In this document: piece after piece, positions 1 to 64,000 of the stretch | How the letters are laid out: the number at the start of each line of letters is the position of its first letter | How positions within the stretch are numbered: position 1 is the stretch's first letter | The notes under the pieces: model-generated | What the model saw: the letters and a program-made list of their open reading frames with translations, nothing else | Databases searched by the model: none | Told to the model about the DNA's origin: nothing | NCBI GenBank assembly: GCA_009760885.1 | Contig: CM019712.1 | Location: 27,077,816 to 27,141,815 of the forward strand | Length of the DNA: 64,000 nucleotides | Reading direction: 5' to 3' | Source of the DNA: Achatina immaculata | Lineage: Eukaryota; Mollusca; Gastropoda; Stylommatophora; Achatinidae | Made by a program: the position numbers and the translations under genes

Positions 1-29
1 CTCAAGGATACCACAAGTGGAGAATGGAG

Positions 30-345
30 AGCTAGAAAGAACACTAAACTGAACAGAACTTATTGAAATCCCAAAGAATTATAAACCTCTTGAAACTGAA
101 CAGTAGACGCTTTGTGGAACATGCAGAAAAAATGGAAGAGAACAGATTAAAAGTATGTGTGTACGTGAGAAGAATAAAATACGACCAAGAGGTGGCACAT
201 GACAAAGATGGAAAGATAGCATAGAAGAAGGTATACAACAAATTAGTGTCACCAACTGGTGAGAGATTAGAAATAGAAAGGAATGGAAGCGAACATATCT
301 GCAGCAATGAGACTTAATGGTTCGGATATCTGAAGAAGAAGAAGA
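30..345 (+). pseudogene. Decayed LINE C-terminal fragment
   Basis: The plus strand keeps traces of a LINE carboxy-terminal tail: a 'RRFVEHAEKMEENRLK' stretch and, further on, a basic 'QRWKDSIEEGIQQ' stretch, broken by stops and shifts. It runs into a short GAA repeat (about 333-352) that may be the element's own tail. Only the 3' end is present, and the left limit is the window edge. The family assignment is inference. Confidence 0.5.
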
Positions 346-428
346 AGAAGAAGTTCACACTGTCCTTACTTACTCGTTTTGTTTCACGATTTCTAATAAC
401 TTTATTCGTCTCTGTTATTATTTCACAG

Positions 429-437
429 CTGCGCCAG
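429..437 (+). CDS. 9-nt microexon 1, type C (CTGCGCCAG)
   Basis: First visible member of the microexon series. A pyrimidine-rich tract ends in ttatttcacag, the exon is CTGCGCCAG, and the donor is gtaagata. In the phase fixed by the downstream VWA exon it reads xCT GCG CCA Gxx, giving Ala-Ala-Pro when the previous exon ends in G. A GAA repeat lies about 75 nt upstream. No exon lies before it in the window, so the series probably began further upstream. Exon use is inferred from splice-site structure and from recurrence in 16 copies, not from transcripts. Confidence 0.78.
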
Positions 438-830
438 GTAAGATATATGCTAGTTGTCTGTAATAGTTAATTGTAAAGATAATGTAGAACGAATTAATTT
501 ATTAAAGAAAAAAACGTAACAACATGTAAATAAGGAAAGTAAATTAACATAATAAATTCTGAGGGAAATTTTGAAACGTGCATTTCAATATAAAATTAGA
601 AGAAAAATAATGAATTAGAAGTTCAGACTGTTACAACTTAGTGTAAACTAAAAGGACAATTTCATTATTGGGTAGTCTTATTTGTCTGAAGACCACTATT
701 TGAGAGAAAGAGAGAGATATATATATATATATATATATACAAAGAAAGAGAGACATAGAGAGAGCGAGAGGAAGAGAGATTGAGAGAGAGAGAGAGTTGA
801 ATAAGAGGGGAAACAAGCTGTCTCTAAAGT

Positions 831-1345
831 TTCATTCATTCATTCATTCCTTTGCATGTCCCTTGCGGAACTTTGCCTCCCAAACAGCACTCCTGTAGGC
901 TTCTCGGTTGTGAGCAAGATGGCCTGCTGCTGCTGCATCCATTTCCAGATCATCAGCGATGTCTTGCAGCCATCTTCGTTTCGGTCTTCCTCTTTTTCTT
1001 TTTCCCATTATGTATCCTTCCAATACGGTCTTCTCTAAATTATCATGACGTTTAATGTGGCCAAAATATTTAAGTTTTCTCTCTTTAATCCTCTTTACTA
1101 GCCAGCCTTCTTCAATATTAAGCTCTTGGAGTATAGATATATTTGTTCTTTTTTGTGTCCACGATATCTGGAGAACTCTTCTGTAGCATTTACATTCAAA
1201 GGCATTTATGTGTTTCTCAGCTGTTTTGTTAACTGTCCAGGTCTCACAGGCATATGTTGCGATAGGAAAGATGCATGCCCTTAATATCTTATTTTTGTGG
1301 TTCTGTCTGCTCCTCTCCACAGATTCTTATTTGTTTTACTTTCTA
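831..1345 (-). pseudogene. LINE 3' fragment, TGAA-tailed family, copy a
   Basis: The minus strand reads a LINE carboxy-terminal region: 'RACIFPIATYACETWTVNKT', 'YFGHIKRHDNLEKTVLEGYI', then 'GRPKRRWLQDIADDLEMDA' and 'REAYRSAVWEAKFRKG'. A 158-residue stretch is open. The 3' end is a short TGAA/ATTC repeat (831-849). The endonuclease and most of the reverse transcriptase are missing, a normal 5'-truncated insertion. It was duplicated together with its host block. Confidence 0.85.
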
Positions 1346-1560
1346 AAGTTTACTTTGCACTATTTTCTCGTAACGAAGGTCTGGGGTTTGAATCATGGCG
1401 GAGACACCTCAATCACCCTGCTGTAAATATGGGTACCTGACTTTTTCTAGACCTGGGGAAGGAAACGCTGCCAGGCGTAATGGTGAATACATCATTCTCT
1501 AGTGTGTTGACAAGTCAAGGAAAATATGAGCACTAACATCATAGCTCTATGTGCCTATTA
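1346..1560 (+). mobile_element. tRNA-derived SINE, 5'-degenerate, copy 1
   Basis: Carries a degenerate tRNA B box (ggtttgaatcat, compare GGTTCGAATCC in the other copies), then the body 'tatgggtacctgactttttct' and the tail module 'gaatacatcattctctagtg'. The A box is not recognisable. The same element lies in most microexon blocks, about 600-1000 nt after each type C microexon. In other blocks its tail module has expanded into a 39-bp minisatellite. Confidence 0.7.
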
Positions 1561-2173
1561 TATATAACAGTGTTATCTTTTCCTTGCGGACTGTTATCGA
1601 AATGTCTTGTTTTAACATATTTATATTATTAGCAATGACTTGCAGCAGTATATCATCTAAAATCACCTGGCACTAATATTTTACACTACAGACTATCATG
1701 TTTATATTCTGCTCTGATGCAATTTCTCATATCCCACGCCTTCTGTTCCGAATACGACTGCCAAGAATTTTACTTTCTCTGATGAGTCCGTTTGTTTGTA
1801 GATATGTACACATACTTACATGTTACACTGATATCCCAAAACAGAGGTTCTCAGCCTGTGGAGACGTGCCTTCTTCGACATCCCGTTTAACCTCAGGGAA
1901 TTTCAGAGTTTCGAGAAACAGTAGGATGCGATCGCAGATTGACAAAATGACTATAACAGTAACTGTAAAAAAGTGTTTAGCTCTGTTGCTGGTCCTATGT
2001 AGCTTAGCTCTGTTGGTGGTCCGATGTAGCTTAGCTCTGTTGCTGGTTGTATGTAGCGGCCTCATTAAACTCGGGGCGTGCCCGTACGTATTCAGTCTTT
2101 GACATCAGGATTTCCTACAATATTTGAAAACAGCTGACTTCAATTATCTCTTGATAGTGTGTTTGATCTAGAC

Positions 2174-2290
2174 AACAACAACAGCAACAAGAACAGCACG
2201 AACAACAAAACAACGAAATAATAACAACAGCCAAAACAACAGTAAAAACAACAAAATAACAATAGCAACATCAAGAACAACAACATTGTT
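2174..2290 (+). repeat. CAA/ACA-rich tract
   Basis: Low-complexity stretch of caacaacaac, aacaacaaaa and similar units. In other blocks this tract lies 70-120 nt before a type T microexon. Here the 1.7-kb duplication junction interrupts the block, so no microexon follows until 4110. Confidence 0.85.
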
Positions 2291-2413
2291 AAGAAAAATA
2301 ATGAATTAGAAGTTCAGACTGTTACAACTTAGTGTAAACTAAAAGGACAATTTCATTATTGGGTAGTCTTATTTGTCTGAAGACCACTATTTGAGAGAAA
2401 GAGAGAGAGATAA

Positions 2414-2462
<49 letters not shown>

Positions 2463-2551
2463 AAGAAAGAGAGACATAGAGAGAGCGAGAGGAAGAGAGA
2501 TTGAGAGAGAGAGAGAGTTGAATAAGAGGGGAAACAAGCTGTCTCTAAAGT

Positions 2552-3068
2552 TTCATTCATTCATTCATTCCTTTGCATGTCCCTTGCGGAACTTTGCCTC
2601 CCAAACAGCACTCCTGTAGGCTTCTCGGTTGTGAGCAAGATGGCCTGCTGCTGCTGCATCCATTTCCAGATCATCAGCGATGTCTTGCAGCCATCTTCGT
2701 TTCGGTCTTCCTCTTTTTCTTTTTCCCATTATGTATCCTTCCAATACGGTCTTCTCTAAATTATCATGACGTTTAATGTGGCCAAAATATTTAAGTTTTC
2801 TCTCTTTAATCCTCTTTACTAGCCAGCCTTCTTCAATATTAAGCTCTTGGAGTATAGATATATTTGTTCTTTTTTGTGTCCACGATATCTGGAGAACTCT
2901 TCTGTAGCATTTACATTCAAAGGCATTTATGTGTTTCTCAGCTGTTTTGTTAACTGTCCAGGTCTCACAGGCATATGTTGCGATAGGAAAGATGCATGCC
3001 CTTAATAATCTTATTTTTGTGGTTCTGTCTGCTCCTCTCCACAGATTCTTTATTTGTTTTACTTTCTA
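2552..3068 (-). pseudogene. LINE 3' fragment, TGAA-tailed family, copy b
   Basis: Second copy of the fragment at 831-1345, carried by the 1.7-kb block duplication. Small indels (for example one extra base near 3005) break the reading frame that is open in copy a. It is therefore not an independent insertion. Confidence 0.85.
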
Positions 3069-3280
3069 AAGTTTACTTTGCACTATTTTCTCGTAACGAA
3101 GGTCTGGGGTTTGAATCATGGCGGAGACACCTCAATCACCCTGCTGTAAATATGGGTACCTGACTTTTTCTAGACCTGGGGAAGGAAACGCTGCCAGGCG
3201 TAATGGTGAATACATCATTCTCTAGTGTGTTGACAAGTCAAGGAAAATATGAGCACTAACATCATAGCTCTATGTGCCTA
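3068..3280 (+). mobile_element. tRNA-derived SINE, copy 2
   Basis: Duplicate of the SINE at 1346-1560, with the same degenerate B box and a single 39-bp tail module. It is carried by the block duplication rather than a new insertion. Confidence 0.7.
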
Positions 3281-3894
3281 TTATATATAACAGTGTTATC
3301 TTTTCCTTGCGGACTGTTATCGAAATGTCTTGTTTTAACATATTTATATTATTAGCAATGACTTGCAGCAGTATATCATCTAAAATCACCTGGCACTAAT
3401 ATTTTACACTACAGACTATCATGTTTATATTCTGCTCTGATGCAATTTCTCATATCCCACGCCTTCTGTTCCGAATACGACTGCCAAGAATTTTACTTTC
3501 TCTGATGAGTCCGTTTGTTTGTAGATATGTACACATACTTACATGTTACACTGATATCCCAAAACAGAGGTTCTCAGCCTGTGGAGACGTGCCTTCTTCG
3601 ACATCCCGTTTAACCTCAGGGAATTTCAGAGTTTCGAGAAACAGTAAGATGCGATCGCAGATTGACAAAATGACTATAACAGTAACTGTAAAAAAGTGTT
3701 TAGCTCTGTTGCTGGTCCTATGTAGCTTAGCTCTGTTGGTGGTCCGATGTAGCTTAGCTCTGTTGCTGGTTGTATGTAGCGGCCTCATTAAACTCGGGGC
3801 GTGCCCGTACGTATTCAGTCTTTGACATCAGGATTTCCTACAATATTTGAAAACAGCTGACTTCAATTATCTCTTGATAGTGTGTTTGATCTAG

Positions 3895-4035
3895 ACAACA
3901 ACAACAGCAACAAGAACAGCACGAACAACAAAACAACGAAATAATAACAACAGCCAAAACAACAGTAAAAACAACAAAATAACAATAGCAACATCAAGAA
4001 CAACAACATTGTTAAGAAAAATAACAAAAAGCAGC
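3895..4035 (+). repeat. CAA/ACA-rich tract before microexon 2
   Basis: Runs of caacaacaac and aacaacaaaa end about 75 nt before the type T microexon at 4110. This is the same relative position seen before every other type T microexon. Confidence 0.85.
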
Positions 4036-4109
4036 AGTCGAGATTCTCTTTCTTTACTAGATTTAAAAAATTTCTGTTAATTTTATTCTTGTCTGTTTTC
4101 ACTTCGCAG

Positions 4110-4118
4110 CAACAACAG
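4110..4118 (+). CDS. 9-nt microexon 2, type T variant (CAACAACAG)
   Basis: The acceptor is tttcacttcgcag, the exon CAACAACAG and the donor gtaagata. Its first base is C where the other T copies have T, so the codon shared with the preceding exon reads G|CA (Ala) instead of G|TA (Val). Frame and both splice sites are kept. The upstream intron is about 3.7 kb because of the 1.7-kb tandem duplication. Confidence 0.75.
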
Positions 4119-4317
4119 GTAAGATAAAAAGTTCATTGTCTGTAATTTAATCATAATGATACACGACACGTAGTTGAAAAATTAAGTTAAGCAGTAAATT
4201 ATAAAGTAAAGTAAAACTGCATTTCAACTGCCCCTCCCCACCTTCGGGTCAAATTTAGAGTATCGAGGGGCTTGGTTTGGAACAAGAAACTTACAAACTC
4301 GGATTGTCTCAATATTA

Positions 4318-4850
4318 TCTTACATGTTATATCCCTCCCGTGCCGTTAAACGTCATATAGAGCTCGCAATTAGTTTTCCATGATTTCCTGTCTTCGGCAA
4401 GCTTTTCAACCTCGTCAAAGGATGTTATGCTCACTAAACTGAGCTCTCTTAATAATGTCCTCTTTAGAGTTTCTCGTGGTCGACCTCTTTTTCTTCGGCC
4501 TGTTGTGCTCCACTTGATAGCTTGTTTTTGGGATTCTCTGGTTGTTTCTTTTCAGCATATGACCGGCATATGTCCATCTTCTTGTTCTGATCACCCATAA
4601 GACAGGTTGTTCTTTGTTCATCTGTCGTATCTCTGCCTTGTTCTTGAATTCGTTCCACTTTATAGCAGTTATTTTCCTGAGTCATTTGTTTTCAAAAAGT
4701 CTCATTTGTTGTGTATTTCTTTAGTTGTTTTCCAACTTTCACATGCAAAAATGAGGGTGGATATTACACTTGAATTGAGTAAACTTAAATTGGTTTTTAT
4801 GTTTATAATTTTTCAATACCATATGTTCTCATGATTATTGAAGGTCAATG
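4318..4850 (-). pseudogene. LINE 3' fragment, ATAAG-tailed family
   Basis: The minus strand shows a LINE carboxy terminus: 'VIRTRRWTYAGHMLKRNNQR', a 'GAQQAEEKEVDHEK' type stretch, and further upstream a remnant related to 'LRLFNSN'. Frames are broken. The 3' end reads into a tatataag-like tail. The same family recurs on the minus strand at 36.7-38.2, 58.7 and 61.3 kb, and on the plus strand at 61.0 and 63.8 kb. Confidence 0.75.
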
Positions 4851-5474
4851 CTGCTTTTATAATTTGAATTCTAACTTCCTATCTGGTGTGACCATCCTCG
4901 TCTATGTATTGTACATACAGGGCTCAATATCATAGGCACATTAATTATTATAACTCTTGATTTGGAGAGAGGGGGGAGGTAGCGTTGATATGACATTGTG
5001 ATATGTATGGACAAAAGTGTGCATGGGATAAAGAATATTGAGAATATCTGTTTTAGAAGTTTCCAAAGAGTATATTTACTGCAGGTTGGAGAATGGATGT
5101 ACTATAAATATCAATGTAAAACAATATTCTAATGGCATTTCTTTAGAAAGTCTTGAATCATGCCTGTGATAACTGTATGTTTATTATCAAACCACCAACA
5201 GCATTAGGATATGTCTCCTTCCGTGTTTAATTTCGTAGTCTTTAAGTCTCCAAATCTGGCCTAAAGTCTGTATATTTTTCAAGAAGTAAATTAGTAAGCA
5301 CCTCTTATTGTTATAGATAAGAAATTATTATAATCGGAAACATACAATAGACTTGTACAAGGCATATCAAATACGGCGCATAAGTTAAAGATGTATTACA
5401 CGGGATTTTATACCATGCCTCTCAGTAAAGTTGAAATAGAAATTTATTTTTAGAATCATGTACTTTTAGTAGAA

Positions 5475-5962
5475 TATTAGAAGAAGAAGAAGAAGAAGAA
5501 GAAGAAGAAGAAGAAGAAGGAGGAGGAGGAGGAGGAGGAGGAAGAAGCAGAAGAAGACGAGGAAGAAGAAAAAGGAGAAGAAACAGTACTTTACACAGAA
5601 AAAGATGGAGATAAAGATGATGATGAAGAAGAAGAAGAAGGAGGAGGAGCAGGAGGAAGAAGCAGAAGAAGACGAGGAAGAAGAAAAAGGAGAAGAAACA
5701 GTACTTTACACAGAAAAAGATGGAGATAAATAAGAAGAAGAAGAAGAAAAGAGGAAGAGGAGGAGGGGGAGGAGGAAGAAGCAGAAGAAGACGAGGAAGA
5801 AGAAAAAGGAGAAGAAACAGTACTTTACACAGAACAAGATGGAGATAAAGATGAAGAAAAAGAAGAAGAAGAAGAAGAAGAAGAGGAGGGGGGGGGGGGA
5901 GGAGGAAACTTAGGAAAAGTAAAGAAAAAGAATAAAAATTAGCACAAGAAGAAGAAGAAGAA
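5475..5962 (+). repeat. Long polypurine (GAA/GGA) tract before microexon 3
   Basis: About 490 nt almost entirely of A and G on the plus strand. It includes three imperfect copies of a roughly 115-nt unit that contains 'acagtactttacacag' and a G-run near 5888. The spurious 186-residue minus-strand frame here is Leu/Pro/Ser low complexity. The tract ends about 70 nt before the type C microexon at 6034. Confidence 0.92.
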
Positions 5963-6033
5963 CACATTATCTTTCTTTCCAAATGTTTTAAAGATTTCAG
6001 TTAATGTTATTCTTTTCGGTTTTTATTTCATAG

Positions 6034-6042
6034 CTGCGCCAG
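6034..6042 (+). CDS. 9-nt microexon 3, type C (CTGCGCCAG)
   Basis: The acceptor is ggtttttatttcatag, the exon CTGCGCCAG and the donor gtaagaca. The acceptor differs from the usual cacag (atag) but keeps AG. In phase 1 it adds Ala-Ala-Pro. Confidence 0.78.
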
Positions 6043-6146
6043 GTAAGACATACGTTATGTGTTTGTAACAGTTACTTATAAAAGTAATTTTGAACGATTA
6101 ATTTTTAAATAAAATACTTAACAAAGATTAGTAATTTAGGAAAATA

Positions 6147-6515
6147 AATTAACCAGGTGTGATGAAGAGTTCTTCAAATATCTTGAACACAGAAAAAAAA
6201 ATAAACATATCCACACTACGCACACTTAATATTGAAAAAGGCTCGCTAGTAAAGAGGATTATAAAAAAAAACTTAAATATTTTGGACACATTAAACGTCA
6301 TGATAATCTAGAGAATACCTCTTTTGAATGGTACACAGTGGGAAAAAGACAGAGAAGAAGACCAAGGCGAAGGTGACTGCAAGACATCGTTGATGATCTG
6401 CAAGTATATGCATCGGTATCAGGCCATTTTTCTCACATCCGAGAAGCCTACATGAGAGCTGTTAGGGAGGCAAAGTTCCGCAACGGGACATGGAAATGAA
6501 TGAATAAATGAATGA
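6147..6515 (+). pseudogene. LINE fragment (TGAA-tailed) inserted in a type C block
   Basis: Broken carboxy-terminal LINE sequence on the plus strand with a TGAA-type tail. It interrupts the sequence 'aaattaacctaataaattctgagg', which is uninterrupted in the blocks at about 540, 12100, 17935, 21070 and 23330. The 9-nt aaattaacc is present on both sides, consistent with a target-site duplication. The same insertion occurs at 8845 and 13362, so it predates those block duplications. Confidence 0.85.
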
Positions 6516-6689
6516 AATTAACCTAATAAATTCTGAGGTAAATTTCGAATCTTGCAATTATACATTAAAGGAGCAAAAAACTAAATTCAAACTTCAGACA
6601 GTTACCACAAATTGTAAAAAGGGAGAATACTTTCACATCTGAGTAGTCCTATTTGTCTGAAGACAAGTATTTCAGACAGAGAGACAGAT

Positions 6690-6726
<37 letters not shown>

Positions 6727-6769
6727 TAGACAGAGAGAGAGAGAGAGGGGGGAAAACAGATGTGTCTAA

Positions 6770-6965
6770 TTCTTGTCTTGCACTTTTATCTCGTGGCGAA
6801 ATCGGGGGTTCGAATCCAAGCTGAGACGTTCCAGTCACCCAGCAGTAGATATGGGTACCTGACTTTTTCTGGAGATGGGGAAGGAAAATCTGACAGGTGT
6901 GATGTTGAATACATCATTTTCTAGTGTGCTGACAGGTCAAGGAAAATATGAGCACTAACGTCATA
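6770..6965 (+). mobile_element. tRNA-derived SINE, copy 3
   Basis: B box ggggttcgaatccaagc, then the 'gatatgggtacctgactttttctgg' body and one tail module 'gaatacatcattttctagtgtgctgacagg'. A single 39-bp module is the unexpanded state. Confidence 0.75.
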
Positions 6966-7584
6966 TCTCTATGTGCCTATCATATATAACAATGTTATCT
7001 TTTCCTTACGGACTATTATCAAAATGTCTTGATATTAATAAATTTGCGTTATTATGGAAGATTTGCAGAAGTATATCATCTAAAATCACCTGGCACTAAT
7101 ACTATACACTACAGACTATCATGTTTATATTCTGCTCTGATGCTAGAGGTCACTGTCAATGTCCCATATCCCAAGCCTTCTGTTCCGAACCAGACTTCCC
7201 AGAATTTTACTTTCTCTGATGAGTCCGTTTGTTTGTAGATTAAATACACATACTTACATGTTAGACTGATATCCCAAAACAGAGGTTCTCAGCCTGTGGA
7301 GACGTGCCTTCTTCGACATCCCGTTTAACCTCAGGGAATTTCAGAGCTTCGAGACACAGTAAGATGCGATTACAGATTGACAAAATGACTGTAACAGTAA
7401 CATTAGGAAAGCGTTTAGCTCTGTTGCTGGTCCTACGTAGCTGTCTCATTAAACTCGGGGCGTGCCCATACGTCTTCAGTCTTTGACTTCGGGATTTAAT
7501 AAAGTGTTTTTAAGTAGATGACTCCAATGACATGATGATAGTATGTTGCCCATGATCTAACATGTGGATACGATTTGAAACCAC

Positions 7585-7640
7585 TGCAACAAGAACAACA
7601 CCAACAAGAACAACAGCAACAACAGATTAAACAACAGCTG
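7585..7640 (+). repeat. CAA/ACA-rich tract before microexon 4
   Basis: Runs of caacaagaacaacaccaac and similar, ending about 75 nt before the type T microexon at 7710. Confidence 0.85.
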
Positions 7641-7709
7641 AAATTATCTTTCTTTATTAGATTTTAAGAAATTCAACTAAATGTATCCTTTTCTGTTTTC
7701 ACTTCACAG

Positions 7710-7718
7710 TAACAACAG
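7710..7718 (+). CDS. 9-nt microexon 4, type T (TAACAACAG)
   Basis: The acceptor is tgttttcacttcacag, the exon TAACAACAG and the donor gtaagata. In phase 1 it reads xTA ACA ACA G, giving Val-Thr-Thr after an exon ending in G. In phase 0 it would open with the stop TAA, so only phases 1 and 2 are possible. The VWA exon fixes phase 1. Confidence 0.8.
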
Positions 7719-8445
7719 GTAAGATAAAAGTTCACTGTCTGTAATTTAATCATAATGTAGTTGAAAAGTTTAATTAAACAGTAAATTATGAAAGTAAAGT
7801 AAAGCTGTATTTATATTACCGCTGCTCGCCCAACGAATCAATGTTAGAGTATTGAAGGTCTGTGAGTGGGGCAAGAAATGTACACACTCGGGCTTTCTCA
7901 ATTTAGAAAGTCATGATTTTTTTTTTTGGGGGGGGGTGGTGGGGGTGGGGGGACGCTGATATGACATTGTGATATGTAGTGTTAAATGTGTTCACGGGGC
8001 AAAGAATATTGAGAATATCGGGTTTAGAAGTTTTCAAAGAATACATTTCTTGCAGGTTGGACACTGGATGTGCTATAAATATCAATGTAAAACAATATTC
8101 TAATGGCATTTCTTCTAATTAGAAAGTCCTGAATCATGCGTGTGATAACTATTATCAAACCACAAACTGCATTAGGACATGTTTCCTTCCGTGTTTAGTT
8201 TCGTGGTCTTTAAGTCTCCAAATCTGGCCTAAAGTCTGTAGATTTTTCAAGGACTAAATTAGTGAGCACTTCTTATTGTTATACAGAAGAAATTATTATA
8301 ATCGGAAACACAGAATAGACTCGTACAAGGCATATCGAATATGGAGCATAGGTTAAAGATGTACTACCTGGTATTTTATACCATGCCTTTCAATAAAGAT
8401 CAAATAGAAATTTATTTTTACAACCCTGTACTTTTATTAGAATAT

Positions 8446-8640
8446 TAGAAGAAGACGACGAAGACGAAGAAGACAAAGAAAAACAAGAAAAACAAGAAGA
8501 AGAAGAAAAGAAGGAGGAAGAGAAGGAAAAAGTAGTACTTCAAATAGAATAAGATGGAAGATGAAGATAAAGATGAAGAAGAAGTAGATGAGGAGGAGAA
8601 GAAGAAAAAGAAAAGAAAAAGAAGAAAAAGAGCACAAAAA
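8446..8640 (+). repeat. Polypurine tract before microexon 5
   Basis: GAA/GAC-rich purine run with the conserved interruption 'agtagtacttcaaatagaataagatgg'. It ends about 80 nt before the type C microexon at 8721. Confidence 0.9.
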
Positions 8641-8720
8641 TAAGAAGACCGTGTTAACTTTCTTTCTTTTTTTTCTCAGTATTTCAATTAATGTTATTCT
8701 TCTCGATTTTTATTTCACAG

Positions 8721-8729
8721 CTGCGCCAG
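8721..8729 (+). CDS. 9-nt microexon 5, type C (CTGCGCCAG)
   Basis: The acceptor is cgatttttatttcacag, the exon CTGCGCCAG and the donor gtaagata. The downstream intron carries the shared LINE insertion with the aaattaacc duplication. Confidence 0.8.
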
Positions 8730-8844
8730 GTAAGATATACGTTATATTTTTCTAATAGTTACTTCTAAAGGTAATTTTGAACAATCACTTTCTTAAATAA
8801 AACGCATGGAAAAGATTCGAAATCTAGGAAGTAAACTAACCAGG

Positions 8845-9216
8845 TGTGATGAAGAGTTCTTCAAATATCAAATATCATGAACAGGAAAAAGAACAAATAT
8901 ATCCAACCTATAGGACATAATATTGAAGATTACTAGCCAGTAAAGAGGATTAAACAAAGAAAACTTAAATATTTTGGACACATTAAACGTCATGATAATC
9001 TAGAGAAAACCGTCTTGGAAGGGTACATAATAGGAAAAAGAAAGAAGGAAAGAAAAAAAGCGAAGATGGCTGCAAGACATCTTTGACGATCTGCAAATGG
9101 ATGCAGCAGCAGCAGGCCATCTTGCTCACAGTCGAGAGGCCTACAGGAGTGCTGTTAGGGAGGCAAAGTTCCGCAAGTGACATGCAAATGAATGAATGAA
9201 TGAATAAATGAAATTA
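8845..9216 (+). pseudogene. LINE fragment (TGAA-tailed), block copy of the 6147 insertion
   Basis: Same insertion point and truncation as at 6147-6515, followed by a gaatgaatgaatg tail and 'aaattaacctaataaattgag'. It keeps recognisable 'LKYFGHIKRHDNLEKTVLEG' coding with frameshifts. The 66-residue minus-strand frame here is a shadow of this region. Confidence 0.85.
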
Positions 9217-9367
9217 ACCTAATAAATTGAGTGAAATTTCGATTCGTACAATTCGACATAAAATTAGAAAAAGCAATAATTTCGAACTTCAGACTCTTAC
9301 CAGCAATTGTAAAAAGTGAGAATACTTTCACATCTGAATAGTCTTATTTGCTTGAAGGCCACTATTT

Positions 9368-9408
<41 letters not shown>

Positions 9409-9454
9409 GGAGAGAGAGAGATAGTGAGGCGAATGAGAGGGGAAAACAGATGTC

Positions 9455-9665
9455 TCTAATTCTTGTCTTGCACTACTATCTCGTGGCGAAATCGGGGGTT
9501 CGAATCCTGGCTTAGACGCAAGTCACCAAGCAGTAGATATGGGTACCTGGCTTTTTCTGGAGATGGAGAAGGAAAATCTGACAAGTGTGATGTTGAATAC
9601 ATCATTCTCTAGTGTGCTGACAGGTCAAGGAAAATATGAGCACTAATGTCATATCTCTATGTGCC
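9455..9665 (+). mobile_element. tRNA-derived SINE, copy 4
   Basis: B box gggggttcgaatcctggc, 'gatatgggtacctggctttttctgg' body and one tail module. A GA microsatellite (9367-9424) lies just upstream, as in the other blocks. Confidence 0.75.
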
Positions 9666-9799
9666 TATAGCCGTCTTATCTTTTCCTTACAGACTGTTAT
9701 TGAAATGTTTTGATGTTAATAAATTTATATTATTGGTGATAACATGCAGGAGTATATCATCAACAATTACCTGGCACTAATACTATGCACTACAGACTG

Positions 9800-10676
9800 C
9801 AGACTATTTTCATCTTACATATTTAACTTGTATTACTGAAAATATAATGAGAAATGTTAGAGAAGATGTAGACAAAGAATATTACGATGCCGTAACAATT
9901 GGTGGTTATGAAATATCAAAGATTAGATATGCTGATGACACAGTATTACTGTCCACAACACAAAAAGGAATAGACAAACTAATTATGTCAGTCCGAGCAA
10001 AACCTCTATCCTTTTGGGAAGAAAATTAAATTGATGACCACTGTCAAAACAAACAAGGCAGCTGAAATATGTATCAATGAAGACAATTTGGAAGAGGTGG
10101 AGAGTTTTGAACATCTTGGATCATTAGTAACTAACAATAGAAATATAATGAGGGAAATTAAAAAGAGGCCATCTATCTATAATCTTTAAAAAATAAAACA
10201 GTCAGAACTACACAAATAAGACTTTTAAGGGCATGCATCTTTCCCATCGCAACATATGCCTGTGAGAGCTGGACACTTAACAAAACAGCTGAGAAATACA
10301 TAAATGCCTTCGAATGTAAATGCTACAGAAGAGTTCTTCAAATATCATGGACACAGGAAAAAAAACAAATATACTCATCATAAAAGAACTTAATATTGAA
10401 TAATTCTGGGTAGTAAAAAGGATTAAACAAAGAAAACATAAATATTTTGGACACATTAAACGTCATGAGAATTTAGAGAAGACCGTCTTGGGAGGGTACA
10501 AAATGGGAAAAAGTAAGAAGGAAAAAAAAAGATAAGATGGCTGCAAGACATCGTTGATAGTCTGCAAATGGATGCATCAGCAGCAGGGCATCTTGCTTAC
10601 AACCGAGAGGCCTACAGGAAGGCTGTTAGGGAGGGAAAGTTCTGTATTTGACATAAAAATGACTGACTGACTGTTA
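9800..10676 (+). pseudogene. LINE reverse transcriptase C-terminal half (TGAA/GACT family)
   Basis: The plus strand reads the end of a LINE reverse transcriptase: 'YEISKIRYADDTVLLSTTQK' with the catalytic YADD motif near 9930, then after frameshifts 'EDNLEEVESFEHLGSLVTNN', 'RACIFPIATYACESWTLNKT' and 'YFGHIKRHENLEKTVLGGYK'. The tail is gactgactgactg. The sequence agactat occurs on both sides, and the uninterrupted site is seen near 7110, supporting insertion there. The frame is broken after 9847-10029. Confidence 0.88.
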
Positions 10677-10864
10677 GACTATCATGTTTATATTCTACTC
10701 TGCTACTAGAAGTGAAAAGAGAAGTATGGAAATGCACATATGTGTTCAGCCTTTGACATCTGGATTTCCTTCAGTATTTTTAAGCAGATGACTCCAATGA
10801 TGTGTTGAGAGTATGTTGCCCATAATCCATCATTGGATACGATTTGCAACCAGTGCAACCAGTG

Positions 10865-10866
<2 letters not shown>

Positions 10867-10896
<30 letters not shown>
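10867..10896 (+). repeat. CAA tract before microexon 6
   Basis: A caacaacaacaacaacatc run about 75-105 nt before the type T microexon at 10971. Confidence 0.85.
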
Positions 10897-10970
10897 TTGT
10901 GTTTGTTCATGATATTTTTAAAAATTAAAAAAAAAAACTAATTTTATTCTTGTCTCTTTTCACTTCACAG

Positions 10971-10979
10971 TAACAACAG
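10971..10979 (+). CDS. 9-nt microexon 6, type T (TAACAACAG)
   Basis: The acceptor is tctcttttcacttcacag, the exon TAACAACAG and the donor gtaagata. Gives Val-Thr-Thr in phase 1. Confidence 0.8.
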
Positions 10980-11632
10980 GTAAGATAGAAGTTCATTGTC
11001 TGTTATTTAATCATAATGTTGTTGAAAAGTTTAATTAAACGGTTAATTATGAAAGCAAAGTAAAGGTGCATTTCCACTACCCCACCCTCGGGTCAATTTT
11101 AGAGTATCGAGGGACTGTGGTTTGGGACAAGAAATTTACAAGCTCGGATTTTCTCAAAATTATGCGCACTTATAATTCAGATAACTCTATATTATTGAGA
11201 ATATCTGTTTTAGAAGTTTCCAAAGAGCATATCTACTGCAGGTTGGAGAATGCGTGCACTATAAATACAAATGTAAAACACTGATCTAATGGTATTTCTT
11301 CTTATTAGAAAGTCTGAATCATGCGTGTGATAACTGTATGTTTATTATCAAACCACCAACTGCATTAGGATATGTCTCCTTCCGTGTTTCATTTCGTAAT
11401 CTTTAAGTCTCCAATCTGGCCTAAAGTCTGTAGATTTTTCAAAGACTGAATTAGTAAGCACATCATATTGTTATACAGAAGAAATTATCAGAATCTGAAA
11501 CACAGAATAGACTCGTACAAGGCGTATTGAATAAGTCAAAGATGCACTACGTGGCATTTAATACCATGTCTCTCATTAAAGTTCAAATAGAAATTTATTT
11601 TTTACAATCTCTGTTCTTTTAATAGAAATCTA

Positions 11633-11910
11633 GAAACAAAGAAGAAGAACAACAACAACAACAACAATTAGAGCAAAAAAGCAGTACTTTAAATAGACTA
11701 AGATGGAAGAAGAAAATGATTGATTGATTGATTGATTGATTGATCTTTATTTCAAAAGAAGAAGCGGAAGAAGAGAATAAGAACAAAAAAGAAAAAGAAG
11801 TGTAGAAGAAAAAGAAGAAAATGAAGAAGAACAAAAAAGAAAAAGAAAAACTAGAAAAAGAGTCGAAGAAGAAGAAGTAGGAGAAAAGAAGAAAAAGAAG
11901 AAGAAGAACG
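11633..11910 (+). repeat. Polypurine tract with GATT repeat before microexon 7
   Basis: A purine-rich run interrupted by 'agcagtactttaaatagac' and a short gattgattgatt repeat (about 11718-11743). It ends about 70 nt before the type C microexon. Confidence 0.9.
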
Positions 11911-11978
11911 CATTATTTATCTTTCCCATTTTTTCCCAAATTCTGTTAATGTTATTCTTCTCTTGTCTTTTTTCACAG

Positions 11979-11987
11979 CTGCACCAG
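11979..11987 (+). CDS. 9-nt microexon 7, type C variant (CTGCACCAG)
   Basis: The acceptor is cttgtcttttttcacag, the exon CTGCACCAG and the donor gtaagaca. The G to A change against CTGCGCCAG is synonymous in phase 1 (GCG to GCA, both Ala). Confidence 0.8.
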
Positions 11988-12344
11988 GTAAGACATACTT
12001 TATGTGTCTGTAGTAGTTAATTATAAAGCTAATGTAGAACGATTAATTTCTTAATTAAAAGTACATAAAAAATACTCGTAATTTAGGAAAGTAAATTAGC
12101 CTAATAGATTCTAGGGGACATTTCTAATCGTAAAATTCAACACAAAATTAGAAAAACAAATAAATTCGAACTTCAGACTGTTGCCAGGCAATTGAAAAAA
12201 GAAAGAATACTTTCACATCTAAGTAGTTTTATTTGTCTGAAGACCGCAGTTTGAGAGAGAGATAGAGAGAGAGAGAGAGAGATGGATAGAGAGAGAGAGA
12301 GAGAGAGATGAATGAGAGGTGAGAAAAGATACCTCTAATTCTTT

Positions 12345-12463
12345 TCTTGCAAAATTATGCGGTCCCGAAGGTCAGGGGTTCGAATCCTGGCGGAGACGCC
12401 CCAGTCATTCAGCTGTAGATATGGGTACCTGACTTTTTCTGGAACGGGGGAAGGAATAACTGC
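12345..12463 (+). mobile_element. tRNA-derived SINE, copy 5 (tail expanded)
   Basis: B box ggggttcgaatcctggcgg and body 'gatatgggtacctgactttttctgg' run directly into the 39-bp minisatellite at 12464. The minisatellite repeats the SINE's own tail module. Confidence 0.78.
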
Positions 12464-13040
12464 CAGGTGTGATGTTGAATACATCATTCTCTAGTGTGCT
12501 GACAATTGTGATGGTGAATACATCATTCTCTAGTGTGCTGTCAGGTGTGATGGTGAATACATCATTCTCTAGTGTGCTGTCAGGTGTGATGGTGAATACA
12601 TCATTCTCTAGTGTGCTGTCAGGTGTGATGGTGAATACGTCATTCTCTAGTGTGCTGTCAGGTGTGATGGTGAATACATCATTCTCTAGTGTGCTGTCAG
12701 GTGTGATGGTGAATACATCATTCTCTAGTGTGCTGTCAGGTGTGATGGTGAATACGTCATTCTCTAGTGTGCTGTCAGGTGTGATGGTGAATACATCATT
12801 CTCTAGTGTGCTGACAAGTGTGATGGTGAATACGTCATTCTCTAGTGTGCTGACAAGTGTGATGGTGAATACGTCATTCTCTAGTGTGCTGACAAGTGTG
12901 ATGGTGAATACGTCATTCTCTAGTGTGCTGTCAGGTGTGATGGTGAATACGTCATTCTCTAGTGTGTTGACAGGTGTGATGGTGAATACATCATTCTCTA
13001 GTGTGCTGACAAGCGTGTTGTTGAATACATCATTTTCTAG
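12464..13040 (+). repeat. 39-bp minisatellite grown from the SINE tail (about 15 copies)
   Basis: Units of the form tgtgatggtgaatacatcat + tctctagtgtgctgacaag, with small variants (cat/cgt, gtcagg/acaagt). The period is 39 bp, divisible by three, and the unit lacks stops in several frames. This alone explains the 218- and 194-residue open frames on the two strands. The array ends at a junction with the polypurine stretch at about 13044. Confidence 0.95.
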
Positions 13041-13059
13041 TCTGCAAAAGTAGTACTTC

Positions 13060-13165
13060 AAATAGAATAAGATGGAAGATGAAGATAAAGATGAAGAAGA
13101 AGTAGATGAGGAGGAGAAGAAGAAAAAGAAAAGAAAAAGAAGAAAAAGAGCACAAAAATAAGAAG
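13060..13165 (+). repeat. Polypurine tract before microexon 8
   Basis: Duplicate of the tract at about 8535-8640, ending 74 nt before the microexon at 13239. Confidence 0.88.
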
Positions 13166-13238
13166 ACCGTGTTAACTTTCTTTCTTTTTTTTCTCAGTAT
13201 TTCAATTAATGTTATTCTTCTCGATTTTTATTTCACAG

Positions 13239-13247
13239 CTGCGCCAG
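13239..13247 (+). CDS. 9-nt microexon 8, type C (CTGCGCCAG)
   Basis: The acceptor is cgatttttatttcacag, the exon CTGCGCCAG and the donor gtaagata. It is a block copy of microexon 5. It follows microexon 7 directly, so two type C exons are adjacent. The missing T exon is explained by the duplication junction at about 13044. Confidence 0.8.
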
Positions 13248-13361
13248 GTAAGATATACGTTATATTTTCTAATAGTTACTTCTAAAGGTAATTTTGAACA
13301 ATCACTTTCTTAAATAAAACGCATGGAAAAGATTCGAAATCTAGGAAGTAAACTAACCAGG

Positions 13362-13735
13362 TGTGATGAAGAGTTCTTCAAATATCAAATATCATGAACA
13401 GGAAAAAGAACAAATATATCCAACCTATAGGACATAATATTGAAGATTACTAGCCAGTAAAGAGGATTAAACAAAGAAAACTTAAATATTTTGGACACAT
13501 TAAACGTCATGATAATCTAGAGAAAACCGTCTTGGAAGGGTACATAATAGGAAAAAGAAAGAAGGAAAGAAAAAAAGCGAAGATGGCTGCAAGACATCTT
13601 TGACGATCTGCAAATGGATGCAGCAGCAGCAGGCCATCTTGCTCACAGTCGAGAGGCCTACAGGAGTGCTGTTAGGGAGGCAAAGTTCCGCAAGTGACAT
13701 GCAAATGAATGAATGAATGAATAAATGAAATTAAC
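13362..13735 (+). pseudogene. LINE fragment (TGAA-tailed), third block copy
   Basis: Nearly identical to 8845-9216, moved with the 4.5-kb duplication. Not an independent insertion. Confidence 0.85.
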
Positions 13736-13884
13736 CTAATAAATTGAGTGAAATTTCGATTCGTACAATTCGACATAAAATTAGAAAAAGCAATAATTTC
13801 GAACTTCAGACTCTTACCAGCAATTGTAAAAAGTGAGAATACTTTCACATCTGAATAGTCTTATTTGCTTGAAGGCCACTATTT

Positions 13885-13921
<37 letters not shown>

Positions 13922-13969
13922 GGAGAGAGAGAGATAGTGAGGCGAATGAGAGGGGAAAACAGATGTCTC

Positions 13970-14170
13970 TAATTCTTGTCTTGCACTACTATCTCGTGGC
14001 GAAATCGGGGTTCGAATCCTGGCTTAGACGCAAGTCACCAAGCAGTAGATATGGGTACCTGGCTTTTTCTGGAGATGGAGAAGGAAAATCTGACAAGTGT
14101 GATGTTGAATACATCATTCTCTAGTGTGCTGACAGGTCAAGGAAAATATGAGCACTAATGTCATATCTCT
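13970..14170 (+). mobile_element. tRNA-derived SINE, copy 6
   Basis: Block copy of the SINE at 9455-9665, with one G fewer before the B box and a single tail module. Confidence 0.75.
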
Positions 14171-14311
14171 ATGTGCCTATAGCCGTCTTATCTTTTCCTT
14201 ACAGACTGTTATTGAAATGTTTTGATGTTAATAAATTTATATTATTGGTGATAACATGCAGGAGTATATCATCAACAATTACCTGGCACTAATACTATGC
14301 ACTACAGACTG

Positions 14312-15185
14312 CAGACTATTTTCATCTTACATATTTAACTTGTATTACTGAAAATATAATGAGAAATGTTAGAGAAGATGTAGACAAAGAATATTACGAT
14401 GCCGTAACAATTGGTGGTTATGAAATATCAAAGATTAGATATGCTGATGACACAGTATTACTGTCCACAACACAAAAAGGAATAGACAAACTAATTATGT
14501 CAGTCCGAGCAAAACCTCTATCCTTTTGGGAAGAAAATTAAATTGATGACCACTGTCAAAACAAACAAGGCAGCTGAAATATGTATCAATGAAGACAATT
14601 TGGAAGAGGTGGAGAGTTTTGAACATCTTGGATCATTAGTAACTAACAATAGAAATATAATGAGGGAAATTTTAAAAAAGGCCATCTATCAATCTTTAAA
14701 AAATAGAACAGTCAGAACTACACAAATAAGACTTTTAAGGGCATGCATCTTTCCCGTCGCAACATATGCCTGTGAGAGCTGGACACATAATAAAACAGCT
14801 GAGAAATACATAAATGCCTTCGAATGTAAATGCAACAGAAGAGTTCTTCACATATCATGGACACAGGAAAAAAAACAAATATACTCATCATAAAAGAACT
14901 TAATATTGAATAATTCTGGGTAGTAAAAAGAATTAAACAGAGAAAACTTAAATATTTTGGACACATTAAACGTCATGAGAATTTAGAGAAGACCGTCTTG
15001 GGAGGGTACAAAATGGGAAAAAGAAAGAAGGAAAAAAAAGATAAGATGGCTGCAATACATCGTTGATAATCTGCAAATGGATGCATCAGCAGCAGGGCAT
15101 CTTGCTTACAACCGAGAGGCCTACAGGAAGGCTGTTAGGGAGGGAAAGTTCTGTATTTGACATAAAAATGACTGACTGACTGTTA
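14312..15185 (+). pseudogene. LINE reverse transcriptase C-terminal half, block copy
   Basis: Copy of 9800-10676. It keeps YADD in 'YEISKIRYADDTVLLSTTQK' and, unlike copy 1, an open 116-residue stretch from 14543 with 'RACIFPVATYACESWTHNKT'. The tail is gactgactgactg. Independent small indels from copy 1 show both are decaying. Confidence 0.87.
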
Positions 15186-15372
15186 GACTATCATGTTTAT
15201 ATTCTACTCTGCTACTAGAAGTGAAAAGAGAAGTATGGAAATGCACATATGTGTTCAGCCTTTGACATCTGGATTTCCTTCAGTATTTTTAAGCAGATGA
15301 CTCCAATGATGTGTTGAGAGTATGTTGCCCATAATCCATCATTGGATACGATTTGCAACCAGTGCAACCAGT

Positions 15373-15373
15373 G

Positions 15374-15405
<32 letters not shown>
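15373..15405 (+). repeat. CAA tract before microexon 9
   Basis: A caacaacaacaacaacatc run about 75-105 nt before the type T microexon at 15480. Confidence 0.85.
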
Positions 15406-15479
15406 TTGTGTTTGTTCATGATATTTTTAAAAATTAAAAAAAAAAACTAATTTTATTCTTGTCTCTTTTCACTTCACAG

Positions 15480-15488
15480 TAACAACAG
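15480..15488 (+). CDS. 9-nt microexon 9, type T (TAACAACAG)
   Basis: The acceptor is tctcttttcacttcacag, the exon TAACAACAG and the donor gtaagata. Block copy of microexon 6. Gives Val-Thr-Thr in phase 1. Confidence 0.8.
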
Positions 15489-16124
15489 GTAAGATAGAAG
15501 TTCATTGTCTGTTATTTAATCATAATGTTGTTGAAAAGTTTAATTAAACGGTTAATTATGAAAGCAAAGTAAAGGTGCATTTCCACTACCCCACCCTGCG
15601 GTCAATTTTAGAGTATCGAGGGACTGTGGTTTGGGACAAGAAATTTACAAGCTCGGATTTATAATTCAGATAACTCTATATTATTGAGAATATCTGTTTT
15701 AGAAGTTTCCAAAGAGCATATCTACTGCAGGTTGGAGAATGCGTGCACTATAAATACAAATGTAAAACACTGATCTAATGGTATTTCTTCTTATTAGAAA
15801 GTCTGAATCATGCGTGTGATAACTGTATGTTTATTATCAAACCACCAACTGCATTAGGATATGTCTCCTTCCGTGTTTCATTTCGTAATCTTTAAGTCTC
15901 CAATCTGGCCTAAAGTCTGTAGATTTTTCAAAGACTGAATTAGTAAGCACATCATATTGTTATACAGAAGAAATTATCAGAATCTGAAACACAGAATAGA
16001 CTCGTACAAGGCGTATTGAATAAGTCAAAGATGCACTACGTGACATTTAATACCATGTCTCTCATTAAAGTTCAAATAGAAATTTATTTTTTACAATCTC
16101 TGTTCTTTTAATAGAAATCTAGAA

Positions 16125-16395
16125 ACAAAGAAGAAGAACAACAACAACAACAACAATTAGAGCAAAAAAGCAGTACTTTAAATAGACTAAGATGGAAGAA
16201 GAAAATGATTGATTGATTGATTGATTGATTGATCTTTATTTCAAAAGAAGAAGCGGAAGAAGAGAATAAGAACAAAAAGAAAAGAAAAAGAAGTGTAGAA
16301 GAAAAAGAAGAAAATGAAGAAGAACAAAAAAGAAAAAGAAAAACTAGAAAAAGAGTCGAAGAAGAAGAAGTAGGAGAAAAGAAGAAAAAGAAAGA
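16125..16395 (+). repeat. Polypurine tract fused to a LINE fragment
   Basis: The same purine-rich stretch that elsewhere ends 70 nt before a type C microexon. Here it passes at about 16390 into 'aagaaagaaggaaaaaaaag' of a LINE fragment, so the expected C microexon is absent. Short purine-rich similarity at the join fits unequal crossing-over. Confidence 0.9.
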
Positions 16396-16545
16396 AGGAA
16401 AAAAAAGATAAGATGGCTGCAATACATCGTTGATAATCTGCAAATGGATGCATCAGCAGCAGGGCATCTTGCTTACAACCGAGAGGATTACAGGAGAGCT
16501 GTTAGGGAGGGAAAATTCTGTAAGGGACATGAAAATGACTGACTG
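16396..16545 (+). pseudogene. LINE C-terminal remnant at recombination junction
   Basis: Reads the last part of the TGAA/GACT LINE family (positions equal to about 15030-15180) with a gactgactgag end. Its 5' end is the junction with the polypurine tract rather than a retrotransposition truncation. Confidence 0.82.
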
Positions 16546-16728
16546 AGACTATCATGTTTATATTCTACTCTGCTACTAGAGGTGAAAAGAGAAGTATGGG
16601 AATGCGCATATGTGTTCAGCCTTTGACATCTGGATTTCCTTCAGTATTTTTAAGAAGATGACTCCAATGATGTGTTGAGAGTATGTTGCCCATAATCCAT
16701 CATTGGATACGATTTGCAACCAGTGCAA

Positions 16729-16760
<32 letters not shown>
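16729..16760 (+). repeat. CAA tract before microexon 10
   Basis: A caacaacaacaacaacaacatc run about 75-105 nt before the type T microexon at 16833. Confidence 0.85.
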
Positions 16761-16832
16761 TTGTGTTTGTTCATGATATTTTTAAAAATTAAAAAAAAAC
16801 TAATTTTATTCTTGTCTCTTTTCACTTCACAG

Positions 16833-16841
16833 TAAGAACAG
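16833..16841 (+). CDS. 9-nt microexon 10, type T variant (TAAGAACAG)
   Basis: The acceptor is tctcttttcacttcacag, the exon TAAGAACAG and the donor gtaagaca. A C to G change turns ACA (Thr) into AGA (Arg) in phase 1 and keeps the frame. It also creates a GTAAG across the acceptor boundary (cagtaag), which might compete as a donor. It follows T microexon 9 directly because a C exon was lost at the 16390 junction. Confidence 0.7.
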
Positions 16842-17472
16842 GTAAGACAGAAGTTCATTGTCTGTTATTTAATCATAATGTTGTTGAAAAGTTTAATTAA
16901 ACGGTTAATTATGAAAGCAAAGTAAAGGTGCATTTCCACTACCCCACCCTGCGGTCAATTTTAGAGTATCGAGGGACTGTGGTTTGGGACAAGAAATTTA
17001 CAAGCTCGGATTTATAATTCAGATAACTCTATATTATTGAGAATATCTGTTTTAGAAGTTTCCAAAGAGCATATCTACTGCAGGTTGGAGAATGCGTGCA
17101 CTATAAATACAAATGTAAAACACTGATCTAATGGTATTTCTTCTTATTAGAAAGTCTGAATCATGCGTGTGATAACTGTATGTTTATTATCAAACCACCA
17201 ACTGCATTAGGATATGTCTCCTTCCGTGTTTCATTTCGTAATCTTTAAGTCTCCAATCTGGCCTAAAGTCTGTAGATTTTTCAAAGACTGAATTAGTAAG
17301 CACATCATATTGTTATACAGAAGAAATTATCAGAATCTGAACACAGAATAGACTCGTACAAGGCGTATTGAATAAGTCAAAGATGCACTACGTGACATTT
17401 AATACCATGTCTCTCATTAAAGTTCAAATAGAAATTTATTTTTTACAATCTCTGTTCTTTTAATAGAAATCT

Positions 17473-17755
17473 AGAAACAAAGAAGAAGAAGAACAACAAC
17501 AACAACAATTAGAGCAAAAAAGCAGTACTTTAAATAGACTAAGATGGAAGAAGAAAATGATTGATTGATTGATTGATTGATTGATCTTTATTTCAAAAGA
17601 AGAAGCGGAAGAAGAGAATAAGAACAAAAAGAAAAGAAAAAGAAGTGTAGAAGAAAAAGAAGAAAATGAAGAAGAACAAAAAAGAAAAAGAAAAACTAGA
17701 AAAAGAGTCGAAGAAGAAGAAGTAGGAGAAAAGAAGAAAAAGAAGAAGAAGAACG
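17473..17755 (+). repeat. Polypurine tract before microexon 11
   Basis: Third copy of the tract with the gattgattgatt insert, ending about 70 nt before the type C microexon at 17824. Confidence 0.9.
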
Positions 17756-17823
17756 CATTATTTATCTTTCCCATTTTTTCCCAAATTCTGTTAATGTTAT
17801 TCTTCTCTTGTCTTTTTTCACAG

Positions 17824-17832
17824 CTGCACCAG
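17824..17832 (+). CDS. 9-nt microexon 11, type C variant (CTGCACCAG)
   Basis: The acceptor is cttgtcttttttcacag, the exon CTGCACCAG and the donor gtaagaca. Block copy of microexon 7. Gives Ala-Ala-Pro in phase 1. Confidence 0.8.
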
Positions 17833-18184
17833 GTAAGACATACTTTATGTGTCTGTAGTAGTTAATTATAAAGCTAATGTAGAACGATTAATTTCTTAAT
17901 TAAAAGTACATAAAAAATACTCGTAATTTAGGAAAGTAAATTAGCCTAATAGATTCTAGGGGACATTTCTAATCGTAAAATTCAACACAAAATTAGAAAA
18001 ACAAATAAATTCGAACTTCAGACTGTTGCCAGGCAATTGAAAAAAGAGAGAATACTTTCACATCTAAGTAGTTTTATTTGTCTGAAGACCGCAGTTTGAG
18101 AGAGAGAGATAGAGAGAGAGAGAGAGAAGGATAGAGAGAGAGAGAGAGAGATGAATGAGAGGTGAAAAAAGATACCTCTAATTC

Positions 18185-18305
18185 TTTTCTTGCAAAATTA
18201 TGCGGTCCCGAAGGTCAGGGGTTCGAATCCTGGCGGAGACGCCCCAGTCATTCAGCTGTAGATATGGGTACCTGACTTTTTCTGGAACGGGGGAAGGAAT
18301 AACTG
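18185..18305 (+). mobile_element. tRNA-derived SINE, copy 7 (tail expanded)
   Basis: B box ggggttcgaatcctggcgg and body 'gatatgggtacctgactttttctgg', running into the minisatellite at 18306. Confidence 0.78.
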
Positions 18306-19090
18306 TCAGGTGTGATGGTGAATACATCATTCTCTAGTCTGCTGACAATTGTGACGGTGAATACATCATTCTCTAGTCTGCTGACAATTGTGACGGTGAA
18401 TACATCATTCTCTAGTGTGCTGACAAGTGTGATGGTGAATACATCATTCTCTAGTGTGCTGACAAGTGTGACGGTGAATACATCATTCTCTAGTGTGCTG
18501 ACAATTGTGATGGTGAATACATCATTCTCTAGTGTGCTGACAATTGTGATGGTGAATACATCATTCTCTAGTCTGCTGACAAGTGTGACGGTGAATACAT
18601 CATTCTCTAGTGTGCTGACAATTGTGATGGTGAATACATCATTCTCTAGTGTGCTGACAATTGTGATGGTGAATACATCATTCTCTAGTGTGCTGACAAT
18701 TGTGATGGTGAATACATCATTCTCTAGTGTGCTGTCAGGTGTGATGGTGAATACATCATTCTCTAGTGTGCTGACAAGTGTGATGGTGAATACATCATTC
18801 TCTAGTGTGCTGACAAGTGTGATGGTGAATACATCATTCTCTAGTGTGCTGACAAGTGTGATGGTGAATACGTCATTCTCTAGTGTGCTGACAAGTGTGA
18901 AGGTGAATACATCATTCTCTAGTGTGCTGACAAGTGTGATGGTGAATACGTCATTCTCTAGTCTGCTGACAAGTGTGATGGTGAATACATCATTCTCTAG
19001 TGTGCTGACAAGTGTGATGTTGAATACATCATTCTCTAGTCTGCTGACAAGTGTGATGGTGAATACATCATTCTCTAGTGTGCGGATAGG
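18306..19090 (+). repeat. 39-bp minisatellite grown from the SINE tail (about 20 copies)
   Basis: Same unit as at 12464-13040 but with a different mix of variant units (acaattgtg, acaagtgtg, gtctgctg). The internal order is not shared between the arrays, so they expanded or rearranged independently after block duplication. The 264-residue open frame here is repeat-derived. Confidence 0.95.
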
Positions 19091-19547
19091 TCAAGGAAAA
19101 TATTAGCACTAACGTTATATCTCTGTATGCCTATGAGATATAACAGTGTTATTTTTTCGAAATGTCTTGATGTTAATAAATTTACCTTATTACCGATAAT
19201 ATGTAGCAGTATATCATCTAAAATCACCTTGCACTAATACTATACACTACAGCATATCATGTATATATTCTGCTCAGTTGCTAGAGGTCACTGTCAATGT
19301 CCCATATCCCACGCCTTCTGTTCCGAACCAGACTGCAGAGAATTTAACTTTCTCTGATAGGTCTGTTTGTTTGTAGATATTTACACATACTTACATGTTA
19401 GACTGATATCCCAAAACGGAGGTTCTCAGCCTGTGGGGACTGCCTTCCTCAACTTTCCGTTTAACCTCAGGGAATTTCAGAGCTTCGAGAAGCATGAGGA
19501 CGTGATCACAGACTGACAAAGTGACTGTAACAGTTACTGTAAAAAAG

Positions 19548-19735
19548 TGTTTAGCTCTGTTGGTGGTTCTATGTAGCTTAGCTCTGTTGCTGGTCCTATG
19601 TAGCTTAGCTCTGTTGGTGTCCTATGTAGTTTAGCTCTGCTGGTGGTACTATGTAGCTTAGCTCTGTTGGTGGTCCTATGTAGCTTAGCTCTGTTGCTGG
19701 TCCTATGTAGCTAAGCTATGATGCTGGTCCTACAT
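19548..19735 (+). repeat. 27-bp minisatellite (about 7 copies)
   Basis: Units of the form gctctgttgctggtcctatg + tagctta. The same element has about three copies at 1978-2055 and 3700-3778 and one at about 7417-7443, so copy number changes from block to block. Confidence 0.88.
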
Positions 19736-19883
19736 AACTGTCTCATTAAACTCGGGGCGTGCCCGTACGTGTTCAGTCTTTGACATCAGGATTTAAGAAA
19801 GTGTTTTTAAGCAGTTGACTCCAGTGATATGCCCATAGTATTTTGCCCATAATCTAGCATTTGGATACGATTTTAAACCACTG

Positions 19884-19922
19884 CAACAACAACAACAACA
19901 ACAACAACAACAGCACAACAGC
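19884..19922 (+). repeat. CAA tract before microexon 12
   Basis: A pure caacaacaac run, then cagcacaacagctgg, ending about 70 nt before the microexon at 19994. Confidence 0.85.
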
Positions 19923-19993
19923 TGGAAGTATCTTTATTTATTAGATTTTAAGAAATTCAGCTAAATGTATTCTTGTCTGTTTTCACTTCACAG

Positions 19994-20002
19994 TAACAAC
20001 AG
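19994..20002 (+). CDS. 9-nt microexon 12, type T (TAACAACAG)
   Basis: The acceptor is tgttttcacttcacag, the exon TAACAACAG and the donor gtaagata. Gives Val-Thr-Thr in phase 1. Confidence 0.8.
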
Positions 20003-20727
20003 GTAAGATAAATGTTCGTTGTCTGTAATTTAATCATAATGTAGTTGAAAAGTTTAACTAAAAATTACATTATAAAAGTAAAGTAAAGCTGCATTTATTC
20101 TACTGCTGCCTGCCCCTCGGATCAGTGCTAGAGTATCGATGATCTGTGGGTGGGGCAAGAAATGTACACACTCGAACTTTCTCAATATTATACGCACTTA
20201 TTGTTCAGAAACTCACGATTGTTTTTTTTTATATGACATTGTGATACGTATGGAGAAAAGTGTTTATGGGGTAAAAAATATTGAGAAGAACTGTTTTAGA
20301 AGTTTCCAAAGAGCATATTTACTGCAGGCTGGAGTATGGATGTATTATAAATATCAAGGTAAAACACTAACCTAATGACAGTTCTTCTAAGTAGAAAGTC
20401 CTGAATCATGCGTGTGATAACTACGTTTATTATCAAACCACCAACTGCATTAGGACATGTTTCCTTCCGTGTTTGACTTCTTAATCTTTAAGACTCCAAA
20501 TCTGGCCTAAAGTCTGTAGATTTTTCAAGGTCTAAATTAGTAAGCAACTCTTATTGCTATACAGAAGAAATTATCAGAATCGGAAACACAGAATAGACTC
20601 GTACAAGGCATATCGAATATGGAGCATAGGTTAAAGATGTACTTACCTGGTATTTTATTCAATGTCTCTCATTAAAGTTGAAACAGAAATGTATTTTTAC
20701 AGTATGTATACTTTTAATAAAATACCA

Positions 20728-20890
20728 GAAGAAGAAGAACATGATGAACGGAAAAAAGAAGAAGAAGAGGAAGAAGGAGAGCAAAAAGAAGCAGTATTTC
20801 AAATAGAATAAGATGAAGAAGAAGCGGAAGATTAGAATAAGTAGAAAACAAAAAAGAAAAAAAAGAGAAGAAGAAGAAGAAGAAGAACGC
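20728..20890 (+). repeat. Polypurine tract before microexon 13
   Basis: A GAA-rich run containing 'gcagtatttcaaatagaata', ending about 70 nt before the type C microexon. Confidence 0.9.
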
Positions 20891-20957
20891 ATTATCTTTC
20901 TCTCATTTTTTTTCAAGATTTCAGTAAATGTTATTTTTCTCTGTTTTTATTTATCAG

Positions 20958-20966
20958 CTGCACCAA
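20958..20966 (+). CDS. 9-nt microexon 13, type C variant (CTGCACCAA)
   Basis: The acceptor is gtttttatttatcag, the exon CTGCACCAA and the donor gtaagtta. The last base is A, giving AA|GTAAGT, which remains close to the donor consensus. The codon shared with the next exon becomes A|TA (Ile) instead of G|TA (Val). Frame is kept. Confidence 0.78.
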
Positions 20967-21256
20967 GTAAGTTACACATTATATGTCTGTAACAGTTAAT
21001 TACATAGATAATTTAGAACGATTAATTTCTTAATTTAAGAACAAAATGAAAGACTCAGAAATTAGGAAAGTAAATTAACCTAATAAATTCTGAGGTAAGT
21101 TTGGAATCGTACCGTTTCAACATAAAATTAGAAGAAAAGAAAATTAATTAGAACTTCAGACTGTTACCTCTAAGTTTAAACTTGAGAATACTTTCACATT
21201 TGAATAGTCTTACTTGTCTGAAGAGCAGTATTTGATAGATACACAGAGATAGAGAT

Positions 21257-21306
<50 letters not shown>

Positions 21307-21339
21307 GAATGAGAGGGGGGGAAAGATGTTTGTAATTCT

Positions 21340-21454
21340 TGTTTTATACCATTTATCTCGTCGCGAAGGTCGAAGGTTCGAATCCTGGCAGAGACGTCCC
21401 AGTCACCCAGCTGTAGATATGGGTACCTGACTGAGGAAGGAAAAACTGAAAAGT
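21340..21454 (+). mobile_element. tRNA-derived SINE, copy 8 (tail expanded, body shortened)
   Basis: B box gaaggttcgaatcctggc and 'gatatgggtacctgactgagg'. The 'ctttttctgg' part of the body seen in other copies is missing here and in the copy at 23575, supporting their shared descent. Confidence 0.75.
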
Positions 21455-22008
21455 GTGATGGTGAATACATCATTCTCTAGTGTACTGACAGTTGTGATGC
21501 TGAATACATCATTCTCTAGTGTGCTGACATGTGTGATGTTGAATACATCATTTTCTAGCGTGTTGAAAGGTGTGATGTTGAATACATCATTCATTAGTGT
21601 GCTGTCAGTTCTGATGCTGAATACATTATTCTCTAGTGTGCTGACTGATGTGATGTTGAATACATTATTCTCTGGTGTTATGACAGATGTGATGGTGAAT
21701 ACATCATTCTCTAATGTGATGACAGGTGTGATGGTGAATACACCATTCTCTAGTGTGCTGACAAATGTGATGATAGAAACATCATTCTCTAGTGTGATGA
21801 CAGGTGTGATGGTGAATACACCATTCTCTAGTGTGCTGACAAATGTGATGATAGAAACATCATTCTCTAGTGTGATGACAGGTGTGATGGTGAATACATC
21901 ATTCTCTAGTGTGCTGACAAATGTGATGATAGAAACATCATTCTCTAGTGTGATGACAGGTGTGATGGTGAATACATCATTCTCTAGTGTGCTGACAAAT
22001 GTGATGAT
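21455..22008 (+). repeat. 39-bp minisatellite grown from the SINE tail (about 14 copies)
   Basis: More diverged units than in the 12.4- and 18.3-kb arrays, with a higher-order pair in the right half (a 'ggtgaatac' unit alternating with a 'gatagaaac' unit). The 235- and 207-residue frames here are repeat-derived. Confidence 0.93.
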
Positions 22009-22142
22009 ATTGGCCGGGAAGAGCACCGCTCCACGCACGGCAGCTGAAGATCTCGCCAACAGCGGTTTAAGCAGATGACTCCAGTGATATACCCATAGTA
22101 TTTTGCCCATAATCTAGCATTTGGATACGATTTTAAACCACT

Positions 22143-22144
22143 GC

Positions 22145-22178
<34 letters not shown>

Positions 22179-22187
22179 CAACAGCTG
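22143..22187 (+). repeat. CAA tract before microexon 14
   Basis: Longest pure CAA run of the series, ending about 70 nt before the microexon at 22257. Confidence 0.85.
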
Positions 22188-22256
22188 GAAGTATCTTTAT
22201 TTATTAGATTTTAAGAAATTCAGCTAAATGTATTCTTGTCTGTTTTCACTTCACAG

Positions 22257-22265
22257 TAACAACAG
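22257..22265 (+). CDS. 9-nt microexon 14, type T (TAACAACAG)
   Basis: The acceptor is tgttttcacttcacag, the exon TAACAACAG and the donor gtaagata. Preceded by a C exon ending in A, so its first codon reads Ile: Ile-Thr-Thr. Confidence 0.8.
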
Positions 22266-22987
22266 GTAAGATAAATGTTCGTTGTCTGTAATTTAATCAT
22301 AATGTAGTTGAAAAGTTTAACTAAAAATTACATTATGAAAGTAAAGTAAAGCTGCATTTATTCTACTGATGCCCGCCCCTCGGGTCAGTGCTAGAGTATC
22401 GATGATCTGTGGGTGGGGCAAGAAATGTACACACTCGAACTTTCTCAATATTATACGCACTTATAATTCAGAAACTCACGATTGTTTTTTTTTATATGAC
22501 ATTGTGATGTGTATGGACAAAAGTGTTTATGGAGTAAAAAATATTGAGAATAACTGTTTTAGAAGTTTCCAAAGAGCATATTTACTGCAGGTTGGAGTAT
22601 GGATGTACTATAAATATCAAGGTAAAACACTAACCTAATGACAGTTCTTCTAATTAGAAAGTCCTGAATCATGCGTGTGATAACTACGTTTATTATCAAA
22701 CCACCAACTGCATTAGGACATGTCTCCTTCCGTGTTTGACTTCTTAGTATTTAAGACTCCAAATCTGGCCTAAAGTCTGTAGATTTTTCAAGGTCTAAAT
22801 TAGTAAGCAACTCTTATTGCTATACAGAAGAAATTATCAGAATCGGAAACACAGAATAGACTCGTACAAGGCATATCGAATATGGAGCATAGGTTAAAGA
22901 TGTACTTACCTGGTATTTTATTCAATGTCTCTCATTAAAGTTGAAACAGAAATGTATTTTTACAGTATGTATACTTTTAATAAAATA

Positions 22988-23145
22988 CCAGAAGAAGAAG
23001 AACATGATGAACGGAAAAAAAGAAGAAGAGGAAGAAGGAGAGCAAAAAGAAGCAGTATTTTAAATAGAATAAGATGAAGAAGAAGCTGAAGATTAGAATA
23101 AGAAGAAAACAAAAAAGAAAAAGAAGAGAAGAAGAAGAAGAAGAA
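22988..23145 (+). repeat. Polypurine tract before microexon 15
   Basis: Block copy of the tract at 20728-20890, ending about 72 nt before the microexon. Confidence 0.9.
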
Positions 23146-23215
23146 CGCGTTATCTTTCTCTCCGTTTTTTTCAAGATTTCAGTAAATGTTATTTTTCTCT
23201 GTTTTTACTTATCAG

Positions 23216-23224
23216 CTGCACCAA
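23216..23224 (+). CDS. 9-nt microexon 15, type C variant (CTGCACCAA)
   Basis: The acceptor is gtttttacttatcag, the exon CTGCACCAA and the donor gtaagtta. Block copy of microexon 13. Its final A joins CT of the next exon to give Thr. Confidence 0.78.
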
Positions 23225-23502
23225 GTAAGTTACACGTTATGTGTCTGTAACAGTTAATTACATAGATAATTTAGAACGATTAATTTCTTTATTTAAGAAC
23301 AAAATGAAAGACTCAGAAATTAGGAAATTAAATTAACCTAATAAATTCTGAGGTAAGTTTGGAATCGTACCGTTTCAACATAAAATTAGAAGAAAAAAAA
23401 GTTAATTAGAACTTCAGACTGTTACCTCTAAGTGTAAACTTGAGAATACTTTCACATTTGAGTAGTCTTACTTGTCTGAAGAGCAGTATTTGATAGACAC
23501 AC

Positions 23503-23545
<43 letters not shown>

Positions 23546-23574
23546 TGAATGAGAGGGGGGGGGAAGATGTTTGT

Positions 23575-23690
23575 AATTCTTGTTTTATACTATTTATCTC
23601 GTCGCGAAGGTCGAGGGTTCGAATCCTGGCAGAGACGTCCCAGTCAGCCAGCTGTAGATATGGGTACCTGACTGAGGAAGGAAAAACTGA
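23575..23690 (+). mobile_element. tRNA-derived SINE, copy 9
   Basis: B box gagggttcgaatcctggc and 'gatatgggtacctgactgagg', then the short minisatellite. Confidence 0.75.
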
Positions 23691-23930
23691 AAAGTGTAAT
23701 GATGAATACATCATTCTCTAGTGTGCTGACAAATGTGATGATAGAAACATCATTCTCTAATGTGATGACAGGTGTGATAGTGAATACATCATTATCTAGT
23801 GGTCTGACAAATGCGATGGTGAATACATCATTCTCTGGTGTGCTGACAAATGTGATGATGAATACATCATTTTCTAGTTTGCTGACACTTGTGATGGTGA
23901 ATACATCATTCTCTAGTGTGCTAACAGGTC
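23691..23930 (+). repeat. 39-bp minisatellite grown from the SINE tail (about 6 copies)
   Basis: Short array with mixed 'ggtgaatac' and 'gatagaaac' units, ending in the flank 'gctaacaggtcaaggaaaat' that follows every SINE copy. Confidence 0.93.
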
Positions 23931-24389
23931 AAGGAAAATATGAGCACTAACATCATAGCCCTATGTGCCTATCATATATACCAGTGTTATCTTTTCCTTA
24001 CTGACTTTTATCGAAATGTCTTGATGTTAACAAAATTATATTATTAGCTATGACCTGTAGTAGTATATCATCTAAAATCACCTGGCAGTAATACTTTACA
24101 CTACACACTATCATGTTTATATTCTGTTCAGATACTAGAATTGACTTTCAATGTCTCATATCCCACGCATTCTGCTCCGAACCAGATGCCCAGAATTTTA
24201 CTTTCTGCAATGATTGATTCGTTGTTTTTCTTTGTAGACATGTATATACGCTTATTTGTTAGAGTGCTGTCTGACAAGAAAGGTTCTCAAACAGTGAGAA
24301 TGTCCCTTCTAATTCCTTCCCCTGCACCCTGGGACGTTTAGTTTCCAGAGCCAGCTGTTTGAGAACGAAAATAGTTATCACCAAGGAGT

Positions 24390-24510
24390 GTTCGACAATG
24401 CTCATCAGAAACACCGAAGATCTAAAGCAAGTAGCAAGGAATCGTCAGACATGGAGAGCTTTGTCCTCCGCCCTATGCGCCGCCTTTGGCCCAGGAGGAG
24501 TAACTAACTA
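24390..24510 (+). pseudogene. LINE extreme C-terminus with AACT tail
   Basis: The plus strand reads 'RNTEDLKQVARNRQTWRALS' followed by 'SALCAAFGPGGVTN' and a stop that falls inside the AACT repeat. This matches the usual ending of LINE ORF2 proteins (Arg/Trp-rich segment, then a small-residue end). Only the last 35-40 residues remain. The microsatellite that follows is its 3' tail. Confidence 0.7.
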
Positions 24511-24544
24511 ACTAACTAACTAACTACGTAACTAACTGACTAAG

Positions 24545-24582
<38 letters not shown>

Positions 24583-24600
24583 CGTAACTAACTGACTAAG

Positions 24601-24631
<31 letters not shown>

Positions 24632-24677
24632 ACTAACTAACTAACTAACTAACTACTAACTAACTAACTAACTAACT

Positions 24678-24712
<35 letters not shown>

Positions 24713-24720
24713 GTAACTTA
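24499..24720 (+). repeat. AACT tetranucleotide array (LINE tail)
   Basis: About 220 bp of taactaactaac with scattered interruptions (tacg, tgac, aaac). It begins exactly at the LINE stop codon, so it probably expanded from that element's tail. It ends about 55 nt before microexon 16, in the place where other C exons have a polypurine tract. Confidence 0.92.
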
Positions 24721-24773
24721 CTCGTTTTTCAGGATCTCAATTAATTTCATTGTTCTTTATGTTTATTTCACAG

Positions 24774-24782
24774 CTATACCAG
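24774..24782 (+). CDS. 9-nt microexon 16, type C variant (CTATACCAG)
   Basis: The acceptor is ctttatgtttatttcacag, the exon CTATACCAG and the donor gtaagata. The middle codon changes from GCG (Ala) to ATA (Ile). It is the last microexon before the VWA exon, and the joint reads Ile-Pro-Val-Pro-Val-Cys. It lies outside the recent block duplications, so keeping its splice sites suggests constraint. Confidence 0.75.
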
Positions 24783-24799
24783 GTAAGATATACGTTCAG

Positions 24800-25397
24800 T
24801 GTCTGTAATTGTTAATTTTATTTTGTAAAGGTTATTAAACGGTAAATAAATATGAAAGTAAACTAACCTAGTAAATTCCTAAGGAAATCTACAAAGGTAA
24901 ATTTCAAGAGCAAATTAGAAAAGTAACTTAGGAAGCAAAATCAAGCTGTTCTTTATATCGTACAAACCGGACTTGAAAATGAAGTCACGATTCTGTGTTG
25001 TTAATTTCATACGAGTTTGATTGAGATAGAATACGTTAATACCACTAGGGAGAAGCAGTATGCATTGAAGATTACTGTACTTACACTCTGTTAAACTTCT
25101 AGTTGAGCACAAGCAACATATCAGCTTTCTCAAGATTTACACTTACCCAGCATACATAGATCCAGACTTTAATTCCAGCTTCCGCATCACATTTCTATAG
25201 CTTTCCCTTCTATTTCTTGTTGACCTTCGCATCCCTGATGGACTTGACCTAACCTATCAGACCTTCTACCCTGTCTTTATTTACCTTATTAACAACTAAC
25301 CTCTCAGACTTTCTCTCCATCCTCTATTCATCTTAAGAATAGCTAACCCTTCAGAACTTCTCTCCATTCTCTATTCATCTTAGGAACTACTAACCCC
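24800..25397. other. Intron sequence, no gene seen
   Basis: Unique AT-rich intron sequence up to about 25200, then a degenerate pyrimidine-rich repeat (about 25254-25398, units around 'cttctctccattctctattc'). I see no exon. Confidence 0.6.
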
Positions 25398-26000
25398 TCA
25401 GAAGAATTGGAGAGTTTTGAATATCTTGGATCACTGCTAACTAATAATGGAGATACAATGAGGGAAATTAAAAGGAGGACATCTATCGCTCTTCAGAAAG
25501 TAAAACAACTAAAGAATCTGTGGAGAGGAACAGAAGAACTACAAAAATAAGATTTTTAAGGGCATGCATCTTTCCCATCGCAACATATGCCTGTGAGACC
25601 TGGACACTTAACAAAACAGCTGAGAAACACATAAATGCCTTTGAATGTAAATGCTACAGAAGTGTTCTTGAAATATCATGGACACAAAAAAGAACAAATA
25701 TATCCTTACTACAAGAACTTAATATTGAAGAAGGCTGGCTAGTATAGAGGATTAAACAGAGAAAACGTAAATATTTTGGACACATTAAACGTCATGATAA
25801 TCGAAAGAAAACTGTCTTGGAAGGGTGCATAATGGGAAAAAGAAAAAGAGGAAGACCAAGGCGAAGATGGCTGCAAGACATCGTTGATGATCTGCAAATG
25901 GATGCATCAGCAGCAGGCCATCTTGCTCACAACCGAGAGGCCTACAGGAGTGCTGTTAGGGCGGCAAAGTTCCGCAAGGAACATGCACATGAATGAATGA
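25398..26000 (+). pseudogene. LINE 3' fragment, TGAA-tailed family, plus strand
   Basis: Reads 'NRRTTKIRFLRACIFPIATY', 'ACETWTLNKTAEKHINAFEC', then after one stop 'GRPRRRWLQDIVDDLQMDAS', with a gaatgaatgatg end. It is the best-preserved copy of this fragment. The sequence gatggacttgac occurs both at about 25238 and just after the element at about 26002, a possible target duplication. Confidence 0.87.
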
Positions 26001-26339
26001 TGATGGACTTGACTGATTTATTGTTCGTGAAGGCAATTAAAATATGCCTTCTTTCTACAGTTCTCATTTTTTTGGCCTGGTTAGAGCTCTTCTCTGAAAG
26101 ACCTGATAGATGTCTTCTTCAGGTAACAAGAATCCCCGTCTTATCTACATGTTAACTTCTTGTCACACAACTTTCATATTATTATACATTCCATTATCAA
26201 GAATAGACCAGCAACTGGCTAACAATGTGAATGGTAAAACTGGATATAAAACATAATGCAGTACACACACATAAATAATTATACAGAGAAAACCTAAACG
26301 ACGTTTAGAACAAGCTGAGACGTACAGTATCAGACACTA

Positions 26340-26960
26340 TATACATTTATTATTTATTGTGTCTTGTCGTACTTAAAGAATAAGAAACTTGATAAATTTT
26401 GTAATTTTTTATGTTTTGTCGTATCTACACTAGATATATTTTGTAATTTTATTATGTCTTGTTGTATCTACATATCTGACAGTAGATAGATTCTGTAATT
26501 TTTTTATATCTTGTCGTATCTACATATCTGTCATCTAAGTGTCAGACACTAGATAAACATTTTATATGTGTGTTTTGTAGCCTTGAATGTGAAACATCAG
26601 ATACATTTGTTATTCATTTATGTGTTTCTTGTAGTACTTTAATGAGAAACACAAATTCAATTTGCGATTTTTGTGTCTTGTAGTAACTATCTGTGAGACA
26701 TCAAGTAAAGATGTGATTTTTGTGTCTTGTAGTACCTGTCTGTAAGACATCAGGTAAATATGTGATTTTTGTGTCTTGTAGTATCTGTCTGTGAGACACC
26801 AAGTAAAGACGTTATTTTTGTGTTTTGTAGTATCTGTCTGTGAGACACCAGTTAAATCTATGATTTTTACTTCTTGAAGTACTTGTCTGTGAGACACCAG
26901 GTAAATCTGTGATTTTTGTGTCTTGTAGTACCTGTCTGTAAGATACGAGGTAAAGACGTG
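26340..26960 (+). repeat. 49-bp tandem array of VWA exon-boundary units
   Basis: Seven units with exact 49-bp spacing start at 26635, 26684, 26733, 26782, 26831, 26880 and 26929. Each has a 'tttttgtgtcttgtag' acceptor, a 21-nt exon-like piece (TACCTGTCTGT...CAG type) and usually a GTAAA donor-like piece. The last unit is the true start of VWA exon 1. Older, more diverged units ('gtcttgtcgtac', 'gttttgtcgtatc') extend left to about 26340. The array copies the intron/exon boundary itself. Confidence 0.93.
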
Positions 26961-27164
26961 ATTTTTCTCATGGATGACTCTGGAAGTATCGCCAACCAAA
27001 ACTTTGAGAAGCAGAAAACGTTCTCTGCAGATCTCACTCGAGCATTCTCCATCGGTAGCAATACAAGAAACGCCGAGTTCCAGTTCGGTGCCGTAACGTT
27101 TAATCTGAACGCGAACAAAGTCTTTGGTCTCAGCACACATCTGTCGCAGAGTCCCTTGAATCAG
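26929..27164 (+). CDS. VWA domain exon 1 (N-terminal part with metal-site DxSxS)
   Basis: The acceptor is gtgtcttgtag and the donor CAG|gtatca. It enters in phase 1 (TA completes a codon, giving Val after a microexon ending in G) and leaves in phase 0. It encodes 78 residues after the shared codon: 'PVCKIRGKDVIFLMDDSGSI' and onward, with the VWA beta-1 strand and the metal-site D-x-S-G-S motif, ending '...LSTHLSQSPLNQ'. The Cys just before the domain is a likely partner of the Cys at the end of exon 3, as in many extracellular VWA domains. VWA domains mediate adhesion or matrix binding; the partner here is unknown. The upstream 49-bp array offers competing acceptors, but entering at any of them without removing the 28-nt spacer shifts the frame. 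Confidence 0.9.
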
Positions 27165-28097
27165 GTATCATGTTCCTGTTCACTCGTTTTCATCTATGGC
27201 TTGTCTCTTGTATATGGGATGGATGTTTACGTGAAATTCTGTTTGTATTCTTCGTACATTGACAGTCGTGTGAAAAGTTTAAACAATACGAGACAATCTC
27301 CTAATTACGAGACATCGCTCCTTAAAGCAACGTGTCAGGTACCCAGCTTTACGGCTTGGTAGACTGAGACGCTCTATGAGAATTTGTGAAAGAGCTTACC
27401 TTAGAGGAATCGTGCTACGATCAGGGACGGACAAGAATAAAAATGGTGTCTTACCTACAGGAAAAAAACTGGACTCTCATCCCCATCTGATATTCTGTCT
27501 TCTCTAAACAGTTTTTTTTTATTCTCCTGCATGCATTCAAATTGTTCTGGACATAAGTATATACAACTAACATATAAATATATACAAAGCCACTGCAATA
27601 GCGTTGTGATAACAAATAATTAGACTTAACAAAAAGCGTGTGTTCTCTGTTAGAATCTAATTTCAAAGACTAAATATTCGAGTACACTCAAGACCAGCTG
27701 AGTCAGTCAACCGTGGAAATGGGCACCCTGCTAGATCTGGAGCTTAAGAAGGAAAGGTAATCAGGCTTGATGCTGACCACATAAACTTGTCATGTGCTGA
27801 CAGGTCAGAGAAAAAATGGGCATTATCCCTAGATGCATCTGTGGCACGGTGGCCCACACTACTTGATAAAGAGACAGAATACCAGCATGTCATCTTTGAG
27901 GAACAAAGTCTGATTTATTGCTCCTTGAATTTCCCTTTCGGATAATACAACATCCTGAGACAGTCTATCAGCTGGTACATCATAATTATATCTGACAGAC
28001 ACACCTGTCATGGATGTCTTACCTTTTTAGCAACCTGACAATAGTGTAATTATGTATATCAATGACGTCAATTATTTATACTTTTCATTAAAACAAG
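27165..28097 (+). other. Intron 1 of the VWA domain, with a SINE core
   Basis: No exon seen. From about 27700 to 27850 it carries a SINE relative with a 'gaaatgggcaccctgctagatctgg' body and a 'gatgctgaccacataaact' tail, distinct from the SINE in the microexon blocks. From 27551 it lies inside the exon 2 tandem duplication. Confidence 0.6.
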
Positions 28098-28260
28098 GCG
28101 CTCCTAAACATTGGCTACACTGCCGGATGGTCACGAACAGATCGAGGTCTGGACTACATCGTGGACAACGATTTGTTTGGTGCAGGATCTGGTGGAAGAA
28201 GCGACGCTGACAACTATGTCATTCTTTTAAGTGACGGCCAGTCAAACGTGCCGTCTTCGA
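28098..28260 (+). CDS. VWA domain exon 2, copy a
   Basis: The acceptor is cattaaaacaag and the donor is CGA|gtaagtta. Length is 163 nt, phase 0 in and phase 1 out. It encodes 'ALLNIGYTAGWSRTDRGLDY' then '...NYVILLSDGQSNVPSS'. The Thr in 'SRTDRG' and the Asp in 'LLSDGQS' fit the remaining metal-site positions of a VWA fold. The acceptor pyrimidine tract is weak. Because 163 is not divisible by three, a transcript holding both copies would lose the frame before exon 3. Confidence 0.88.
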
Positions 28261-28404
28261 GTAAGTTAACTGTGATGTTGAAACTACTATAAGATCTCTT
28301 CTTCTGGTAGGATACACATAATTACGAATGTTATGAAGTGTCCGAGATTAGCTACTCAGCTTTTGAAAGGAGCAGCTGGCACGCCTGGAGCTGAGGAAGG
28401 GAAA

Positions 28405-28577
28405 GTCAGCCATGCGTGATACTGACCACACCACCCTGTCCTGTACAAGTCAGTCAAGCGTGATACTGACCACATCCCCCTGCCCTGTACAAGTCCTCCA
28501 AGCGTGATACTGACCACATCACCCTGCCCTGTACAAGTCCTCCAAACGTGATACTGACCACATCACCTTGTCCTGTA
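28405..28577 (+). repeat. 44-bp minisatellite in intron after exon 2a (about 4 copies)
   Basis: Units of the form aagcgtgatactgaccacat + caccctgccctgtacaagtcctcc. The first unit continues a SINE-like body ('ctggagctgaggaagggaaag'), so this array too grew from the tail of a SINE. Confidence 0.92.
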
Positions 28578-29138
28578 CATAAGTATATACAACTAACATA
28601 TAGATATATACAAAGCCACTGCAATAGCGCTGTGATAACAAATAATTAGACTTAACAAAAAGCATGTGTTCTCTGTTAATGAATAAACTGTTAGAATCTA
28701 ATTTCAAAGACTAAGTATTCGAGTACACTCAAGACCAGCTGAGTCAGTCAACCGTGGAAATGGGCACCCTGCTAGATCTGGAGCTTAGGAAGGAAATTTA
28801 ATCAGGCTTGATGCTGACCACATAAACTTGTCATGTGCTGAGAGGTCAGAGAAAAAATGGGCATTATCCCTAGATGCATCTGTGGCACGGTGGCCCACAC
28901 TACTTGATAAAGAGACAAAATACCAGCATGTCATCTTTGAGGAACAAATTCTGATTTATTGCTCCTTGAATTTCCCTTTCGGATAATACAACATCCTGAG
29001 ACAGTCTATCAGCTGGTACATCATAATTATATCTGACAGACACACCTGTCATGGATGTCTTACCTTTTTAGCAACCTGACAATAGTGTAATTATGTATAT
29101 CAATGACGTCAATTATTTATACTTTTCATTAAAACAAG

Positions 29139-29301
29139 GCGCTCCTAAACATTGGCTACACTGCCGGATGGTCACGAACAGATCGAGGTCTGGACTATAT
29201 CGTGGACAACGATTTGTTTGGTGCAGGATCTGGTGGAAGAAGCGACGCTGACAACTATGTCATTCTTTTAAGTGACGGCCAGTCAAACGTGCCGTCTTTG
29301 A
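29139..29301 (+). CDS. VWA domain exon 2, copy b
   Basis: Same splice sites, length and phases as copy a. I count two differences in 163 nt: a synonymous C/T in the Tyr codon of 'LDYIV', and TCG to TTG near the 3' end (Ser to Leu, '...NVPSL'). Both copies are open and keep AG/GT sites, so either could be spliced to exon 3, but not both. Alternatively the duplication is very recent and one copy is simply skipped. Confidence 0.85.
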
Positions 29302-29445
29302 GTAAGTTAACTGTGATGTTGAAACTACGATAAGATCTCTTCTTCTGGTAGGATACACATAATTACGAATGTTATGAAGTGTCCGAGATTAGCTACTCAG
29401 CTTTTGAAATTAGCAGCTGGCACGCCTGGAGCTGAGGAAGGGAAA

Positions 29446-29842
29446 GTCAGCCATGCGTGATACTGACCACATCACCCTGTCCTGTACAAGTCAGTCAAGC
29501 GTGATACTGACCACATCCCCCTGCCCTGTACAAGTCCTCCAAGCGTGATACTGACCACATCACCCTGCCCTGTACAAGTCCTCCAAACGTGATACTGACC
29601 ACATCACCTTGTCCTGTACAAGTCCTCCAACCGTGATACTGACCACATCACCCTGCCCTGTACAAGTCCTCCAAACATGATACTGACCACATCACCCTGC
29701 CCTGTACAAGTCAGTCAAGCGTGATATTGACCACATCACCCTGCCCTGTACAAGTCCTCCAAGCGTGATACTGACCACATCACCTTGTCCTGTACAAGTC
29801 AGCCAAGCGTGATACTGACCATATCACTCTGTCTTGTACAAG
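29446..29842 (+). repeat. 44-bp minisatellite in intron after exon 2b (about 9 copies)
   Basis: Same unit as 28405-28577, with more copies. The number of units differs between the two duplicate segments, so it changed after the duplication. Confidence 0.93.
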
Positions 29843-30033
29843 CAAAGAATATATAAACACTAAGGCCATATCCCATGTAAGTCTCTGCTACATGACATAA
29901 TATATTTTTCCTTAATGAATGAAAATAGTCACAAAGAATCAGTAACATGTTTATTTTCTCAAAAAAAGCACTATTCATAGTGATATACGTTTTAAAATAA
30001 TGAGATTAAATAACTTTCAGAGAGTAAATCTTT

Positions 30034-31147
30034 GAGAAAACTGGTCGGTGATGCTCTAAGCTCTGTATTATCTTCTAGTTTTCTTATTCTGAAACAAGAG
30101 TGAGGTAAGATTTAAGAGAAAACTGGTCGGTGATGTTCTAATCTCTGTATTATCGTCTAGTTTTCTTATTCTGAAACAAGAGTGAGGTAAGATTTAAGAG
30201 AAAACTGGTCGGTGATGTTCTAATCTCTGTATTATCTTCTAGTTTTCTTATTCTGAAACAAGAGTTAGGTAAGCTTTAAGAGAACTGGTCGGTGATATTC
30301 TAATCTCTGTATTATCTTCTAGTTTTCTTATTCTGAAACAAAGGTGAGGTAAGATTTAAGAGAAAACTGGTCGGTGATATTCTAATCTCTGTATTATCTT
30401 CTAGTTTTCTTATTCTGAAACAAAGGTGAGGTAAGATTTAAGAGAACTGGTCGGTGATGTTCTAATCTCAGTATTATCTTCTAGTTTTCTTATTCTGAAA
30501 CAAGAGTGAGGTAAGCTTTAAGAGAACTGGTCGGTGATATTCTAATCTCTGTATTATCTTCTAGTTTTCTTATTCTGAAACAAAGGTGAGGTAAGATTTA
30601 AGAGAAAACTGGTCGGTGATATTCTAATCTCTGTATTATCTTCTAGTTTTCTTATTCTGAAACAAAGATGAGGTAAGATTTAAGAGAAAACTGGTCGGTG
30701 ATATTCTAATCTCTGTATTATCTTCTAGTTTTCTTATTCTGAAACAAGAGTGAGGTAAGCTTTAAGAGAAAACTGGTCGGTGATATTCTAATCTCTGTAT
30801 TATCTTCTAGTTTTCTTATTCTGAAACAAAGGTGAGGTAAGATTTAAGAGAAAACTGGTCGGTGATATTCTAATCTCTGTATTATCTTCTAGTTTTCGTA
30901 TTCTGAAACAAGAGTGAGGTAAGCTTTAAGAGAAAACTGGTCGGTGATATTCTAATCTCTGTATTATCTTCTAGTTTTCTTATTCTGAAACAAGAGTGAG
31001 GTAAGATTTAAGAGAAATCTGGTCGGTGATGTTCTAATCTCAGTATTATCTTCTAGTTTTCTTATTCTGAAACAAGAGTGAGGTAAGCTTTAAGAGAAAA
31101 CTGGTCGGTGATATTCTAATCTCTGTATTATCTTCTAGTTTTCTTAT
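30034..31147 (+). repeat. 82-bp intronic array of acceptor/donor pairs (about 13-14 copies)
   Basis: Each 80-82-bp unit contains a 'ctgtattatcttctag' acceptor-like piece, then 'TTTTCTTATTCTGAAACAAG', then a 'gtgaggtaag' or 'agtgaggtaag' donor-like piece. The enclosed piece is 21 nt (to GTGAG, in 'caaaggtgag' units) or 26 nt (to GTAAG). Joined to exon 2 in phase 1 it would read ...TTC TGA, a stop. The array fills the intron before VWA exon 3. Confidence 0.93.
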
Positions 31148-31149
31148 GT

Positions 31150-31988
31150 AGACAGTGTATGAGTGTAGATATTAGAGTTTCTACTTATTCAAAACAGCAT
31201 CATATCTCTACTATAGTGTCTACCAAAATGCCGATTTAAACTGCTAAAGGGTTATTTAAACTATAAACCTTTTTCAAAAAATGGATGGATGAGTCGACAA
31301 TTGATCAGTAAATAGTTGTGGGGTTGAAGAAATAGCAGATGTTTGAAATTCTTTGCTGAGACTACAAGTGGACCCAGTCAACGAATGTCTTGTCTTGACT
31401 GGATCTTCTATTTAGGAAATGGACAACTCATCTTCTATATTGGAATCATGCACTTCACTAATGCCGAGATTTTCTTCAACAATTTCTGAATCAGAAAATT
31501 CACTAACGTCTCAAATTTCCTGTTCAAGATATTGTAAAATTTCACTGGCATCTAAATGCATTCTCTTTATAGGAGCTACCAATTTGAAAAGTGCGGACGC
31601 TAATTTCAGAAGGTCAGCTTGGCCTTCCGGCAGTTACACAAAAATAGTGGAAATGAATATCTTTACGAAGTCACTATTTTATTTTACAATAACTCATAAA
31701 CAGCAATGTCTTTACACCCTAGAATATCCACTAATTTCGAAAAAAAAGAGAATGACAATGTACTTTTTGATTGCTTACCTGCAGATCGATTGTAAATGGT
31801 ATGTATACTAAATGTTTGACAGGTGATACGAACGGAGTAACAAATTTAAGTATATAACAAAATAATATTATCTGAAGATATGCTTCTGCAAGTTGAGCTC
31901 ACGTTATTAAAAGTGTGTACCTGTGGATAGAAACACTTGTATAATGACCAAGAATGTAAGTTTTAGATACTTTGATGAAATCTTTCAG
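31150..31988 (+). other. Rest of intron 2, with a possible decayed minus-strand ORF
   Basis: No plus-strand exon is seen. The minus strand of about 31420-31620 reads an acidic stretch ('HLDASEILQYLEQE', 'EFSDSEIVEENLGISEVHDS') with one stop. Acidic starts of this kind occur in piggyBac-like transposases, but no catalytic region is present, so the identity is open. The 130-residue plus-strand frame at 31419 looks like its shadow. Confidence 0.25.
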
Positions 31989-32165
31989 CACAAACGTCTG
32001 CAGCACGTGTCAGGAGTCTGGCTACAATAATCGCCGTGGGCATTGGTTCATCAAACATTGCAGAACTTCAAGGCATCACCAGTGACCCGTCAAATGTCTT
32101 CAGCATTGCAAGCCCCGACGTCCTGGAACAGGTCAAGGCTAAGCTGTCACAGAAGATCTGTGTGT
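31989..32165 (+). CDS. VWA domain exon 3 (C-terminal part)
   Basis: The acceptor is gatgaaatctttcag and the donor gtaagttt. Length is 177 nt, phase 1 in and out. It reads 'TQTSAARVRSLATIIAVGIG' then '...NVFSIASPDVLEQVKAKLS' and 'QKICV', the usual end of a VWA domain (hydrophobic beta strand 'IIAVGIG', last helix, Cys). The three exons give about 190 residues, the normal VWA length. The module starts and ends in phase 1, as exon-shuffled extracellular modules usually do, so further phase 1 exons can follow. I find no certain next exon in the window. Confidence 0.9.
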
Positions 32166-32662
32166 GTAAGTTTCTCCCAGAGACGTAACAGATACAGCAC
32201 GAATAACGAACAAAAGCCCATGGGCACATAATCTTAGCTTGAAAGACACTAAACGTAATAATTGTTGTCCTAGAAGACAAAAAAAAAAGTGCATAGACCA
32301 CACAGAAAGATGTGTAATAAGTACACCGGACATGCCTTGACAGGGAAATAATACATGACCTGTATCTGGTTCATACTGCAAGGTGTAAAGCTGAAGCGCT
32401 AGGAACATGAACGAAACAATATAGAAGAGGTTATTTTATTTTATTTAGTAATTCTCACTAACTGTCTAAGTGGCACATGGCTGGAAGAGAAATAAATGTA
32501 TCTAACATATTATGCAAACATCAAGAAAACGAAGAAGTACTAACAAAACATTAGGTAAAGAACAAAAGCATTAAGAAAATACTAACAAAAGACTAGTTAC
32601 AGAACAAAACAGTAAAGAAAACAGCAAATACTAAATAGATATTCTCTATCTCTGTATTCCTC

Positions 32663-32714
<52 letters not shown>

Positions 32715-33140
32715 AAAATACATTGTCAGTACAGATCTTCTAACATCATCTACACAAAGACTAAAGAAACCAATGAACATTTTCTGATGCCACCACAAAG
32801 TAGTGCCCATTACGAATGACTGTGTGCAACTTAATTTTTAATATAATGGAGTTTTGTGGGGTCGTTCGCAAGTACGTGACTTGTATTGTTCGGACATCTG
32901 TAACCTGGGGACTGTCTGTATAGTGTTCTGGCGGGATTATAAGAAAGCTGACGCTGATATTATATTGCTTATATTCCTCAGTGACATATACAGGATTCCT
33001 ATTACATTCATATGAGTAACTTTTATCTCATCACGTGCCTGTAACATACTCAATGAGTTTGATAACTGATAACTGAGTCGCTGGTTTTAATTGCACGCGT
33101 TTTTATCTTTCTTCGGCCCTTAAAGATAATAAGGCTCATT

Positions 33141-33186
<46 letters not shown>

Positions 33187-33650
33187 TACATCTATGTCTC
33201 ATAAATCATTGTTTTTGTGATCTACCTGTCTCTGTCTTGATATGTGTCTTGTTCTTGAGCTGCCTTGTATGTCTTTATTTCTAATCTGTCTTTCCATTTT
33301 TGTCCTAGTTTTTCTCCTACTTTGTCTTGTTGGTTGTTCTATATGTTTATCTACCTATCTCCACCTCTTAGGTTGTATCCTGCCATGTGGTTTTTCTACA
33401 CAGTTTTAACGTGTTTCTTATCTTCCATTTTCTTGCCTCTTTCCAATCTCCCAGTAGAAGTGATCAGTGTGCAATCTCAAAAGCCTGTAAAGTTCTATGT
33501 TCTAGTTCTAGCTTATCAAGAAAGCAACAAGAACTAACAATTTCCTGTCACAATTCATCGCCTAGTTCTTCACTGTTGTGAAATAGTTTTCTGGTTCGTT
33601 CGCCATCTCATATATAGATATCTGTTATAGGTTTATACTTTCTATGTTTA
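32166..33650. other. No gene seen; simple repeats
   Basis: AT-rich sequence after VWA exon 3 with a CT repeat (32676-32713) and an ATC repeat (33139-33186). Several short frames are present, none with recognisable domains. Confidence 0.6.
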
Positions 33651-33651
33651 C

Positions 33652-33944
33652 AATTATGCATGTAGTAAAAGTAAAGATAGTCCCATAGCAAATGCCGTAG
33701 GGGGTGAAGCGTTAGAGACTTCATTATGCTGGGTCATCAGCGTATGAGGTAGGGTGACCAGTTCCTTTCCTCGCTGCCTTTACTTCCCAGATTTTCTCTG
33801 GTACCCATTTTACGAGGCTGGGTCGACCTCAGGGCCGTATTGGTAGGAAAAAAAATCCCGCTCAGCTGGGGATTCGAACCCTCGACCATTTGGTTGCTAG
33901 ACGAGTGCTCTAACCACTACGCTAGCCGGCCAATTATGCATGTA
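33652..33944 (-). mobile_element. Intact tRNA-derived SINE with target-site duplication
   Basis: On the minus strand it starts ggccggctagcgtagtgg + ttagagcactc (A box), then has B box gggttcgaatcccc. It continues through a 'cgtaaaatgggtaccagaga' core to a short A-rich end. The 13-nt aattatgcatgta lies on both sides (33652-33664 and 33932-33944). This is the best-preserved SINE in the window and different in sequence from those in the microexon blocks, although the 'atgggtacc' core is shared. Confidence 0.9.
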
Positions 33945-33959
33945 AAGAGTTATAATTTC

Positions 33960-34300
33960 CGTGTTGTTGCTGTTACTGTTTGTGTAGTTGTTATTGCTGT
34001 TGTTATTGTTGCTGTTATTATTGTTGTACTGTTGTTGGTGTTATTGTTTTCGGTACTTTTGTTCTTCTTGTTGCATTTCATATTGTTTATATTGTTGCTA
34101 TTGCGTTTGTTGTTTTAGCAGCTGTTATTTTTGTTGCTGCTTTTCCTGTTGTTATTATTCTATTGTTGTTGCTGCTATTGTTTTCTCTGATTTTGTTCTT
34201 GTTGTTGCAGTTCATATCTTTATGTTGCTGTTATTGCTGCTGTTATTTTTGTATTTATTGCTGTTGTTTTCGCTGTTGGCCTTGCCAGTTTTCTTCCTGT
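33960..34300 (+). repeat. GTT/ATT-rich low-complexity stretch
   Basis: Runs of ttgttgttattgttgctg and similar, giving Val/Leu/Cys-rich frames without meaning. The minus strand is CAA/AAC-rich, like the tracts before type T microexons. Confidence 0.8.
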
Positions 34301-34496
34301 TTGATCAGATTTTTTTTTCTCAGAAGACAAAGAGAATCTGAAAATGACAATTTGCTGATAAAATTATATTGGAATTTTTTCAGAGCCAAAAGAGAATTGC
34401 TTTGTGCCATCATATCATCATTCCGGGTGTACACATTAACACATGTTTGTACACGCACAAACATGTACATTTACAGTTGTATTCCCACAGCCTGAC

Positions 34497-35003
34497 AGCA
34501 GTGCGTTTCTACTTCCCACAACCTTACACCAGCAATTTTCTACCTCCCACAACCGTACACCAGCAATTTTCTACCTCCCACAACCTTACACCAGCAATTT
34601 TCTACTTCCCACAACCTTACACCAGCAATTTTCTACTTCCCACAACCTTACACCGGCAATTTTCTACTTCCCACAACCTTACACCAGCAATTTTCTACTT
34701 CCCACAACCTTACACCAGCAATTTTCTACTTCCCACAACCTTACACCAGCAATTTTCTGCTTCTCACAATCTTACAACAGTACTTCTCTACATCCCAAGA
34801 CCTTACAACAGTACTTCTCTACTTCCCACGACCTTACAACAGTACTTCTCTACTTCCTACAATCGTACAACAGTACTTTTCTACTTCCCAAAACCTTACA
34901 GCAGTACTTCTCTACTTCCCACAACCTTACAACAGTACTTACCTACTTCCCACAACCTTACATCAGTACGTCTCTACTTCCCACAAACCGTACAACAGTA
35001 CTT
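34497..35003 (+). repeat. 31-bp minisatellite (about 16 copies)
   Basis: Units of cttcccacaaccttacacca + gcaattttcta, drifting to an 'acagtacttct' form in the right half. 31 is not divisible by three, so the same peptide words appear in rotating frames. The 252- and 187-residue open frames are products of the array. Confidence 0.93.
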
Positions 35004-35362
35004 TAACTGGTTGTTTCAGCATCTTAATCATCCAAAAAGTATATTTCCTTGTCTGTATCTATGGACATGCGCACTTAATCGTGATATTTCATTTTTTTAC
35101 TTATATGTCTACCTGACAAACAGGTAATCACAAGGTAAGAAAACCCACTATTTTTTATATTCTCACAGAAATAAAAGTATCTGCAGATCACACATCATCT
35201 TGACGTGCTGGAACAATCTCATACTGACACTGTAGTCACGTTCTTATGTCAGCAGAATCAGTCAGAACATATGAAATAAAAATTAAGGAAAAAGAATGTT
35301 TTGTATTTTTATATGGTGTACTTTTCTTATGTAATTATATGTATAAGAATTCTGCCAATACA

Positions 35363-35492
<130 letters not shown>

Positions 35493-36686
35493 TCTCTGTC
35501 TTTTTATACTCCCTTCTTCTCTCTCTTTTCTTTCTCTCCCCCCCCCCCGAAATCAACCTCTTCTCTCCCCTCTCTTTCCTCCTTTCTCCTACAATTTCTC
35601 TATCGCTTCAATATGTCTTCATTTCTCCTGTTCCTGGCTTTCTCTCTCCACTGGCTTACTCATTCTTTACTCAACAAAAGACACACGATCGACCGTGAGT
35701 CGCGTGTAACACTCAGAAACCTGTGATCCCCCAAAAACGTGTTCGCCAAAAGCCTGAAGCAGCTTTTCGAGGGTCTTAATAGCAACTTAGCCGAACTTCA
35801 CGCAGAATTTAAATGTTGCTCTAAGTTATGAGCCATAATAACGATCGCTGAACTATACTAACACAATCTTGCAAAACCGACTGCCCTAATTAAACATGTG
35901 TAGTCAACGACACCAGGTGCCAGACTGACTCATCTCAAAGTAGTGATCTGCGTTCCCAGCGTAATTGTTGAACGGCACAGTCACAGCAAACACAGACCAG
36001 GAACTTTCCGATACTACCTCGTGCATTGTCCACTAAGTGAGCTAAATGTTAATGCTCGTTAAAATAAGGAAAGAAGAAGGAGCCAGCTTAGAATCTCGTT
36101 TCAGTCAACTTGAAGGTGGAATTGACAATAGTTCCCAAGTATGAAGTGAGACAGTCGCCATAAACTACGTTTCGAGGTATCAGCTACGAACACTGTTATT
36201 AAGGATACTGCTCGTGTGAAAGAGGATGGGAAGGTAACAGCAGGCATAAAAACTACATAAAACAACGATATAAACAACGGAGGAAACATGAAACTGTTGT
36301 AAGTGAGAAAACTTATTGACGTATACATTAGATAACGTTGCATGTCTGGTGTATTTTAGCTTATTTGTTTGTGATATACGGTATACCTGAGGAAAATGAG
36401 CAGAAAATGGGGGGGGGGCAGAGATGACAGAGGTGAGTTTAATCTAAGTAAAAATCGACTTAACTAAAGGAATATGGAACGTACTGCATACATAAGTCAT
36501 AAAGCGTCCGTATACTGCAGAAACTGTGCCAGGAATTGAGTGTCAAAATACGCGTCTGAAATGAGTTCATGTGAAACTCTTTCTATGATTTTCTCAAGGT
36601 ATTTGTACAGAATATCAATTTCAGGCATTTATATTTAGTATAACAGAAATTCATACGTAATCCAAATATTGGCCACATTTCTAAAA
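35493..36686. other. No certain gene
   Basis: Unique sequence. The minus strand of about 35908-36030 is open with 'SSWSVFAVTVPFNNYAGNAD' before a stop, without a recognisable domain. A G-run lies at 36410. Nothing else stands out. Confidence 0.5.
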
Positions 36687-38165
36687 TCTTATATCCTTCC
36701 CGTGCCATTAAACGTCACATAGGGCTCGCAAAGTAGTTTGCCAATTTTCCTGTCTTCGGGGACTCTTTCAACCTCGTCAAGGGATTTTATGCCTGTAAAG
36801 TTGGCCTCTCTTAACAAAGTCCTCTTTAGAGTTTCACACGGTCTGCCTGTTTCTCTTTAGCCTGTTGTGTTCCACTTGATAGCTTGTTTTGGGATTCTCT
36901 AATCATTTCTTCTCATCAAGTGACCAACATATGTCCATCTCATTCTCCTGATCACCCGTGAGACTCTTTGTTGTTCAGTCATCTGTCTTATCTCTGCATT
37001 GTTCTTGAATTCGTTCCACTTGATGCCGAGTATTTTCCTTAGGCATTTGTTTTCGAAAGAGTCTAATTTCTTCTCTATTTCTTTAGTTGTTTTCCAGTTT
37101 CGCAAGCATAAATGAGGGTGGATATTTCATTTGAATTGAATAGTCTTAACTTAGTTTTTGTGCTTATAACTTTTGAATTCCATATGTTCTCAAGAATCTT
37201 GAAGATCAATGCTGCTTTTGCAATTTTGATTCTAACCTCCTTTCTGGTGTCACCATCCTGGTCTATGTGGCTGCCAAAGTATGAAATTTTATTGACTTCT
37301 TCAATATCTGTCCCTTATATGTGTATTTTTCCATCTTGATTAAGGGGAATTATTATTTTTGTTTTGTCCTTTTTAATATCGTCTTATTTTGCTAGCCAGT
37401 GAAGACAGGCTATCTGTTTTTTCTTGCATGTAATTCACATTGTTACTGATAAGAGTTATGTCATCAGCAAAATCAAGATCTTCTTGTTGGGTCCCATTTA
37501 CCCAGTCAATACATATGTTACCGGTGCAGCATTTTTTTCATTATGAAGCCTATTGTAATTCCAAAAACTAAAGGAGACAGTATACATCCTTGTTTCACAC
37601 CTGTTTCGATCTGGTACCATTCAAGCATCCCTTCTTCTGTCTTGACTGCACAAACATATCCATTGTAGAAGTCCTTAACAATGTTGACAATTTTAGATGG
37701 TATTCCATATAGACTTAAAATTCTCTATAATGAATCTCTGTGTATGCTATCAAATGCCTTTTAAAGTCTATGAAGTTCAGTATTAATTATTTCTGCTTTT
37801 CAATATGTTCTTCAAGTATAATTCTTAGAGTAAAGATCTGGTCGAGACAGCTTCTCCCTTTTCTGAATTCTGCTTGTTCTTCTCTCATTGCAGTATCCAC
37901 TATATCTTTAAGTCTATTCAAAATGACCTTGCAAAATACTTTTGACACACCTGATATTAAGGTTACTCCTCTCCAATTGTTACAGTCACTAAGGTTGCCT
38001 TTTTTTGGTATTTTAACAATGATTCCTTTTTTCCATTTAGAAGGGACCTTTTCTTCTTTCCAAATCGTGTTAAACATTCACTATAGATGTCTCATGTTGT
38101 CACTATTGATAGCTTTTAGCATTTCGGGTGTTATTTCATCTTCACCTGCAGTGTTTTTGTTACAT
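36687..38165 (-). pseudogene. LINE reverse transcriptase to 3' end, ATAAG-tailed family
   Basis: The minus strand, from right to left, reads 'EEKVPSKWKKGIIVKIPKKG', 'NWRGVTLISGVSKVFCKVIL', 'REEQAEFRKGRSCLDQIFTL' (reverse transcriptase motifs 1 to 2a). Then come broken motif A-C sequence, and the C-terminal 'RMRWTYVGHLMRRND' and 'KRTLLRE' type tail. Frames are interrupted many times. It is the longest copy of this family here. Confidence 0.85.
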
Positions 38166-38169
38166 TTCT

Positions 38170-38605
38170 AAAACACTGAAACATAAATAAAGGGTATGAA
38201 ATTAATGTTATACCTTTGACAGTGAGAGTTATATTAGTAACTATGAGAATTATACTATTAACAGTGAGAGTTACGATACTAGCAATGAGAGTTAAATCAT
38301 TCAAAAATGAGAGCTATGGCACTCAGATTGTAAGTTATACCTCTGACATTGAGAACTATACTTATAACATTAAGATTTATACCTTTAACATTAATAACTA
38401 TACTTCTAACATTAATATTTATACATCTAACATTGAGAACTATACTTATAACATTAAGATTTATACCTTTAACATTGAGAACTATACTTCTAACATTAAT
38501 ATTTATACCTCTTACATTAATAACTATACGTCTAACATTAAGATTTATACCTTTAACATTGAGAACTATACCTATAACATTGAGAACTATATCTTTAGTA
38601 ACAGG
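38170..38605 (+). repeat. 21-bp minisatellite (about 20 copies)
   Basis: Units like attgagaactatacttataac and attaagatttatacctttaac alternate, with a partly 42-bp higher order. 21 is divisible by three, which explains the long open frames on both strands (130, 95 and 214 residues). A TAACAG flanked by tttag and gtaat at 38599-38604 is probably chance within this array. Confidence 0.9.
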
Positions 38606-38655
38606 TAATTTATACCGGAGGAACGTCCCTAGGTAATGCTTGCTATTTTTTCCAG

Positions 38656-38795
38656 GAAACGTCAGACGCGGAAGTGGTTGTCGTGTAAGAAACGTCTCAA
38701 CCATCGAGCAACCGTTGCACAAACGTGGTTGGCATGCGAGAGACAGCAAGTGAGAAACAGACTGCCAAAAGAACCTAATACGTGGATTTAAGGAA
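38656..38795 (+). other. Possible terminal exon, weak
   Basis: A good acceptor (cttgctattttttccag) is followed by sequence open in phase 2 for about 45 residues with 'KRQTRKWLSCKKRLNHRATV' and a stop near 38795. In phase 1 it is open for about 30 residues. Joining VWA exon 3 directly to it would give TGA at the joint. No domain is recognisable and the hairpin at 38835 follows. Confidence 0.15.
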
Positions 38796-38834
38796 CAATT
38801 TTTTATAAATAGGAAACTACGAGGCTTTGGTACG

Positions 38835-39011
38835 GTAAAGTAAGAGAACAAATTTTGTAGGATTAGACCTCGAAAAAATCGTAGACAAAGCACTTTAGTG
38901 AGACGTGAGAGGAAAAAACAATCTTTTTTTCTTTCTCCCACGTCTCACTAAAGTGCTTTGTCTACGATTTTTTCGAGGTCTAATCCTACAAAATTTGTTC
39001 TCTTACTTTAC
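38835..39011. repeat. Perfect inverted repeat, 73-bp arms, 31-bp loop
   Basis: 38835-38907 (gtaaagtaagagaacaaatt...) is the exact reverse complement of 38939-39011. The loop (38908-38938) is A/T-rich. The sequence 'ctaatacgtggat' occurs both about 50 nt before the left arm (near 38775) and directly after the right arm (39011). No transposase is nearby. It could be a foldback element, a template-switch product or a source of hairpin RNA. Confidence 0.95.
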
Positions 39012-40003
39012 TAATACGTGGATGTTCGTATAAAACAGAGGTTTCTCATCGAACTTCTCCATGCTGAAAAAACAAACTGCACCCATTGACATTAACCAAC
39101 GCTGTGTAAAACCTGTTGGAGCAAGTTTACATTTATAATTAATGGGAGGAATACATTTTCTAAGGATGGTTACAGACCAACAATCCTCGGCAATGTACTA
39201 CCTCACTCGAGGCCAATCCAGCTCCTCCATTATGACCGCCAACCCAGGTTCTCCCCGCCTTGGTATAATGTATGCTAATTATGCATAAATCCTGAGCACT
39301 TAATCAATACACAATACACTGACATGCAGTACACATCGCCAAGGCTGACATTAAAAGCACGGCATTTTATTCACACTATAAACCATACAAACACAGAAAA
39401 GTGACATTTACGTCAATATGACATCAAGACAGGTGTCATTATAATGGTAATTAAGAATGGTATCATATGATAATGACTTCTCATCTTGCATTATTGAAAA
39501 CCTGATGGTCCCGGGCTCTCGTGACCCTACACATAGCCTACACTAAGAATCTAATGTGCAGTGGCACTTATTCCACGCAGCCACCTCCGCCATGACAACC
39601 TCTGTATAACCGCGTTGCTGCAGCACAAGATCAGTCTACATGAAAGCATAATAACGAATCAAACATGTTGCCAATCCATATTCCTGTAAATCATACTGAA
39701 AATCATGTCCATATTGACACTCAGATACAAAAACCTAGATCACAGCTTACTGAACAACTACATTATCTACACCATATGAGGTGGGCACAGGTAGAATATA
39801 GCCAATAACTAGCATAAAACATAGGAGTTTACAGTACATCCATAGGCACAACTAAGCAAGATATCGCCTGGCCATTGCCTCTATCTATACTAATCTAAGC
39901 CAATGTTTTTATATATGGGAGGGGGGTAGGGGATAGAAAAGTAATTAGTTATTACACCTCTCATTTTAATGTTGATATCGTTAAACAGAATAATCGATTC
40001 ATC
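39012..40003. other. No gene seen
   Basis: Unique sequence with no open frame above 60 codons and no repeat that I recognise. A G-run occurs near 39921. Confidence 0.6.
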
Positions 40004-41185
40004 ATGAACGACGTTAATGGATGTTCCTCTGGAACGGCCTCATCCGGTAGGGCAGCTCACGAGCCACAGGTGAGGCCAGATCGTCATCAAGCTACTGGTG
40101 GCAAAACTAGCAAGTTCAAAATAGCAACATGGAATGTTAGAACTTTATTCCAGGCTGGAAAATTAGAAAATGTAAAGATGGAAATGGAAAGGATGAAGAT
40201 CAACATACTAGGAATGAGTGAAGTTAGATGGACAGGTGCAGGGAAGATAAACTCAGATAAATATACAATAATATATTCAGGAAGTGAGAAACACGAAAGA
40301 GGAGTAGGAATTATATTTGATGAACAAACGACAAGGACAATTGTAGGATATTTGAACATCTCGGACCGAGTCCTGCTAGCCCAACTGAAAGGACAACCAA
40401 TAAACATAAATATTATGCAAGTGTACGCTCCAACATCTGAAAGCTCTGAAGAAGATTTACAGCTATTTTATAATGACATAGAGACAGCACTAAAACACAC
40501 AAAGTCACATGAAGTTACCATAGTCATGGGAGATTTTAATGCCAAAGTTGGTAAAGGAAGAACTTCAGACATCGTTGGTGACTATGGACTGGGGGAGAGG
40601 AATGACAGAGGTTATAAATTAATTGAATGGGCAAGAATACACAGCATAGTTGTAGGAAACACCTGGTTTAAACAACATCCTCGAAGACTGGCAACGTGGT
40701 GCAGTCCAGACAAAAAGACTTTTAACCAGATAGACTACATATTAATCAACAAACGATTCCGCAATGCATTACTGACAACAAAAACCATGCCAGGAGCTGA
40801 CTGCAATAGTGACCATGATCCACTCTGTGGAAAAGTTAGAATAAAACTAAAGAAAGCAGGCAGAAAAGTGAGAAACATCAAACTGAATACAGAACTTCTT
40901 AAAAATGACCAAGAACTGCGAGAACACTACAAAGTTATTATAACAAATAGATACAATGCAATAGCAAAGATAAATAGTATAGATGAACAATGGGAAATGT
41001 TAAGAGATTCTATCCACCAAACTGTTAAGGAGATAATACCACCAAAAAAAGAATCCCCTAAAAATAAATGGATGACAGACGACATCTTAGGACTGATGGA
41101 CAAGAGGAGGAGGAGTAAAAATAACGAGAAAAAATATAACAAGATAAATAAAGAAATAAGACGCAAAAGAAGTGTGGTTAAATGA
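40004..41185 (+). CDS. LINE endonuclease ORF (393 residues, frameshifted end)
   Basis: A Met at 40004 opens a 393-residue frame. After a Ser/Gly/Ala-rich start comes 'KFKIATWNVRTLFQAGKLEN' (endonuclease start), 'ILGMSEVRWTGAG' (metal-binding Glu), 'VMGDFNAKVG', 'FNQIDYILIN' and 'CNSDHDPL' (catalytic Asp/Asn and His). The whole nuclease signature is present. The frame ends 'RRKRSVVK', and the true protein continues in another frame from about 41172, so one frameshift separates nuclease from reverse transcriptase. Its role is nicking target DNA to prime reverse transcription. Confidence 0.88.
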   Translation: MNDVNGCSSGTASSGRAAHEPQVRPDRHQATGGKTSKFKIATWNVRTLFQAGKLENVKMEMERMKINILGMSEVRWTGAGKINSDKYTIIYSGSEKHERGVGIIFDEQTTRTIVGYLNISDRVLLAQLKGQPININIMQVYAPTSESSEEDLQLFYNDIETALKHTKSHEVTIVMGDFNAKVGKGRTSDIVGDYGLGERNDRGYKLIEWARIHSIVVGNTWFKQHPRRLATWCSPDKKTFNQIDYILINKRFRNALLTTKTMPGADCNSDHDPLCGKVRIKLKKAGRKVRNIKLNTELLKNDQELREHYKVIITNRYNAIAKINSIDEQWEMLRDSIHQTVKEIIPPKKESPKNKWMTDDILGLMDKRRRSKNNEKKYNKINKEIRRKRSVVK

Positions 41186-41915
41186 ACAGTGCAGACAGAT
41201 AGAAGACTCTCATATTAAAGACAGCAAAAACATGCACAAACGAATTAATGAACTCACAGGCAGGAAAACAAAATATACCACAGGATGCCTGAACTCGAAA
41301 GAAGGTAAAATGTTAATGGGAAAAGAAGACATTGTGGACAGGTGGACAGAGTATATCGGTGAGCTATATGGAGGAGAAAGACCAGAATTAACACAAGATA
41401 CCGAAAACTGTGATGGACCACCAATACTTGAAGATGAAATCATAGATGCCATCAAACACATGAAGAAAGGAAAAGCGACTGGGCCTGATAATATAACAAT
41501 AGAAGAAATAGAGGCACTAGAGGAGACAGGAATAAAAATAATAACCAAGTTACTGAATGACATTTACAACAGTGGTTATATTCCCAGTGACCTGATTAAA
41601 TCCACGTTTATAGCACTACCAAAGAAACCAGGTGCAAAGGAATGTGACGACCACTGGACTATCAGCCTCTCATGTCACATAACGAAGCTACTTCTGAGAA
41701 TAATTATGAGAAGAACTAGGAAAAAGATAAAAATGGAAATAGCAGATGAACAGTTTGGATTTGTTGAAGGAAAGGGAACACACAATGCCATTTATGCTTT
41801 ACGAACACTAACAGAAAGAGCTTTAGAAGTACAGAAAGATCTCTACTTATGCTTCATTGATTACACCAAGGCATTTGACAAGGTGAAACATAATGAAATT
41901 ATTAAAATGCTTTAA
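41172..41915 (+). pseudogene. LINE reverse transcriptase, N-terminal part
   Basis: Continues the nuclease protein after the frameshift: a linker with 'KGKATGPDNITIEEIEALEE', then 'STFIALPKKPGAKECDDHWT', 'ADEQFGFVEGKGTHNAIYAL' and 'LCFIDYTKAFDKVKHNE' with the first catalytic Asp. It stops at 41913-41915 within the palm domain. A second stop follows soon after. Confidence 0.85.
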
Positions 41916-42701
41916 GACATCAATATAGACGGCAAAGACCTGAGGATTGTAAAACATCTATACTGGTAGCAAGAAGCAGCAGTTCGAGTTGAAAATAGAA
42001 TTGGAAAATGTCAACCTATAAAACAAGGGGTGCGACAAGGATGTATACTATCTCCAGACCTTTTTTCTCTGTATAGCGAGAATATTCTAAGAACAATCAT
42101 CACAGAACCAGGCATAAAAATTGGAGGATACAATATTAACAACCTTCGGTATGCTGACGACACAGTACTGATAGCTGACAACCAACAAGACCTGCAAAAT
42201 CTCTTGGATAAAGTCGACAAAGAAAGTGAACAGAAAGGCCTTATTTTGAACATCAAAAAGACAGAGACTATGGTTATATCTAAGAAACAGAATCCACCAG
42301 CATGCAGTATTAAATTAAACAGAACTATTCTAAAGCAGGTGCAGAAATTCAAATACCTTGGAGTAGTAATAACTTCAGATGGGAAATGCAGAACAGAAAG
42401 TAGGAACAGAATAGGCCAAGCAAAGACTGCATTTCAGAGAATGAGAAACATATTGACCAACACATCCTTATCAATGAATGTTAGAAAACGAGTCCTAAAA
42501 TGCTATATTGAACCTATCTTGTTATATGGAAGTGAATCACGGACAATAGGCAAGTCTGCACAAAAATCATTGGAAGCAGCAGAAATGTGGTTTATTAGAA
42601 GAATGTTGCGAATCCCCTGGACAGCAAAAATAACTAATGAAGAATGTAGGAGAGAGATAATGTACTTTCATAGGACATGCAATGAGAAGAGGGGGTATTG
42701 A
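41916..42701 (+). pseudogene. LINE reverse transcriptase, C-terminal part
   Basis: After the stop the same protein continues with 'QGVRQGCILSPDLFSLYSEN' (motif B), 'INNLRYADDTVLIADNQQDL' (motif C, both catalytic Asp), 'LNIKKTETMVIS' (D) and 'FKYLGVVITSDGK' (E), then the thumb. It ends at a frameshift near 42650, compared with the relative at 51650. Confidence 0.85.
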
Positions 42702-42882
42702 AAATATTATAGCAACAGGAAAAATAGAAGGAAGAGGATCAAGAGGAAGACCAAGAGAAATGGTACTGGACAGTCTGACGGGATGGTGTGAGAGGAGATC
42801 ACCAACTGAGCTGATGACCTGCATGAAGGATCGCGTACTCTGGAGAAGCATAATAGCCAACGCCAGTCGGCACGGCACATGA
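42682..42882 (+). pseudogene. LINE ORF2 C-terminal domain
   Basis: Reads 'MRRGGIENIIATGKIEGRGS', 'RGRPREMVLDSLTGWCERRS' and 'DRVLWRSIIANASRHGT' and stops right before the GAT tail. The related 51-kb copy supports its fusion to the previous part. Confidence 0.85.
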
Positions 42883-42934
42883 TGATGATGATGATCGTTA
42901 TCCATGTTTTGCTTGTTGGTTGGTTGTATAGTGG

Positions 42935-43068
42935 TGCCAGACTTTGCTGATGATCTGCCCAGTGGATGCGTCAGCAGCAGGACATCTTCCTTACAAACGA
43001 GAGGCCTACAGGAAAACTGTTAGGGAGACAAATTTCTGCAAGGGACATAACTGACTGACTGACTGTTT
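42935..43068 (+). pseudogene. LINE 3' fragment (GACT tail)
   Basis: About 130 nt equal to the last part of the family at 25398 ('gatgcgtcagcagcaggaca', 'gagaggcctacagga'), ending in gactgactgactg. Confidence 0.8.
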
Positions 43069-44388
43069 GGTTGTTTACTAAAGGGAGATCAGAATTTAAC
43101 AAATCTGTTCTCGCTGTTTAAGAAGGTTACATGTCTGTATTAGCTTGTTTAGCTAAATACATGAAAGTGGTTTTGAGCGTCCACAACATATGTTACAGTA
43201 TCGATTACATACGCTATTAACAAAATTATGGATAATGATGTTATTTTGCAGAATATACAGACATTTTAGAGAAATACGTTTGGTGAATGCGTCAAGTACA
43301 TTATCATGGATGTTCACATTACAAATTGCTAGAAAGGGTTGCCTATTGTAGATAACATCAACTACTTGTTAAAATGTATAGAAAGAAAACGTTATAATGT
43401 AAAGTAAACATATAGTATTAAATATTTATGTACAGTATACAACGGAGAGAAAGGAAGTGAGTGATAAAGAGAGAACGAAAAGAGAGTGAAATAAAGAAAG
43501 AGTGAGAGAGAGGTGAACTGAAGAAAGAAAAAGATAAATAAACAGAAAAAAAAACAAATGCAACAAGTCCACGAAAAGAAAATAAAATAGGTTTGACACT
43601 GGCAGTATTGCTACATCTTGTACACCTATGAGAACCAATGTTCAGTTCGAATTTAGCAAAGTCTAAATAAAATAACAGGTTGTCTATTTATTACTCAACC
43701 CATATTTTTAGATTACCGAGTAACTTCCTTCCACTTTCTTTCTATTAAAATTTCTCTTCAATATTTATTCTGGCAGAATATGGAAACTGATTCGGAAAGA
43801 CAATCAAATTTATGGTTAATACAATCATACAAAAGAAGAGACAATAAATATGTCGATGTAAACCAGATCTCTTTGTCTCTAGACTTAACACAACGCTATT
43901 AGAATAGTTCTGAACCTTGTTCGGTGTTTCGCCAACTCTTCTAGATCTTTGTAGCCGATAAAAGTGTCTCTCTTGGGTAGGTTACATGTTAAATATGTCT
44001 GAGGTTTAATATTCCTCGTACTCATCTTTATTATCAAACTCATCATACAACATGTAGGTGAGGATACACTAAGACCCGTGTATTAACTTTTCAATACTGT
44101 TCACAACACTAGACATTTATCTGTAGTATTACAATAAAACATTTATCTCTGCTCTGATAGTGAGACATTTATCTCTATTATTATCATGAAACATTGGACC
44201 CTTTGCCGATCATAAGATATTTGAATCTGTTTTCATGATGACATATTTATATTTACAATAAGACAGTTAACTCTGTTTTAATGTGATATATTTATACTTA
44301 CAATAAGACAGCTAACTCTTTTCTTACAATGAGAGGCATAAACTAATCCCTACTGTGACATACAGACAGTTATTGATTATATGTAATT
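43069..44388. other. No gene seen; degenerate repeats
   Basis: AT-rich sequence with a purine-rich run (43440-43560) and a degenerate repeat of about 40 bp at 44095-44345 around 'gacatttatctctgttctga'. No coding signal is recognised. Confidence 0.55.
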
Positions 44389-44862
44389 AAAAATAAATAT
44401 CTCTCTCTCTGAACCTTAAGTGCCCAGGGCACATGGGGCTTCCGCAAGGGTTTTCCACAAATGTCTGTCCTTCGCCTTTTTTTCTGCTCTTGCCCAGGTG
44501 AGCCCTTTATTGCTCAACATCCGTTCTGTTGTTCTTTTCCATGTCTTTTTTGGTCTACCCTTACTTCTGTTCCCCTGTGGTGTCCATCTTAGTGCTATTT
44601 TTGGTAGTGAGTTGTCAGTCACTCGGAGCACATGTCCCAACCATCGCCAGCGTCTTTCCTCAATAACTGTTGTCAGTGGTTTCATCTGCATAAACTAAAA
44701 TTAAGGAAAGCCAAAATCGGAGAACACAGAAAGATACATTTTGATACAAGAAAATTGATAGACCAGCAAACAAGAAATGAATTCTCAATAGTACTTAAGA
44801 ACCGCTTCAGTGTCCTACAAGACGAAGCAGAAATGTCCATATTAGAGTTCAAAAATAAATAT
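44389..44862 (-). mobile_element. Twin-primed (5'-inverted) LINE, GA-tailed family
   Basis: 44401-44697 is the minus-strand 3' end of the family found complete at 55.9 kb: it reads 'KPLTTVIEERRWRWLGHVLR' and 'RSKGRPKKTWKRTTERMLSN', with tail gagagagagat. 44698-44850 is an earlier part of the same family in the opposite orientation, reading 'RNEFSIVLKNRFSVLQDEAE'. The 12-nt aaaaataaatat is present on both outer sides (44389-44400 and 44851-44862), so this is one insertion event. Confidence 0.92.
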
Positions 44863-45180
44863 AGACATTTACAAAAACGCCATTAACAAAAGGCAGTAAA
44901 AACAAACCGACTTAGTACACAGTTTTCTTTTCTAGAGGAGCACGCAATTATAACACTTCGACTTACATCTCATTCATATTTATATGGTCAAGCAACTGCA
45001 TCAACTACGAGACACTGAGAAATAATTACTGGCCCAGTGAAACCACTAAAGAAGATAAGCTCTACGGTTCCATACATGAGTTACAAAAAACAGTGAAATT
45101 TATCCAAGAGACAGGACTGCAGATATAGACAGACAGTGCGAACGAAGAAGAAGAAGAAGAAGATATGGTCAAGCAACTCG
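44863..45180. other. No gene seen
   Basis: AT-rich unique sequence ending in a short GAA repeat (45144-45162). I see nothing coding. Confidence 0.5.
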
Positions 45181-45770
45181 GGTGCAGGAGAGAGCTCAGA
45201 ATGAAGCAACGAGGACAGGGCTATGATGCCCCAGGGACACACCGGTGGATATTTAACACATACCGAGCATGAAAACTCAACATAAACGCGCACAGGTAAA
45301 AGGGTACACGCACGTCAAGAGCTTGGAAGACCACCAATTGAAAAAAAAGGAGATTCAGACACAAAAAGGCACACGAATAAAACTAGGTCAGTCATAGCGG
45401 AGGCTGAAAAGACTATAGGCCAGATATACCACCCTGAAGAAATCCGTGTGGGTGAGTCTGGATTGGTGTACCGGAAACACCCACAGCGGACCAAAGTTCA
45501 CACGTGGCTCAGTCCAGAATGGCGAAATTAAGGGGGTGGGGGTGCAGGCGAGCAGAATCTAGAATAAAAGAGCACATTATTAAGCACTCACACCCTGATG
45601 ACCTTGTAATATATACAGACGGATCCGTCACGCGCGAACAAAGGAGAGGATAGGGATTGGTGGTCTATCTCAATGGACGCCCCATCGTCGGCGAGTATGG
45701 AGCCCTCGCCACAACCACATCCAGCATGAGGATGGAGAGTGAAGCACCACTCGAGCCATATCAGCAAACA
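45180..45770 (+). pseudogene. Decayed LINE fragment with RNase H domain
   Basis: The region from 45600 reads 'DLVIYTDGSVTREQRRG', a stop, then 'GLVVYLNGRPIVGEYGALAT' and 'TTSSMRMESEA'. This is the start of an RNase H domain, with the catalytic Asp in YTDGS and Glu in MESEA. Upstream 'GLVYRKHPQRTKVHTWLSP' fits the preceding linker. RNase H places it in a different LINE lineage (I, R1 or LOA type) from the others here. It is broken by stops. Confidence 0.72.
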
Positions 45771-45771
45771 G

Positions 45772-45920
45772 AGAACATTTCAGTCTACGACAAAAGTCTA
45801 AGAACATTTCAATCTACAACAGGAGTCTCAGAACATTTCAATATACAACAGGCGTGTCAGAACATTTCAATCTACAACAGGCGTGTCAGAACATTTCAGT
45901 CCAGAACAGGGATCTACAAA
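45772..45920 (+). repeat. 29-bp minisatellite (5 copies)
   Basis: Units like agaacatttcaatctacaac + aggcgtgtc directly follow the RNase H fragment. Confidence 0.9.
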
Positions 45921-46462
45921 CTTTTCAATAAATTAAGAAAAAAAAAACAGGATTCTCAAATATGTAAACTTCTTCTCATATTTTGTTATATTTTTACTTG
46001 ATCTGTCATTGCATTAAGCTTTATTTTGATATTTTTGGGACATCAGCTGACGTGATTCAGAACAAAAATTAAATCTAATAAATACTTAAAAAAGAATAAT
46101 TGACATACATCGGAAAATCGTATTTAATGAATGAACGCTTTAAAAAGCAGAAAATTCAGTGAAAAAAGTCTCAATTGACTTATTTCTGAAAGTTAAATAA
46201 AACTAATCAAATAAATTAAAAATAAACTCATATAAACATATATTTAATACATTAAAGTTGCAATTACTGTGGATGTGATAATACTTTGTATATTATGTTT
46301 TATCGATATTTGCAATAACCAACTCTCAAAAAGAAGTCAAGTCCTTCCCAGATTGTTCAAAAATTGTCATACATAACGTCACAGCCAACGTACCAGATAT
46401 TTCTTCTCTTCTTGATATTGTATGCCCTTCTGTGTCTCGTTTCTGCAAACTTTCGTTCCCTA
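45921..46462. other. No gene seen
   Basis: Very AT-rich unique sequence. I see no coding or repeat signal. Confidence 0.6.
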
Positions 46463-49400
46463 TCACCGGCCATGTTTGTGTGGGGTCTTCGTCTTGTTTG
46501 TGTTCCAGTTAATTCTTCCCCGGTTTTGATTGCGTGGCTTCTTTGTCTTGTCTGTGTTCCCATAAACATCTTGTCTGTATTCCAATAAAGTCGCTCCCAG
46601 TTTTGTTTCTGTTTGGTTTCTTGGTCTTGTCTGTGTTCCCATAAAATCTTTCCCGTTTTTTTTCTGTATGGTTTCTTGGTCTTGTCTGTGTTATCATAAA
46701 GTCTTTCCCGTTTTTCTGTATGATTTCTTGGTCTTGTCTGTGTTCCCATAAAATCTTTCCCGTTTTTTTTCTGTATGGTTTCTTGGTCTTGTCTGTGTTC
46801 CAATAAAATCTTTCCCGTTTTTTTTTCTGTATGGTTTCTTGGTCTTGTCTGTGTTCCCAAAAAATCTTTCCCGTTTTTTTTCTGTATGGTTTCTTGGTCT
46901 TGTCTGTGTTCTCATAAAGTCTTTCCTGTTTTTTTTTCTGTTTGTTTTCTTGGTCTTGTCTGTGTTTCCATAAAGTCTTTCCTGTTTTTTCTGTTTGGTT
47001 ATTGGTCTTGTCTGTGTTCCCATAAAGTCTTTCTTTTCTTTTTTCTATTTGTTTTCTAGGTCTAGTTTGTGTTTCCATAAAGTCTTTCCTGTTTAATCTG
47101 TATGATTTCTTGGTGTTGTCTGTTTTCCCATAAAGTCTTTCCCGCTTTTGTTTGTGTGCTTCATTTGGTCTTGTTTAGCTCGCCATTAAGTTTTACTCGG
47201 TTTTGTTTGTGTGGTTTCTTGGTCTTGTCTGTTTTCTTACTAATTCTTCTCCGTTTGTGTTTGGGTGGGGTCTTGGTCTTGTCTGTTTTCTTGCTAATTC
47301 TTCTCCGGTTGTGTTTATGTGGTTTCTGAGTCTTGTCTGTTTTCTCGCTAATTTCTCCCCGGCTTTGTTTGTGTGGTTCTTTTGGTCTTTTTTGTCTTCT
47401 CATTAAGTCTACCTCGGTTTTGTTTGTATTCCCATTAAGCCTACATCGATTTTATTTGTCTTCTAATTAAGTCTTCCTCAGTTTTATGTGTGTGGTTTAT
47501 TTGTTTTGTATATATTCCCATTAAGTCTTTCTTCGGTTTTGTTTGCGTGCTTTCTTCGTAGTGTTATGCTTGCCATTAATTCTTCCTTGATTATTTTTGT
47601 GTGGTTTTTCTTGGTCTTCTTTCTCTTCCCACTAAGTCTTCCCCGGTTTCTTTGTTTCTTTTTCTTGTTGGTCTTCGTATTAAATCTTCCTTGTTTTGGT
47701 TGTGTGATTTCTTGGTCTTTTTGTCTTCCCAGTCAGTCTTCCTTGGTTTTGTATGTGTGGTTTCTTTGTTTTGTTTGTCTTTCCATAACGTTTTATCCGG
47801 TTTTGTTTGTGTGGTTTCGTGGTCTTGTCTGTTCTTCAATTAAGTCTTCCCTGGATTTATTGTGGTTTATTGGTGCTATTTGTGTTCCAATTAAGTTTTC
47901 CACGGTTTTGGTTGGGTGTTTTGTTGGTCTGTTCTATGTTGTCATTAAGTCCTTCCCGGTTTGTTTAGTGTAATTATTTGGTCTTGTCTATGTTCCCATT
48001 TAGTCCTCTTGAGGTTTTGTTTGTGTGCTTTCTTGGTCTTGCCGGTGTTCCAATAAAGTCTTTCCCGGTTTTGTTTTTGTGCTTTCTTGGTCTTATTTAG
48101 CTTGCAATTAAATCTTCTGCGGTTTTGATTGTGTGACTTCTTGGTCTTGTCTCTGTTCCCATAAAGTCTTTCCTTGTTTTATTTGTGCGGTTCTTGGTTT
48201 GTCTGTGTTCCAATAAAGTCTTTCCCGGTTTTATTTGTGCGATTCTTGGTTTGTCTGTGTTCCCATAAAGTCTTCCCCTGTTTTATTTGTGCGATTCTTG
48301 GTTTGTCTGTGTTCCCATAGAGTCTTCCCCTGTTTTATTTGTGCGATTCTTGGTTTGTATTTGTTCCCAAAAAGTCTTTCCCGGTTTTATCTGTACGGTT
48401 CTTGGTTTGTATGTGTTCCCATAAAGTCTTTCCCGGTTTTACTTGTGCAATTCTTGGTTTGTATGTGTTCCCATAAAGTCTTTCCCGGTTTTATTTGTGC
48501 AGTTCTTGGTTTGTCTGTGTTCCCATAAAGTCTTTCCTTGTTTTATTTGTTCAGTTCTTGGTTTGTCTGTGTTCCCATAAAGTCTTTCCTTGTTTTATTT
48601 GTGCGATTTTTGGTTTGTATGTGTTCGCATAAAGTCTGTCCTTGTTTTATTTGTTCAGTTCTTGGTTTGTCTGTGTTCCCATAAAGTCTTTCCCTGTTTT
48701 ATTTGTACGGTTCTTGGTCTTGTTTAGCTCGCCATTAAGTCTTACCAGGTTTTGCTTGTTTAGGTTCTTGGTTTTGTCTGTGTTCTCGTTAATTCTTCCT
48801 GGTTGTATTTGCTTAGTTCCTTGTTCTTGTTTATCTTTCCGTTGAGTCTTCCTTGATTTTGTGTGCATGGTTCCTTGTTCTTGTTTATCTTTCCATTGAG
48901 TCTTCCTCGATTTTGTGTGCGTGGTTCCTTGTTCTTGTTTATCTTTCCATTGAGTCTTCCTCGATTTTGTGTGCGTGGTTCCTTGTTCTTGTTTATCTTT
49001 CCATTGAGTCTTCCTCGATTTTGTGTGCATGGTTCCTTGTTACTGTTTATCTTTCCATTGAGTCTTCCTCGATTTTCTGTGTGTGGTTCCTTGTTCTTGT
49101 TTATCTTGCCATTGAGTCTTCCTTGTTTTGTGTGTGTTGTTCCTTGTTCTTGTTTATCTTGCCACTGAGCCTTCCTCGATTTTGTGTGCGTGGTTCCTTG
49201 TTCTTGTTTATCTTTCCATTGAGTCTTCCTCGATTTTGTGTGCATGGTTCCTTGTTCCTGTTTATCTTTCCATTGAGTCTTCCTCGATTTTGTGTGCGTG
49301 GTTCCTTGTTCTTGTTTATCTTTCCATTGAGTCTTCCCCGTCTTGTGTGTGTGGTTCCTTGTTCTTGTTTATCTTGCCACTGAGTCTTTCTCGATTTTGT

Positions 49401-50087
49401 GTGCGTGGTTCCTTGTTCTTGTTTATCTTGCCATTGTGTCTTCCTCGATTTTGTGTGCGTGGTTTCTTGGTTGTGTGTATATTCCCATTACGTTTTACTC
49501 GGTTTTGTCTGTGTGCTTTTGTCGTGTTGTTTTGGGTGCCATTAAATCTCCCCAGTTATGTTTGTGTGGTTTATTGGTCTTGTTTCCCTTCCCTTCCCTG
49601 GTTCCTTTTTTGTTTTTTTGTTTTGTTTTGTTTTTTGTTTAGTTTTCTTGTTGGTCTTCGTATTACGTCTTCTCCGGTTTTGTTTGAGTGGTGTCTTGGT
49701 CTTGTCTCTGTTCCCGTTAAGTTTTCCACTTTTTTGTTTGTATAGCTTCTTGGTAATGTTTGTCTTCATATTCGGGCTTATCCAGTTTTGTTTGAGTTGT
49801 TCTTTGTTTTTTCTGTGTTCCCATTAAGTTTCCCTTTTTGTTTGTATAGGTTCGTGGTCTTGTTTGTCTTCACATTAAGTCTTTTTTTCTCTTTTTGTTT
49901 TTTTCGTTTCTTGGTCTTGCTTTTGTTCCCATTAAGTTTTCTCTGCTTTTGTTAGTGTGGTTTTTTGGTCTTGCCTGTGTTCCCATTGTCTTCCCAATTT
50001 TCTTTTTAGTGTGGTTTCTTGGTCTTGCCTGTGTTCCCATTAAGTCTTCTCTGGTGTTAGTGTGGTTTTTCTGTCTTGCCTGTGTTC
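46463..50087. repeat. 54-bp minisatellite, 3.6 kb (about 65 copies)
   Basis: Degenerate units such as tcttcctcgattttgtgtgc + gtggttccttgttcttgttt + atctttccattgag. Domains differ: 'tcttggtcttgtctgtgttc' types at the left, 'ttccttgttcttgtttatct' at 48.8-49.4 kb. The plus strand is T/G-rich and poor in A. The period is 18 codons, which explains overlapping open frames on both strands (up to 205 residues). The minus-strand words are Lys/Thr/Gln/Arg-rich. Coding is unlikely but not excluded. Confidence 0.93.
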
Positions 50088-50613
50088 CCTCCGGTAGGGC
50101 AGCTCACCAGCCACAGGTGTCAGCTGCGCAGACCCGCGACAAGCTGCACAGTGGCGGCTGCTGCTTTTGCGCAGGCCGACTGTTCTTTTGGCGAAAAAGC
50201 GCTCTCGAGTTCCGTGCGTGGGGAGACAGGCTTTCCCTCCCTTCCCGGACGGCGAGAGTTAAGGTATTTCGATGCAGAAGCAAGTGGTTTGTCCGTCGAG
50301 TGAAGCATGTAAACGGCTAGCCAGCCAGGTTCGTGATAACGATTTACTATGGTATTGTAGACAGATGGACTCGAAATTGGCCCATCTCTCGCAAAGAGTA
50401 TCGGGTCTGCAGTATGTAATGTGCGTTGGTTTTGGGTGGATGGGCTCTCTTCTCGTTCGCTAGAGAAGAGAGAGCCGCCGGCCGCCCCCTCTGGTTAAAG
50501 GAAATGAGACGCCGCAGGGATCGAAAGGGATCCGCTCTCAGCAGAGCGCTGTCTCCCTTGCCCCGCGTCGGTCTGTCGGCAGATATCCGACTAAAGTTTG
50601 GTGAAGAAAGCTA
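50088..50613 (+). pseudogene. GC-rich piece beginning like a LINE 5' end
   Basis: The first 30 nt (tccggtagggcagctcacca + gccacaggtg) match the start of the LINE coding region at about 40036, with one difference. After that the sequences diverge. The piece is much richer in GC than its surroundings and begins exactly where the 54-bp array ends. It may be the 5' part of another LINE copy. No intact frame. Confidence 0.5.
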
Positions 50614-50798
50614 TCTAGTGCAACATGACACGGGAGTGCAGCTGTACATCATTCTTGAGATAGTGCACCATGACACTGGAGTGTAGCTGTACATCATTCT
50701 TGAGATGGTGCACCATGACACGAGAGTGTAGCTGTACATAATTCTTGAGATGGTGCACCATGACACGGGAGTGTAGCTTTACATCATTCTTGATTGTT
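50614..50798 (+). repeat. 45-bp minisatellite, left array (about 4 copies)
   Basis: Units like gatggtgcaccatgacacgg + gagtgtagctgtacatcatt + cttga. It ends in the flank 'attcttgattgttggcctt', shared with the array at 53.8-54.3 kb. Confidence 0.92.
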
Positions 50799-51109
50799 GG
50801 CCTTAAGTAAATGTTGCTCTATGGTGCCATGAGATGAGCCCTAGCTTTGAACCGTTTCTTTGCAGTTCTATCATCAACTGTTACTTCCCCTTCTACACCA
50901 CAAATTTCAGGGGCATCTGTTAAAGGAGGATGATAAGATTATATTGCTGCCCGCCATATTTCCTTCTGCTGATCACTTCTCTCATGGATCATATACTTAA
51001 ATGGGAATGAACGTTTTCAGAATGTAGTAACACATGATATTAACTTGACATTGCAGACATGCCGAATTTTTACTCACCTTAAAGATTTTTTTATTTGGTA
51101 TTTTCCACA

Positions 51110-51918
51110 AGCCATAAAAATTGGAGGATACAGTATTAATAACATTCGCTATGCTGACGACACAGTACTGATAGCTGAGAACCAACAAGATCTGCAAAAT
51201 CTCTTGGATAAAGTCGCCAGAGAAAGTGAACAGAAAGGCCTTACTTTGAACATCAACAAGACAGAGACTATGGTTATATCTAAGAAACAGAATCCACCAG
51301 CATGCAGTATAAAAATAAACGGAACTATTCTAAAGCAGGTGCAGAAATTCAAATACCTTGGAGCAGTAATAACTTCAGATGGGAAATGCAGAAGAGAAAT
51401 TAGGAACAGAATAGTACAAGCAAAGACTGCATTTCGGAGAATGAGAAATATATTATCTAACACATCCTTAACAATAAATGTTAGAAAACAAGTCCTAAAA
51501 TGCTATATTGAATATATCTTCTTATAGGGAAGTGAATCATGGAAAATAGGCAGGTTTGCCAAAAAAAAAATCATTGGAAGCAGCAGAAATGTGGTTTAAT
51601 AGAAGAATGTTGTGAATCCCCTGGACAGCAAAAATAACTAATGAAGAATGTATGAGAAGAGCTGGAGAGACAAAAAACCTTGTCAAAAAGATAAGAGAGA
51701 GACAATGTACTTTCATAGGACATGCAATGAGAAGAGGGGGCATTGAAAATATTATAACAACAGGAAAAATAGACGGAACCGGAGGAAGACCAAGAGAAAT
51801 GATATTGGACAGTCTGAAGAGATGGTGTGAGAGTAGATCACCAACTGAGCTGATGGCCTGCATGAAGGATCGTGTACTCTAGAGAAGCATAATAGCCAAC
51901 GACATTCGACACGGCACC
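51110..51918 (+). pseudogene. RTE-like LINE 3' fragment
   Basis: Same family as 40.0-42.9 kb. Reads 'INNIRYADDTVLIAENQQDL', 'NINKTETMVISKKQNPPACS' and 'FKYLGAVITSDGK'. Then, after breaks, 'GETKNLVKKIRERQCTFIGH' and 'GGRPREMILDSLKRWCESRS'. The 5' end starts in the palm, just before motif C. A 160-residue stretch is open (51045-51527), but its first residues are host sequence. Confidence 0.88.
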
Positions 51919-51943
51919 TGCTGACGACGACGACGACGACGAC

Positions 51944-51989
<46 letters not shown>

Positions 51990-51990
51990 T
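51919..51990 (+). repeat. GAC/GAT trinucleotide tail of the LINE
   Basis: gacgacgacgacg passes into gatgatgatgatg directly after the LINE stop. The same tail follows the copies at 42882 and 58572, so it belongs to the element. Confidence 0.92.
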
Positions 51991-53089
51991 TGATTTTCCA
52001 CATCCAGTTTATGTTAGAGACTTAGGCTGCTCTAACATACTGTGCCAGATGTGATGATATCTTACATGCCGTTCTGAGATAATAAATTAATAGATTAGTT
52101 TATTATTGAATAAAACCTGTTTATGGTTGTAATATGTCGCAGCAGCTGTTTAGACGTCGGTAAGATTTCGGAAGAAAGGACAAGTTGTGAACTTTAATGA
52201 GGAGGAAATGAACAGACACGTCGTTCTTGATTTGAGAAACCTTGTAGATGTTTCACTACCGAAGGCTCCCCGCCCGTCCTCTGTTATTTAACTGACGATG
52301 CCATATGATATGATTTGTTATTGTTACATACAGTCATACAGGAAATCAACACAAGTCCCGTAAGATAAACGCGTCACATGTACCCAGGTAAGACATCTCA
52401 CACCAGGATTGAATAGTTGCCGTGATAACACCATCACTGTTAAAATACACTAAGCGATTTTAATGGATGACTCTTAGAGATGATGATGGTATTCAAAATT
52501 AATGGATCATGTTCAGTAACATCAAATTATCGGCCGCCAAGCAGAAACGACGACTTCCAGCTGTACAATTTTCCTTCCGCACGGTCAACTGGAATGCACC
52601 CGTAGTAGCATTTTGAAAGAACCAGCCGACTAACAGAGATGGCGGATTCCAGTGCTACACTTTCACTACCGGGGGTAGAATGGAATCCATCAGTAGCCAG
52701 AAAACACAAAGTATGTAAACGAAAAATCACTCTCGATCTCACACAAGTATCAAAGACGAAAATGAGCTAAATTATTACACCGGCCGTTGAAGAAGAAAAC
52801 TCGACGAAAATGGAAAAGCAAACATTTCGAATCTTTCCAAACTCTCCCCATCACTTTCCACGCAATCTCGTGCAGGTGCTCTTGCTCGTCCAGACAGACC
52901 TGAACTCAAAGGAATCCCCGATAGAAAATATACCAAATTCTTTAAGTGCTTAAGAAAAATCACACCTTAAAAACCGGGTAGCTAAAAAAAAATATAAATA
53001 AATGTTGTGTTGGGTGTGGCGATTCGTGAAATTTTATTGAGTGATTGAATTTTGGCGGAGTGGTGCTGCAATAATCAGAGACAAACTAG
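51991..53089. other. No certain gene
   Basis: Unique sequence. Two splice-like spots (cag + 17 nt + gtaaga at about 52139-52162, and 'cccaggtaagaca' at 52385) have no coding support. Several short open frames show no domain. Confidence 0.5.
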
Positions 53090-53705
53090 AAGTAGATTTC
53101 TGATATAGTATCGGAGACAGCCCATAAGTGAATTTCTGATACAGCATCAGAGACAGCCCAAAAGTGAATGGCTGATATAATATGGGAGACAGACCAGATG
53201 TGAATGATTGATATAATATCAGAGGATGAACAGAAGTGAATGTCTGATATAGTTTCAGAAATCACCGAGAAGTGAATGTCCGATATAGTATACTAGACAG
53301 CACAAACGTGAATATAGTATCAGAGATAGCCCAGAAGTGAGTGACTGATATAGTATCAGAGATAGCTCAGACGTGAGTGTCTGATATAGTATTAGAGAGA
53401 ACACAGAACTGAATATCTGAAACAGTATAAGCTACATTCGAGAAGTGAATGTCTGATATATTATAGAGACACAACAGAAGTGAATGTCTGGTATAGTATC
53501 AGAGACAATCCAGAAGTGAATGTATGGTATATTATTAGAGGAGACCCAGAAGTGAGTGTCTCATATAGTATCAGAGACGGATCTGAAGTGAATGTGTGGT
53601 ATAGTATCAGAGACAACCGAGAAGTGAATGTATGGTATAGTTTCATAGTCAACCCAGAGATGAATATCTCGTATAGTAACAGAGACATCCGATAAGTGAA
53701 TGTCT
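53090..53705 (+). repeat. 36-40-bp degenerate minisatellite
   Basis: Units around agaagtgaatgtctgatata + gtatcagagacagccc, with drift to 'tatggtatag' forms on the right. Confidence 0.88.
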
Positions 53706-53834
53706 AGTAATATATAATGTAGAACAATGTAACTGAATATTTTTTTTTCGTTTTACAAAATCCAAACATCTCAGCAAACTTTTATTTTAACATGTTGGAA
53801 CATTAAATAAAAACGCGTTTCAGACACTGATATT

Positions 53835-54345
53835 TTTCTAAGAAGGTGATGCACCGTGACAAAGGAGTCAGTTTGTGCATAACTCTTGAGATAATGCACC
53901 TTCACACCCGAGTCTGGTTGTACACCATTCTTCAGATGGTGAACCGTCACACCCGAGTCGGGTTGTACACCATTCTTCAGATGGTGAACCGTCACACCTA
54001 GTCTATCTTTACATAATTCTTGAGATGGTGAACCGTCACACCCGAGTCTGGTTGTACATCATTCTTGAGATGGTGCACCATGACACGGGAGTGTAGCTGT
54101 ATATCATTCTTGTGATTGTGCACCGTGACACGGGAGTGTAGCTGTACATCATTCTTGAGATGGTGCACCATGACACGGGATTGTAGCTGTACATCATTCT
54201 TGAGATGGTGCACCATGACACGGGAGTTTAGCTGTACATCATTCTTGAGATGGTGCACCATGACACGGGAGTTTAGCTGTACATCATTCTTGAGATGGTG
54301 CACCATGACACGGGAGTGTAGCTGTACATCATTCTTGATTGTTGG
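53835..54345 (+). repeat. 45-bp minisatellite, right array (about 11 copies)
   Basis: Same unit as 50614-50798. Left units are diverged ('accgtcacacccgagtctgg'), right units are uniform. The array ends in 'attcttgattgttggcctt'. The 15-residue repeats on the minus strand (132-residue frame) are array products. Confidence 0.93.
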
Positions 54346-54601
54346 CCTTCCAATTACATAATACAAGAGTGAGTATGAAAAAATCATGGCTACCACTTTT
54401 ACGTATCTTTATCCCTGTAGATTTTTTATTATTCCGAATAGTAGAGAGAAATACTTCATTTATTACCAGCACAGCTTTTCCATAGTGCCACATACTTGTA
54501 TGTTTCTTTTTCTAACTTCTGCTGTAAATTTCCATGAAGGATACTCGTCACTGGATTTTGTTTTTAATTTAAACTTCTGCCCGGTTTTTTTTTCTGCACA
54601 G

Positions 54602-54683
54602 TCTGATACTGGTGTAGTCCTGCAGACAGCTGTGCTTTTGTCCATGATTACAAGTTTTAAGGATGCTGCATCACTACACGACG
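54602..54683 (+). other. Candidate 82-nt exon, unidentified
   Basis: A strong acceptor (ccggtttttttttctgcacag) precedes 82 nt that are open only in phase 0: 'SDTGVVLQTAVLLSMITSFK' then 'DAASLHD'. They end at a modest donor (GACG|gtcagt), leaving phase 1. The donor sequence is also the first unit of the following minisatellite. No domain recognised. It could equally be chance. Confidence 0.25.
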
Positions 54684-55170
54684 GTCAGTTTTATGTGCTG
54701 TCATAAAATTAGTTTTACCGTAATCTGGTCATTTATATGTCCTCACATAAAAATAGTTTTATCGTAATCTGGTCAGTTCTATATGCTGACATAAAATTAA
54801 TTTTACCGTAATCTGGTCAATTCTATGTAATGACATACAATTAGTTTTACCATGCTCAGTTCTATGTTCTGACAGAAACTTAGTTTTACCATGCTCTGCT
54901 CAGTTCTATGTTCTGACAGAAACTTAGTTTTACCATGCTCTGCTCAGTTCTATGTTCTGACAGAAACTTAGTTTTACCATGCTCTGCTCAGTTCTATGTT
55001 CTGACAGAAACTTAGTTTTACCATGCTCTGCTCAGTTCTATGTTCTGACAGAAACTTAGTTTTACCATGCTCTGCTCAGTTCTATGTTCTGACAGAAACT
55101 TAGTTTTACCATGCTCTGCTCAGTTCTATGTTCTGACAGAAACTTAGTTTTACCATGCTCTGCTCAGTTC
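54683..55170 (+). repeat. 44-bp minisatellite (about 11 copies)
   Basis: Units like ttctatgttctgacagaaac + ttagttttaccatgctctgc + tcag. The right six or seven units are nearly identical, the left ones diverged ('accgtaatctggtca'). Confidence 0.93.
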
Positions 55171-55460
55171 TATGTGCTCATGTGAACTTAGTATTATCCT
55201 AGTCTTATTCTAACTGACATTGTATTGTCCGAGCCTTGTAACTCTCCAACAAAGAAAACGGTTTTGAATTAGGCAGATGTCATCGTTTCTGAGAGGGCAG
55301 ATTTGCCCTGAGGTATCTTGCTATAAAGCTGATTCTAGCAATGTTAGATGAGGATGATAGATAGCAATACTGGAGGTAAAGTTGTATGGCAACATACAGC
55401 TCCTTTTATCATCATAAGGAACACATCAAGCAAGAATTCCGACTCTCTGTACTCCTGAGA
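55171..55460. other. No gene seen
   Basis: Unique AT-rich sequence between the minisatellite and the SINE. Confidence 0.55.
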
Positions 55461-55690
55461 AGTGCCGCGGTGGTGTAGTGCTTAGTATACTCAGCTACCT
55501 ATCAGAAGGTCCCTGATTCGATTTCCCACTCGGAGAAGAATTATTTCGAACAGATTGTCACCGGGGTCTGCCTAGCCTTTAAAAATGGGTCCCTATGGCT
55601 TACCTCGGAAAACAAAGACAACGTGGACAGGTGTTGGTATGCCTACTTCAAATTCTGTAGTGAGCTGGAAATGTGAAGACTCTTCACACT
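55461..55690 (+). mobile_element. tRNA-derived SINE, plus strand
   Basis: Starts gtgccgcggtggtgtagtgc + ttagtatactc (A box), with B box tgattcgatttccc. It then has 'aaaaatgggtccctatggct', the core shared in outline with the other SINEs here. I did not find a clear target duplication. Confidence 0.75.
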
Positions 55691-55903
55691 CTTACTACAT
55701 ACAAATATTACAGGACATACACGGATACTCTTCACGCCCTAATGATCATGTATCACATTGGTAAGTGACAAACAGAGATATGTAACCTATAGTCTTCACA
55801 TATGTTAAATGAGAAACAACGAAGTTATAGTCTAGGAAACGTAACAGGCGAAGAACTTTAGAAAAATTGTATATGGTAATAGAATCTGGCATGTGACACT
55901 GAG

Positions 55904-56465
55904 AAATGAATTCTCAATAATACTTAAGAACCGCTTCAGTGTCCTACAAGACGAAGCAGAAATGTCCATATTAGAGTTCAATAAAACACTACAGGAAACA
56001 GCAAAAGAGGTGCTGGGATATCGGAAAAGGAGAAAAGAGGAATGGATAAGTGAGACCACATGGGAAAAGATAGAGCAAAGAAAAGAAATCAAGAAAAAAT
56101 TACTGAACACCAAATCACAACGGCTTAAAGAACGAGTTTTAAGTAATTATGCACAAAAAGACAAAGAAGTGAAGGAATCATGCCGTCAAGATAAACGTCA
56201 GTATTATGACAACTTAGCAGAGAAAGCAGCATATACAAATGACATGAAAACCATATATAAAATCACAAAGCAGATGACAGGTAACTTCAATACAAGATGT
56301 GAAAGTGCAGTAAGAACACAAAATGGACAACTGGTCAGTGGAGAAAGAGAAAAAATTGAAAGATGGAGGGAACACTTTAACACCCTACTAAACAGAACAC
56401 AAGCAGCACAAGCAATAGATATACCTGAAGCAAAAGCAGAACTAAACATCAATACAGGACAATAA
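55904..56465 (+). pseudogene. LINE ORF2 fragment: linker before reverse transcriptase
   Basis: Reads 'RNEFSIILKNRFSVLQDEAE', a Lys/Glu-rich helix stretch with 'RKRRKEEWISETTWEKIEQR', then 'QMTGNFNTRCESAVRTQNGQ' and 'KIERWREHFNTLLNRTQAAQ'. The frame ends at 56465 and continues in another frame from about 56462. The apparent start codon at 55893 lies in the duplicated target, so it is not the element's own start. Confidence 0.85.
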
Positions 56466-57240
56466 CAATAAATGAAGTAAAAGAGGCGATAAAGATGCTA
56501 AAATCAGACAGGGCACCAGGTGAAGATGAAGTGACTGCTGAGATGTTGAAAGCAGAAGAAACAGAAACACCAAAACAACTTTGCCGGATATTACAACAAA
56601 TTTGGGATTTAGAAAAAGCCCCAGAGGAGTGGAAAACTGGTCTTATAGTAAAACTACCAAAGAAGGGTGATCTCAGAGATTGCGGGAACTGGAGAGGCAT
56701 TACCCTACTGCCACTCACTAGTAAAGTATTTTGCAGAATAATCATCAACAGAATTGTACCAATACTTGAGGAAAAACTTCGGAAAGAGCAGGCAGGATTT
56801 AGGAAAGGAATATCATGCATAGACCATATATTTGTACTTAGACAAATATTAGAACAGGCAAATGAGTGGCATAGCACAACATATGCATTATTCATAGATT
56901 TTGAGAAAGCCTTTGACAGTGTCAACAGAGATGCACTGTGGAAAATCCTAAGATGGCATGGCCTCCCCCATAAAATAGTTAATGTAATCAAAGCCCTATA
57001 CGAGGGTTTTCAGTGCAAAGTTATCTGTGGAGAACATACCTCCAGCAGCTTTAGGGTACAAACAGGAGTGAAACAGGGATTTGTACTATCACCAACATTA
57101 TTTATCTTGGCAGTAGACTGGTTAATGAAGGAGGCAACATCAGACAAACGCAGAGGATTACAATGGACCCTTAACACAGTGCTGGAGGACCTTGACTTTG
57201 CGGACGACATTTGTCTATTATCAAGCAGTCACAAAGATAT
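56462..57240 (+). pseudogene. LINE reverse transcriptase, main part
   Basis: Carries 'DRAPGEDEVTAEMLK', 'GLIVKLPKKGDLRDCGNWRG', 'EQAGFRKGISCIDHIFVLRQ', 'YALFIDFEKAFDSVNRDALW' (motif A Asp), 'TGVKQGFVLSPTLF' (motif B) and 'LDFADDICLLSSSH' (motif C, both Asp). All catalytic residues are present. A frameshift at about 57240 separates it from the C-terminal part. The Phe in 'KQGFVLSP' replaces the more usual Cys. Confidence 0.88.
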
Positions 57241-57965
57241 GCAAGAAAATAAACAAGTTAACCCAGAATGCAAACAACATAGGACTAAAGATCAACGTAG
57301 GAAAGACAAAATTAATGAAGCAAAATGTGAACAACAGAAATGTACTCAGAGTAGATAACAAGTTAGTGGAGGAGGTCAACGAATTTGTATACCTTGGCAG
57401 CAGAGTAGTAGAAAATGGAGACAGCACAGAGGACGTCAACAGCAGACTTACTAGAGCAAACCAGGCTTTTGCAATGCTACAGAATATATGGAAATCAAAT
57501 AAACTAAGCATAAATATGAAAATCAGGATATTTAAGAGTAATGTTCTAAGTGTACTACTCTATGGTAGTGAATGCTGGAAAATCACCAAAACCATAGAAA
57601 ACAAGTTGAATTCTTTCCAGACTAAATGTTTACGTAGAAAAAAAATATTTTGGCCAAACACCATAAGAAATAACATCTTATTGGCAGAAATGCAGATGAA
57701 ACCACTGACAACAATTATTGAGGAAAGACGCTGGCGATGGTTGGGACATGTGCTCCGAATGACTGACAACTCACTACCAAAAATAGCACTAAGATGGACA
57801 CCACAGGGGAGCAGAAGTAAGGGTAGACCAAAAGAGACATGGAGAAGAACAACAGAAAGGATGTTGAGCAATAGAGGGCTCACCTGGGCAAGAGCAGAAA
57901 AAAAGGCGAAAGACAGGCATTTGTGGAAAACCCTTGCGGAAGCCCCATGTGCCCTGGGCACTTAA
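57239..57965 (+). pseudogene. LINE ORF2 C-terminal part
   Basis: Continues with 'NNIGLKINVGKTKLM' (motif D), 'NEFVYLGSRVVENGDSTEDV', 'LLYGSECWKITKTIENKLNS', then 'EERRWRWLGHVLRMTDNSLP', 'GSRSKGRPKETWRRTTERML' and 'DRHLWKTLAEAPCALGT' at the stop. The 257-residue frame starting at 57192 begins with a few out-of-frame residues. Confidence 0.87.
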
Positions 57966-58154
57966 GGTTCAGAGAGAGAGTCTTCACATATGTTAAATGA
58001 GAAACAACGAAGTTATAGTCTAGGAAACGTAACAGGCGAAGAACTTTAGAAAAATTGTATATGGTAATAGAATCTGGCATGTGACACTGAGTCCATCTTA
58101 CTCTATTGAAGTGAGTCAAGGACTCAATCAGAAGAAATCCATCTTACTTGACAT

Positions 58155-58362
58155 TTTCTTGTCCCTTGAAGAATTATGCTTCCATAACATCTCTCCTGTA
58201 GGCATTTCGGTTGTAAGCAATATGCCCTGCTGCTGATGCGTCTATTCGCAGATTACCCACGATGTCATACAGCCATCTTCGCTTTGGTATTCCTCTCTTT
58301 CTATTTTTTCAAATTATGCACACTTCCAAGACTGTCTTCTCTAAATTCTCGTGACGTTTAAT
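58155..58362 (-). pseudogene. LINE 3' fragment (TGAA/GACT family), minus strand
   Basis: About 200 nt matching the family's last exon-like part on the minus strand ('attaaacgtcacgagaattt', 'gatgcgtc' region), diverged. It ends where the next fragment starts. Confidence 0.75.
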
Positions 58363-58604
58363 AAGTTATCATTCACTGGACATTCCATGTGAAGAGTAGG
58401 GCTTGAAAACATCGCGACAGCAGGGAAGATAAATGGAAAGAGATTCAGGGGAGGGACCAAATGATACTTGGACAATCTAACGGGATAGCACAATAAAAAG
58501 TTTCCAAGTGAGCTGATGGAACAATCCAAACATGTGACGAAACATGACAGCCAACGCCCACTGATACGGCACGTATTGATGATGATGATGATGATGATGA
58601 TGAT
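58363..58604 (+). pseudogene. RTE-like LINE 3' fragment with GAT tail
   Basis: Decayed copy of the 42.65-42.89 kb region: 'FTGHSM', 'LENIATAGKINGK', 'YLDNLTG' words with stops, then gatgatgatgatg. Joined head to head with the minus-strand fragment on its left. Confidence 0.8.
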
Positions 58605-58747
58605 AGTGGTGTACATTCAGCCGTGGAAAAAAAAAAATTAGACAAAATCCTGGCGGTCATTTCATCTAATATTATGAGTCATTATGACCTTTAAAGTGCT
58701 TCTTTTATTTTTCGTTTAAAATAGTGTGACCGACTACATTTATTCTC

Positions 58748-58935
58748 TATTCTTACATCTTACATCTTTCCCGTTCCGTCAAACGTCACATAGAGCTCGC
58801 ATGGTAGTTCGCCAAGTTTTCCTGTCTTCGGCGAGATATTCAACCTCGTCAAGGGATTTTATGGCTATTAATTTAACCTATCTTAACAATGTCCTCTTCA
58901 GAGTTTCACGTGGTCGATCTCTTTTTTGTATTACA
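58748..58935 (-). pseudogene. LINE 3' fragment, ATAAG-tailed family
   Basis: The minus strand equals the 3' end of the family at 61285 ('gacgtttgacggaacgggaa', with a tgtaagatgtaag-like tail). About 190 nt remain. Confidence 0.75.
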
Positions 58936-59138
58936 TATTTTAAAACAAAAGTAAATTCATTCATGAAAAAAGTCACAGTTTTAGCAAACTGGAGCTACGA
59001 GAGTTCAGTGCAGAAAAGTGCTTACATTCTCGTGCTCTGATATCTGTAAAGTAATGTTGGTAGAGTGTTTCACTTCCTTGATTTATGCTATGTGAGATTC
59101 ATTCTTATGAAAATAAATCTTTACTTTACTCTTTACAG

Positions 59139-59186
59139 CTTCACACCAGGAACAGAATATATTTGTTTGATCACTCGCGAATACAT
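59139..59186 (+). other. Candidate 48-nt exon (FN3-like end)
   Basis: The acceptor is ctttactttactctttacag and the donor gtaagtag. 48 nt is divisible by three. Open in phase 2 as 'FTPGTEYICLITREY' (and in phase 0), closed in phase 1. 'TPGTEY' is typical of the fifth to sixth strand of fibronectin type III domains, so this could be the last exon of such a domain. No neighbouring exon was found. Confidence 0.3.
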
Positions 59187-59445
59187 GTAAGTAGTGCTAT
59201 GCTATTACTGTCTAGCTACCTTGTCTCACAGATATACAGCCATTATCATCATGTGCCTACTTAGTGTAAAGGTTGGCGGTAAAGAATCTCCAGCGTCTTC
59301 TATCCCTCCACTTGCTGCTGCACTCAGCCCAGCCGGTATCCTATCCTCTCACGTATGTTGTCTTACAATTTGCATCTCTGACTACCTCTTGCTCTTTTCC
59401 CTTATACCTTTCCTTCTAGTTTTGTCTTTTTTATATACAGTCAGT
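59187..59445. other. No gene seen
   Basis: Unique pyrimidine-rich sequence with a 106-residue open frame without a recognisable domain. Confidence 0.45.
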
Positions 59446-60165
59446 GGGTCAGTCAGTCAGTCAGTCATTTGCATGCCCTTGCAGAACTTTGCCTCCATAA
59501 CAGCTCTTCTGTAGCTCTCGGCTGTAAACAAGACGGCCTGCTGCTGATGCATCCATTTGCAGATTATCAACGATGTCTTGCAGTCATCTTCGCCTTGGTC
59601 TTCCTCTCTTTCTTTTTCCGATTGTGTACCCTTCCAAGACGGTCTTCTCTAGATTATCATGAATTTAATGTGTCAAAAATATTTACGTTTTCTCTGTTTA
59701 ATCCTCTTTAAAGTCAACCTTCTTCAATATTAAGTTATTGTGGTATTGATATATTTGTTCTTTTTTGTGTCCATGATATTTGAAGAACTCTTTTGTAGCA
59801 TTTACATTCAAATGTATTTATGTTTTTCTCAGCTGTTTTGTTTAGTGTGCAGGTTCTACAGGCATATGTTGCGATGGAAAGATGCATGCCATTAAAATTC
59901 TTATTTTTGTAGTTCTGTCTGTTCCTCTCCTCAGCTTCTTTAGTTGTTTTACAATCTGAGGAGCGATAGTCAGTTTCCCTCATTGTATCTCCATTATTAG
60001 TTAGTAGTGATGCAACATATTCAAAACTCTCCACTTCTTCCAATTTTTCCTCATTGATACATATTTCAGCTGCCTTGTCTGTTTTGTCAGTTGTCATCAA
60101 TTTAGTTTTCTTCACATTAAGATAGAGGTTTTGCTCAACATGTGCTTTTCTATACAAATCTTACT
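59446..60165 (-). pseudogene. LINE reverse transcriptase C-terminal half, minus strand
   Basis: The minus strand reads 'EQNLYLNVKKTKLMTTDKTD', 'NEEKLEEVESFEYVASLLTN', 'MHLSIATYACRTCTLNKTAE' and 'KCYKRVLQISWTQKRTNISI', then the usual tail region. The 3' end has gactgactgactg (59446-59467). Extends further 5' than most copies of this family. Confidence 0.85.
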
Positions 60166-60215
60166 AAAAGTTTACATCTTGGCACAGGTTATGGTGACAT
60201 CATGAAGCTTGGTCA

Positions 60216-60497
60216 CTTCCCCAGAAGACAACGAGACTTGTACCTATTTCTACTGCTTGCGACTTCCCCAGAAGACAACAAGACCTGTACCTACTTCTAC
60301 TGCTTGCGACTTCCCCAGAAGACAACGAGACCTGTAACTACTTCTACTGCTTGCGACTTCCCCAGAAGACAACGAGACCTGTAACTACTTCTACTGCTTG
60401 CGATTTCCCCAGAAGACAACGAGACCTGTACCTACTTCTACTGCTTGCGACTTCCCCAGAAGACAACGAGACTTGTAACTACTTCTACTGCTTGCGA
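60216..60497 (+). repeat. 47-bp minisatellite (6 copies)
   Basis: Units gacttccccagaagacaacg + agacctgtaactacttctac + tgcttgc, nearly identical to each other. Confidence 0.95.
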
Positions 60498-61029
60498 CTT
60501 GGGTGAGGTCTAAGATGCCACATTAAGAACGATTGAGGACTAAGTCCAACATTGTCCTTAACAAAGAACTGACATTTATTCCGTCATTCATTAGCGTGTC
60601 ACTGGCGGAACCTTGCCTTCGTAATAGCTCCCTTGAAGACCTCCATGTTGTAGTGAAGATGTCCTGCTGCTGATTCATCCTTTCTCAAATAATCAGCCAT
60701 AATCTTGTTGCCATTTTCGCCTTGGTCTTCCTATCTTACTTTGTCCCCATTATGTCCCTTTAAAGAAGAATTGTTGTTCGTGTGTGCACGGTTTACACAA
60801 GCACGACCTGGTGACAATGTAAACAGACTTTTTTTTTTGACTTTGAGCTTTTCTTTGACCGGACGTTGACCTGGTCCGTGCTTTGCTTCAAGGATTGAAC
60901 CTACTATGCTGGTGCCTGCTGAGCGTCACGAACATGGGGAACTTCCACGACATCCTGAAGTTGTTACCCTTTTTTTCACTTCGTTGCATTGATACGTTGG
61001 GTAACTTCATCTAACCCAGGATCACGGAA
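60498..61029 (-). pseudogene. LINE 3' fragment (60580-60770) in unique sequence
   Basis: 60580-60770 matches the minus strand of the TGAA/GACT LINE 3' end ('cctgctgctgattcatcc', 'cgccttggtcttcctatctt'), strongly diverged. The rest of the stretch shows nothing. Confidence 0.65.
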
Positions 61030-61160
61030 AGAAAGTTAGAATTAGAATTGCAAAAGGATTATTAATCTTCAAGAATCTTGAGAACATATGGCATTCAGAA
61101 GTTATAAGCACAAAAATCAAATTAAGACTATTCAATTCAAATGTAATATCCACCCTCATG
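61030..61160 (+). pseudogene. LINE internal fragment, ATAAG-tailed family
   Basis: Reads 'VRIRIAKGLLIFKNLENIWH' and 'TKIKLRLFNSNVIST', part of the reverse transcriptase thumb region. The same piece occurs at 63812-63935. Confidence 0.75.
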
Positions 61161-61284
61161 TATCCAACCTCAGTGTGGTCGCACTGTCCCACGGGCTATA
61201 TAGAACACTGTGTCTAACTACAGCTACAGAAAAGCACAGACAGGTGTAACCACGTCTAGAGACGAGCATAGACATATGTCTTAT

Positions 61285-61790
61285 CTTATATCTTATATCC
61301 TTCCCTTGCCGTTAAACGTCACATAAGGCTCGCAAAGTAGTTCGCCATTTTTTCCTGTCTTCGGCGAGTCTTTCAACCTCATCAAAGGATTTTATGCCTG
61401 TTAATTTGGCCTCTCTTAACAATGTCCTCTTCAGAGTTTCACGCGGTCTGCCCCTTTTTCTTCGGCCTGTTGTGTTCCACTTGATAGCTTGTTTTGGGAT
61501 TCTCTGATCATTTCTTCTCATCAAGTGACCGACATATGTCCATCTCCTTTTCCTGATCACCCATGAGACAGGTTGTTGTTAGTCATCTGTCTTATCTCTG
61601 CATTGTTCTTGAATTCATTCCACTTGATGGCGAGTATTTTCCTTAGGCATTTGTTTTCAAAAGAGTCTGATTTCTTGTCTGTTTCTTTAGCTGTTTTCCA
61701 GCTTTCGCATGCATAAATGATTGTGGATATTACATTTGAATGAATTGAATAGTCTTAACCTGGTTTGTGTGCTTATAACTTTTGATATAG
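61285..61790 (-). pseudogene. LINE 3' fragment, ATAAG-tailed family, best copy
   Basis: The minus strand reads 'IRKRRWTYVGHLMRRNDQRI', 'KWNTTGRRKRGRPRETLKRT', 'GIKSFDEVERLAEDRKKWRT' and 'TLRALCDV' with a stop, then tail gatataagatataagataag. An 82-residue stretch is intact. Confidence 0.85.
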
Positions 61791-61894
61791 ACAGATATAA
61801 CCACATATAAATAAAAGTATAGACAAAATAAACGAGATATCTTTAAAAAACAACATTTTGAAGAAGCACCACGTGTTTTTTCTATTGCCTAAAG

Positions 61895-61976
61895 CAACCA
61901 GTTATCATCATCACGTGTCGTTTAGCAATATTCAGTGTGCTTCTTATTATCCCGATTGTGGCATCAGTTCAAAACG
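61895..61976 (+). other. Candidate signal-peptide-like exon
   Basis: 82 nt between cttttttctattgcctaaag-like sequence (acceptor) and a good donor (AACG|gtgagtaa). Open in phase 0, leaving in phase 1: 'QPVIIITCRLAIFSVLLIIP' then 'IVASVQN'. This is a hydrophobic core followed by small residues before a likely signal cleavage point. There is no in-frame ATG between the upstream TGA and this stretch, so a start codon would have to lie in another exon, or the exon is broken. Phase 1 exit is compatible with VWA-type modules. Confidence 0.3.
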
Positions 61977-62073
61977 GTGAGTAATAGAAGTATGTGTGTG
62001 TGTGTGTTTTCGTTCCAAATGTTATGTGAAGGGTTATAGTACTCTTATATATTACGTTCTATGCTTCTTGACC

Positions 62074-63099
<1,026 letters not shown>

Positions 63100-63811
63100 C
63101 GTCAGTCAATGGATCGTCTTCATTACACTGCGGACGATTAGTCCATAAGTGTTCCGAGTCAACTTCAATATTTCCACCAGTGTTTGACGACTGGCAATAC
63201 CAGCCCCACAGCCTTTTACGACTGTGTCTGGTCTACTCGTGCCACTCGTACAGCTCTTTAAGGCTTTAATTTTTTGTTTCACAGTGTAAATAACCGTGTA
63301 ACATTTTATTATAAACGTTTCATTTGCGCATGCCCAGTGACCCTTTTCGTCACTTCTAAAACAGTGAGTGTGAAATTCAAAGTTTTGATCGAGAATTTTC
63401 AAATTTTGTAATCTAGATAGGCATACGGACATGCTCTATGACTAGACCACTGTTCTCGAGTGTACCCAAATTAGATCTAGACCTATTAGATGGACTGGAG
63501 AAGTTGTTAGAAGGTTATTTCAGACATGATTTTAGTGAGCATGCCACATATCATCACAAGAAGAAATCGTATAAATCTACAAGTAGATCTAGACTTATTA
63601 GACCTTCTCGAGAAGTAGTTATAAGTTATTTCAGAAATTATTTTAATAAGCATGCACGTATCGTCAAATGACAAGATCATATACATCTACAAGTAGATCT
63701 AGCCATCTAGACTTAGTCGATGAAAAGTAGGACATAATCATGAGCTAAAATTTTATCCTATTTTAATTTTCCTAAAATAAACTATGCATTTATGAATGGA
63801 TGATGACTGAC
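63100..63811. other. No certain gene; short direct repeat
   Basis: The minus strand holds a 108-residue open frame (63106-63432) without a recognised domain. About 63460-63570 and 63580-63700 are diverged direct copies ('gatctagacttattaga', 'gttatttcagaaatgatttt'). Confidence 0.45.
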
Positions 63812-63935
63812 ACCAGAAGGGAAGTTAGAATTAGAATTGCAAAAGGAGCATTAATCTTCAAGAATCTTGAGAAAATATGGCATTCAAAAGTTATACGCAC
63901 AAAAACCACGTTAAGATTATTCAATTCAAATCTAT
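63812..63935 (+). pseudogene. LINE internal fragment, ATAAG-tailed family
   Basis: Reads 'VRIRIAKGALIFKNLEKIWH' and 'LRLFNSN', matching 61030-61160. Right end at about 63935. The rest of the window shows no further feature. Confidence 0.75.
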
Positions 63936-64000
63936 CGGCCCTACCGGGCTTAATACTTCTGTCCACTATAAACCTACAGATTCTCACAGCTATCTATTGT

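Follow-up and report, generated by a model that had tools for sequence, protein, structure and literature searches.

Gene model and 9-nt units

In a 64,000-nt stretch of the Achatina immaculata genome (contig CM019712.1, positions 27,077,816 to 27,141,815; hereafter the window), sixteen 9-nt sequences, each lying between AG and GTAAG, precede an exon for a VWA domain, which raises the question of whether they are genuine exons. A preliminary description had read them as phase 1 microexons encoding an AAPVTT linker. All sixteen sites were verified at their start positions, with the splice signals present and pyrimidine-rich acceptors (Table 1). The gene model has 18 units, and the array begins outside the window with two extra 9-nt exons (−2957 and −2587) located between the cysteine-rich exon C6 and the VWA exons. 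The gene is predicted to encode a secreted protein and comprises a signal-peptide-like exon, six cysteine-rich exons (C1–C6), the 18 nine-nt exons, and three VWA exons. The first exon (MCRLAIFNVLLILPILTSAQ) resembles a signal peptide by eye and recurs in sister genes. The predicted joints from this exon to VWA exon 1 are all in phase 1, and C1–C6 are all 1-1. The model spans 584 residues without a stop, with an incomplete 3' end; the microexons account for 162 nt of its 1753 nt (54 residues, 9%).

Table 1 Predicted features of the locus in window coordinates
Feature	Position	Strand	Sequence	Residues or phase	Type	Remarks
9-nt microexon	429..437	+	CTGCGCCAG	AAP	A	motif, profile, gene model
9-nt microexon	4110..4118	+	CAACAACAG	ATT	B	motif, profile, gene model
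9-nt microexon	6034..6042	+	CTGCGCCAG	AAP	A	motif, profile, gene model
9-nt microexon	7710..7718	+	TAACAACAG	VTT	B	motif, profile, gene model
9-nt microexon	8721..8729	+	CTGCGCCAG	AAP	A	segmental copy of 13239
9-nt microexon	10971..10979	+	TAACAACAG	VTT	B	segmental copy of 15480 and 16833
9-nt microexon	11979..11987	+	CTGCACCAG	AAP	A	segmental copy of 17824
9-nt microexon	13239..13247	+	CTGCGCCAG	AAP	A	
9-nt microexon	15480..15488	+	TAACAACAG	VTT	B	
9-nt microexon	16833..16841	+	TAAGAACAG	VRT	B	
9-nt microexon	17824..17832	+	CTGCACCAG	AAP	A	
9-nt microexon	19994..20002	+	TAACAACAG	VTT	B	segmental copy of 22257
9-nt microexon	20958..20966	+	CTGCACCAA	AAP, next codon begins with A	A	segmental copy of 23216
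9-nt microexon	22257..22265	+	TAACAACAG	ITT when after 20958	B	
9-nt microexon	23216..23224	+	CTGCACCAA	AAP	A	
9-nt microexon	24774..24782	+	CTATACCAG	TIP when after 23216	A	final one before VWA
49-bp tandem copies	26623..26966	+				acceptor and first ~37 nt of VWA exon 1; last copy is the exon itself
VWA exon 1	26929..27164	+	VPVCKIRGKDVIFLMDDSGS...	phase 1 in, phase 0 out		
VWA exon 2	28098..28260	+		phase 0 to 1		
VWA exon 2, second copy	29139..29301	+				near-identical
VWA exon 3	31989..32165	+		phase 1 in		ends at GTAAGT; stop soon after on read-through

The VWA domain of the gene model scored well above the Pfam cut-off (PF00092, 93.2 bits against 23.8; positions 1–171 of 174; E 2.9e-26), and 96.5 bits with a query one Ser longer. 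The query with the extra Ser returned no VWA homologue at E ≤ 0.001 among 213 candidates from a set of 5.8 billion proteins. The VWC and SVWC profiles (PF00093 and PF15430) stayed below their cut-offs, at 14.4 bits against 27 for SVWC with the whole protein and 13.1 against 27.6 for VWC. Joint inclusion of both copies of VWA exon 2 would break the frame, and therefore at most one of the two is used. No terminal exon 3' of VWA exon 3 was found when the 3' flanks of two genes were compared; these consist mainly of repeats, and contain one 39-bp match without clear splice sites. Cysteine half-modules before C1 or after C6 were not found either, in a comparison that was not clean because the paralogue introns are themselves alike.

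Background of the motif and neighbouring repeats

AG-N9-GTAAG alone is not an unusual motif: 43 forward and 15 reverse matches occur in 264 kb around the window, where a Markov model gave a mean of 23.2. Within 429..26937, there were 19 forward and no reverse matches against a Markov mean of 2.3, and 14 with a pyrimidine-type acceptor against 0.05. The 19 comprise 15 of the 16 units (the AG of 429 lies beyond the cut) together with 11445, 15934, 17287, and 26733; the whole window holds 21 forward matches, namely, the 16 units and five non-members. The matches at 11445, 15934, and 17287 (ACTGAATTA), which lie in duplicated segments and contain a TGA in phase 1, and those at 26733 and 26929 (TACCTGTCT) do not belong to the set of 9-nt units. 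Profiles of ±60 bp without a splice-site requirement recovered exactly the 16 (E < 0.001), and the window yielded no decayed copy. The 200 kb of flanking sequence read on the two sides together contained 11 further intact 9-nt units, whose flanks are related to those of the 16 but have diverged. When lengths of 3–30 nt between a strong acceptor and GTAAG were scanned over the 264 kb, length 9 gave 25 forward and no reverse matches; other lengths gave at most three forward and five reverse, with the exception of 26 nt (12 forward).

The 26-nt matches come from an 82-bp satellite in a VWA intron, whose 12 strong AG-26 nt-GTAAG units cannot be coding; as a second microexon array it was rejected, as 26 is not divisible by three and phase 1 runs into TGA. 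The 49-bp tandem copies upstream of VWA exon 1 were also rejected as 21-nt microexons, because the gaps would leave introns of 28 nt, which is too short.

Paralogues and duplication of the units

The surrounding cluster contains 14 C5 exons, representing at least 13 tandem genes; the 9-nt units follow C5 and precede VWA in genes of either orientation. A single giant multi-VWA gene was rejected because the signal-peptide and cysteine exons reappear before the VWAs in the stretch read. Eleven of the 13 paralogues carry 9-nt exons, with 1, 1, 1, 2, 3, 3, 5, 5–6, 6, at least 13, and 18 units per gene (lower bounds for partly read genes). No microexon was seen in the remaining two copies, one partly read and one examined by pattern only, and two microexon-bearing copies had no VWA exon match behind the units. 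In a pattern search of the whole genome (1.65 Gb) with the family flanks and an exon of free length (4–33 nt), 22 of 22 matches were 9 nt long and all lay at C29 27.01–28.37 Mb, such exact-flank patterns detecting only units that carry the flanks of the microexons of this VWA-gene family; the reversed-pattern control gave no match. A pattern for a diverged type (DKP/DKT/DKQ) gave seven matches, of which the five in the cluster were all 9 nt and the other two 33 and 15.

Growth of the array was traced to nested duplications of 1.4–3.4 kb. Several of the 16 units are recent segmental copies and thus not independent, and in our reading the 16 would reduce to about 10 lineages. The youth of many units in the 18-unit gene, the duplication of its VWA exon 2 and C1, and the 1 to 6 units shown by most sister genes, with a few units broken, would all fit a situation in which microexons are used in the sister genes while the 18-unit copy is decaying or silent, or skips most units, so that the long array is neutral. 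However, every exon found in this copy is open and has splice sites, all 18 microexons and the exon resembling a signal peptide among them, and the broken units that do occur are in sister arrays; we therefore consider a neutral array improbable. In one 10-kb piece of a sister array, two of eight units have damaged donors (GAAAG at 27462586 and GTAAAT at 27459814), and a damaged acceptor (CTG) was found at 27848075.

Phase and conservation of splice sites

The assignment to phase 1 in the preliminary description held: phase 1 is the only phase without a stop in all 23 distinct 9-mers, and the flanking exons impose the same frame. Stop avoidance is weak by itself, as 6.9% of shuffles were equally stop-free. 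The linker is not a strict AAPVTT repeat, and its end reads TIP and then VPVCK; the 18 units, once spliced, would read VIP ETT AAP ATT AAP VTT AAP VTT AAP AAP VTT VRT AAP VTT AAP ITT AAP TIP, VPVCK.

A tree of 33 intact units, from which the damaged units 27462586, 27459814, and 27848075 were left out, showed no change in AG and GTAAG among those 33, whereas flank columns changed 3.5 and 4.2 times on average. The exon columns changed 4.3 times on average, and positions 1–6 five to seven times; exon columns thus change no less than the flanks and give no sign of selection on the exact residues. Splice sites and length are conserved, and residues are not conserved more than the flanks. The donors match CAG/GTAAGT at eight or nine of nine positions in 31 of the 33 units; among ordinary donors in the gene, three of 10 do. 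For two units outside the window (67085 and 129905), an acceptor matrix prefers a site one base on, giving 8 nt; AG is present only in the 9-nt reading. UGC upstream of an exon is the motif of SRRM4-type control; such control was rejected here, TGC being present within 40 nt upstream in just two of 27 units.

The duplicated, repeat-rich intron DNA around the array, the unrelated satellite in the same gene with its 12 noncoding splice-like units, and residue conservation no higher than that of the flanks could indicate that the 9-nt units are intronic repeats with splice-like decoys, never exons, and that the array arose as a side effect of segmental duplication. This is very unlikely, because the splice dinucleotides and the 9-nt length persist although flanks and 9-mers diverge, because the units lie between, and on the strand of, cysteine-rich and VWA exons wherever both kinds were seen, and because the frame of the flanking exons is uniquely stop-free in all distinct units. 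Recursive splice sites are AG/GT with no exon in between, and the idea that the units serve as recursive-splicing or ratchet points for long-intron removal with an incidental 9-nt insert, although consistent with strong AG and GTAAG near each other within long introns, is barely credible given that all 22 genome matches retain the 9 nt, that the introns are just 0.4–3.7 kb long, and that three sister genes each showed a single unit.

Phase, conservation of splice sites and length among paralogues, and position between cysteine-rich and VWA exons support a spacer of symmetric 9-nt microexons before the VWA domain, as originally proposed. From these sequence features, we put at about 0.82 the probability that the units are genuine phase 1-1 microexons encoding a Thr/Pro/Ala spacer of a secreted VWA protein and have evolved in copy number.

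Proposed role of the spacer

Splicing, secretion, glycosylation, a spacer function, and a role in extracellular matrix or mucus are inferred from the sequence. The spliced units would add 54 residues of Ala-Ala-Pro or Val-Thr-Thr type between the cysteine-rich exons and VWA, and this extended, probably O-glycosylated spacer may keep a ligand-binding VWA apart from the N-terminal cysteine-rich modules. Because the units are symmetric and the joints on both sides are in phase 1, any number of units keeps the frame, and spacer length is therefore free to change. It would evolve through segmental duplication of ~1–4 kb blocks, and skipping of units might alter it between transcripts. Whether a tandem family of secreted molluscan VWA proteins, with at least 13 genes, tunes a mucin-like spacer through the number of 9-nt exons (1–18), each one tripeptide and each duplicated together with about 1–4 kb of intron, so that a repeat polymorphism would act via splicing instead of a coding tandem repeat and perhaps give many lengths per gene, is in our estimate an even bet.

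Exons of 9 nt approach the lower limit of exon definition by the spliceosome. Here, a gene family retains up to 18 consecutive predicted exons of this size, all alike in length and phase, and the natural series of 1 to 18 units per gene suits the study of how strings of microexons are spliced. The arrangement would also offer a route for spacer length to evolve by single tripeptides. Such arrays are probably overlooked by standard annotation and short-read mapping.

Comparison with known systems

The titles and abstract beginnings listed for schistosome micro-exon genes (MEGs), bicycle genes, mucus, and VWA adhesion, including few subscription journals, mentioned no fixed-length arrays of 9-nt exons and no microexons in molluscan VWA genes. 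Among PDB structures, the collagen VI alpha-3 chain (9han, E 1.4e-35) matches the gene model best, through VWA; unlike that chain, the snail model has a single VWA and no collagen repeat. The second best is PTMP1, a mussel proximal thread matrix protein (4cn8, E 9.6e-31). PTMP1 and the predicted snail protein are both molluscan extracellular VWA proteins, but PTMP1 has two VWA domains, compared with one in the snail model, and cysteine-rich N-terminal modules are unmentioned in the available portion of its description (PMC4754843).

Aphid bicycle genes, according to the accessible parts of the reports, form a highly divergent, putatively secreted family whose numerous small exons share, with few exceptions, a single phase (PMC9168663). 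Their internal exons are almost all in phase 2 (PMC9168663), whereas the snail joints are predicted to be in phase 1, and saposin-like folds have been reported for bicycle proteins (PMC13041983), in contrast to the low-complexity linker that the snail microexons would encode.

The likeness to schistosome MEGs in a different kind of gene, which had been suggested at the outset, holds for architecture only, the 18-unit gene being a cysteine-rich and VWA gene. In MEGs, the bulk of the coding sequence consists of microexons, compared with 162 of 1753 nt in the snail gene model. As excerpts of the MEG papers describe them, these genes encode secreted proteins and contain 10 to 20 very short exons, whose lengths are mostly divisible by three, separated by long introns (PMC10526429); exon sizes are given as 6–81 bp in one passage and 3–81 in the abstract (PMC10526429, PMC4671649), and several of the proteins have Thr/Ser/Pro-rich disordered regions with heavy O-glycosylation predicted (PMC4671649). 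The MEG architecture is a row in which short symmetric exons follow one another and longer exons flank them; the snail gene has such a row, with 18 predicted between C6 and VWA exon 1. Unlike MEG exons, whose lengths vary in these excerpts, the snail microexons are all 9 nt and confined to a 54-residue spacer.

The 9-nt units and their length

All 16 of the 9-nt units named in the preliminary description were present at its coordinates, each with a pyrimidine-rich acceptor and AG, 9 nt, and GTAAG. The bare motif AG-N9-GTAAG is not rare, with 43 forward and 15 reverse occurrences (Markov mean 23.2) in 264 kb, namely the window with 120 kb before and 80 kb after it. In the array interval, it occurred 19 times forward and never in reverse (Markov mean 2.3), and 14 times when a pyrimidine-type acceptor was added (Markov mean 0.05). 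These 19 matches are 15 of the 16 units and four others, since the AG of the first unit (429) lies outside the cut; the whole window has 21 forward matches, including five non-members. The claim that every site is intact would be circular if splice sites were demanded; therefore, the window was searched with profiles made from ±60 bp around two unit classes without this requirement. At E < 0.001, these profiles matched only the 16 units and no decayed copies in the window.

The proposed constant length was also supported. In the most stringent test, we searched the 1.65-Gb assembly (145 contigs; the window is C29:27077816-27141815) with the pattern TTATTTCACAG-N(1-30)-CAGGTAAGA, which leaves the exon free from 4 to 33 nt and detects solely units with that flank. 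All 22 matches were exactly 9 nt long and inside the cluster on contig C29, and the reversed pattern gave no match in 1.65 Gb. For a diverged third unit type, TTTCTTCCACAG-N(3-33)-GTAAGTT gave seven matches: five in the cluster, all of 9 nt, and two outside it, with exon lengths of 33 and 15. When lengths of 3 to 30 between a strong acceptor and GTAAG were counted in the 264 kb, length 9 occurred 25 times forward and never in reverse; other lengths occurred at most three times forward and five times in reverse, except for 26 nt (12 forward). The exception is an 82-bp satellite in a VWA intron (13.7 copies), in 12 copies of which a strong AG is followed by 26 nt and GTAAG. Its units were rejected as coding, because 26 nt cannot be divided by three and TGA appears in phase 1; the satellite is a tandem of splice-site decoys. 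A position-weight scan of acceptor and donor flanks (any spacing from 1 to 60, thresholds 12 and 8) found 25 pairs at spacing 9, three other pairs, all overlapping known units, and no pair on the reverse strand. Eleven further 9-nt units with related flanks were found beyond the window; for 67085 and 129905 (2 of 27 units), the matrix prefers spacing 8, one base on, but there is no AG there. At 61877, a signal-peptide-like stretch has Thr where the start Met is expected, and unit 67085 (TTATTCAAG; position 3085 of L018, a stretch read beyond the window) stands alone nearby; the two are possibly remains of another gene copy.

Gene model and spacer

Comparison of the inter-array stretches showed that the same exon set recurs. 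In the gene holding the 16 units, a signal-peptide-like exon ends in phase 1, the six cysteine exons (C1 to C6) are all multiples of three with 1-1 phases, and phase 1 is also the entry phase of VWA exon 1, as had been deduced from that exon; the frame is therefore unchanged by any number of microexons. Phase 1 is also stop-free as claimed: stops occur in 0 of 23 distinct 9-mers, against 2 in phase 0 and 5 in phase 2, which alone is weak because 6.9% of shuffles are also stop-free. The joined model comprises 584 stop-free residues from the signal-peptide-like exon to VWA exon 3, with an incomplete 3′ end. Its spacer reads VIPETTAAPATTAAPVTTAAPVTTAAPAAPVTTVRTAAPVTTAAPITTAAPTIP, then VPVCK, and the 57 residues through VPV include 17 Ala, 16 Thr, 11 Pro, and no Ser. 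The VWA domain described behind the linker is clear (Pfam E 2.9e-26) and starts with DDSGS, which we take to be the DxSxS start of the metal site. The cysteine exons gave VWC-type matches solely below cut-offs, among other weak ones. In the PDB, where the whole model matched 48 distinct sequences at E ≤ 0.01, its best relatives are collagen VI alpha-3 and PTMP1, a byssus protein of mussels.

VWA exon 2 lies inside an 880-bp duplication (98.6% identity), and both copies have an open frame and splice sites. Tandem 49-bp copies before VWA exon 1 comprise its 3′ splice site and first ~37 nt, and similar copying precedes this exon in sister genes (stretches L027, L029, and L030). Elsewhere in the assembly, the haemocyanin beta-sandwich PF14830, presumably a molluscan family, matched 69 times, for the most part in two clusters (contigs C18 and C20); 14 control genomes gave no match.

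The gene family and constraint on its units

The C5 exon had 27 matches: 14 strong (68–100% identity), all at C29 26.735–28.305 Mb, and 13 weak (30–34%), 11 of them within the same stretch. Two strong matches are only 2.2 kb apart, so the 14 were taken as at least 13 gene copies. VWA matches are interspersed among them; scoring 150 of the 200 candidates gave 87 such matches, many of which lie on other contigs. Genome-wide, the unit pattern with 0–1 mismatch gave 32 units, all at C29 27.01–28.37 Mb, where 20 of 27 with two mismatches also lie; three mismatches gave 157 matches versus 62 in the reversed control, and those listed lie elsewhere. With 10-kb stretches read upstream of five VWA exons from sister genes, and a single 10-kb piece from a minus-strand array, 11 of the 13 copies showed units. 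Seven copies have a VWA exon 1 match downstream in the same orientation with units in between, two have a VWA exon 3 match alone, and two (27194882 and 27923664) have units with no VWA match behind; copy 27733208 has VWA and no unit seen, and copy 28000750 has neither. Two further unit groups lack a strong C5 match.

Self-comparison of the array revealed nested duplications, each with one or two units, and older ones of 72–80% identity, indicating about 10 lineages behind the 16 units. The 5-unit sister arrays at 28231021 and 28324645 suggest an older core order of xxP-ETT-AAP-ETT-AAP; a single base of the first ETT codon would separate this core from the VTT units of the 18-unit gene.

A change-count tree was built on the flanking sequence of 33 intact units (27 plus 6), with damaged sister units left out; it gave 0 changes in AG and GTAAG versus 3.5 (upstream) and 4.2 (downstream) per flank column. 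Exon positions 1–9 had 7, 5, 5, 6, 5, 6, 2, 2, and 1 changes, and thus coding letters are no slower than flanks. Invariant splice sites with fast exon columns argue that splicing and length are constrained and that the exact residues are not, which is expected for a low-complexity spacer. The damaged units are a useful record of decay. Of 33 microexon donors, 31 match CAG/GTAAGT at eight or all nine positions, versus 3 of 10 ordinary donors of the gene, and pyrimidine tract richness averages 0.79 versus 0.53–0.76 for nine ordinary acceptors; a 9-nt exon would need such strong sites.

Features in coordinates of the window (plain and negative numbers) and of contig C29 (eight-digit numbers); unit counts are of units seen
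Feature	Coordinates	Details
Signal-peptide-like exon	-29051	first exon
Cysteine exons C1–C6	-25024, -21675, -16151, -11362, -8015, -5250	
18 microexons	-2957 to 24774	between C6 and VWA exon 1
VWA exons 1–3	26929, 28098, 31989	after the array
VWA exon 2 copies	28098-28260, 29139-29301	
49-bp copies	26623-26966	
Class A units		CTGCRCCAR, CTATACCAG
Class B units		YAACAACAG, TAAGAACAG
Third unit type		ATAAGCCAG, ATAAGACAG, ATAAGCCGG, ATAAGCAAG; DKP, DKT, DKQ
Non-member motifs	11445, 15934, 17287	+; stop in phase 1
Non-member motifs	26733, 26929	+; 26929 is the VWA exon start
Further units	-66450, -61648, -2957, -2587, 67085, 123255, 125130, 126174, 127041, 129062, 129905	
Duplication	8721 + 10971 to 13239 + 15480	3382 bp, 98.4%
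Duplications		2543 bp, 95.4%; 1885 bp, 94.0%; 1381 bp, 97.7%
82-bp satellite	30034-31147	
(GTTA)n microsatellite	62074-63099	~1 kb
(TAAC)n	24501-24722	
Degenerate 54/104-bp tandem array	46546-50089	large; plus strand T-rich
Open frames	39899-42947, 55845-57962	by eye, similar to LINE endonuclease and reverse transcriptase
Units behind C5	26735271	1; lower bound, 7.5 kb unread
Units behind C5	26834348	1
Units behind C5	27004188	2; fully read
Units behind C5	27069799	18; fully read; holds the 16
Units behind C5	27194882	6
Units behind C5	27257356	3; lower bound, 10.6 kb unread
Units behind C5	27490076	at least 13; minus strand; one donor broken, one weak
Units behind C5	27733208	0 seen; 8 kb unread
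Units behind C5	27923664	3
Units behind C5	28000750	0; pattern search only
Units behind C5	28124828	1
Units behind C5	28213109	5
Units behind C5	28302710	5 or 6
Units without strong C5	27551904-27555467	3; minus; before VWA exon 3 match at 27544977
Units without strong C5	27843097, 27848075	2; before VWA exon 3 match at 27851810
Damaged unit	27462586 (L031)	donor GAAAG; 1 of 8 units in 10-kb piece
Damaged unit	27459814 (L031)	donor GTAAAT; 1 of 8 units, same piece
Damaged unit	27848075	acceptor CTG

Discussion

The sequence data fit real microexons, whose Thr/Pro/Ala product would be a spacer separating the cysteine-rich modules from a VWA domain, and the predicted protein fits a secreted one of the matrix, adhesion, or mucus kind. 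Unusually strong splice sites would allow recognition of each unit, which, because of its phase, would add one tripeptide without a frame shift. Units would be gained by duplication of ~1–4 kb blocks, as seen in the array, probably through some form of exchange. Spacer length differs between genes in the genome and perhaps also between transcripts, and the composition of the Thr-rich, Pro-spaced chain suggests that it may be O-glycosylated and extended. A fixed 9-nt exon serving as a mere spacer beside ordinary domains appears in neither schistosome micro-exon genes (PMC10526429, PMC4671649) nor aphid bicycle genes (PMC9168663), as far as the available portions of these papers describe them; these are the nearest kinds, both having many small exons in a row and products that are secreted.
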